A stretch of DNA of 36,590 nucleotides from Thiomonas sp. FB-6 (GTDB lineage: Bacteria > Pseudomonadota > Gammaproteobacteria > Burkholderiales > Burkholderiaceae_C), in NCBI RefSeq assembly GCF_000377645.1, contig NZ_KB898505.1, positions 1 through 36,590 on the forward strand. The letters run 5' to 3'. The notes under the pieces were generated by a model. The model searched no databases, had not been told where the DNA came from, and saw nothing but the letters and a program-made list of their open reading frames with translations. Made by a program: the position numbers and the translations under genes. The stretch's first letter is position 1; every line of letters begins with the position of its first letter. Shown one piece after another: positions 1-36,590 of this stretch.

Positions 1-6
1 GTCCCG

Positions 7-1446
7 TTATTCGATGGCCTTGGCGATGTCCTCGATGACCTTCTTGGCATCCCCGAACACCATCATGGTTTTGTCCAGGTAGAACAAATCATTATCCAGC
101 CCGGCATAGCCGGTGGCCATGGAGCGTTTGTTCACGATGACCGTCTTGGCCTTGAAGGCGTCCAGGATGGGCATGCCGGCGATGGGGGATTTGGGATCAG
201 TGCGCGCGGCCGGATTCACCACGTCGTTGGCCCCCAGCACCACGGCCACGTCGGCCTGCGCGAACTCGGGGTTGATGTCCTCCATCTCGAACACCTGGTC
301 GTAGGGCACCTCGGCCTCGGCCAGCAGCACGTTCATATGCCCCGGCATGCGCCCGGCCACCGGGTGGATGGCGTATTTCACGCTCACCCCGTGCTCGCCC
401 AGCTTTTGCGCCAGTTCCTTGAGCGCATGCTGCGCGCGCGCCACCGCCAGCCCGTAGCCCGGCACGATGATCACGCTCTCGGCGTTGGTCAGCAGGAAGG
501 CCGCGTCGTCCGGGCTGCCCGAGCGCACGCTGCGCTGCTCGGCCGCGCCCGCCGCGGCGGGCGCCGCCTCGCCTCCGAAGCCGCCCAGGATCACGTTGAA
601 GAACGAGCGGTTCATCGCCTTGCACATGATGTACGACAGGATCGCCCCGCTCGAGCCCACCAGGCTGCCGGCGATGATCAGCATGCTGTTTTCCAGCGAG
701 AAGCCGATACCCGCGGCCGCCCAGCCCGAGTAGCTGTTGAGCATGGACACCACCACCGGCATGTCGGCCCCGCCGATGGGGATGATGATCAGCACCCCCA
801 GCACGAAGGCCAGCGCCAGCATCAGCAGGAACGGCGTCCACTGCGCGCCGTACCAGAAGGCCAGCCCCAGCCCCAGCGTGGCCAGCGCCAGCACCAGGTT
901 CAGCGCATGCTGGCCGGCAAAGCGCACCGGCGCGCCCTGGAACAGCCGGAACTTGTACTTGCCCGACAGCTTGCCGAAGGCGATCACCGAGCCGCTGAAG
1001 GTGATGGCCCCCACGATGGCCCCGATGAACAGTTCCACCCGGTTGCCGTGCGGCAGCGCCATGCCCGCGGACGGCACGATGCCGAAGGCATGCGGCTCGG
1101 CCACCTCGGCGATCGCGATGCACACCGCCGACAGGCCGATCATGCTGTGCATGAAGGCCACCAGCTCGGGCATCTTGGTCATCTGCACGCGCTGCGCCAT
1201 CACCGAGCCGATGGCCGCGCCCACCACCAGCGCGAGCAGCACGTACACCAGGCCCGAAGCGCCGGCCTCGCCACCGATCTTCACGATCAGCGCCACCGTG
1301 GTCAGCACGGCCAGCGCCATGCCGAGCATGCCGAACAGATTGCCGCGCCGGCTGCTCTTCGGATGCGAAAGGCCCTTGAGAGCCTGAATGAAGAACACCG
1401 AGGCCACGAGATACAACAGGGTGACCAGATTCATGCTGAGGGTCAT
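7..1446 (-). CDS. pntB: NAD(P) transhydrogenase subunit beta (PntB)
   Basis: Membrane subunit of the proton-translocating transhydrogenase, which drives hydride transfer from NADH to NADP+ with the proton gradient. The 479-residue product has a multi-helix membrane half (roughly residues 1-285, starting with the hydrophobic stretch after MTLSMN) and a soluble C-terminal NADP(H)-binding domain III. Domain III shows the family motifs VPGYGLAVARAQ, VLGANDVVNPAA and MATGYAGLDNDLFY. Length is close to the family norm (about 460-480). The start used is the ATG at 1446; a second ATG four codons in is possible. It is the last gene of pntAA-pntAB-pntB, 32 bp after pntAB, so co-transcription is likely. 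The stop lies 7 bp from the window edge, so any terminator is outside. The identification is secure. Confidence 0.97.
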   Translation of the reverse strand: MTLSMNLVTLLYLVASVFFIQALKGLSHPKSSRRGNLFGMLGMALAVLTTVALIVKIGGEAGASGLVYVLLALVVGAAIGSVMAQRVQMTKMPELVAFMHSMIGLSAVCIAIAEVAEPHAFGIVPSAGMALPHGNRVELFIGAIVGAITFSGSVIAFGKLSGKYKFRLFQGAPVRFAGQHALNLVLALATLGLGLAFWYGAQWTPFLLMLALAFVLGVLIIIPIGGADMPVVVSMLNSYSGWAAAGIGFSLENSMLIIAGSLVGSSGAILSYIMCKAMNRSFFNVILGGFGGEAAPAAAGAAEQRSVRSGSPDDAAFLLTNAESVIIVPGYGLAVARAQHALKELAQKLGEHGVSVKYAIHPVAGRMPGHMNVLLAEAEVPYDQVFEMEDINPEFAQADVAVVLGANDVVNPAARTDPKSPIAGMPILDAFKAKTVIVNKRSMATGYAGLDNDLFYLDKTMMVFGDAKKVIEDIAKAIE

Positions 1447-1478
1447 GACAAATCCTTGGAACTATGCGGGGTCGTGCT

Positions 1479-1793
1479 TCAGGCGCCCGAGCCGGGCGTC
1501 GCACGTTCCTTCTTCTTGAACATCGCCAGCATGCGCCGGGTCACCAGGAAACCCCCGAACACGTTGACCGAGGCCATCGCCACCGCCAGCATGCCCATGA
1601 CGCGCCCCACCGGCGTGACGGTCAGCGCCGCCGCCAGCATGGCCCCCACGATGATGATGGCCGAGATGGCATTGGTCACCGACATCAGCGGCGTGTGCAG
1701 CGCCGGCGTCACCGTCCATACCACGTGATAACCCACGTAAATCGACAGGACGAAAATGATCAGGTTGATCACCAGCGGGGAAATCTCATGCAT
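1479..1793 (-). CDS. pntAB: NAD(P) transhydrogenase subunit alpha part 2 (PntAB)
   Basis: Small membrane subunit of 104 residues that supplies the alpha-side transmembrane helices (domain II) of the transhydrogenase. It begins [17 protein letters not shown] and shows about three hydrophobic helices, with the conserved segments [20 protein letters not shown] and [16 protein letters not shown], the latter followed by a lysine-rich cytoplasmic tail. In E. coli this part is fused to the C-terminus of PntA; here it is a separate gene, as in Rhodospirillum-type three-gene operons. The ATG at 1793 fits the family N-terminus; the much longer open frame upstream is only read-through opposite pntAA. 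It lies 26 bp after pntAA and 32 bp before pntB, in the same direction. Confidence 0.95.
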
Positions 1794-1819
1794 GTTCGTT
1801 CTCCGGTTCGCGTCGAGTC

Positions 1820-2941
1820 TCAGGAGTTCTTCCTGCGGACCTCGCCGCCCTGGGTGACCAGGCAGGCGTTGACGATGTCGTCTTCCAGGTTCACCACCAG
1901 CCCCTTGTCCTTGTCCAGCACCAGCTTGAGGAAGTCCAGCACGTTGCGCGCGTACAGGCTGGAGGCGTCGGCGGCCATCATCGAGGGCAGGTTGGTGTGC
2001 CCGACGATGGTCACGCCGTGCTTGAGCACCACACGGTCGGCCTCGCTCAGCGGGCAGTTGCCCCCCTGCGCGGCCGCCATGTCCACCAGCACCGAGCCGG
2101 CACGCATGGAGCGCACCATCTCCTCGCTGACCAGCGTGGGCGCGCGCCGCCCCGGGATCAGCGCCGTGCTGATCACGATGTCGGCCTGGCGCACCCGCGC
2201 GGCCACCTGCGCGGCCTGGCGCGCCAGCCACGACTGCGGCATCGGCCGCGCGTAGCCGCCCACGCCCTGCGCGATCTCGCGCTCCTCGTCGGTCTCGAAG
2301 GGCACGTCGATGAACTTCGCCCCCAGCGACTCCACCTGCTCGCGCGCCGCCGGGCGCACGTCGGAAGCCTCCACCACCGCGCCCAGGCGCTTGGCCGTGG
2401 CAATGGCCTGCAGCCCGGCCACGCCCGCCCCCAGCACCACCAGGCGCGCCGCCTTGACCGTGCCGGCCGCCGTCATCAGCATGGGCATGAAGCGCGGGTA
2501 CAGGTCGGCGGCCACCAGCACCGCCTTGTAGCCGGCGATGTTGGCCTGGCTGGACAGCACGTCCAGGCTCTGCGCGCGCGTCGTGCGCGGCGCCGCCTCC
2601 AGCGCGAAGGCGCTCAGCCCCGCCGCCGCCATCGCCCGCAGCCCCTCCTCGTCGAAGGGCTCGAGCATGCCCACCACGGCCGCGCCCGCGCGCATGCGCC
2701 CGAGCTCCTCGGCCTGCGGGCGGCGCACCTTCAGCACCAGCTCGGCGCCCAGCGCCGCCTCGGCGTCCACCAGCTTCGCGCCGGCCGCCTCGTAGTCCGC
2801 GTCCAGCACCCCGGCGCGCAGCCCCGCCCCCTTCTGCACCAGCACCTCGTGCTGCTGCCCGACCAGTTTCTTGACGGTTTCCGCGGTGGCGGCAACCCGC
2901 GCCTCGCCCGCCACGATTTCGGCAGCGACTCCTATGCGCAT
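1820..2941 (-). CDS. pntAA: NAD(P) transhydrogenase subunit alpha part 1 (PntAA)
   Basis: Soluble NAD(H)-binding domain I of the transhydrogenase, 373 residues, related to alanine dehydrogenase. It starts [10 protein letters not shown], carries the conserved [20 protein letters not shown] segment (residues 122-141), a Rossmann glycine motif GAGVAG (171-176) followed by [18 protein letters not shown], and the [17 protein letters not shown] motif. It ends after the GGEVRRKNS tail with no membrane helices, as expected for the split-gene form. The ATG at 2941 is preceded by an excellent ribosome site, AGGAGGAG (2950-2957), with 8 nt spacing. It is the first gene of the pnt operon and diverges from the receptor gene at 3388 across a 446-bp spacer. 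Function: NADPH supply for biosynthesis or redox balancing. Confidence 0.97.
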
Positions 2942-2949
2942 GGGATTTT

Positions 2950-2957
2950 CTCCTCCT
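2950..2957 (-). promoter_or_regulatory. Strong ribosome binding site of pntAA
   Basis: Read on the minus strand this is AGGAGGAG, a near-perfect anti-Shine-Dalgarno match, 8 nt before the ATG at 2941. It fixes the pntAA start and suggests high translation. Confidence 0.8.
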
Positions 2958-3113
2958 GGGTAGCGACGGATTGCCCGCCGTCCCGGCGGTCATCGTCGGG
3001 AGGCAGCGCGCAAAGCCGTGGGATATTGATTTCCGCATAAGACCGGCCCCGTTGCCGCGCCATGCGCCGGGAGCGAGTTGAAAATATCGCCGACCCATTG
3101 CGGAAGAAACGCG

Positions 3114-3142
3114 AGTCTAGCCGCGGCCCGTGTTGGGGACAA
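3114..3142 (-). promoter_or_regulatory. Candidate sigma70 promoter for the pnt operon
   Basis: On the minus strand TTGTCC (3137-3142) and TAGACT (3114-3119) are separated by exactly 17 bp. Each hexamer matches 4 of 6 consensus bases. Transcription would begin near 3107, leaving a leader of about 165 nt before pntAA. Found by eye only, so moderate to low certainty. The rest of the 446-bp spacer (2942-3387) holds no convincing gene; a short plus-strand open frame from 3171 runs in another frame into the receptor gene and is judged spurious. Confidence 0.35.
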
Positions 3143-3253
3143 GCTTCTGAAATATAGAACGCGATAAGCCATGGGCATAGGCTCCTTCCCGGGCGTCTGG
3201 ATCGGTGATCGCTCCGGCTCCAGCGATAAGAACCGAGAATCGGGGTTTCAACG

Positions 3254-3275
3254 GATCGGCGGGCGGAGGCCGATC
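3254..3275. repeat. Inverted repeat, possible operator upstream of the receptor gene
   Basis: GATCGGC (3254-3260) and GCCGATC (3269-3275) form a perfect 7-bp inverted repeat with an 8-bp spacer, about 113 bp before the receptor start at 3388. A related half, ATCGGTGATC, lies at 3201-3210. The arrangement could be a repressor or activator site in the pnt/receptor intergenic region, but no known consensus is recognised. Confidence 0.3.
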
Positions 3276-3387
3276 ACGGAAAATACGCGGGTGCCGTCGC
3301 CGGGTGCCATGCCCCGGGGAATAAACACCGCGATGCGGTTGCATTTCGCGACACCAGCGCGAAATTCCTTCAAATTGGGAGACTCTT

Positions 3388-4545
3388 GTGAAGCATCAGA
3401 AAATTTCATCCTTGGCCGCCTCGCTGGCGGTGGCGTTCGGGGTCTTTTCCGCCAGCGCGCACGCCGCGGGCACGGTGAGGTTCGACGCCGTCGTGGAACT
3501 GTCCGGCGCCGGAGCGATCTCGGGGGGCAATTTCGATCGCGGCGCGAAGATGGCCGTCAAGGAAGTCAACGCCGCCGGCGGCCTGCTCGGCAAGACCATC
3601 GATCTGCAGAGCTACGACACGCAGAGCAACCCGGGCGTGGCCAGCGCGCTGATCCGCAAGGCGGCCGACGACAAGGCCTACGTGGTGCTGGGCCCCGGCT
3701 TCTCCGGTTCGGTGATCATCGCCGAGAAGCAGGCGCAGATCGCGCGGATTCCCGACCTGGTCGGCGCCGAGGCGAACAACATCACCCAGCAGCACAACCC
3801 CTACATCTTCCGGACCTCGCTGGACCAGGCCCAGTCGATGCCTTCGGTGGCGCAGTTCATGGTGCATGACCTGCACGCGAAGAAGGTGGCGCTGGTCTGG
3901 GTGAACAACGACTTCGGCAAGGATGGCCGAGACAGCATCCGCGACAACCTGAAGAAACTCGGCGCCGACATCGTCACCGACATCCCCGTGGAGCAGGGGC
4001 AGGTGGACTTCACCAGTTCCATCCTGAAGGTGAAGAACTCCAAGCCCGATGCCCTGTTCCTGTACCTCAACGAGGGCGGCGACGCGCGTTTCCTGGTGCA
4101 GGTGCGCAAGTTCGGATTCGACAAGCCGATCGTCGGACAGTCCTCGCTGGCCAACCCCTCGGTGATCGAACTGGCCAAGACGGCTGCCGACGGCGTGTAC
4201 TGCCAGGTCGGCCTGACCACGGCGGACAAGTCGCCGCTGATGCAGAAATTCATCTCCGACTACGAGAGCGCCTACAACGAGGTACCCGATCAGAACAGCT
4301 TCAAGGGTTATATCGCGGTGCAGACCGTGGTTGCCGCGACCAAGAAGCTCGGGAAATTCGATTCGCAAGCGCTGGCCGACGAATTGCACAAGGCCAAGCT
4401 GAACGTCAAGCAGGATCCCGGCGTGCTGCTGGACCTGAGCTACGAGCCGAATGGGAATATTCTGCGCAAGAGCTATATCGTCAAGGTCGAGAATGGCAAG
4501 CAGATTGTTGTGAAGGAATTTCCGGCCTCGGCTGCGAAGGGTTGA
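3388..4545 (+). CDS. ABC transporter substrate-binding protein, branched-chain amino acid (Leu/Ile/Val) receptor family
   Basis: Periplasmic receptor for an ABC importer, 385 residues, periplasmic-binding-protein type I fold. It begins with a Sec signal peptide (MKHQKISSLAASLAVAFG, cleavage likely after the SAHAA near residues 26-27). The mature part shows LivJ-family features: FDAVVELSGAGAISGGNFDRGAKMA, a KEVNAAGGLLGKTIDL segment, and VWVNNDFGKDGRDSIRDNLK in the second lobe. The start is GTG at 3388 with GGGAG six bases upstream. It stands alone, with no permease beside it, but the LivH/LivMGF importer about 14 kb downstream could be its partner. A strong terminator follows the stop. Such receptors often bind aromatic or organic acids rather than amino acids in Burkholderiales, so the ligand is unknown. 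Confidence 0.9.
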   Translation: MKHQKISSLAASLAVAFGVFSASAHAAGTVRFDAVVELSGAGAISGGNFDRGAKMAVKEVNAAGGLLGKTIDLQSYDTQSNPGVASALIRKAADDKAYVVLGPGFSGSVIIAEKQAQIARIPDLVGAEANNITQQHNPYIFRTSLDQAQSMPSVAQFMVHDLHAKKVALVWVNNDFGKDGRDSIRDNLKKLGADIVTDIPVEQGQVDFTSSILKVKNSKPDALFLYLNEGGDARFLVQVRKFGFDKPIVGQSSLANPSVIELAKTAADGVYCQVGLTTADKSPLMQKFISDYESAYNEVPDQNSFKGYIAVQTVVAATKKLGKFDSQALADELHKAKLNVKQDPGVLLDLSYEPNGNILRKSYIVKVENGKQIVVKEFPASAAKG

Positions 4546-4572
4546 TGTAAAGGCCCTGGAAATGCCTTGAAG

Positions 4573-4602
4573 CGGCCGCCGGGTTACCCCGGCGGCCGTT
4601 TT
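4573..4602 (+). terminator. Rho-independent terminator after the receptor gene
   Basis: An 11-bp perfect GC-rich stem (4573-4583 paired with 4588-4598) with a TTAC loop is followed by TTTT. It lies 28 bp after the receptor stop and separates it from the convergent LysR gene ending at 4636. Confidence 0.85.
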
Positions 4603-4635
4603 CACGAATGATTATGAAATCGAGATGGAACAGTT

Positions 4636-5565
4636 TCAGGCTGCGTGAAGGTGCAGGCTTTCGTCCACGGAAAACAAATGCGCGGCGCGCTGCAGGTGGG
4701 CCATGAAACATCGGATCGACGGCGCCTTCATCGCGTCGGCCCTGAGCACGGCGCCGATTCTCACCGAAAGTTCCGGGAGATCCAGCGCGAGGGCCTGCAC
4801 GGTGCCGTCGGCGAGGGCCTGCCCCAGCAATTCGGCGGGAACCAGTCCCACGTAACCCGCGTGCAGCACCAGGCTCAGCAGGGCCAGACTCGAATTCACC
4901 GCGACATCCGGCGGCTCGGCGTGGATTCCGGCGGCCTCGTACAGCTTCCTGGCGCAGCCGCCGTCTCCCGCCGCGCCCAGATGGACCCAGTTGGCGTCCA
5001 CGAGTTCACCCAAGCCGCAGGCGCGGGTATGGGCGCCGCCGCGGCGCGCCACGACGGCCATGCCCGAGCTCATCAGGCGGTGCGCCTGGAATTCGCCGTC
5101 GCCCAGTTGCGCGGGAAGACTCGCGACGGCGATGTCGGCGTCACCGCTGCGCAGCGCCTCCAGCTGTTCCAGGAAGCAGGCTTCGGTGATGCGCAGGCGG
5201 ATGCCGGGGAACTCGGCCGCGAAACTGCGCAATGCCTGCGGGACCAGGCGCGACAGTCCAGCCGCGCAGGCACTGATGCGGAGCTCTCCGCGCATGACGC
5301 CGCCGAGCTGGGCGATCTGCTGTCGCGCCTGCACGATCTCGGTGTGCACGCGCCGCGCATGTTCGAGCAGCAGGCGTCCCTGCTCGGTGGGGATCACTCC
5401 GCGTGCGTTGCGCACCAGAAGCGGAGCGGCCAGTTCGAATTCCAGATCCTTGATCATCTTGGTCAGCGCCGGCTGCGAATAGCCCAGGCGCTTGCCGGCG
5501 CTGCGCAGGCTGCCGTCCTCGATGGCGGCCACGAAGGCTTGCAGGGCATGGAGCTTCAAGGACAT
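4636..5565 (-). CDS. LysR-family transcriptional regulator
   Basis: 309-residue LysR-type regulator. The N-terminal winged helix-turn-helix (about residues 1-65) reads MSLKLHALQAFVAAIEDGSL, then the recognition helix region SAGKRLGYSQPALTKMIKDLE and PTEQGRLLLEHARR. The C-terminal periplasmic-binding-like co-inducer domain starts near GELRISACAAGLSRLVPQAL. The ATG at 5565 is chosen because it gives the standard LysR N-terminus; longer upstream frames overlap the neighbouring gene. It lies 26 bp downstream of the GlcG-like gene on the same strand and converges with the receptor gene at 3388, so it may control that receptor and/or the surrounding catabolic genes. The co-inducer is unknown. Confidence 0.93.
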   Translation of the reverse strand: MSLKLHALQAFVAAIEDGSLRSAGKRLGYSQPALTKMIKDLEFELAAPLLVRNARGVIPTEQGRLLLEHARRVHTEIVQARQQIAQLGGVMRGELRISACAAGLSRLVPQALRSFAAEFPGIRLRITEACFLEQLEALRSGDADIAVASLPAQLGDGEFQAHRLMSSGMAVVARRGGAHTRACGLGELVDANWVHLGAAGDGGCARKLYEAAGIHAEPPDVAVNSSLALLSLVLHAGYVGLVPAELLGQALADGTVQALALDLPELSVRIGAVLRADAMKAPSIRCFMAHLQRAAHLFSVDESLHLHAA

Positions 5566-5591
5566 GGCGGGTTTCGCTCGTCGGCTGGGGC

Positions 5592-6011
5592 TCAGGCCTC
5601 GAGCGCGCGGGCACCGGCCTGCGCGACCTGGGTGTCCTGCTCCGACGTGGCGCCCGACACCCCGATGCCCCCGACCAGCTTGCCGTCGCGCAGCAAGGGC
5701 AGGCCGCCCTCGAACAGGCAGATGCCGGTGGCGGACAGCAAGCGCAGCGCCATGCCGCCCTGGGTGATGGCTTCCTCGAAGACCTTGGTCGGGCGCTTGA
5801 AGTGGGTGGCCGTCCTGGCCTTGGCCTGCGCCAGGTCCAGGCTGGCGTACTGGGCGTGGTCCATCTTGTGCAGCACAACCGGGTGTCCCGTGCTGTCGTA
5901 CACCGCGATGACCATGGCCCATTCATTGCGCTGGGCCTCGGCGAAGGCCGCGTCGGCGACCCGCCGCGCTTCGGCGAGGGTGATCGGGGTTCCGTATTCC
6001 AGAATGGGCAT
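5592..6011 (-). CDS. GlcG/HbpS-like heme-degradation-domain protein (DUF336 family)
   Basis: 139-residue member of the GlcG/HbpS family, small proteins common in glycolate, diol and aromatic catabolic operons; HbpS itself binds haem in Streptomyces. Visible family features are the N-terminal LAEARRVADAAFAEAQ helix, the AVYDSTGHPVVLHKMDHA strand-turn with the DLAQAKARTA segment, the GGLPLLRDGKLVGGIGVSGA motif and a closing QDTQVAQAGARALE helix. Length is typical. The ATG is at 6011. A strong hairpin (6083-6113) lies between this gene and the AroE-like gene upstream, so it may be only partly co-transcribed with it. The exact biochemical role is unknown; cofactor or metabolite binding is the usual suggestion. 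Confidence 0.88.
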   Translation of the reverse strand: MPILEYGTPITLAEARRVADAAFAEAQRNEWAMVIAVYDSTGHPVVLHKMDHAQYASLDLAQAKARTATHFKRPTKVFEEAITQGGMALRLLSATGICLFEGGLPLLRDGKLVGGIGVSGATSEQDTQVAQAGARALEA

Positions 6012-6069
6012 CGTGCTTCCTTTCGATCAGGGGCCCGACCTGCCGCGTGCTCCGCGGATGCCGGGTCAT

Positions 6070-6113
6070 GCAAGAGGAAAGAGTGTGGCCCGGGATCCGT
6101 TCCCGGGCCACAC
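6070..6113 (-). terminator. Hairpin terminator after the AroE-like gene
   Basis: A perfect 13-bp stem (6083-6095 with 6101-6113, loop TCCGT) is followed on the minus strand by a pyrimidine-rich tract, TCTTTCCTCTT. It sits 37 bp after the AroE-like stop. The U-tract is interrupted, so termination may be partial (attenuating the genes downstream). No comparable U-tract is present on the plus strand. Confidence 0.6.
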
Positions 6114-6150
6114 GAAACGGCAGGTCGTCTGTCTGCCCTGGAGAAAAACC

Positions 6151-6984
6151 TCAATAGCGAAGTTGCGCGGTCTCCCGGATCTCATCGGAACTCGCGCTTG
6201 GAAAGCCGAAGAATTCGAGGTAGGCGGGGATCATCTCGAACAGCATGTCCAGGCCGGTCTGGATCGGGCAACCTCGTTCGCGCGCCGCGGCAAGCAGCGG
6301 GGTGATCTCGCGCTTCATGACCACGTCCGCGACCAGACTGGTCGGCGCGAGTCGGCTGGGGTCGAAGGCCAGCGGATCCTCGTCACGCATGCCCAGCGGG
6401 GTCGCGTTGCAGACCAGATCGAATCCATCGGGATCGTTCGTCCCCAGGCGCAGACGCAGTTGCGGGAAATGCTCGCGCAGCCGCCCCGCCAGACGGTCGC
6501 GGCCTTCGGTGTCGATGTCGAACAACTGCAGTTCGTCCACGCCGGCTTGCGCGAGGCTGGCGGCGATCGCCGAGCCGACGCCGCCGCAGCCCGACACCAG
6601 CGCGCGCAGACCCGGCAGCTTCAAGCCCTTGCGCTGCAGCGCGCGCACGAATCCGATGCCGTCGAATTGGTCCGCGGCAAGTTGTCCGTCGGGCAGGCGC
6701 ACCACCGCATTGCAGGCGCCGGCGATGCGGGCCCCGAGCGAATGCGTGTCCACTCGCTGCATCGCCGCCGCCTTGAAGGGCATGGTGACAAGGGCGCCGC
6801 GCAGATTGGAAAGACGCATGATCGCGTCGAAGCCGGCGTCGAAATGTTCCGGCCGCACGCCCATGGGGACGACGACAGCCGGGATGCCCTTGCGGGCGAA
6901 CCAGGGGTTGTAGAGCATCGGCGCGCGGAACGATTCCGTGGGGTGGCCGATGTGTGCGATCAGTTGGGTCTTGCCGTCAATCAA
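6151..6984 (-). CDS. Shikimate-dehydrogenase-like oxidoreductase (divergent AroE family)
   Basis: 277-residue NAD(P)-dependent dehydrogenase of the AroE/YdiB fold. The catalytic lysine (K71 in LVTMPFKAAAM), the asparagine of GACNAV (N92) and the catalytic aspartate of FDGIGF (D108) are in place, as is the nucleotide-binding glycine motif GCGGVG (132-137). However, the two serines of the canonical SxS motif that hold the shikimate carboxylate are replaced: in HIGHPTESFRAPMLYN the aligned positions are F19 and A21. It therefore probably does not serve the shikimate pathway but oxidises or reduces another hydroxy or oxo ring acid. The start is a TTG at 6984 with only a weak GCGAGA ribosome site, chosen because it gives the family N-terminus. 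Its position among catabolic genes supports a degradative role. Confidence 0.85.
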   Translation of the reverse strand: MIDGKTQLIAHIGHPTESFRAPMLYNPWFARKGIPAVVVPMGVRPEHFDAGFDAIMRLSNLRGALVTMPFKAAAMQRVDTHSLGARIAGACNAVVRLPDGQLAADQFDGIGFVRALQRKGLKLPGLRALVSGCGGVGSAIAASLAQAGVDELQLFDIDTEGRDRLAGRLREHFPQLRLRLGTNDPDGFDLVCNATPLGMRDEDPLAFDPSRLAPTSLVADVVMKREITPLLAAARERGCPIQTGLDMLFEMIPAYLEFFGFPSASSDEIRETAQLRY

Positions 6985-7008
6985 GGCAGTCTCGCTATCG
7001 GTGGGCCA

Positions 7009-7242
7009 TCAACGCGGGCTGGCGATGCCCGGAGGCAGCGCGCGCAGCCTTGCAAGGCCGCGGCTCAGCCAGCCGAGCAGCGAGGCGGCGTGCAGGCGCC
7101 ATCCCGTCGCCCCGCTCGACGCAGGCCGCGTGCCCAGGGGCTCCAGCGCCGCGTGCGGCGGCCGCGCGAGGTCGGTCAATCCGTCGAGCACCAGCGGCTC
7201 GGGCGGGCTGGCGGCCAGTCTGGCATGGCGCGATTCACGCAT
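7009..7242 (-). CDS. Possible small hypothetical protein
   Basis: A 77-residue open frame starting with ATG at 7242 and preceded by AGAGG nine bases upstream. It is arginine- and alanine-rich (MRESRHARLAASPPEP at the start, LLGWLSRGLARLRALPPG near the end) with no recognised domain. It sits in the 379-bp gap between the DODA dioxygenase and the AroE-like gene, same strand. In DNA this GC-rich such a frame can arise by chance, so it is listed only as a possibility. Confidence 0.25.
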   Translation of the reverse strand: MRESRHARLAASPPEPLVLDGLTDLARPPHAALEPLGTRPASSGATGWRLHAASLLGWLSRGLARLRALPPGIASPR

Positions 7243-7280
7243 GGGATGGAACCTCTGAACCTGGAAGTTCGGTGATGCTA

Positions 7281-7339
7281 CGCAGGCGGGGCCTGCGCTC
7301 CCAGCGACTCCACGCAGCCGGTGCGCGCAGAACGCGCAC
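7281..7339. repeat. Two short hairpins between the DODA gene and the next gene
   Basis: CGCAGGC-GGG-GCCTGCG (7281-7297) and GTGCGCG-CAGAA-CGCGCAC (7321-7339) each form a 7-bp stem in the spacer after the DODA stop. Neither is followed by a T-run on either strand, so they look like mRNA-processing or stabilising structures rather than clear terminators. Nothing else is recognisable in 7243-7363. Confidence 0.35.
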
Positions 7340-7363
7340 AAGCGTCCGGTATGCGCGCAGCTT

Positions 7364-8158
7364 TTAGTCGAAGGCCCACGCGCCCAGGCAGGTGGGGCCG
7401 ACGCGGCCCCTCCACAGACGGCGCGCGCCGGACTCCGAGCCCGCGCCGCTGGCCACCATGAGCGGCAGCAGATGCTCCTCGCGGGGATGCGAGGCCCTGC
7501 CGCCCGGTGCATCGTGCCAGAGCGACAGGCGTGCGCGGCGCTGTTCCTGGCCGCCGGCGAGGGCTTCGTCCAGCCAGTCATGAAAGGCGAAGGAATCGGC
7601 GGCGTGGGCCTCGAAGTGCATCAGGTTGTGATAGCTCATGCCGGCTCCGATCACGAGGACGCCTTCGTCGCGCAACGGGCGCAGCGCCCGCCCGAAATCG
7701 CAGTGCAGGCCGGGTTCCAGACCGCGCTGCAGGGACATGGCCACCACAGGAATATCGGCCTCGGGAAACATCACCTTGAGCGGAATGAACACGCCGTGGT
7801 CCCAGCCGCGCTCGGGGTCCACGCGCGCGGCGTGGCCTGCCTCGCTCAGCAGCGCGCAGGCGCGTTGCGCCAGCGCCGGCGCGCCCGGGGCGTCGTACCG
7901 AAGCCGGTAGGTCTCGGGCGGGAAGCCGCTGTAGTCGTAGATCAGTCCAGGACGCGCGCCTCCCGTGAAGGCCGGCACTTCGGTCTCCCAGTGCGCACTC
8001 ACCTGCAGGATGGCCCGCGGAGGCGTTGCGAGCAGGGTGTGCACGCCGCGCAGAAAATCCTCGGTTGCCTGGTAGCGCTGCTTGCGCGGGCCGCTCATGA
8101 AGAACGACGGACCGCCGCCGTGGGGAAGGTACAGCGAAGGCATGCGCGCGGCGCTCAT
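7364..8158 (-). CDS. DODA-type (LigB-superfamily) extradiol ring-cleavage dioxygenase
   Basis: 264-residue member of the class III extradiol dioxygenase superfamily (LigB, DOPA 4,5-dioxygenase, YgiD). These are non-haem metal enzymes that open catechol-type rings. Numbering from the GTG at 8161, conserved histidines lie in the early LYLPHGGGPS (H14), SAHWE (H57), RGWDHGVFIPL (H122), GMSYHNLMHF (H178) and SHPREEHLLPLMVA (H225/H230); several of these are the expected metal or catalytic ligands. The ATG at 8158 is preferred over the adjacent GTG at 8161 because GGGAG then sits 6 bases upstream. The gene is 58 bp downstream of a LysR gene on the same strand. In this context it could cleave an aromatic intermediate of the locus; the substrate is unknown. 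Confidence 0.88.
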   Translation of the reverse strand: MSAARMPSLYLPHGGGPSFFMSGPRKQRYQATEDFLRGVHTLLATPPRAILQVSAHWETEVPAFTGGARPGLIYDYSGFPPETYRLRYDAPGAPALAQRACALLSEAGHAARVDPERGWDHGVFIPLKVMFPEADIPVVAMSLQRGLEPGLHCDFGRALRPLRDEGVLVIGAGMSYHNLMHFEAHAADSFAFHDWLDEALAGGQEQRRARLSLWHDAPGGRASHPREEHLLPLMVASGAGSESGARRLWRGRVGPTCLGAWAFD

Positions 8159-8216
8159 CACGGGCTCCCGGAAACAAAGTGCGCGCAGTCTACTGGCAGG
8201 TGCGCCGGCGTGCGAG

Positions 8217-9200
8217 CTAGCCGAAGCCCGGTAGGACGGAGTCTTCCAGCATGTCGGGGTCCTCGTGCAGCACGATGCCGCGCCAGGTTCCCTCGGCGGC
8301 CAGGCCGCGCACCAGTTCGCGCAAATGCTCGCGCACCGCGTGGGCGGCCGGCGAGAGCTTGTCCGGGGGTTGCGCGTAGAGGTAGTTCTTGCGCACGATC
8401 GGATGGTCGGAGATCTCCACGCAGCGCCAACCGTGGCTGCTCGCGGGGCGCGCGAACAGTGCCGACACCGGCTGGATGCTCAGGCCGATGTCGCGCTCCA
8501 CGCAGTTCATGAGCAGCGACAGCGAATCGATCTCCGCCACCGGCTGCAGGGGCACGCCGCCATGCTCGAATTCCATGGCCAGGCGCCTGCGCAGGCCATG
8601 CGCAGCCGTGGGCAGGATCAGCGGCAGCTCGGCTACCTCGCGCAGGCTCAGGGCCTGCACGTGTGAGGGGATGCGCGAGCAGCAGCCGGCCGATGCGATC
8701 ACGAACAACTGCTCGTCCAGCAACGGCTCGGACACCAGTTCGATCGCCGGCAGCTTGCGGAACAGCACCGCGATGTCGAACTGCCCGGCGCGGGCCAGCT
8801 GCTCGAGGTGTCCGCTCATGCCCTCGATGATGTTGAGCAGGATGCCCGGGTGGGTGCCGCGAATTCGTTCGAGCAAGGGCAGACCGAGGGCTCCCAGGGT
8901 GGTGGGCGCCAGCCCGACGCAGACCTGCCCGGTGAGTTGCGAGACTTCCTGGCGCGCGATCGCCTTGGTCTGGTTGAACTGGCGCAGCAGGAAGATGGCA
9001 TGGTTGTACAGCGCCTGCCCGTGCGAGGTCGGCCACACGCCGCGCGCGGTGCGGTTGAGCAGCTTGCGCCCGATCTCGTCCTCCAGCTTGGCCAGTTGCT
9101 GGCTCAGGCTGGGCTGCGACACATACAGCGTCTGCGAGGCCTTCGCGAGGCTGCCGCTTTCGACGATCTGCACGAAATAGCGCAACTGACGCATTTCCAT
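8217..9200 (-). CDS. LysR-family regulator (NAC/Cbl-like), divergent from the tcu-like operon
   Basis: 327-residue LysR-type regulator. The N-terminal helix-turn-helix reads MEMRQLRYFVQIVESGSL, followed by KASQTLYVSQPSLSQQLAKLE, the FVxIVESGSLAKAS pattern typical of the NAC-like subgroup. The effector domain begins near GQVCVGLAPTTLGALGLPLL. The C-terminus (about 25 residues after AHAVREHLRELVRG) is slightly longer than usual. It is transcribed away from the tcuA-like gene at 9345 across 144 bp that contain a T-N11-A palindrome, the classical arrangement for a LysR activator and its target. It also precedes the DODA and AroE-like genes on its own strand, so it may govern both arms of the locus. 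Confidence 0.94.
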   Translation of the reverse strand: MEMRQLRYFVQIVESGSLAKASQTLYVSQPSLSQQLAKLEDEIGRKLLNRTARGVWPTSHGQALYNHAIFLLRQFNQTKAIARQEVSQLTGQVCVGLAPTTLGALGLPLLERIRGTHPGILLNIIEGMSGHLEQLARAGQFDIAVLFRKLPAIELVSEPLLDEQLFVIASAGCCSRIPSHVQALSLREVAELPLILPTAAHGLRRRLAMEFEHGGVPLQPVAEIDSLSLLMNCVERDIGLSIQPVSALFARPASSHGWRCVEISDHPIVRKNYLYAQPPDKLSPAAHAVREHLRELVRGLAAEGTWRGIVLHEDPDMLEDSVLPGFG

Positions 9201-9264
9201 CGAGGGTCCCCGGGGCTCGCCGCCGCCCTGGAGATGGGCGTGCGCGGCCGAGCGGCGCAGCTTA

Positions 9265-9285
9265 GCAATAGGCCGCTCCTATAGC
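9265..9285. promoter_or_regulatory. Candidate LysR operator (T-N11-A palindrome)
   Basis: ATAGG (9268-9272) and CCTAT (9278-9282) form a perfect inverted repeat with a 5-bp spacer and fit the LysR box T-N11-A (T9269, A9281). With one mismatch the symmetry extends to GCAATAGG/CCTATAGC (9265-9285). It lies between the divergent LysR gene (start 9200) and the tcuA-like gene (start 9345), about 60 bp from each, where a LysR recognition site is expected. Confidence 0.65.
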
Positions 9286-9344
9286 CAGTATCGGTCGAAA
9301 GTATTTGTGCGAATGGCTGCGCGATCCGTACGCTGCGCCACACC

Positions 9345-10823
9345 ATGCAAGTCAGCTCCACGCATCACCAGGCCGCAGCGTCGGCGAAGTCTCCGGCATT
9401 CGCGGACTCGCAGGAAATTCCCGACGTGCTGGTCATCGGCGGAGGTAACGCCGCGCTGTGCGCCGCCATCAGCGCTCGCGAGCAGGGTGCGTCCGTGCTG
9501 CTGCTGGAGGCGGCGCCGCAGGAATTGCGTGGAGGCAACAGCGCCCATACCCGCAATCTGCGTTGCATGCACGGTGCGCCCACGCTGACATTGACCGAGG
9601 CCTACGGCGAGGACGAGTACTGGGAGGACCTGCTGCGCGTCACCGGCGGGCAGACCGACGAAGACCTGGCGCGCATGGCCATCCGCGGCTCCGCGCAGGC
9701 CCTGCCGTGGATGACGCGCCAGGGCGTGCGCTTCCAGGCCTCGCTGACCGGAACCCTGCAGCTCTCGCGCACCAACGCCTTTTTCCTGGGCGGCGGCAAG
9801 GCCCTGCTCAACACCTACTACCGCCGCGCCCGCGAGCTCGGCGTGCGCATCCGATACACGGCACGGGTCGACGAGCTGCACATCGGGGGCGGGCGATTCG
9901 AGGCGGCGACCGTGGAAGTCGGAGGACGCGTCGAACGCCAGCTGGCACGCAGCGTCGTGCTGGCGGCGGGCGGCTTCGAGTCCAACCTGCACTGGCTCCG
10001 GGATGCGTGGGGAGATGCCGCGGGCAATTTCCGCATCCGCGGCAGCGCGTTCAACCAGGGTGCCGTGCTGCGCCAGGTCATCGACGCGGGCGCCGTTGCC
10101 GTGGGCGACCCCAGTCAATGCCACGCGGTGGCGATCGACGCACGTGCACCGCGATACGACGGTGGCATCGTCACTCGGGTGGATGCTGTCTCGCTGGGCA
10201 TCGTCGTGAACAAGATGGCGCAGCGCTTCTACGACGAGGGCGAGGACTTCTGGCCCAAGCGCTATGCGATCTGGGGAAGATTGGTGGCGCGCGAGCCCGA
10301 CCAGATCGCCTATTCGATCGTCGACGCCAAGGCGATCGGGCGCTTCATCCCGCCTGTCTTCCCTCCGTTGAGCGCGTCCAGCGTGCACGAGCTTGCCGGC
10401 TTGCTGGGTCTGGACCCGCAGGCCCTGCAGGGCACCGTCGACGGCTTCAACGCCAGCGTGTGTCCGGGGCGCTTCGACCACACCGTGCTCGACGATTGCC
10501 GCACCGAAGGGCTCGTGCCCCCGAAGTCTCACTGGGCCGTCGCGCTGGATACGCCCCCCTATTACGCCTACCCGCTGTGCCCGGGAATCACCTTCACCTA
10601 TCTGGGTGTGAAGGTCGACGCGTCGGCGCGAGTCCAGTTCGAGCACGCGCCGGCCGGCAATGTGTTCTGCGCGGGCGAGATGATGGCCGGAAACATTCTG
10701 GGCAAGGGCTACCTGGCGGGCATCGGCATGACCATCGGGACTGTGTTCGGGCGCATCGCCGGCAGCGCCGCGGCGCAACAGGCCCTGGCCGCGCGACGCG
10801 CCGTGGGCATGCGGAATTCCTGA
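9345..10823 (+). CDS. tcuA: FAD-dependent dehydrogenase, tricarballylate dehydrogenase TcuA-like
   Basis: 492-residue flavoprotein of the fumarate reductase/succinate dehydrogenase family, closest in layout to TcuA, which oxidises tricarballylate to cis-aconitate. The N-terminal FAD site is DVLVIGGGNAALCAAISARE, followed by an acidic strand end (LLLEAAP) and the GGNSAHTRN segment typical of TcuA/CobZ. Later motifs include VLAAGGFESN and the C-terminal GNVFCAGEMMAGNILGKGYL FAD-contact region. About 25 residues precede the FAD motif; the ATG at 9345 is retained. The gene is followed 3 bp later by the TcuB-like electron-transfer partner, so electrons would pass from FADH2 through TcuB to the membrane. 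The substrate here may differ from tricarballylate, because the operon also carries a ThDP enzyme and an aldehyde dehydrogenase. Confidence 0.88.
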   Translation: MQVSSTHHQAAASAKSPAFADSQEIPDVLVIGGGNAALCAAISAREQGASVLLLEAAPQELRGGNSAHTRNLRCMHGAPTLTLTEAYGEDEYWEDLLRVTGGQTDEDLARMAIRGSAQALPWMTRQGVRFQASLTGTLQLSRTNAFFLGGGKALLNTYYRRARELGVRIRYTARVDELHIGGGRFEAATVEVGGRVERQLARSVVLAAGGFESNLHWLRDAWGDAAGNFRIRGSAFNQGAVLRQVIDAGAVAVGDPSQCHAVAIDARAPRYDGGIVTRVDAVSLGIVVNKMAQRFYDEGEDFWPKRYAIWGRLVAREPDQIAYSIVDAKAIGRFIPPVFPPLSASSVHELAGLLGLDPQALQGTVDGFNASVCPGRFDHTVLDDCRTEGLVPPKSHWAVALDTPPYYAYPLCPGITFTYLGVKVDASARVQFEHAPAGNVFCAGEMMAGNILGKGYLAGIGMTIGTVFGRIAGSAAAQQALAARRAVGMRNS

Positions 10824-10826
10824 GAC

Positions 10827-11978
10827 ATGAACGCACCGATTCGCATCGACATCCAGCCCGCTACCCCGCAGCTTCCGCTTGCCGACGCGCAACAGGAGAC
10901 CCGGCGGGTGGTCGACATCTGCAATGCCTGCCGCTATTGCGAGGGCTTCTGCGCCGTGTTCCCGGCCATCGAGCGGCGCCTGGATTTCAGCTCCGGCGAC
11001 CTGCAGCACCTGGCCAACCTGTGCCACAACTGCGGCGCGTGCCTGTACGCCTGCCAGTACGCGAGCCCGCACCCCTTCGAGGTCAACGTGCCGCGGTCGC
11101 TGGCGCGGCTTCGCGGGCACAGCTACGAACACTTCGCCTGGCCGGCGGCGTGGGCCGGCTTGTTGCGCAGGCAGGCGCCGTGGACTTTCGCCGCACTCTC
11201 CTTAGGACTGGGTGTGTTCCTGTTGCTGGGCACGCTGCACGGCGGCTGGCCGGCCGCGGGCAGCGCGGACTTCTACGCTGTGGTTCCGCACGACTGGCTG
11301 GCCGCGCTGTTCGGGGTGCTGGCGCTGTGGATCCTGCTCAGCATGGGCATGGGCCTGCGCGCCTACTGGCGCTTCATCGGCGGGCGGATTCCGGCGGGGC
11401 AGGGGGCGCCGGCGGCCGCAAGCGCGGCGGCCGACGCGCTCAGCCTGCGCTACCTGGACGGAGGCGGTGGCGGCTGCCACGACACCGACGATGAGCCCTC
11501 CGGCGCGCGCCGGCTGCTGCACCATCTGCTGGCCTATGGCTTCGCCATGTGCTTCGCGGCGACCTGCGTGGCGACCTTCGAGGCCTACGGGCTGGGGCGC
11601 GCTGCGCCCTACGCCTGGAACAGCCTTCCGGTCGGGCTGGGGTTCTCCGGGGGTGTGATGCAACTCGCAGGGGCGGGCGGCCTGCTGCGCCTGCGTCTTT
11701 TGCGCAACCCCCAGCAGGGCGACCCCGCGCAGCGGCCGATGGACCTGTGCTTCCTGGCCCTGCTGCTGGCGACCAGCGCCAGCGGGCTGATCCTGCTGGG
11801 TGCGCGCTCCACGCCGGCGATGGCGCCGCTGTTGTGCCTCCACCTGGGAATCGTCGCGGCCCTGTTCCTGAGCCTGCCCTACGGCAAGTTCGTGCATGCC
11901 GGGTACCGCGTGCTGTCCCTGTTCCGCGACGCGCTCGAGCGCCGCCGCGCCCCGGGGCCGGCGCTGGGCGGGGATTGA
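10827..11978 (+). CDS. tcuB: TcuB-like membrane iron-sulfur electron-transfer protein
   Basis: 383-residue partner of TcuA that reoxidises its flavin and passes electrons to the respiratory chain. Two ferredoxin-type [4Fe-4S] motifs lie near the N-terminus, C-x2-C-x2-C-x3-C at C32/C35/C38/C42 (CNACRYCEGFC) and C66/C69/C72/C76 (CHNCGACLYAC), each followed by the family's hydrophobic and proline-containing context. Downstream are about six hydrophobic segments, with histidines that could ligate haem as in TcuB-type cytochromes. A glycine-rich, low-complexity loop (GGGGGCHDTDDE) lies mid-protein. The start at 10827 is 3 bp after tcuA, indicating translational coupling. The next gene, the aldehyde dehydrogenase, follows after 42 bp. 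Confidence 0.88.
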   Translation: MNAPIRIDIQPATPQLPLADAQQETRRVVDICNACRYCEGFCAVFPAIERRLDFSSGDLQHLANLCHNCGACLYACQYASPHPFEVNVPRSLARLRGHSYEHFAWPAAWAGLLRRQAPWTFAALSLGLGVFLLLGTLHGGWPAAGSADFYAVVPHDWLAALFGVLALWILLSMGMGLRAYWRFIGGRIPAGQGAPAAASAAADALSLRYLDGGGGGCHDTDDEPSGARRLLHHLLAYGFAMCFAATCVATFEAYGLGRAAPYAWNSLPVGLGFSGGVMQLAGAGGLLRLRLLRNPQQGDPAQRPMDLCFLALLLATSASGLILLGARSTPAMAPLLCLHLGIVAALFLSLPYGKFVHAGYRVLSLFRDALERRRAPGPALGGD

Positions 11979-12020
11979 AGCGTCCGCGCTGGCTGGCGGC
12001 TCCGACACGACGACACGACC

Positions 12021-13445
12021 ATGAACACGATCCCCAATCTCATCGACGGCCGATGGCTCGACGGCGAGCACACCATCCCCGTCACCGACAAGTACACGCT
12101 GGAAGTGTGCGCGCAACTGCAGTGCGCTTCGCGTGCCCAGGTGGCGCAGGCCGTGGCCGCCGCGCAGGACTCCTTTCGCGCCCGGCGCCTCGGCGCAAGC
12201 GAGCGTGCGGAACTGCTCGAGCGGGCAGCCGTCCGGCTGGAGCAGCGAGGTGCCGAGCTGGTGCAGGCCATGCAGCGCGAGGCCGGCTTTCCCGAGGCCG
12301 ACGCGCAGGGCGAGCTGCGGCGCTGCCTGCAGACCTTCAAGCTGGCGGCCCAGGAGGGCCTGCGCATCACCGGAGAGGTGATTCCCATCGCCAGCGCCCC
12401 GGGCCAGGAGGGGCGCATAGGCTTCACCCGGCGCGTGCCCCTGGGCGTGGTGTGCGCCATCACCCCATTCAATTCGCCGCTGAACACCGTGGCGCACAAG
12501 GTCGCGCCGGCTCTGGCGGCCGGCAACACCGTGGTGCTCAAGCCCTCGCCACACGTGCCCACGCCCGCCAACATGATGGCCCAGGCGCTGCTGGACGCGG
12601 GGTTCCCGGCAGGGCACATCGCCGTGGTCCACGGGGGCGCGGAAGTAGCCGACGCCTTGCTGCAGGAGCAGACCGTGCGCTTCTATGCCTTCACCGGGAG
12701 CACCGAGGTGGGCAAGGCGATCCTGAGCAAGACAGGGCTGCGGCGCACGCAGATGGAACTGGGCAGCATCGCCTTCACCCTGCTCGATGCCGACATCGAC
12801 AGCCGGCGCGTGTTGCCCAAGGTGGTCAACGCGGCCTATCGCAAGGCGGGCCAGGTGTGCACGTCCATTCAGGTGCTGCTGGTGCACGAGAGCATCGCCG
12901 ACGCGGTGTCGGGGGAGCTCGCGGCGCGGGTCGCCGCCTTGCCCCATGGAGACCCGCGCGATCCGCGCACCGTGGTCGGGCCGATGATCAGCGAGACCGC
13001 GGCCGCCCGGCTGCAGGCGCGCATCGAAGCCGCCCTGGATGCCGGGGCGCGCAGGCTGGCCGGCGGTGCGCGGGAGCGCGCCGTGCTGGCTCCCACCCTG
13101 CTGGCCGACGTTCCTGAGCGAGCCGAAGTGCGCTGCGCCGAGATGTTCGGGCCGGTGATGTCCATCCTGCCCTTTGCCAGCGTGGAGCAGGCTTGCGCGA
13201 CGGTCAATTCCACGCCCTACGGCCTGGCCAGCGGCTATTTCACCAACGACCTGGACCACGTGTTCGAGGCCATGGAGCGACTTGACGTGGGCGGGCTGCA
13301 CATCAACGAGACCTCCAGCTCCAGGGTGGACCTGATGCCGTACGGGGGTGTCAAGGACAGCGGCTTCGGACACGAGGGACCGCGTTACGCCGTGATGGAA
13401 TTGACCGAGCAGCGCCTGGTGACCATGCGTTCCTCCCGCAATTGA
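12021..13445 (+). CDS. NAD(P)-dependent aldehyde dehydrogenase
   Basis: 474-residue member of the aldehyde dehydrogenase superfamily that oxidises an aldehyde to the acid. Hallmarks present: ITPFNSPLN with the catalytic-site asparagine, KPSPHVPTP for the cofactor, FTGSTEVGKAI, the general base in QMELGSIAFTLLDADID, and the catalytic cysteine in KAGQVCTSIQ. The C-terminal region has EMFGPVMSILPF and the usual GGVKDSGFGHEGPRYAV. The ELGS-I-AF wording resembles lactaldehyde- or phosphonoacetaldehyde-type enzymes more than betaine-aldehyde types, but the substrate cannot be assigned. No good ribosome site precedes the ATG at 12021. It is directly followed (12 bp) by the ThDP enzyme, a pairing seen when a 2-oxo acid or cyclic dione is cleaved to an aldehyde that is then oxidised. 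Confidence 0.93.
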   Translation: MNTIPNLIDGRWLDGEHTIPVTDKYTLEVCAQLQCASRAQVAQAVAAAQDSFRARRLGASERAELLERAAVRLEQRGAELVQAMQREAGFPEADAQGELRRCLQTFKLAAQEGLRITGEVIPIASAPGQEGRIGFTRRVPLGVVCAITPFNSPLNTVAHKVAPALAAGNTVVLKPSPHVPTPANMMAQALLDAGFPAGHIAVVHGGAEVADALLQEQTVRFYAFTGSTEVGKAILSKTGLRRTQMELGSIAFTLLDADIDSRRVLPKVVNAAYRKAGQVCTSIQVLLVHESIADAVSGELAARVAALPHGDPRDPRTVVGPMISETAAARLQARIEAALDAGARRLAGGARERAVLAPTLLADVPERAEVRCAEMFGPVMSILPFASVEQACATVNSTPYGLASGYFTNDLDHVFEAMERLDVGGLHINETSSSRVDLMPYGGVKDSGFGHEGPRYAVMELTEQRLVTMRSSRN

Positions 13446-13457
13446 AAGGAAACTCCG

Positions 13458-15248
13458 ATGCCGACGATGAATGGCGGGCAATTGATCACCCAGCACCTCG
13501 TGGACGAGGGCGTGCCCTACGTGTTCGGCGTGTGCGGGCACGGAAACGTGGGCATCCTCGATGCCTTGCACGAGCAGCGCGACCGCATCCGGCTGATCTC
13601 GCCGCGCCACGAGCAGTGCGCGGGCCACATGGCGGACGCCTACTTCCGCGTGCGTCATGAGCCCGTGGCAACCTTGACATCCACCGGCCCCGGCAGCGCC
13701 AACATCGTGATGCCGCTTGCCACCGCGCTGTCCGACTCCTCGGCCTTCCTGGCGATCACCGCCAACGTGCCCAGCACGCAGCAGAACCGCGCGCCCTTCC
13801 AGGAGCTGTACGCGCACAACCAGGCCGATTTCTCCAGTGTGCTCAAGCCGGTGGTCAAGCGCGCCTTCCAGCCTTCGCGCGTGGAGATGCTGCCGCTGGC
13901 GATGCGCCAGGCCTTCGACACCATGCTGATCGGGCGCCCCGGTCCGGTGAACATCGATGTTCCCTACAACCTGTTCCAGGAACAGGCCGAGCTGCGAACC
14001 CAGGCGGGGCAGCGCAACGGGAGCCATCGCCCCGGTGCGTCGGACGAGGACCTCGCGCAGGTGGTGGAACTGCTGCGCCAGGCGCGCCGTCCGGTGATGT
14101 TCATCGGGCACGGCGCGACCCTTTCGGAGGCCGGCGAGGACCTGGCCGCGCTGCAGCAGCGCCTGGGCATCCCGGTGATCACCTCGCCGAACGGCATGGG
14201 CTGCGTACCCTCCGGGGATCCGCTGACCCTGGGCTTCATCGGCCGCAACGGTACCTATCCCGCCAACGAGGCGGGGCGCCAGGCCGACCTGGTGCTGGCC
14301 ATCGGGGCGCGCTTCGATGACCGTTCTTCGTCGAGCTGGATCCCCGGCTATTCCTGGAATTTCCCGGCGACCAGGCTGGTACACGTGGACATCGATCCGC
14401 AGGAGCTCGGACGCAATTACCCGCCGACGCTAGGCCTGATCGCCGATGCGCGAACCTTCGCGCGCCAGCTGCTGCGGCGGCTGCATGCCGAGGACGGGCT
14501 GGACGCCACGCCCTATGCGGCCTGGCGCGAGCAGGTGGCGGGATGGAGCGCGCAGTGGGAAGCCTACGTGGCGCCGTCCCGTGAAGCTTCGGCGCAGCCG
14601 CTGCACCCCATGAGCGTGGTCGCGACTGCCCAGAAGGTTCTTCCCGAGGACGTGGTGCTGTGCCTGGACTCAGGCGTGCACCACAACTGGTTCATGCAGT
14701 TCTGGAAGCCTGCGCGGGCGCAGAGCATGCTCAACAGCTGGGGCTATTCCTCCATGGGATTCGGCGTCTGCGGGGTGCTCGGCGCCCAGTTGGCGGCACC
14801 CGAGCGGCCGTGCGTCGCCGTGGTCGGGGACGGCGGGTTCACGATGACGCCGTACGTGGTGGCCACCGCGGTGGAGTACCAGCTGCCCTGCGTGTGGGTG
14901 GTCTGGAACAACTTCGCCTGGGGTGCGATCCGTGACCTGCAGTACGGGCTGTTCGAAGGGCGCGAGATCGGTACCGCCTTCTACCACGGGGACACCGGCG
15001 AGCGCTACAACCCGGACTTCGCTGCCTGGGCGCGTGCCTGCGGCGCCGAGGGCATGACGGTGCAACGTCTGGCCGATCTCGGCCCGGCCATCGAGCGTGC
15101 GCTGGCCCTGCGCCGGCCCTGCGTGATCGACGTGTTCGTGGATGGCGACATCCGGCCGCCTTCCACCGGCACCTGGCAGCTGCCGCCGATTCCCTATCGG
15201 GAGCCGGTGTACGGCGCGCGCCATCTGGCCGGCGGCGGGCCGGTCTGA
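13458..15248 (+). CDS. Thiamine-diphosphate-dependent enzyme (acetolactate synthase/decarboxylase family)
   Basis: 596-residue ThDP enzyme with the three-domain acetolactate-synthase/2-oxoacid-decarboxylase layout. The N-terminal pyrimidine domain has the catalytic glutamate (E52, PRHEQCAGHMADAY). The middle domain spans about residues 190-340. The C-terminal pyrophosphate domain has the GDG...NN cofactor motif (VVGDGGF to VVWNN). Activity could be 2-oxo-acid decarboxylation, carboligation, or ring opening of a cyclic 1,2-dione as in the IolD/cyclohexane-1,2-dione hydrolase relatives; sequence alone does not decide. No biosynthetic small subunit (IlvH) is nearby, which argues against housekeeping acetolactate synthase. 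The ribosome site AAGGAAA precedes the ATG. It sits between the aldehyde dehydrogenase and a FAD dehydrogenase in the same operon. Confidence 0.88.
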   Translation: MPTMNGGQLITQHLVDEGVPYVFGVCGHGNVGILDALHEQRDRIRLISPRHEQCAGHMADAYFRVRHEPVATLTSTGPGSANIVMPLATALSDSSAFLAITANVPSTQQNRAPFQELYAHNQADFSSVLKPVVKRAFQPSRVEMLPLAMRQAFDTMLIGRPGPVNIDVPYNLFQEQAELRTQAGQRNGSHRPGASDEDLAQVVELLRQARRPVMFIGHGATLSEAGEDLAALQQRLGIPVITSPNGMGCVPSGDPLTLGFIGRNGTYPANEAGRQADLVLAIGARFDDRSSSSWIPGYSWNFPATRLVHVDIDPQELGRNYPPTLGLIADARTFARQLLRRLHAEDGLDATPYAAWREQVAGWSAQWEAYVAPSREASAQPLHPMSVVATAQKVLPEDVVLCLDSGVHHNWFMQFWKPARAQSMLNSWGYSSMGFGVCGVLGAQLAAPERPCVAVVGDGGFTMTPYVVATAVEYQLPCVWVVWNNFAWGAIRDLQYGLFEGREIGTAFYHGDTGERYNPDFAAWARACGAEGMTVQRLADLGPAIERALALRRPCVIDVFVDGDIRPPSTGTWQLPPIPYREPVYGARHLAGGGPV

Positions 15249-15262
15249 CCCGCGCCGCACGG

Positions 15263-16792
15263 GTGAAGGGCATGGGTGAATCCCGACAACAGGCGGCGGT
15301 GCCGGCGCCGCTGCAGGCCGACGTCGTGATCGTCGGAGCCGGCGGCGCCGGCCTGGCGGCGGCCATCGAGGCCCGGGCTGCCGGCGCGAGTGTCTGGGTG
15401 CTCGAGAAGGGTGGGGCGCCGGGCGGGTCGACGGCCCTGTCCGTCGGCTCGGTGACCTGTACCGGCACCAGGCTGCAGCGTGCGGCCGGCATCGACGACG
15501 ACCCGGTTGCGCACTGGGAGGACATGGCAGGTTTCGACGGCCCGCTGCTCGAGCGCGACAACCGGGCTCTGGCGCGCGTGTTGTGCGAGGAGATCCCCGC
15601 GACCTTCTCATGGCTGGAAGCCCACGGCGTGCGTTTCGCCGGCCCCTTTCCCGAGCCCCCGCACCGGCGCGCGCGCATGCACAACGTGTTGCCGAATTCG
15701 CGTGCCTTCGTGCACCACCTGGCCCGCGCCGCGCGGCGCTCGGGCGTGCGCTTCGCCCTGCGCGCACGTGCGGTGCGGCTGCTGCGGCAGGATGGGCGCG
15801 TCGCGGGCGTGGTCTACGAGCAGGACGCGCGCGAGCAGGTGGTGCAGGCGGCCCGCGCGGTCGTGCTGGCCAGCGGGGACTTCACCAACAGCCCGGAGTG
15901 CAAGCGGCGCTTCATGGGCGCGGACGCGGCTCGCGTGCCCGGCGTGAACGCGCTGGCCACCGGCGACGGCCAGCGCATGGCCGAGAGTCTGGGCGCCATC
16001 GTGCTCAACGGGGACCTGGCGCTGGGGCCTGAACTGCGCTTCGCGCCTCCGGACGGCGGATCGTGGGTGCATCGGCTGCCGCCGTCGCCGCTGCTGGCCG
16101 CAGCCATGGCAGGCGCGATGCGCAAGCTCCCCGCCGCCTGGCTGCGCCCGTTCATCGTGCGCTTCATCGCGACCGCTCTGGCGCCGAGCCTGCAGTTGTT
16201 CGAGCTCGGTGCGCTGTTGGTGGATGCGCGCGGACAAGCGGTCTCGGCCCCGCCGGCGCAGCTCGCGGAAGCCCTGGCGGCGCGCGAGCCTGGCAGCGGA
16301 TTCATCGTGATGGACTGGCCCACGGCGCAGCGGTTCCGCGCTCCGCCTCATTCCGTTTCCACCGCGCCCGGGATCGCCTACGCCTACCTGGACGACTACG
16401 CACGCATCCGGCCGCGCATCCATTTCGAGGCGGATTCGGTCGGGGGGCTTGCCGCCGCGTGCGGCATGTCGGTCACCGCGCTGGAGGCCGCCCTGGGTGA
16501 GCGCGCCCGCGGCGCGGGCTTCGTCGCGCTGGGGCCGGTGCGGCCCGTGTTCGTGCACAGCGAGGGCGGTCTCGCGGTGGATGAGGCGCATCGTGTCCTG
16601 GATCGGCAGGGCCGGCCGCTCGCGGGCCTGTACGCCGCCGGTTCGGTCGGGCAGGGGGGGCTGTTGCTCAAGGGGCACGGCCACCATCTCGCCTGGGCTT
16701 TCGTGTCCGGCCGGCGTGCCGGACGCAACGCGGCGCTCGCCGCGGGGGGGACGGCGGGCGGCGCCGGGCATTCGCTCGCCGAAGACGGTTGA
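15263..16792 (+). CDS. FAD-dependent oxidoreductase, fumarate reductase/3-ketosteroid-dehydrogenase-like
   Basis: About 509-residue flavoprotein of the FAD_binding_2 superfamily and the second such enzyme in this operon. The FAD-binding N-terminus is DVVIVGAGGAGLAAAIEARA, followed by VWVLEKGGAPGGSTAL; VVLASGDFTNS and the C-terminal LAGLYAAGSVGQGGLLLKGH complete the cofactor cradle. Enzymes of this group insert or remove C=C bonds next to carboxyl or keto groups. The open frame begins with GTG at 15263, but the ATG at 15272, preceded by GAAGGG, may be the true start; the difference is 3 residues. No iron-sulfur partner of its own is present, so it might use TcuB or a soluble acceptor. Confidence 0.87.
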   Translation: MKGMGESRQQAAVPAPLQADVVIVGAGGAGLAAAIEARAAGASVWVLEKGGAPGGSTALSVGSVTCTGTRLQRAAGIDDDPVAHWEDMAGFDGPLLERDNRALARVLCEEIPATFSWLEAHGVRFAGPFPEPPHRRARMHNVLPNSRAFVHHLARAARRSGVRFALRARAVRLLRQDGRVAGVVYEQDAREQVVQAARAVVLASGDFTNSPECKRRFMGADAARVPGVNALATGDGQRMAESLGAIVLNGDLALGPELRFAPPDGGSWVHRLPPSPLLAAAMAGAMRKLPAAWLRPFIVRFIATALAPSLQLFELGALLVDARGQAVSAPPAQLAEALAAREPGSGFIVMDWPTAQRFRAPPHSVSTAPGIAYAYLDDYARIRPRIHFEADSVGGLAAACGMSVTALEAALGERARGAGFVALGPVRPVFVHSEGGLAVDEAHRVLDRQGRPLAGLYAAGSVGQGGLLLKGHGHHLAWAFVSGRRAGRNAALAAGGTAGGAGHSLAEDG

Positions 16793-16793
16793 C

Positions 16794-16810
16794 GGGGACC
16801 CTCGGTCCCC
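16794..16810 (+). repeat. Hairpin between the FAD enzyme and the receptor gene
   Basis: GGGGACC-CTC-GGTCCCC forms a 7-bp perfect stem immediately after the stop codon at 16792. No T-run follows. It may act as an mRNA-processing or stability element letting the downstream receptor be made in excess, as often seen for periplasmic binding proteins; this role is inferred. Confidence 0.4.
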
Positions 16811-16841
16811 CATGCATACAACGATTCCAAGAGGAGACAAC

Positions 16842-18116
16842 ATGAACCAAGCAAGCGGAATTCGATTCGTCCCCGTCATCGGGCGGCTGCCGGCGGTGCG
16901 CAGACTCATTCACGCGGCCTGCGCCTGCGCCTGCGCGGGCGCGGCAGCGCTGCCGGGGCTGGCGAACGCTCAGGATGCCTCGGTCATCCACATCGGCATG
17001 ATCTACGCCAAGGAAGGCCCCGCCGCGATCCTGGCGAAGAATCTGGTCGAAGGCAGCGAGCTGGCGCTGGCGCAGGCCGGCGGCAAGGTGCTGGGCCGTC
17101 CCGTCAAGCTGATCTGGCTGGACGAGCAGACGCCCCAGGACGCGGTGCAGAACACCCAGAAACTGATCCAGCAGTACAAGGTCGTGGCATTCATGGGCGG
17201 GACCATCAGCTCCAACGCCATCGGCATGGCCGCGGTGGCCGCGCGGGACAAGGTTCCCTACATCGCGACCAATGCGGCGGTGGCCTCGATCACCGGCAAC
17301 ACCTGCAACCGCTACACCTTCCGCACCCAGCCCTCCGTGCCGGTGCAGGTGGACATGCTGCTGCCTTACCTGAAGACCCTGGGCGACAAGTGGTACTTCC
17401 TGACCCCCTCCTACGCCTTCGGCCAGGACATTGTCAAGGCGGCTCGCGCCAAGATGAAGGAACTGGGCGCCACCGAGGTCGGCAGCGATCAGGTGCCCTT
17501 CAATACCGCGGACTACACCTCCTACATCCTGAAGGTCCGTCAAGCGCAGCCCTCGCTGGTATTCGGCGGCCTGGTCGGCGGCGACCTGTCGAATTTCCTG
17601 AAGCAGTGGTCGGCCATGGGCATGAAGAGCTCGATTCCCTATACGGCCGTTGCCGTCAGCGACAGCGACTTCTGGGACGTGGGGCCCCAGGCCGCAACGG
17701 GCATCTATGTCAACCCCTGGTACTACAAGGATCCGAACAATTCGGCGCAGTCCAGGGAGTTCGTCAAGGCTTTCATCGCCAAGTACAAGACGCCCCCCAC
17801 CGACAAGGCCTGGCAGGGCTGGATCAGCACCATGGCTCTGCTGCAGTCCATCCAGTCCGCGGGGTCGACCTCGCCGGCGGCGATCGTGGCTGCGCTGGAG
17901 CACTGGAAGGATGACAACGGCGCCGGCAACGGTGCGTACTTCCGGCCCTGGGACCACCAGATGATCCACCAGGCGGTCATCTTCCGCGTCAAGTCGCACA
18001 TCACCGGCAAGTACGACTACTTCGACGTGCTGCAGCGCGCGCCGAAGTCGCTTCAGGCCGCGGATGCCGCCTACGGCACGCCGGCGCAGGTCGGCTGCCA
18101 CATGGGTCCGCTCTGA
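16842..18116 (+). CDS. ABC transporter substrate-binding protein of the Liv family
   Basis: 424-residue periplasmic receptor for the adjacent LivH/LivMGF importer. The long Sec signal peptide contains RRLIHAACACACAGAAALPG and likely cleaves after ANA (residue 43). The mature domain starts DASVIHIGMIYAKEGPAAIL, with IQQYKVVAFMGGTISSNAIG in lobe one and FLTPSYAFGQDIVKAARAKM in lobe two, as in receptors for aromatic and dicarboxylic acids. The ATG at 16842 is fixed by an excellent ribosome site, GAGGAG (16831-16836), five bases upstream; it is the strongest in this operon. The permease follows 19 bp after the stop. Its C-terminal part (HWKDDNGAGNGAYFRPWDHQ) is typical of the family. Confidence 0.92.
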   Translation: MNQASGIRFVPVIGRLPAVRRLIHAACACACAGAAALPGLANAQDASVIHIGMIYAKEGPAAILAKNLVEGSELALAQAGGKVLGRPVKLIWLDEQTPQDAVQNTQKLIQQYKVVAFMGGTISSNAIGMAAVAARDKVPYIATNAAVASITGNTCNRYTFRTQPSVPVQVDMLLPYLKTLGDKWYFLTPSYAFGQDIVKAARAKMKELGATEVGSDQVPFNTADYTSYILKVRQAQPSLVFGGLVGGDLSNFLKQWSAMGMKSSIPYTAVAVSDSDFWDVGPQAATGIYVNPWYYKDPNNSAQSREFVKAFIAKYKTPPTDKAWQGWISTMALLQSIQSAGSTSPAAIVAALEHWKDDNGAGNGAYFRPWDHQMIHQAVIFRVKSHITGKYDYFDVLQRAPKSLQAADAAYGTPAQVGCHMGPL

Positions 18117-18135
18117 GCCCCGCGCAGGCCGCCCC

Positions 18136-19005
18136 ATGCTGGGACTCCTCTTGTCGCAGGCCGCCAACGGCCTGACCCTGGGTGTCGTGTACGTGCTGAT
18201 CGCGATCGGGCTTTCGATCACCTTCGGGCTGCTCGGCGTGATCAACTTCGCGCATGGGGCGTTCTTCGCCCTCGGCGCGTACGTCGCGTACGCGCTGCAG
18301 GGCTGGTGGGGCGTGCAGGCTGTCTGGCTCGCGCCGCTGCTGGTGGCCGCGGGGGGCATGGTGCTGGAGCGCCTGCTCCTGCGCCATCTGTACCAGCGCA
18401 ACCCGCTGACCAGCCTCATCGTGACCTTCGCGCTGGCGCTGTTCATCGAGGCCCTGATCCGCCGCGTGTGGGGGCCGGCGGGGGTCCCGTTCAACACGCC
18501 CGACGCGTTGCAGGGCGTGTTGGTCTACGGCCCCTTCCTGATCACGACCTACCGGCTCGCGGTGGTGGCCTGCACCCTGCTGCTGCTGTGCGGCCTGTGG
18601 CTGTTCCTGAGCTTCACCCCCTACGGCCGCATCCTGCGCGCCGGCAGCCGGGACGCGGAAATGGTCGAAGCGCTGGGCATCCGCCTGCAGAACGCGCAGA
18701 CCGGCGCCTTCGGGCTGGGCTGCGGCCTGGCGGCGGTGGCCGGCGTGCTGGCCGCGCCGCTGTGGTCGGTCAGCCCCTCGATGGGCAGCGAGGCCATCAT
18801 GCCCGCCTTCGTGGTCATCACGATCGGCGGGCTGGGGTCGCTGCGCGGCTCCATCGTCTCGGGGGTGCTGGTGGGGGTGGTGACCGCGCTGACCATCCAG
18901 TTCGCGCCCGCCGCCGCCGGCGCGGCGATGTACGTGCTGATGCTTTTCGTCACCCTGGCGCGCCCGCGGGGACTGTTCGGCGAACGCTGGGAGCGCTTCG
19001 AATGA
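18136..19005 (+). CDS. livH: LivH-type ABC permease
   Basis: 289-residue inner-membrane permease of the branched-chain-amino-acid importer family. It starts MLGLLLSQAANGLTLGVVYV, has about eight hydrophobic helices and the LivH landmarks LLGVINFAHGAFFALGAYV and FVVITIGGLGSLRGSIVSG. The ATG at 18136 is chosen over longer frames because it gives the canonical N-terminus and begins just after the receptor stop; its ribosome site is weak. Its TGA overlaps the ATG of the next gene (ATGA at 19002-19005), indicating tight translational coupling with the LivM-LivG-LivF fusion. With that protein and the receptor it forms a complete importer. Confidence 0.92.
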   Translation: MLGLLLSQAANGLTLGVVYVLIAIGLSITFGLLGVINFAHGAFFALGAYVAYALQGWWGVQAVWLAPLLVAAGGMVLERLLLRHLYQRNPLTSLIVTFALALFIEALIRRVWGPAGVPFNTPDALQGVLVYGPFLITTYRLAVVACTLLLLCGLWLFLSFTPYGRILRAGSRDAEMVEALGIRLQNAQTGAFGLGCGLAAVAGVLAAPLWSVSPSMGSEAIMPAFVVITIGGLGSLRGSIVSGVLVGVVTALTIQFAPAAAGAAMYVLMLFVTLARPRGLFGERWERFE

Positions 19006-21602
19006 GCCCGCGTGAGGCATTGCGCCATCCGGCGCTGCTGGTCGGCCTCGTGCTGGCCTTGATGGCCGCGGGCGTGCGCTTCGCCGGCATGCCCGTCGAC
19101 GTCGTCACGCAGATCGCGGTCTACACGCTGTACGGCCTGGGAGTGAATTTCCTCATCGGCTACCTGGGGCTGGTGCCCTTCGGCGCGTCCTTGTACTTCG
19201 GCGTGGCCAGCTACGCGGTGGCCATCGGCATGAGCCATTTCGGAGGCAACGAGGCCGTGGCCTTCGCCGGGTCGGTCGCGTTCACGACCCTGCTCGCGGT
19301 GCTCAGCGGGTTCGTGATCCTGCGCCGGCGAGGGGTGTACTTCTCCCTGCTCACGCTGGCCTGTTCCCAGCTGGCCTTCGAGATCGCCTACCGCTGGACG
19401 GATTTCACCGGGGGCGAGAACGGGCTGCAGATCGCCAGCCGCCCCTACTTCGAGTCGGCGAGGGGCTTTGCCGCGTTGGTCATCGCCGGGGTGGTGGTGG
19501 CCTGCGCGGTGCTGTGGACCATCGCGCATTCATCGTTCGGGCGGCGCATGCAGGCCGTGCGGGACAACGAGCGGCGCGCGGGCTGCCTGGGCATCGACGT
19601 GTTCCAGGTCAAGCTGTGGGCCTTCACCATCGCCGGAGCCACGATCGGCGTGGCCGGTTCCGGCATGGCGCTGCTGCTGCGCGGCGCCTACGCCAATCCA
19701 CTGAGCTGGCAGCAGGCCGGCGATGCGGTGCTGATGGTGGCGCTGGGTGGAGTCGAGCACTTCCTTGGCGCGCTGTGGGGGGCCATCGCCTTCATCGTGC
19801 TGGAGAACAAGCTCAGCGCGTGGAGCGAGAACTGGTGGCTGTACTTCGCGCCGATCATCATCGTGCTCGCCTTCGTCAACCCCGGCGGAATCCACGGCCT
19901 GCTGCGGCGCATGCGCGGCCGCGCTGGACGCACCCTGGCGCGCGAGGAGGTGCCGCCGGCGCCGGCGGCTGTCGAGGCCTACGCACCCGCGCAGCGCGGG
20001 CAGGAGGCCGCCGCGGACGACACCCCGGTTCTCGAGGTGCGGGGGCTGAGCAAGCGCTTCGGCTCGATAGTGACCCAGAACGCCATCGACCTGTGCGTGG
20101 CGCCTCGGGGCGTGCACAGCGTGATCGGCCCGAACGGCGCGGGCAAGACCACGTTGTTCAACCTGCTGACCGGGCTGCTGGAGCCGGACGCTGGCAGCAT
20201 CCGCCTGCGGGGCCGGGAACTCGCCGGGGTTCCCGCGCACCGGCGCACGCGCCTGGGCCTGAGCCGTTCCTTCCAGATCGTCTCCGTGTTCCACAGCCTG
20301 ACGGTGTTCGAGAACGTACGCGTGGCGGTCGAGGCGGCCGCGGGCGGCGCGGCCTCCCTGCTCCGGGACCCCTACCGCGACCCCGGCGGACACCCGCGGG
20401 TCTGGCAGCTGCTGGGCGCGGTGGGCCTGGCCGAGCGCGCATCGAGGCGCTGCGACGACCTGTCGCACGGGGAGAAGCGCCTGCTGGACATCGCCATGTC
20501 GCTGGCCGCGGACGCGCCGCTGCTCCTGCTCGACGAACCCCTGGCGGGTCTTTCCGAGAGCGATCGGGAGCTGGTCGGCGGGATCATCCGGAGCATCGCC
20601 CGCACACGCGCGGTTCTGCTCATCGAGCACGACATCGACCGCGTGCTGGCCCTGTCCGATCGCATCACGGTCCTGCACATGGGGCGGGTGATCGCCGACG
20701 GCCCCCCCTCGGAGGTGGCCGCGCACGAAGCCGTGCGCGAGGCCTACCTCGGGGCGCGGCGCCCCGGACAGCCGGCGCCGGCGCGCGAGGAGCGCCCGGC
20801 CGCGCCGGAGGACGCGCGCGAACTGCTGCGCTGCCGCGGCCTCAGTGCCGGCTATGGCGGCAGCCTGGCCATCCGGGACATCGATTTCGAGGTGCGCACG
20901 GGCGAGATCGTGGCGCTGCTCGGGCGCAACGGCGTGGGCAAGTCCACGCTGCTCAAGACCCTGATGGGCATGCTGCGTCATGCGGACGGTCAACTCAGCC
21001 TGGACGGGCGCGACATCGGGCGCAAGCCCTCCTTCCTGCGGCGCCGCCTGGGCATCGCGCTGGTTCCCGAAGGCCGGCGCCTGTTCCCCAACCTGACGGT
21101 GGCCGAGAACCTGCGCCTGGCCCAGCGTCCGGGAGGCGCGCGCTTCGCGGAGGTGTGCGCGCTGTTCCCGAAAATTGCCGTGCTGGCCCGGGCGAAGGCC
21201 GAGAACCTCTCCGGCGGCGAACGCCAGATGGTGGCGATCGCCCGCGCGCTCATGGCGCCCAACAAGGTGATCCTGCTCGACGAGCCCTTCGAGGGCCTGG
21301 CCCCCGTGGTGGTGGCCGAGGTGAAGGCGGCGGTTCTCAAGCTGCGCGAGTTCGCCAGCGTCGTGATCGTCGAGCACAACGCCGAGGAAGCGCTGGAACT
21401 GGCCGATCGCGCCTACGTGCTGGTCAGCGGACGCGTGGCCTTCTCGGGCTCGGCGCGGCAACTGGAACAGGACCACGAGTTGCAGGAACGCCTGCTGGGC
21501 ATTCATGGCGAGGACACGGCGGCCGGGCAGGCTCCGGCGGCTCGATCCGGTGCCGATCGAATTCATGGAGAACACGATGGACATCCCCAAGCATCACGAT
21601 GA
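19002..21602 (+). CDS. Triple fusion LivM permease - LivG ATPase - LivF ATPase
   Basis: 866-residue single polypeptide that carries three normally separate Liv importer subunits. Residues 1 to about 305 form the LivM permease (several helices; YGLGVNFLIGYLGLVPFGA, GIDVFQVKLWAFTIAGA). A hydrophilic linker of about 35 residues leads to the LivG-like ATPase from residue 343, with Walker A GPNGAGKT (376-383), signature LSHGE (about 487-491) and Walker B LLLLDEP. A second linker, rich in Pro/Ala/Glu (GQPAPAREERPAAPED), joins the LivF-like ATPase, with Walker A GRNGVGKS (641-648), signature LSGGE (736-740) and Walker B VILLDEP (756-762). Both ATPases keep their key residues. The last 25 or so residues run past the usual LivF end (QERLLGIHG) and overlap the cupin gene. 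The ATG overlaps the livH stop. Confidence 0.92.
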   Translation: MSPREALRHPALLVGLVLALMAAGVRFAGMPVDVVTQIAVYTLYGLGVNFLIGYLGLVPFGASLYFGVASYAVAIGMSHFGGNEAVAFAGSVAFTTLLAVLSGFVILRRRGVYFSLLTLACSQLAFEIAYRWTDFTGGENGLQIASRPYFESARGFAALVIAGVVVACAVLWTIAHSSFGRRMQAVRDNERRAGCLGIDVFQVKLWAFTIAGATIGVAGSGMALLLRGAYANPLSWQQAGDAVLMVALGGVEHFLGALWGAIAFIVLENKLSAWSENWWLYFAPIIIVLAFVNPGGIHGLLRRMRGRAGRTLAREEVPPAPAAVEAYAPAQRGQEAAADDTPVLEVRGLSKRFGSIVTQNAIDLCVAPRGVHSVIGPNGAGKTTLFNLLTGLLEPDAGSIRLRGRELAGVPAHRRTRLGLSRSFQIVSVFHSLTVFENVRVAVEAAAGGAASLLRDPYRDPGGHPRVWQLLGAVGLAERASRRCDDLSHGEKRLLDIAMSLAADAPLLLLDEPLAGLSESDRELVGGIIRSIARTRAVLLIEHDIDRVLALSDRITVLHMGRVIADGPPSEVAAHEAVREAYLGARRPGQPAPAREERPAAPEDARELLRCRGLSAGYGGSLAIRDIDFEVRTGEIVALLGRNGVGKSTLLKTLMGMLRHADGQLSLDGRDIGRKPSFLRRRLGIALVPEGRRLFPNLTVAENLRLAQRPGGARFAEVCALFPKIAVLARAKAENLSGGERQMVAIARALMAPNKVILLDEPFEGLAPVVVAEVKAAVLKLREFASVVIVEHNAEEALELADRAYVLVSGRVAFSGSARQLEQDHELQERLLGIHGEDTAAGQAPAARSGADRIHGEHDGHPQASR

Positions 21603-21969
21603 ACAGGCGCCCCGCAAGGCGGCGATCCGGCGGGCGGACGCCTTGCTGTGGAAACAATTCCCCGGGCATTTCGGCCAGGCGCTCTCGAAGGAAATCGTCT
21701 CCCGCGAGACCCTGGGCAGCGAGCATCTGGACTACCGGCTGTCCTGCTACGAGCCGGGCGCCTACGTGGCCCGTCACAGCCATCGCCGGCAGGAGCAGAT
21801 CTACCACATCCTGCGCGGCCGGGGACTGGTGATCCTGGACGGCCGGGAGACCCCCGTCGGGCCCGACGACGTGATCTTCATCCCTCCCTTCGTCGAGCAC
21901 GAGTTGCACTGCACCGGCACCGACGAACTGGTGCTGCTGGTGATCACCAGCCCGCAGAGCGACGATTGA
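21577..21969 (+). CDS. Small cupin-domain protein
   Basis: 130-residue single-domain cupin. The metal-site motif is visible as RHSHRRQEQIYHILRGRGLV (two histidines and a glutamate/glutamine cluster), and the second motif as IFIPPFVEHELHCTG with a histidine. Such proteins act as metal-dependent isomerases, dioxygenases or sugar/acid binders; the specific role is not clear. The ATG at 21577 is preferred, with TGGAG six bases upstream; an in-frame ATG at 21565 would add four residues. The first 26 bases overlap the end of the LivMGF fusion in another frame, indicating co-translation. The SDR gene follows after 96 bp. Confidence 0.82.
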   Translation: MDIPKHHDEQAPRKAAIRRADALLWKQFPGHFGQALSKEIVSRETLGSEHLDYRLSCYEPGAYVARHSHRRQEQIYHILRGRGLVILDGRETPVGPDDVIFIPPFVEHELHCTGTDELVLLVITSPQSDD

Positions 21970-22065
21970 CACCCGCGCGGCCGCAGTGCCGCGTTCCATC
22001 CCGGGGACCCCACCGCGCTCGCGGGCCGGGCCCCGTCCTGTCCGAATCATCCTGGAGTTCCGGAA

Positions 22066-22809
22066 ATGCCCAACAACATTGCCATCGTGTTCGGTGGTTC
22101 GCGCGGAATCGGCCGAGCCTGCGTCGACGCGCTCGTGCGCGACGGCTTCGACGTCGCGCTGACCTACGTCTCCAGCGCCGAGGCCGCGCAACAGACCTGC
22201 ACGGCCGCGTCCGCGCTGCGTGCCGGCGCTCGCGTGCAGCCCTACGCGGTGGAGGTGCGCGATGCGCGCGCGGTGGACGCCGTGTTCGGTCAGGTCGCGC
22301 AGGATTTCGGCGCACCCATCGGCTGCGTGCTGGCCAATGCCGGGATCAACGTGCCGCCCGGGCCGCTCGCGACCTTCGACGCCGAAGCCTTCCGCCGCCT
22401 CATGGAGGTGAACCTGTTCGGCGCCTTCAACATCCTGTCGGCGGCGGCCCGGCACGTGGCCGATGCGGGCTCCATCCTGGCGCTCACCACCTCGCTGGTG
22501 CGCGTGTCGATGGCCGGCCTGGGGCCCTACAGCGCGAGCAAGGCCGCGGTGGAGGCGCTGGTGCGCGCCCTGTCGCGCGAACTGGCCGGGCGCGGCGTGC
22601 GGGTCAACGCGGTGGCCCCGGGGCCGGTGGACACCGAGCTGTTCCACGAGGGCAAGACCGAGGAGGCCAAGGCCCGCTCCGCCGCGCTCAGCCCCTTCGG
22701 CCGCATCGGACGGCCGGAGGAGGTCGCCGAGCTGGTTGCCTTCCTGGCCTCGCCGCGCGCCTCGTGGATCCACGGGCAGGTCGTGCAGGCCAACGGCGGG
22801 CTGGTCTGA
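22066..22809 (+). CDS. Short-chain dehydrogenase/reductase (FabG-like SDR)
   Basis: 247-residue classical SDR that oxidises an alcohol or reduces a ketone with NAD(P). The cofactor motif is GGSRGIG (residues 10-16), the NAG motif is NAGI (about 91-94), and the catalytic set is N116, S143, Y155 and K159 in GPYSASKAAVEAL. The C-terminal GPVDTELFHEG and WIHGQVVQANGGLV are standard. It is the last plus-strand gene of the catabolic operon and converges with dabA, whose stop is only 23 bp away. A role in the same pathway as the AroE-like and FAD enzymes is inferred from position; no substrate can be read from the sequence. Confidence 0.9.
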   Translation: MPNNIAIVFGGSRGIGRACVDALVRDGFDVALTYVSSAEAAQQTCTAASALRAGARVQPYAVEVRDARAVDAVFGQVAQDFGAPIGCVLANAGINVPPGPLATFDAEAFRRLMEVNLFGAFNILSAAARHVADAGSILALTTSLVRVSMAGLGPYSASKAAVEALVRALSRELAGRGVRVNAVAPGPVDTELFHEGKTEEAKARSAALSPFGRIGRPEEVAELVAFLASPRASWIHGQVVQANGGLV

Positions 22810-22832
22810 GGGCCCCCGTGAGCGGACACGGC

Positions 22833-25427
22833 CTAGGCGGCGCGGCCGCTCGCCGCGGCCCCTGCCGGCGTCCAGGCGCCGCCGCTTTCGCGGCGCCAGG
22901 TCCCCCCGCGGCCGTCCATGCGCAGCAGGTGCAGCCAGCCGTTGTCGGCCAGCTCGCGCAGCTTCGCATGGCGCTGCAGCACGGCCTCGATCGCGTCCTG
23001 CGCGGCCTCGATCAGCACGCTCAGGCGCAGCGGCTCGTGCATCCAGCGCTCGCCGTCGTGCAGCGACTGGCGCGACAGGCCGATGCGCAGGTCGCCGCCG
23101 TTGCCCTCGAACACCCCGATGTTCCCGCCCACCACGTTGTGCAGCAGCTTGTTGCCGCTGCCCAGGTGCTCGGGATCGCAGGTGGAGGCGTGGTATTGCC
23201 AGTTGATCCAGTGCGCTACGAGCATGGGCGCCGTCATCAGCGCCTCGAGCAGGCTGCCGTCGGGGTCGCCGGCGGCGTCGTAGTCGTGCAGGAAGCAGCG
23301 CCCGTCGAGCCGCGCGCCGCGCGAGCGCTCCCGCGGCGCCAGGATCAGCGCAGCATTCCCGGCCAGGCCCCATTCGGGGCGGGTCTGGGCGCCGTCGTTG
23401 GCGCGCTTGCGCAGGGCCTGCAGCAGCTGGGCGTGCGCGGCGCGCGCGTCCAGGCCCAGCCGGGGCGCGCGTTCGCGGCGCACCTGGTCGCAGGCGTGCT
23501 CCAGGGCCGTGCGCATGGGTTCCCACGCGGGCCGCGCATGGGCGGGCAGCAGGTCCAGGTCGAAGGCCTCGAGCTCGTCGGTGGTCGTGTTGTGCAGCGC
23601 CGCCACGAACACCGTGGCTTCGGGGATGTCGATGCCCAGCGGGCGCAGCCCCTCGCGCACCTCGGGCTCGTTGAGCAGGTGGGCCAGCGCGCGCGCATTG
23701 GTCTCGCCGCTGTTGCCGCAACAGGCCCCGCAGTCCAGCGCCGCGGCATGCGCGTTGTTGGCGCTCTGGCTGGCATGGCCCACCAGCAGCACCAGCGGCG
23801 CGAAGTCCCCCAGCAGCCCCATGGCGCGCAGCACGCGCGCGGCCAGTTCGGTCCTGGCCTGCGCGTCCAGTCCCAGCAGGCGAGGGCGGCACACCGGGCG
23901 ATAGCGGGCGGAGACTCCGGCCAGGTCGTCGTTGACCCGCGGCCGCGCTGCCGGCACCAGCCAGCGCCCCAGCGCGCCCAGGTAGGTGAAGCCCGCCGAC
24001 TCCACATAGGAGAAGGCCGCGGCCGGCCAGCGGCTGGCGCCGTCGCGCTGGCGCGCGGCGGCAAGGTTGCGGCCGCGCGCCGCGCGCGCGGCGCGCTCGA
24101 GTTGCTCCGGCGCCGCGCTGGCCTCGCCAAGCGCCGCCGCGACCACCTCTCCCAGTTCCACCGCGGGCGCCAGCAGGCCCGGCAGTTGCGGGCGCCGAGC
24201 CGTTGTGCCCAGCGGGGTGTAGGCGGCCGGCAAGCCGAAAAAGCCGGCGAAGCCGTGGGTGCGCACGGCCGGCCATACCGACTCCAGCGCCCGGCGCAGG
24301 GCTTCGCTGCGCACGTCGATGCAGAACACGGCCTGCGCTTCGGCGGGACGCGGCTCGGGCACGGGCGCCGAGCCGAGCCGGCTCAGCAGCTCGCGCTGGT
24401 AGCCGAGGTCGAGCGCGAGTTGCCAGATCTCGTCCGGCAGCAGTTCGTCGCCAGCCTGCACCAGCGCCGCAGCGGCCTGTGCCCACGACGCCTGCACCTG
24501 GGCGAAGGCCTGTTGGGCGCTCTCGCCGGTCCTGCATTCGAGCAGGATCACGCCCCAGGCGAGGCGGATCGCCAGCAGTTCGCGCAGATGCGAGTCCGCA
24601 CGCCCTTCGAGCCCGGCCTGCCACCCCAGGTAGGCGCACCACGAGGCCCAGCCCTGCAGGCTCAGCAGCACGGCCTCCAGGTAGTCGGCCCAGACGGCCT
24701 CGGGCAGGCCCAGCCGGCCCAGTGCCCAGGCCTCGGCGTCCTCCCGCGTGGGGGGCAGCGCGTGCAGGCCGCCGGGCAGGCCGGGCAGGCCCATGAGCAG
24801 GGCGATGCCGTGGTCGTGGCCGATGGTGTCGCGCCAGAAGGCATACAGACCCTGCCCGCGCGCGGGCTGCCAGTCCGCCTGCCGGCGGTCGAAATACGCC
24901 GCGCAGGTCTGGCTGATCTGGTGCGTGACGGCGTCGCGCCAGGGAAGCCGGGCGTGGCGTCGGGGGTCGTCGTCGAGCAGGTCGATGAGCAGCGGCAGGC
25001 GCGGCAGCGCCGGCGGCATGCGCAAGGCTTCGACGCAGCGTGCGGCGTTCCAGCCCGCCGGCGAGGTCTGCGGCAACAGCGCAAGAGCGGCTTGCAGGTC
25101 CTCCGCGCCGACGCGCCCGCGCTCCCAGGCCCGCAGCAGCTCGTCGCGCGCCGGGAACACGCGGATGCCCGCCAGCAGCGCCATGCGGGCTCCCACCTCG
25201 CGCAGCGGCCGCCCGACGCGCTGCCAGTGCGGGTTGACGGCGATGGACTGGTCCAGCGGCCAGGCCGGCGCGATGGCCGCGCAGGCCTGCGCGCAGGCGG
25301 CGTCGATGCGCGCACGCAGGGCGGCGTCGGGCGCCACGTCGGGCGTCACATGGGGGGCGACAGCGGCCGCACCGTGCGGTGCCGATGCGGGGGCCGGGTT
25401 CAGGATCGGGGTGTCGGCGTGACTCAT
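22833..25427 (-). CDS. dabA: DabA, inorganic-carbon accumulation protein (UPF0753/DUF2309)
   Basis: 864-residue member of the DabA family, the soluble carbonic-anhydrase-like part of the DAB CO2/bicarbonate uptake complex. The zinc-site residues known from Halothiobacillus DabA are conserved in spacing: C369 and D371 in VFCIDVRSE, H551 in LVGHASQS and C566 in ALDCGACCG. Other landmarks include NPHW near residue 65 and NVVGGNIGVFEGNGGDLRIG near the C-terminus. An N-terminal extension of about 35 residues is rich in Ala and Pro. The ATG at 25427 is chosen because it overlaps the dabB stop as ATGA (25424-25427); the longer frame upstream lies inside dabB. CO2 would be hydrated vectorially using the cation gradient through DabB. 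Confidence 0.94.
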   Translation of the reverse strand: MSHADTPILNPAPASAPHGAAAVAPHVTPDVAPDAALRARIDAACAQACAAIAPAWPLDQSIAVNPHWQRVGRPLREVGARMALLAGIRVFPARDELLRAWERGRVGAEDLQAALALLPQTSPAGWNAARCVEALRMPPALPRLPLLIDLLDDDPRRHARLPWRDAVTHQISQTCAAYFDRRQADWQPARGQGLYAFWRDTIGHDHGIALLMGLPGLPGGLHALPPTREDAEAWALGRLGLPEAVWADYLEAVLLSLQGWASWCAYLGWQAGLEGRADSHLRELLAIRLAWGVILLECRTGESAQQAFAQVQASWAQAAAALVQAGDELLPDEIWQLALDLGYQRELLSRLGSAPVPEPRPAEAQAVFCIDVRSEALRRALESVWPAVRTHGFAGFFGLPAAYTPLGTTARRPQLPGLLAPAVELGEVVAAALGEASAAPEQLERAARAARGRNLAAARQRDGASRWPAAAFSYVESAGFTYLGALGRWLVPAARPRVNDDLAGVSARYRPVCRPRLLGLDAQARTELAARVLRAMGLLGDFAPLVLLVGHASQSANNAHAAALDCGACCGNSGETNARALAHLLNEPEVREGLRPLGIDIPEATVFVAALHNTTTDELEAFDLDLLPAHARPAWEPMRTALEHACDQVRRERAPRLGLDARAAHAQLLQALRKRANDGAQTRPEWGLAGNAALILAPRERSRGARLDGRCFLHDYDAAGDPDGSLLEALMTAPMLVAHWINWQYHASTCDPEHLGSGNKLLHNVVGGNIGVFEGNGGDLRIGLSRQSLHDGERWMHEPLRLSVLIEAAQDAIEAVLQRHAKLRELADNGWLHLLRMDGRGGTWRRESGGAWTPAGAAASGRAA

Positions 25428-27037
25428 TTCGTGCTCCAGGCCAGCGCGGCGCGCTTCGAGGCCATCGACCGCGGCCGCGTCGGGCCGCCCCAGCGCGCGG
25501 GCCACAGGCGCAGCGCCACGCGGGTGTAGATCTCGTCGACGTAGAAGCCGGCGTAGCTCCAGCGACGCAGCGCGTCCAGGCGCCTGGGGCCGAGCTGCAG
25601 CGCGGCCAGCGCGGTGTACATCAGCGCCATGCCGGCCAGTGCGAAGGGCCCGGCGGCGTGCCAGGGCAGGTCCCGCGCGCCCAGCGCCAAGTGGTGCGCC
25701 AGCGCCGCGGCGGCACCCAGCGCGGCCACCAGGGCCACGCCCGTGGCCGCGCGCCAGGCCGCAAGGCCCGCGCTACGCGCGCTCCAGGCCGGCCACCACA
25801 GCAGCGGCGCCCAGGCCAGCGCCAGCACGCCGGTCCACCACCACGGCCACGGGCCGGCGCCCAGCGCGCGCAGCAGCACCAGCAGTACGGCGGCGGCCAG
25901 CCACGGCGCGGCCACGACGCTGGCTGCCGAGTTCGGCGCGCCGTCGCGCAGCCCGCGCAGCCTGCCCTGGCGCACCACGTCGGAGGCCGACAGGAAGGCG
26001 TGAGCCTTGTACAGCGAGTGGCCCAGCAGGTGCAGCGCCGCCAGTTCGTACAGGCCCAGCCCGCACTCCAGCACCATGAAGCCCATCTGCGCCACCGTGG
26101 ACCACGCCAGGCGCACCTTGATGCTCACCCGCGTCAGGCTCACCATGCCGGCCAGCAGGGCGCTGGCCAGGCCGCAGGCCACCAGCAGCGAGCGCGCCGC
26201 GGGAGAGGCTGCCAGCAGCGGGGCGAAACGGATGAGCACGAAGCCGCCGAGGTTCACCACGCCGGCGTGCAGCAGCGCGGACACCGGGGTCGGCGCCTCC
26301 ATCACCTGGATCAGCCAGCCGTGTACCGGCAGCAGCGCGGTGCGCAGCATCACCGCCAGCACCAGCAGCACGGCGCTGGCGTGCAGCGCCATGGGCACGG
26401 GGCCGGCCTGCACGAAGGCGAACAGCCTGGGCAGCGAGCCGCTGCCGCAGGCGTGCCAGGCCAGCGCCGCGGCGCCCAGCAGCAGCGCGTCGGCGACGCG
26501 GTCGGCGATGCGCTTCTTGTGCGCCGCCAGCCGCGCGAAGGGACGCTCGGGGTAGAAGCACAGCAGCCGGTGCAGCGCCGAGCCGATGAAGGCCCAGGCC
26601 GCGATCAGGCTCAGCCAGTGGTCGGCCAGCAGCAGGCACTGCACCCCCGCCAGCACGGCGGCCAGCGCCGCCACGTAGCGCGCCTGGCGGGGCTCGCCCT
26701 GCAGGTAGCGCGAGGAGAAGGCGCCGATCACCGCACCCAGGAACTGCACCAGCCAGGCGAGCCATGCGCCCAGGCCGCCGAGGGCCAGGCCGGGCAGCAG
26801 CGCAAGGCCCGCGCAGTCCGGCCCGCACCGCGCGCCCGACAAGGTGGCGGCCAGCACGCCGGTGGCGGCCGCCAGCGCCGCCGCGCACAGCAGCGCGAAG
26901 CGGCGCCAGGCCTGCGCGCCGTCGCGGCACAGCAGGGGGCTGGCGCCGAGAGCGGCCGCGGCCATCAGCGCCGCGGGGGCCAGAGCCGCGGCGCGCACCA
27001 GGGGAAGCATCGGGATCGGGAAGGTGTTCGGAGTCAT
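25424..27037 (-). CDS. dabB: DabB, membrane subunit of the inorganic-carbon accumulation complex
   Basis: 537-residue membrane protein of the NuoL/MrpA proton-antiporter family that pairs with DabA. It has about 13-14 hydrophobic helices and carries the NuoL-like segments HGWLIQVMEAPTPVSALLHA and LAALHLLGHSLYKAHAFLSA, with a VSIKVRLAWSTVAQMGF stretch between. It likely couples cation (H+ or Na+) flow to CO2 hydration by DabA. The ATG at 27037 follows the divergent promoter region; an internal ATG at about 27010 is an alternative. Its TGA overlaps the dabA ATG. It diverges from the NhaR-like LysR gene at 27117 across 79 bp with operator-like repeats. Confidence 0.92.
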   Translation of the reverse strand: MTPNTFPIPMLPLVRAAALAPAALMAAAALGASPLLCRDGAQAWRRFALLCAAALAAATGVLAATLSGARCGPDCAGLALLPGLALGGLGAWLAWLVQFLGAVIGAFSSRYLQGEPRQARYVAALAAVLAGVQCLLLADHWLSLIAAWAFIGSALHRLLCFYPERPFARLAAHKKRIADRVADALLLGAAALAWHACGSGSLPRLFAFVQAGPVPMALHASAVLLVLAVMLRTALLPVHGWLIQVMEAPTPVSALLHAGVVNLGGFVLIRFAPLLAASPAARSLLVACGLASALLAGMVSLTRVSIKVRLAWSTVAQMGFMVLECGLGLYELAALHLLGHSLYKAHAFLSASDVVRQGRLRGLRDGAPNSAASVVAAPWLAAAVLLVLLRALGAGPWPWWWTGVLALAWAPLLWWPAWSARSAGLAAWRAATGVALVAALGAAAALAHHLALGARDLPWHAAGPFALAGMALMYTALAALQLGPRRLDALRRWSYAGFYVDEIYTRVALRLWPARWGGPTRPRSMASKRAALAWSTK

Positions 27038-27062
27038 GACCGATATGGTGCTTGCCAGGATG

Positions 27063-27112
27063 TGTTCTGTAAAATTCATTGTCTGGAACAGAACGTTCTT
27101 GGAAACAGAACA
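27063..27112. promoter_or_regulatory. Candidate operator: repeated CAGAAC/GTTCTG motifs between dabB and the LysR gene
   Basis: In the 79-bp divergent spacer TGTTCTGT (27063-27070) is matched by its exact complement ACAGAACA (27105-27112). Between them lies ACAGAAC (27088-27094) inside the perfect 10-bp palindrome AGAACGTTCT (27090-27099). Multiple half-sites in an intergenic region this short are what a tetrameric LysR protein would use as recognition and activation sites for dabB and its own gene. Confidence 0.6.
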
Positions 27113-27116
27113 GACC

Positions 27117-28034
27117 ATGAACCTCGACCGCCTGAACTTCCACCATCTGCTGTACTTCTGGCGCGTCGCCAGCATCGGGCACCTCACCCGTGCCGCGCAG
27201 GAACTGCACGTCGCGCAATCGGCCCTGTCCACGCAGATCCGCCAGCTCGAGGACCGGCTGGGCGAGGCGCTGTTCGAGCGCGGCGGCCGGCGCCTGGTGC
27301 TGACCGAGGCCGGGCAGATGGTGCTGTCCTATGCCGAGAACATCTTCGGGCTCGGGCAGGAAATGCTCGGGCGCCTGGAAGGCCGCGCCGAGGGCATGCT
27401 GCGCCTGCGCGTGGGCAGCGTGGCCACGCTGTCGCGCAACTACCAGGAAAACTGGATCCGGCCCCTCATCGGCGACCCCAACGTGGCCCTGACCCTCGAG
27501 TCGGGCCTGCTCGAGAACCTGCTGGAGCGCCTGCTGCAGCACCGCCTGGACGTGGTGCTGTCCAACGAGGCCGTGCCCTCCGATGCGGAGCGCCCCTTCC
27601 AATGCCGGCTCCAGGGCAGCCAGGCGATCTCGCTGGTCGGGCCGGGCGCGGTCTGGAAGCGCCGGCGCCTGCGCGTGCCGGAGGACCTGCACGGCCGCGA
27701 GCTCGCCGTGCCCGGCCCGCGCAACGCCCTGCGCGGACAGTTCGACACCCTGTGCATGGCGGCCGGCGTGAAACCGCGCTTTCGCGCCGAGGTCGACGAC
27801 ATGCCCATGCTGCGCCTGATCGCACGCGACAGCGGCTGGCTCACCGTGTTGCCCGAGGTGGTGGTGCAGGACGAACTGCGCACCGGTATCCTGGTGAAGG
27901 TCGGGCGCTTCGAGCAATTGCAGGAGCACTTCTACGCCATCACCACCACCCACCGCCACCGGCTCGAACGCCTGGAGCGGCTGCTCGAAGGATCCCGCAG
28001 CGCCCTGCGGCCGATGCGCCGCGAGGCGGGCTAG
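27117..28034 (+). CDS. LysR-family activator, NhaR-like
   Basis: 305-residue LysR regulator whose wording follows NhaR, the Na+/H+-responsive activator. The N-terminus NFHHLLYFWRVASIGHLTRA parallels the NhaR NYNHLYYFW pattern, then SALSTQIRQLEDRLGEALFE. The effector domain contains RLLQHRLDVVLSNEAVP, the LAVPGPRNALRGQFD stretch, and a C-terminal GRFEQLQEHFYAITTTHRH similar to NhaR's GRVENVMEEYHAI. It diverges from dabB-dabA and is followed after 88 bp by a cation/proton antiporter. Control of bicarbonate uptake or ion homeostasis by this protein is inferred from this placement. The ATG at 27117 gives the family N-terminus. Confidence 0.9.
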   Translation: MNLDRLNFHHLLYFWRVASIGHLTRAAQELHVAQSALSTQIRQLEDRLGEALFERGGRRLVLTEAGQMVLSYAENIFGLGQEMLGRLEGRAEGMLRLRVGSVATLSRNYQENWIRPLIGDPNVALTLESGLLENLLERLLQHRLDVVLSNEAVPSDAERPFQCRLQGSQAISLVGPGAVWKRRRLRVPEDLHGRELAVPGPRNALRGQFDTLCMAAGVKPRFRAEVDDMPMLRLIARDSGWLTVLPEVVVQDELRTGILVKVGRFEQLQEHFYAITTTHRHRLERLERLLEGSRSALRPMRREAG

Positions 28035-28122
28035 GGCAAGCCTGCGCGCCTGAGGTACAAGCGAAGGGCCGTGCGGCCCCGCCAAGCGGTTTTCACGCCA
28101 TCGTTTCCACGGGAGCCACTCG

Positions 28123-29292
28123 ATGAAGTCGACCACCGAGCAAGTCCTGTTTCTCAGTCTGATCGTCGCCCTCATGGTGCTGCCCAGGGTGCTGCAGCGC
28201 TGGCGCATTCCGGCTCCGCTCGGCGCCTTCGCCATGGGCATGCTGGGGGCGCTTGCGCTTCCGAAACTGGTCTCGGGCCAGGTGCTGCACGTGTTGTCCA
28301 CGCTGGGCATCTCGGCGGTGTTCCTGTTCGCCGGCGTGGACCTGGAGCCTTCCGATTTCCGCCGCGGGCGCTGGCCGCTGCTGGGCAACCTGGCGGTCAA
28401 CGCGCTGCTGCTGGGGATTCTCTCGTGGGCGGCGGTGCGCTACCTGCACATGCGCTGGCAGGTGGCGGCGCTGCTGGCGCTGGCGCTGCTGACCCCGTCC
28501 ACGGGCTTCATCCTCAACGCGCTGCCCAGCTTCGGGCTTCGCGACGACGAACGCTACTGGGTCACGATCAAGGCGATCGCCGGGGAATTGCTGGCGCTGG
28601 CGGTGATGTTCGTGGTGCTGGAGTCCCATTCCTGGCAGGCGCTGACCCTGTCGAGCGCCGCCTTGCTGGCCCTGGTCGCCGCCCTGCCGGTGGTGCTGCT
28701 GCTGCTCGGTCGCTACGTGATCGCCTTCGCGCCCGGCTCCGAGTTCTCCCTGCTGCTGATGGTGGGCGTGGTCTCGGCCTACGTCACCTTCTCGATGGGC
28801 GTGGAGTACCTGCTGGGCGCCTTCCTCGCCGGTTTCGCGGCGCGCATGCTGCGCGCGCGCCTGCCCGGGATGGCCTCGGAGGCCAATCTGCACGCCATCG
28901 AGATGTTCGCCTCCTTTTTCGTGCCCTTCTACTTCTTCGACAGCGGGCTGAGCGTGCCGGCGCAATCCCTGAGTCCGCGCGCCCTGGGCCTGGGCCTGGC
29001 CATCACCGCGGTGGCCCTGCCCCTGCGCATCGGCATGGTCTGGGTGCAGCGCCTGTTCATCCGCGGCGAGAGCCTGCGTGGCAGCCTGCGCGTGGCCACG
29101 GCGCTGACGCCCACGCTGGTGTTCACCCTGGTGCTGGCGGGTCTGCTGCGCGAGCGCTTCGGCATCGACGACACGCTGTACGGAGCCTTGCTGCTGTACG
29201 CAGGGCTGTCGACCTGGCTGCCCTCCCTGGCGCTGGCGCAGCCCTTCGTGCTGGAGCGCATGCCCGCGCGCGAAACGGGGCAGGGCGGCTAA
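28123..29292 (+). CDS. Kef-type cation:proton antiporter (CPA2 family)
   Basis: 389-residue membrane protein with about 11-12 hydrophobic helices and no cytoplasmic RCK/TrkA domain, resembling the transport half of Kef/Na+-H+ exchangers. Characteristic segments are FAMGMLGALALPKLVSGQ, ISAVFLFAGVDLEPSDFRRG, LLGAFLAGFAARMLRARL, FFVPFYFFDSGLSV and LTPTLVFTLVLAGLLRERFG. The ATG at 28123 has GGGAG nine bases upstream. It follows the NhaR-like regulator in the same direction, so ion or pH homeostasis under that regulator is possible. The transported ion (K+ or Na+) cannot be told. Confidence 0.88.
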   Translation: MKSTTEQVLFLSLIVALMVLPRVLQRWRIPAPLGAFAMGMLGALALPKLVSGQVLHVLSTLGISAVFLFAGVDLEPSDFRRGRWPLLGNLAVNALLLGILSWAAVRYLHMRWQVAALLALALLTPSTGFILNALPSFGLRDDERYWVTIKAIAGELLALAVMFVVLESHSWQALTLSSAALLALVAALPVVLLLLGRYVIAFAPGSEFSLLLMVGVVSAYVTFSMGVEYLLGAFLAGFAARMLRARLPGMASEANLHAIEMFASFFVPFYFFDSGLSVPAQSLSPRALGLGLAITAVALPLRIGMVWVQRLFIRGESLRGSLRVATALTPTLVFTLVLAGLLRERFGIDDTLYGALLLYAGLSTWLPSLALAQPFVLERMPARETGQGG

Positions 29293-30465
<1,173 letters not shown>

Positions 30466-30480
30466 GCGGCGGGACTCGCG

Positions 30481-31347
30481 ATGGAGCGGATCGAACACCA
30501 CGCCAGCTTCGGCGGCCGCCAGGAGGTCTGGCGCCACGCCTCCGCCACGCTGGGCTGCGACATGAAGGTCGGCGTGTACCTGCCGCCGGCGGCGCTGCAG
30601 GGGCGGCGCTGCGCGGTGCTGTACTGGCTGTCGGGCCTGACCTGCACCGAGCAGAACTTCATCACCAAGGCGGGAGCGCAGGAGCATGCGGCGCGCCACG
30701 GGCTGATCGTGGTGGCGCCGGACACCAGCCCGCGCGACCCGGACGCGAGCCTGGGCGTGGCCGACGACCCCGCCTACGACCTGGGGCAGGGCGCCGGCTT
30801 CTACGTGGACGCCACCGAGGCGCCGTGGTCCGCGCATTACCGCATGCAGAGCTACGTGGCCGAGGAACTGCCGGCATGGGTCGAGGCGCATTTCCCGGCG
30901 ACCGACGCGCGGGGCATCAGCGGGCATTCGATGGGCGGGCACGGGGCGCTGGTCACGGCGCTGCGCCATCCCGGGCGCTACCGCAGCGTCTCGGCCTTCG
31001 CTCCCATCGTCGCGCCGTCGCGGGTGCCGTGGGGGCGCAAGGCCTTCACGGCCTATCTCGGCGAGGACCCGCGCGCCTGGCGGGACTGGGACGCGGTGGA
31101 ATTGCTGGCCGGCGCGAAGCAGGGCCTGGCGCTGCTGGTGGACCAGGGCGGCGACGACCCCTACCTCGACGAGCAGCTGCGCCCGCAACTGCTGCGCGAG
31201 GCCTGCGAGGGCGCCGCGCACCGACTGCAGCTGCGCATCCACCCCGGCTACGACCACAGTTACTACTTCGTCGCCAGTTTCCTGGGCGAACATTTCGAGC
31301 ATCACGCACGCCACCTGGGCGACGGGGCGCCGAGCATCCGGACATGA
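30481..31347 (+). CDS. fghA: S-formylglutathione hydrolase
   Basis: 288-residue alpha/beta-hydrolase that splits S-formylglutathione into formate and glutathione, the step after frmA. The nucleophile elbow is GHSMGG with S150; the acid is probably D226 (DQGGDDPYLD) and the histidine H259 (HPGYDHSYYF). The SGLTCTEQNFITKAGAQ segment is a signature of esterase-D-type S-formylglutathione hydrolases. It lies 15 bp after frmA and 13 bp before the next gene, all in one direction, consistent with an operon. The ATG at 30481 gives the standard length. Confidence 0.96.
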   Translation: MERIEHHASFGGRQEVWRHASATLGCDMKVGVYLPPAALQGRRCAVLYWLSGLTCTEQNFITKAGAQEHAARHGLIVVAPDTSPRDPDASLGVADDPAYDLGQGAGFYVDATEAPWSAHYRMQSYVAEELPAWVEAHFPATDARGISGHSMGGHGALVTALRHPGRYRSVSAFAPIVAPSRVPWGRKAFTAYLGEDPRAWRDWDAVELLAGAKQGLALLVDQGGDDPYLDEQLRPQLLREACEGAAHRLQLRIHPGYDHSYYFVASFLGEHFEHHARHLGDGAPSIRT

Positions 31348-31360
31348 GGGAGAACCGCGA

Positions 31361-32242
31361 ATGAACACCAAGGCACAGCCCCTGCGCATCGGCTTCATCG
31401 GCCTGGGCATCATGGGCCGCAGCATGGCCGGGCATCTGCTGGCCGCCGGGCACGAATTGCGCGTGTACAACCGCTCGCGCGACAAGGCCGACGATCTGGT
31501 CGCGCGCGGCGCGCGCTGGTGCGACAGCCCCGGCGAGGTGGCGGCCGGTTCGGAGATCGTCGTCACCATGGTGGGCTACCCCGCCGACGTGGAAAACATC
31601 TACCTGGGCGCGGGCGGCATCGTCGAGCGCGCGGCCGCGGGCACGCTGCTGGTGGACATGACCACGTCCAGCCCCTCGCTGGCGCGGCGCATCGCCCAGG
31701 CCGCGCGCGAACGCGGCTGCGGCGCGCTGGACGCTCCGGTGTCCGGCGGCGACGTCGGCGCGCGCGAGGCCCGGCTGTCCATCATGGTCGGCGGCGAGGC
31801 GGCGGATTTCGAGCGCGCGCAGCCGGTGCTGGCGTTGATGGGCACCAACATCGTGCGCATGGGCGGCCCCGGCACCGGGCAGCACACCAAGATGTGCAAC
31901 CAGATCGTCATCGCCTCGACCATCGTCGGGGTCACCGAGGGGCTGGTCTACGCGCAGCGTTCCGGGCTCGACCCCTCCACCGTGCTGCAGGCCATCGGCG
32001 GCGGCGCGGCCTCGGGCTTCCAGCTCAACGTGCTGGGCGCGCGCATCGTCGCCGGGGACTTCGCGCCGGGATTCTTCATCGAGCATTTCCTCAAGGACCT
32101 GGGCATCGCGCTGGGCGAGGCCGAGCAGATGGGCCTGGATCTGCCGGGCCTGGCGCTGGCCCGCGGCCTGTACCAGCGCATGGCCGAGCGCGGTCTGGGG
32201 CGCGACGGCACGCAGGCGCTGATCAAGCTGTACCAGGGCTGA
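31361..32242 (+). CDS. Beta-hydroxyacid dehydrogenase (2-hydroxy-3-oxopropionate reductase-like)
   Basis: 293-residue NAD(P)-dependent enzyme of the 3-hydroxyisobutyrate/tartronate-semialdehyde reductase family. The Rossmann motif is GFIGLGIMG (residues 11-19), the substrate motif is DAPVSGGDVGA (S128), and the catalytic lysine is K177 in HTKMCNQ, with N180 beside it. VYNRSRDK after the second strand favours NADP(H). It follows fghA closely, with a good ribosome site (GAGGGAGA), and may belong to the same transcript. A link with formaldehyde oxidation is not obvious; reduction of small aldehydic acids is the most likely role. Confidence 0.92.
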   Translation: MNTKAQPLRIGFIGLGIMGRSMAGHLLAAGHELRVYNRSRDKADDLVARGARWCDSPGEVAAGSEIVVTMVGYPADVENIYLGAGGIVERAAAGTLLVDMTTSSPSLARRIAQAARERGCGALDAPVSGGDVGAREARLSIMVGGEAADFERAQPVLALMGTNIVRMGGPGTGQHTKMCNQIVIASTIVGVTEGLVYAQRSGLDPSTVLQAIGGGAASGFQLNVLGARIVAGDFAPGFFIEHFLKDLGIALGEAEQMGLDLPGLALARGLYQRMAERGLGRDGTQALIKLYQG

Positions 32243-32268
32243 GGGGTACTGCGGGTATTACGGGCATT

Positions 32269-32295
32269 GCGCGGCCGAGGGAACTTCGGCCGCGC
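32269..32295. repeat. Strong hairpin upstream of the POT transporter gene
   Basis: A perfect 10-bp GC-rich stem (32269-32278 with 32286-32295, loop GGGAACT) lies 26 bp after the hydroxyacid dehydrogenase stop and about 50 bp before the POT start. No T-run follows on either strand, so it is not a typical intrinsic terminator; it could be a weak terminator or a leader structure. Confidence 0.45.
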
Positions 32296-32347
32296 CGCGT
32301 GGTCCAAGGGGGCATCTTGTCCAAAACGCGGCCCGGCCCGGCGCGCT

Positions 32348-33982
32348 ATGCCCATGAATACGCAGGTATCCAGCCCCTCGTCCGAGGCCCCGCCAGGGCC
32401 GCTCTCCGGTCCGCCTTCCGGTCCGCCTGCGGGTCCGCCTTCCGGTCCGCCCCCGGCGCCGCCGTCGGAGTCATCCGGCGCCGCCGCCTCACCCGCGGCT
32501 TCCGCCGCGCATCCAGCCGCGCATCCCGCGGCGCAACGCCGCGCCTTTTCCGTCGTGTTCATGATCGAGCTGTGGGAGCGCTTCGGCTTCTACGGCATGG
32601 CCGCGCTGATGGTGCTGTACATGGTGCAGGGCCTGGGCTACACCGACGAGCGAGCCAACCTGAGCTGGGGCGCGCTGAGCGCGCTGGTCTACGCGCTGCC
32701 GGTGCTCGGCGGCTGGGCCGGCGACCGCTGGCTGGGCACGCGGCGCTCGATGCTCGCCGGCGCCACGGTGCTGTTCGTGGGCTACGGCCTGCTGGCGCTG
32801 CCGCTGCACGGGGTCGAGTGGCTGTACGCCGCGCTGGCGCTGATCGCCGCCGGTAACGGGCTGTTCAAGCCCAATGCGGCCAACCTGGTGCGGCGCATCT
32901 ACGAGAACCAGCCGGCGCGCATCGACAGCGCCTTCACCGTCTATTACATGGCCGTCAACGTGGGTTCCACGATCTCGATGCTGGCCACACCCTGGGTGCG
33001 CGAGGTCTGGGGCTGGCACGCGGCCTTCGCGGTGAGCTGCGCGGGCCTGCTGCTGGGCCTGGCCAACTACTTCTGGATGCGCACGGCGCTGCACTGGGTG
33101 GGCAACCCGGCCGACGCCCGGCCCCTCGGAGCGCGCCTGCGGCTGTGGCTGCTGGCCGGCATCGCGCTGGCCGTCGCGGCCGGGGTCACCCTGCTGACCA
33201 GGGTCGAGCTGGCCGACCTGTGCGTGGCCGGCGTGGGCGTCGCCGTGTTCGTGCTCTACGCGGTGGCGCTACGCCGCGCCGCTGCGCATGAGCGCCCGGG
33301 CCTGCTCACCGCGGGCGTGCTGGTGCTGGAGGTGGGCCTGTATTTCGTGTTCTATCAGCAGATGTCGACCTCGCTGACCCTGTTCGCGTTGCGCAACGTC
33401 GACCTCGTGCTGCGCGTCCCCGGGCTGCCGGCGCTGCAGCTGCTGCCGGCGCAGTTCCAGGCCCTCAACCCCATCTGGATCATGCTGCTCAGCCCGGCCC
33501 TGGCCTGGCTGTACACGCGTCTGGCGCGCGGGCCCGGCGATGCTTCGCCGGGGCTGAAATTCGCGCTCGGCTTCGCGGCGGTGGCCGCCGGTTTCGCGGT
33601 GTTCGCCGCCAGCGGCATGGCCGCGGTCGACGGACGGGTGCCGGCGTGGTGGGTGGTGGCGGGCTACGGCCTGGTCTCGCTCGGCGAACTGCTGATCAGC
33701 GCGCTGGGCCTTGCCGTGATCGCGCGCTACGTACCGGCGCGCCTCTCGGGCTTCCTGATGGGCGCCTTCTTCGCCGTCAGCGGCATTTCGATGTATCTCG
33801 GCGGGCTGGTCGCGAACTTCGCGAAGGTGCCGGCAGGTTCATCCATGAGCGCGCAACAGACCCTGCCGCTGTATCTCGACTTGTTCGGGCAACTGTCGCT
33901 TGCCTCGCTGGCGGGCTTCGGGCTCTCGCTGATCCTGCTGGCCGGCCTGCGGCGCGTGAGCCCCGGACCGCGGACGGCCTGA
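32348..33982 (+). CDS. POT-family proton-dependent oligopeptide transporter
   Basis: About 544-residue major-facilitator protein that imports di- and tripeptides with protons. The POT signature ELWERFGFYGMAALMVLYM appears in the first helix, and GNGLFKPNAANLVRRIY in the helix 4-5 region; about 12-14 helices follow. Unusually, some 70 residues precede helix 1, rich in Pro, Gly, Ser and Ala, with four SGPP-type units encoded by a 12-bp tandem repeat at 32405-32452. The ATG at 32348 or 32354 is used (two codons apart, no strong ribosome site); an upstream frame from 32267 is not needed. It converges with the thioesterase gene, six bases apart. Confidence 0.9.
   Translation: MPMNTQVSSPSSEAPPGPLSGPPSGPPAGPPSGPPPAPPSESSGAAASPAASAAHPAAHPAAQRRAFSVVFMIELWERFGFYGMAALMVLYMVQGLGYTDERANLSWGALSALVYALPVLGGWAGDRWLGTRRSMLAGATVLFVGYGLLALPLHGVEWLYAALALIAAGNGLFKPNAANLVRRIYENQPARIDSAFTVYYMAVNVGSTISMLATPWVREVWGWHAAFAVSCAGLLLGLANYFWMRTALHWVGNPADARPLGARLRLWLLAGIALAVAAGVTLLTRVELADLCVAGVGVAVFVLYAVALRRAAAHERPGLLTAGVLVLEVGLYFVFYQQMSTSLTLFALRNVDLVLRVPGLPALQLLPAQFQALNPIWIMLLSPALAWLYTRLARGPGDASPGLKFALGFAAVAAGFAVFAASGMAAVDGRVPAWWVVAGYGLVSLGELLISALGLAVIARYVPARLSGFLMGAFFAVSGISMYLGGLVANFAKVPAGSSMSAQQTLPLYLDLFGQLSLASLAGFGLSLILLAGLRRVSPGPRTA
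32405..32452 (+). repeat. 12-bp tandem repeat, four copies, inside the POT gene
   Basis: Units TCCGGTCCGCCT, TCCGGTCCGCCT, GCGGGTCCGCCT and TCCGGTCCGCCC run head to tail, in frame, encoding SGPP-SGPP-AGPP-SGPP from codon 20. The unit is a multiple of three, so copy-number change would lengthen or shorten the N-terminal tail without a frameshift. Confidence 0.9.
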
Positions 33983-33988
33983 ACCGGC

Positions 33989-34465
33989 TCAGCCCTTGCG
34001 CGCCGCCTCTCGGAAGCGCGCGGCGAGTTCGCGCCGCAGTTCCTTGCGCAGCTTCGCGGCCTCGAAGCGGCGCAGCTCGTCCGGGGTGGAGGGCTGCAGC
34101 GGCGGCACCGGCACCGGGCGCCCGTCCTCGCCCACCGCCACCATGGTGAAAAAGCAGCTGTTCACGTGGCGCTGGGTCTGGGTGCGGATCTCCTGCGCCA
34201 CCACCTTGATGCCCACCTCCATCGAGGAACTGCCGGTGTAGTTCACGCTGGCCAGGAAACTGAGCAGTTCCCCCACCAGGATGGGTTGCAGGAAGGTCAC
34301 CTGGTCCACGCTCAGCGTGACCACGTAGCTGCCGCTGTACTGCGCGGCGCAGGCGTAGGCCACCTCGTCCAGCAGCTTGAGCACCGCTCCGCCGTGGACC
34401 TTGCCCGAGAAATTCGCCATGCCCGGCGTCATCAACACCGTCATGGTCAGTTGGTGGGAACCCAT
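33989..34465 (-). CDS. Acyl-CoA thioesterase, hotdog fold (YciA/BFIT-like)
   Basis: 158-residue single-hotdog thioesterase that hydrolyses acyl-CoA. The key helix reads HGGAVLKLLDEVAYACAAQY with the catalytic aspartate, preceded by MTPGMANFSGKV; VDQVTFLQPILVGELLSF and SSMEVGIKVVAQEI form the sheet. A charged C-terminal helix (about 35 residues, RRFEAAKLRKELRRELAARF) is common in this subfamily. The ATG at 34465 begins MGSHQLTMTVLMTP. It converges with the POT gene and is separated by 101 bp from the histidine kinase gene upstream on the same strand, so it may be a separate unit. Confidence 0.92.
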   Translation of the reverse strand: MGSHQLTMTVLMTPGMANFSGKVHGGAVLKLLDEVAYACAAQYSGSYVVTLSVDQVTFLQPILVGELLSFLASVNYTGSSSMEVGIKVVAQEIRTQTQRHVNSCFFTMVAVGEDGRPVPVPPLQPSTPDELRRFEAAKLRKELRRELAARFREAARKG

Positions 34466-34566
34466 GGAAAAGACCTTTCGCTACGCCGAGACTTCCGGAT
34501 TGTGCCTGGGGCAGGGCCCAGGCCCCCGAAGCCATGCGCGGGCCTGGATGGGCGGCGGCGCGGGCG

Positions 34567-35952
34567 TCACGGCTGCGCCGCCTCGGTCGAGGGGGGCGGG
34601 GCCGTCCGCTCGGCGCGCTGGCTGTAACGCATGCGCAGCCCGCCCTGCGGGCGGTTGCTCAGGCGCACTGTGCCGCCCAGGTTGGCGGCGATGCTGCTCA
34701 TGATGGCCAGGCCCAGGCCGCTGCCGCCCTGTTCGCCGTCGCGGTGCAGGCGGTTGAAGGCCTCGAAGGCCTGGGGCAGCAGTTCCTCGGGAATGCCCGG
34801 GCCGTCGTCGTCGACGTCCACATGGGTCCAGGCCAGGCCGTCGGGCCCGGTCCCGGTGTGGCAGCTCAGGTCCACGCGCCCTCCGGGGCGGGCGTAGCGC
34901 AGCGCGTTGTCCACGGCGTTGCGCAGCAGGGTGTAGAGCTGGGTGGGGTCGGCCAGGATGGGCGCGGCCCGCGGCGCAGGCTCCGCGTGCTCGATGCCGA
35001 TGTCGATGCCGCGCTGGCGAGCCAGCGGCAGCAAGTCCTCCAGCACGTGGCGCAACACCCCCATCGGGTCCACCGGCCGGGGCTGGCCGGCCGGGCCCGA
35101 CTGGGCGCGGGCCAGGCTGAGCAACTGCTCCACGACCGCGCGCGTGCGCGCCAGCCCGCCGAGCATGCCGTGCAGGCGCTCGCGCGCCTCGGGTGGCAGT
35201 TCCACGTGGTCCAGGTTCTCCGCCTGCAGGGTCAGCGCGGCGATGGGGGTGCGCAGTTCGTGCGCGGCATCCGCCAGGAAGCGGCGTTCGCGTTCGCGCA
35301 GCGCGCGCACGCGCTCGAGCAGGCCGTTGATGGAGGCGACGAAGGGCAGCAGCTCGCGCGGCACCTCGGCCATGGGCAGGGCTTCGAGGCGCTGTTCGCT
35401 GCGCGCATTCACCTGCGCCGCCAGGCGCAGCACCGGGCGCAGCGCGCGGCGCAGCACCAGGGTGGCCAGCAGCGCCAGCAGGGGAATCAGCGCCAGCAGC
35501 GGGTACAGCGTGCGCTGCGCGCTGTCGGTGGCGGCGTCGGAGCGCAGGTCGGTACGCTGCGCCGCGGCGATCATGCCCCCCGGGTCACGGCGCACGAACA
35601 CCCGCCAATGGTGCCCGTCCGCTTGCAACACGTGCATGCCCGGCGCCAGGCCGGCCGGCAGCGGCAGGCCGCCGGGGGCGCCCAGGCGCTGCACCACGAT
35701 GCGCGCATCCTGGTCGATCTCGGGTGCGCGCGCCGGCAGCGTGGCCTCGGGCATCGGGCCGCCGGCGTGCACCAGCGCCGCCACCTGGCGCAGCTGCACG
35801 TCCTGCAGGCGGTTGGCCTCCACGTAGCCCAGCACGTAGGACACGGCGCCGGTGCACACGCCCACCAGCGCCACCATCAGCGTGGTGGACAGCCACAGCC
35901 TGCGCAGCAGCGACTGCCCGGCCCAGTGGCGCAGCGCCTGCACGACCGTCAT
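34567..35952 (-). CDS. Sensor histidine kinase (QseC/TctE-like)
   Basis: 461-residue membrane histidine kinase. Transmembrane helix 1 lies at about residues 19-42, a periplasmic sensor domain of about 105 residues follows, and helix 2 is at about 149-167 (LYPLLALIPLLALLATLVL). A HAMP-like linker precedes the dimerisation domain with the phospho-accepting H231 in FLADAAHELRTPIAALTLQA. The ATPase domain has the N box NAVDNALRYARPGG, G1 DDDGPGIP and G2 GGSGLGLAIMSSIA. Its ATG overlaps the response-regulator stop (ATGA, 35949-35952), so the pair is translationally coupled. The signal is unknown; QseC/TctE/PmrB-type sensors read metals, acids or envelope stress. Confidence 0.93.
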   Translation of the reverse strand: MTVVQALRHWAGQSLLRRLWLSTTLMVALVGVCTGAVSYVLGYVEANRLQDVQLRQVAALVHAGGPMPEATLPARAPEIDQDARIVVQRLGAPGGLPLPAGLAPGMHVLQADGHHWRVFVRRDPGGMIAAAQRTDLRSDAATDSAQRTLYPLLALIPLLALLATLVLRRALRPVLRLAAQVNARSEQRLEALPMAEVPRELLPFVASINGLLERVRALRERERRFLADAAHELRTPIAALTLQAENLDHVELPPEARERLHGMLGGLARTRAVVEQLLSLARAQSGPAGQPRPVDPMGVLRHVLEDLLPLARQRGIDIGIEHAEPAPRAAPILADPTQLYTLLRNAVDNALRYARPGGRVDLSCHTGTGPDGLAWTHVDVDDDGPGIPEELLPQAFEAFNRLHRDGEQGGSGLGLAIMSSIAANLGGTVRLSNRPQGGLRMRYSQRAERTAPPPSTEAAQP

Positions 35953-36590
35953 GGCGCGTCGGCCGTGCCGCCGGCGTCGCGGTCGACCACCCAGCCCACG
36001 CCGCGCACGTTCTTGATGGCGCCGGCGCCGAGCTTCCTGCGGATGCTGTGGATCAGGTATTCCACGGCGTTGCTCTCCACCTCTTCGTTCCAGCCGTAGA
36101 TCAGGTTCTCCAGGTCGTCGCGCGACAGCACGGCGCCCGGGCGCAGCAGCAAGGCGTGCAGCAGCGCGTATTCTCGCGCGGACAGGCGCGCGCCGGCCTC
36201 GCCGAAACGGGCCTGGCGGGTGGCGGGGTCCAGCGTGACCACGCCGTTGCCCAGCAGCGCCTGCGCCTGGCCGCCCTTGCGCCGCGCCACGGCGCGCAGG
36301 CGCGCCAGCAACTCGCCGGTCTCGAAGGGCTTGATCAGGTAGTCGTCGGCCCCCAGGTCCAGGCCGCGGATGCGGTCGTCCACGCCGTCGCGCGCGGTGA
36401 CGATGATCACCGGCAGGTTGTAGCCCGAGCGCCGCGCCGCCTGCAGCACCCCCAGGCCGTCGCGCCTGGGCAGCCCCAGGTCCAGCAGCATGGCCTCGTA
36501 GGGCGCGGTGCGCATGGCCAGCAGCGCGGCGTCGCCGTCGAGCACCCAGTCCACCGCGTGCGCGGCGTCGCGCAGCGCCTGCTGCGTGGC
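35949..36590 (-). CDS. OmpR-family response regulator, partial (runs off the window)
   Basis: C-terminal part of an OmpR/QseB-type regulator; reading continues to the last base of the window (ATQQALRDAAHAVDWVLDGD at the start), so roughly the first 15-20 residues lie beyond it. The receiver domain shows the phosphorylation aspartate in EAMLLDLGLPRRDG, the conserved VIIVTARD and the lysine of DDYLIKPFETGEL. The winged-helix output domain has LSAREYALLHALLLRPGAVLS and NAVEYLIHSIRRKLG with VRGVGWVVD near the end. The stop overlaps the kinase ATG. An internal GTG at 36554 should not be taken as the start. Confidence 0.93.
   Translation of the reverse strand, partial: ATQQALRDAAHAVDWVLDGDAALLAMRTAPYEAMLLDLGLPRRDGLGVLQAARRSGYNLPVIIVTARDGVDDRIRGLDLGADDYLIKPFETGELLARLRAVARRKGGQAQALLGNGVVTLDPATRQARFGEAGARLSAREYALLHALLLRPGAVLSRDDLENLIYGWNEEVESNAVEYLIHSIRRKLGAGAIKNVRGVGWVVDRDAGGTADAP

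Follow-up and report, generated by a model that had tools for sequence, protein, structure and literature searches.

The stretch of DNA analysed here (the window; 36,590 nucleotides from Thiomonas sp. FB-6) carries between positions 3388 and 22809 two divergent groups of catabolic genes, and the question is whether they form one pathway and what kind of compound they might degrade. A search of a collection of open-access papers found no description of this gene cluster. A sequence-only reading had proposed a single pathway encoded by a 13.5-kb plus-strand operon and a minus arm around one LysR box. The layout is borne out (operon at 9345-22809, box at 9268-9282), and profile scores place each of the named families (two FAD dehydrogenases, TcuB, ThDP enzyme, ALDH, importer, cupin, SDR, DODA, AroE-like, GlcG-like and LysR proteins) where that reading had put them, except that there are two LysR genes (LysR1 and LysR2), not one. 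The features of the interval are the following.

3388-4545, plus strand: PBP1, periplasmic binding protein of the LivK type, part of the minus-arm module (Pfam PF13458, 217.8 bits)
4636-5565, minus strand: LysR1 regulator (Pfam HTH_1 and LysR_substrate)
5592-6011, minus strand: HbpS/GlcG-like protein (PF03928, 126.2 bits)
6151-6984, minus strand: AroE-like protein (shikimate dehydrogenase family), an atypical AroE (PF08501, 54 bits; TIGR00507, 134.6 bits)
7364-8161, minus strand: LigB/DODA-type extradiol dioxygenase (PF02900, 94.3 bits)
8217-9200, minus strand: LysR2, which probably regulates the plus-strand operon (Pfam; gene linkage)
9268-9282, no strand: LysR-type box ATAGG-N5-CCTAT in the divergent promoter region (both repeat arms conserved)
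9345-10823, plus strand: TcuA-family FAD dehydrogenase (NF006130, 697 bits, cut-off 369)
10827-11978, plus strand: TcuB-family Fe-S membrane protein (TIGR02484, 394.3 bits, cut-off 246.6)
12021-13445, plus strand: aldehyde dehydrogenase, ALDH (PF00171, 440.5 bits)
13458-15248, plus strand: ThDP enzyme with an IolD-like GHGN loop (residues 27-30), the proposed ring-opening enzyme (three TPP_enzyme domains)
15263-16792, plus strand: FAD2, second FAD_binding_2 enzyme, relative of flavocytochrome c and ketosteroid dehydrogenase (PF00890, 150.4 bits)
16842-18116, plus strand: PBP2, the importer's LivK-type binding protein (PF13458, 262.6 bits)
18064-19005, plus strand: LivH-type permease, start codon possibly further in (PF02653, 122.1 bits)
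19002-21602, plus strand: LivM-LivG-LivF fusion of 866 amino acids (one PF02653 BPD_transp_2 and two PF00005 ABC_tran stretches)
21565-21969, plus strand: small cupin (PF07883, 61.8 bits, scored on the ORF 21505-21969)
22066-22809, plus strand: SDR oxidoreductase (PF13561, 192.6 bits)

The plus-strand operon runs in the order TcuA, TcuB, ALDH, ThDP enzyme, FAD2, PBP2, LivH, LivMGF fusion, cupin and SDR, with intergenic gaps of -53 to 96 bp. Its Pfam domains include everything expected of a Liv-type ABC importer, with a binding protein and two domains each of permease and ATPase, and the best PDB match of FAD2 is flavocytochrome c3 fumarate reductase. The operon diverges from the LysR2 gene, and the LysR box lies in the gap between the LysR2 and TcuA genes. 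Both repeat arms of this box are kept in all five aligned sequences (the window and its kin L040-L043). LysR2 is probably the regulator of the operon. The minus arm is packed more loosely, with 379 bp between the DODA and AroE-like genes and 139 bp between the AroE-like and GlcG genes. PBP1, the first gene of the interval, is arranged tail-to-tail with LysR1 and encodes a second LivK-type binding protein.

Linkage was assessed around the ThDP gene in 49 non-kin loci with sufficient flanking sequence, with identity thresholds set for each partner. The ThDP gene is accompanied by ALDH in 46 of these, cupin in 44, LysR2 in 37, SDR in 36 (missing in 13) and the importer in 34, while FAD2 is missing from 25. 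Where ALDH is present, its gene is almost always (44 of 46 loci) less than 200 bp from the ThDP gene. The set recurs across Burkholderiales and Alphaproteobacteria, its carriers being soil and freshwater Burkholderiales, Bradyrhizobium, Tardiphaga, Methylobacterium and Azospirillum, and it lies partly on alphaproteobacterial plasmids. The gene content is also compatible with the functions that had been suggested from the letters, namely import, oxidation and desaturation, followed by cleavage of a C-C bond and oxidation of an aldehyde. Two clusters of relatives about as long as the LivMGF fusion are present in 27/90 and 18/90 loci. A further 26 comparison loci were picked around AroE, TcuA or ThDP paralogues and are thus a non-random set, in which LivMGF reaches its threshold in seven, and in which the rates of TcuA (4/26) and AroE (6/26) are uninformative because the loci were chosen around those genes.

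The genes of the minus arm do not travel with this set. At their respective thresholds, the AroE-like gene (at least 60%), LysR1 (50%) and PBP1 (60%) are found in none of the 49 loci, DODA (38%) in one and GlcG (42%) in eight. The sequence-only reading had named routine scattering of the genes as an argument against one pathway, and such scattering is seen in part. We tentatively favour the explanation that the genes of this interval make up two catabolic modules, separable from each other, for ring acids that are saturated or partly so, wherein the plus-strand module would combine IolD-like ring opening, ALDH and desaturation by TcuAB, and the minus arm would serve quinate- or shikimate-like catabolism.

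Public records call the ThDP enzyme an acetolactate synthase or a thiamine pyrophosphate-binding protein, and it reaches no curated cut-off among its best 25 NCBIfam matches. It falls below the cut-offs for both IolD (TIGR04377; 257.7-258.4 bits versus 715) and the acetolactate synthase large subunit (TIGR00118; 374.5 bits versus 538.35), and by whole-sequence score it is nearer to the latter. Its residues 27-30 are GHGN, as in the two true IolD proteins encoded elsewhere in this genome, from which this mark of IolD was derived. A GH[GT]N loop is present in 22/22 rows of the core, C36 (a contig of this genome) and IolD groups and in 0/5 other ThDP enzymes (IlvB, Xsc, Gcl, Oxc and L132). In a tree the split between these two sets has a support of 94/93, and the join to IolD has a support of 85/77 and a long branch.

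The best match of the ThDP enzyme by both sequence and fold is the HKA synthase BbmA (PDB 8x3x; 278 bits, 28-29% identity), followed by acetohydroxyacid synthases, but BbmA has IPGGP at the substrate-loop position where the window enzyme has VCGHG. Cyclohexane-1,2-dione hydrolase (PDB 2pgn) is also a member of the ThDP family and the reaction proposed here would be of the same type; however, compared by score alone, it reaches a mere 169 bits far down the match list, and it is absent from the 50 fold matches listed. Confidence in the AF2 model of the ThDP enzyme is moderate, with a mean pLDDT of 74, and residues 78-86, 106-133 and 429-431 score below 50.

The company of a cupin and ALDH is another likeness to myo-inositol catabolism (Iol). 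Some other ThDP loci add AP_endonuc_2 TIM barrels, an RbsB-like binding protein and a Gfo/Idh/MocA protein; the latter matches IolG best among NCBIfam profiles, at 87 bits and below the cut-off of 355. Unlike the Iol system, the window operon lacks a TIM barrel and has added FAD enzymes and TcuAB. The TIM barrel of locus L046 matches neither IolE nor IolI specifically and has no informative PDB relative. The IolD-like reading is held slightly less firmly because the TIM-barrel company is not specifically IolE- or IolI-like outside C36. The ThDP enzyme is the conserved candidate for C-C cleavage in the plus-strand operon, where DODA would be unnecessary for ring cleavage.

One alternative is that the ThDP enzyme is a benzoylformate-type 2-oxo-acid decarboxylase whose aldehyde product is oxidised by the adjacent ALDH as in mandelate catabolism, with no ring opening. 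The adjacency of the two genes fits this equally well, and the fold, whose top matches are HKA synthase and acetohydroxyacid synthases, is common to decarboxylases. However, the GHGN loop agrees with IolD and not with the remaining ThDP enzymes in the comparison. The 20 window proteins scanned between positions 3388 and 29292 include no mandelate-type dehydrogenase or racemase, and TcuAB, the cupin and the TIM-barrel company would be left unexplained. We consider a decarboxylase rather unlikely.

TcuA exceeds the curated cut-off of TIGR02485 (598.4 bits versus 372.55) as well as that of NF006130. The earlier assignment of a TcuB-type Fe-S protein holds for one of two profiles, as TcuB passes TIGR02484 and at 447.6 bits stays below the cut-off of 524 for NF011607. 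The TcuA and TcuB genes open the operon, and only 3 and 42 bp separate them from their respective next genes. Unlike in tricarballylate utilisation, the pair belongs here to an operon of 10 genes that also encodes a ThDP enzyme and a Liv importer. A plain tricarballylate operon is unlikely, as a better-scoring TcuA (758 bits) is part of a second TcuA-TcuB pair on contig C9 of the same genome.

Eleven genomes, counting this one, carry the ThDP gene at 61% identity or more, and in 10 of them a TcuA-family gene above its cut-off is no more than 8 kb away from it; the ThDP contig of the eleventh is only 3.2 kb long. The association of the ThDP gene with tcuAB and the importer, which the sequence-only reading had proposed to search for, extends to the importer in the non-kin loci, and TcuA at 58% or more is found in 9/49 (genome contig sample), above the roughly 0.14 expected. 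TcuA is lacking in 40/49 at this threshold and in 36/49 at 30% or more. Perhaps the operon degrades an uncarboxylated cyclitol or sugar-derived ring in a truly inositol-like manner, with TcuAB as a passenger that is only loosely attached and acts on free tricarballylate. The loci without TcuA, the C9 pair with its higher-scoring TcuA and the partners encoded in other loci (IolG-like, TIM-barrel and RbsB-like) are in keeping with such a substrate, which is unlikely all the same given the proximity of TcuA in 10 of 11 genomes and the tightly spaced pair that leads the operon here.

For the favoured ring-acid module we infer the following substrate and order of steps. The Liv-type importer would take up a polyhydroxylated alicyclic compound (cyclitol-like or hydroaromatic), into which the SDR and the second FAD enzyme would put a carbonyl or an unsaturation. 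The ThDP enzyme would then break the ring as IolD does, at a bond that joins two oxygenated carbons, to give an open-chain aldehyde acid that the adjacent ALDH may oxidise. TcuAB would desaturate the resulting tricarballylate-like tricarboxylate to an aconitate-like one able to enter the citric acid cycle, and TcuB, the Fe-S protein, would hand the electrons on to the quinone pool. An isomerase role is conceivable for the cupin. If the ring opening is true, carrier genomes hold an alicyclic-acid route that bypasses aromatic intermediates.

The AroE-like protein of the minus arm misses the AroE cut-off of TIGR00507 (200.2 bits). Its best PDB chain is 4k28 at 176 bits, which we take to be RifI2 of Pseudomonas putida, and the next chain scores 90 bits. 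The presumed catalytic Lys and Asp are kept; among the presumed substrate-pocket serines, the first is Phe in all eight members compared and the second is Ala here. The LigB/DODA protein exceeds the cut-off of PF02900 (26.3 bits), misses that of NF007914 (131.7 bits versus 233) and has seven histidines (14, 57, 122, 153, 178, 225 and 230) that are invariant across 11 sequences.

Relatives of PBP1 (73-77%) are located near AroE-like and GlcG genes in genomes G001, G003, G017 and G024, and in G003 and G017 relatives of LysR1 (52-55%) are flanked by GlcG and PBP1. In sister genomes AroE-like, GlcG and PBP1 have two features nearby, a QuiC-like (3-dehydroshikimate-dehydratase-like) gene that is split into a pair, and a second ThDP locus, which includes a dehydroquinase; in G001, G017 and G024 they are on the same stretch as the ThDP gene of that locus, 11-16 kb away. 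The corresponding locus of this genome lies on contig C36 and encodes a type I dehydroquinase, a shikimate dehydrogenase and a citryl-CoA lyase above curated cut-offs. A QuiC-like copy is also found on C36, outside the window. QuiC-like genes are present in 9/9 AroE-carrying genomes of the genus, and the co-occurrence of the AroE-like gene by Fisher test, with relatedness not corrected, is 1.4e-6 with QuiC-like, 2.5e-5 with the C36 ThDP gene and 0.026 with the core ThDP gene.

Because the kin module is near the QuiC-like pair and the dehydroquinase, shikimate dehydrogenase and ThDP locus, the minus arm, with its AroE-family dehydrogenase, GlcG, LysR1 and binding protein, would act in quinate- or shikimate-like catabolism, and the LigB dioxygenase may cleave an aromatic product of it. 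The match to 4k28 and the QuiC-like neighbours of its relatives resemble QuiC-based quinate catabolism, but the window has no QuiC-like gene and the first pocket serine is Phe. The genome has LigA above its cut-off and no match to the protocatechuate 3,4-dioxygenase beta subunit; therefore, the minus arm could serve the classical route via QuiC and protocatechuate, with meta cleavage of the ring.

A bolder and doubtful extension is an IolD-like, oxygen-free breakdown of quinate- or shikimate-type acids without an aromatic ring. ThDP enzymes would open the ring between adjacent oxygenated carbons, and the C1 carboxylate would make the open chain a citrate- or tricarballylate-like tricarboxylate. 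Its breakdown would be completed by TcuAB of this operon or, at the C36 locus, by citryl-CoA lyase together with a CoA-transferase. If true, the operon would be a gene basis of non-aromatising hydroaromatic catabolism.

The original proposal that both arms are one pathway, in which the AroE-like enzyme would make the ketone for ThDP cleavage and DODA would be accessory, is very improbable and is ruled out as the main reading by the linkage counts (with the AroE-like gene in 0/49 non-kin loci) and the sister-genome placement, even though the arms have a divergent promoter region in common and occur together in 3/3 kin contigs long enough for both (L040, L041 and L043), the C36 locus is also present in all five core-ThDP genomes of the genus (p 0.0013), and GlcG relatives at 42% or more are found in eight non-kin core loci. 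The AroE-like gene tracks the QuiC-like and C36 ThDP genes rather than the core ThDP gene.

The window makes up all of contig C35 in a 4.2-Mb genome of 79 contigs. Its catabolic gene set, as listed in the sequence-only reading, is borne out by open reading frames and family scans. The plus-strand operon (9345-22809) is tightly packed, with intergenic gaps of -53 to 96 bp. A 144-bp gap separates TcuA from the divergent LysR2 and contains the repeat ATAGG-N5-CCTAT (9268-9282), whose two arms are intact in the window and in the sequences of four kin. The inorganic-carbon transporter genes DabA and DabB are found on the minus strand (22833-27037), where the end of DabA is 23 bp from the SDR end. 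An AdhC-like and FghA-like formaldehyde pair (29299-31347), named from translations by eye, is located after a CPA2 antiporter gene.

There are at least 531 confirmed ThDP loci, found by a contig profile scan with an alignment of 10 ThDP proteins. Because only the best 80 were taken, the locus counts describe close relatives only (69-94% identity). More than 8 kb is present on both sides in 51 of the 80, and setting aside two from the nearest kin (L040 and L041) leaves 49 non-kin loci, in which partners were counted at preset identity thresholds. ALDH is found in 46 of the 49, and 44 of these copies are no more than 200 bp away from the ThDP gene. Next come cupin (44), LysR2 (37), SDR (36) and LivH together with LivMGF (34). 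FAD2 is present in 24 and a KSTD-like FAD enzyme in 22, with either one in 41. In a non-random comparison set of 26 loci drawn from related genomes, ALDH, cupin, SDR, LysR2 and FAD2 are all absent at the same thresholds and LivMGF occurs in seven. The plus-strand operon is recurrent in many genomes. Among the host genera are Variovorax, Paraburkholderia, Hydrogenophaga, Limnohabitans, Bradyrhizobium, Tardiphaga, Methylobacterium and Azospirillum. There are also 15 plasmid records with a ThDP match, six of them at 60-80% identity (Methylobacterium, Neorhizobium, Rhizobium, Antarctobacter, Aminobacter and Ponticoccus). Our literature searches did not find a description of this operon.

The minus-arm genes largely do not travel with it. 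At the preset identities, AroE-like, LysR1 and PBP1 are each found in none of the 49 non-kin loci, DODA in one and GlcG in eight, which speaks against one pathway for both arms. The two arms are two modules. The sequence-only interpretation is half right: breakdown of an alicyclic or aromatic acid stands as the best reading, but a single pathway is unlikely.

Conservation of ThDP with tcuAB, a check suggested by the sequence-only reading, holds only in part. Searching 149 genomes at an E-value limit of 1e-150 finds a ThDP protein in 13. Identity is at least 61% in 11, a group that takes in the window's genome together with its close kin (five genomes in all). A gene exceeding the NF006130 cut-off is found on the ThDP contig, no more than 8 kb away, in 10 of the 11; in the eleventh (G074), the ThDP contig has just 3,235 bases. 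Carriers at about 50% (G094, G143) have no TcuA over the cut-off near the ThDP gene, and TcuA over the cut-off is present in 52 of the 149 genomes. Across the 49 non-kin loci, TcuA at 58% or more occurs in nine, against about 0.14 expected from the matches listed; at 30% or more it occurs in 13, and TcuB in 10. This excess, together with the absences, makes TcuAB a preferred but not obligatory partner. A second TcuA-TcuB pair is located on contig C9 (106034-107416), and its TcuA scores 758 bits, above the window copy. G143, of the same order, has ten TcuA-family matches. In G147, where no ThDP match reaches E 1e-150, a LigB/DODA gene and a TcuA-family gene are about 1.7 kb apart (contig C51, L173); DODA is also found in ThDP locus L114.

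The window ThDP enzyme reaches no NCBIfam cut-off among those listed, with acetolactate synthase scoring highest (374.5 versus 538.35). Among solved structures, BbmA scores best (278-281 bits); the fold search, which labels BbmA an HKA synthase, puts the identity at 28-29%. The AF2 model, of moderate quality (mean pLDDT 74), served the fold search only. Residues 27-30 are GHGN, a loop shared with both of the genome's IolD proteins (867 and 819 bits against a cut-off of 715). BbmA has PGGP here, and GHTN is seen in the paralogue on contig C36; neither GHGN nor GHTN occurs in IlvB, Xsc, Gcl, Oxc or one unassigned ThDP enzyme. FGxCGHGN is matched by 76 of 80 clustered orthologues and unmatched in four. 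In a 27-row maximum-likelihood tree, which gave long-branch warnings, the core, C36 and IolD enzymes stand apart from the other five at 94/93, and IolD groups with the core at 85/77. For the IolD on contig C1, no PDB chain is found at an E-value of 1e-40 or below. IolD hydrolytically opens a trihydroxycyclohexane-1,2-dione, and an ALDH directly beside the ThDP enzyme suits the aldehyde-acid product of such an opening. The most fitting interpretation of the plus-strand operon is a variant IolD-type ring-opening route.

Family scans place a second ThDP locus in the same genome:

Contig C36, 1-20000 (L039; also L194): second ThDP locus

Its shikimate dehydrogenase, citryl-CoA lyase and type I dehydroquinase all exceed curated cut-offs, and it also contains a CoA-transferase, a Liv importer and the GHTN enzyme (39% to the window enzyme). 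A QuiC-N-like gene is at C36:20542. In G001, G017 and G024, the AroE-like orthologue, GlcG and PBP1 share a stretch with this locus, which comprises shikimate dehydrogenase, citryl-CoA lyase, two ALDHs, type I dehydroquinase, porin, ThDP, CoA-transferase, EamA, TIM barrel (best PDB match IolI), IclR, AroE-like and Liv genes.

The AroE-like protein falls under every shikimate-dehydrogenase cut-off shown (TIGR00507 134.6 versus 200.2). It keeps the catalytic Lys and Asp, and has Phe in place of the first substrate serine, as do seven orthologues compared. A TIM barrel and an HPPD-like protein are encoded near the AroE-like gene in G001 and G003. Of the G001 pair, one protein aligns over positions 5-269 (127.9 bits) and the other over 284-484 (84.6 bits) when compared with the full-length QuiC model; the model's cut-off of 1200 would be out of reach of either half. 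The second protein scores slightly higher as 4HPPD (88.1, cut-off 277). We read the pair as a probable split QuiC from these alignments. A passage of PMC7442255 gives QuiC1 and QsuB a two-domain make-up.

Nineteen genomes have both an AroE-like match (42% or more) and a QuiC-like match (from a list of 100 genomes). The two are within 12 kb in nine, further apart on one contig in three, and on different contigs in seven, including the window's genome. Within the genus (28 genomes), AroE-like is found in nine, QuiC-like in 10, C36 ThDP in nine and core ThDP in five. With relatedness ignored, AroE-like co-occurs with QuiC-like in 9/9 (p 1.4e-6), with C36 ThDP in 8/9 (p 2.5e-5) and with core ThDP in 4/9 (p 0.026). 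From this linkage and co-occurrence, the minus arm is most likely part of quinate/shikimate-type catabolism. In G004 the minus arm is broken by a contig end, with a DODA fragment visible.

Perhaps a carboxylated 1,2-dione ring is opened and the aldehyde then oxidised, which would give a tricarboxylate. Cyclopentane-1,2-dione-4-carboxylate would yield tricarballylate itself, a six-ring carboxylate its C7 homologue, and a quinate-type ring retaining its tertiary hydroxyl a citrate homologue. Such differing products would explain TcuAB in the window locus versus CoA-transferase and citryl-CoA lyase in the other. Physiological work by Brune and Schink in the 1990s reportedly described hydroaromatic acids fermented without aromatic intermediates.

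Family scans and annotated plasmid regions reveal TIM-barrel (AP_endonuc_2) and NAD-dependent epimerase-type proteins in other ThDP loci, along with a Gfo/Idh/MocA protein whose best NCBIfam match is IolG, below cut-off. Additional genes in some of these loci encode a KSTD-like FAD enzyme, thiolase, acyl-CoA dehydrogenase, enoyl-CoA hydratase and ADP-forming CoA ligase. The cupin gene of the Antarctobacter plasmid has as its neighbour a type II 3-dehydroquinase gene, whose product scores below its cut-offs, and L033 and L034 also contain dehydroquinase relatives. Among 90 clustered loci, with family taken from one representative each, an RbsB-like binding protein is found in 28 and a TctC receptor in 37. 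In our reading, the common thread is a polyhydroxylated ring that is oxidised, desaturated and ThDP-cleaved, with the aldehyde oxidised and the finishing steps varying. One conjugative-plasmid locus (L123, pUSP3 of Aminobacter sp. MSH1) carries genes for two such ThDP enzymes, together with IolG-like and TIM-barrel genes.
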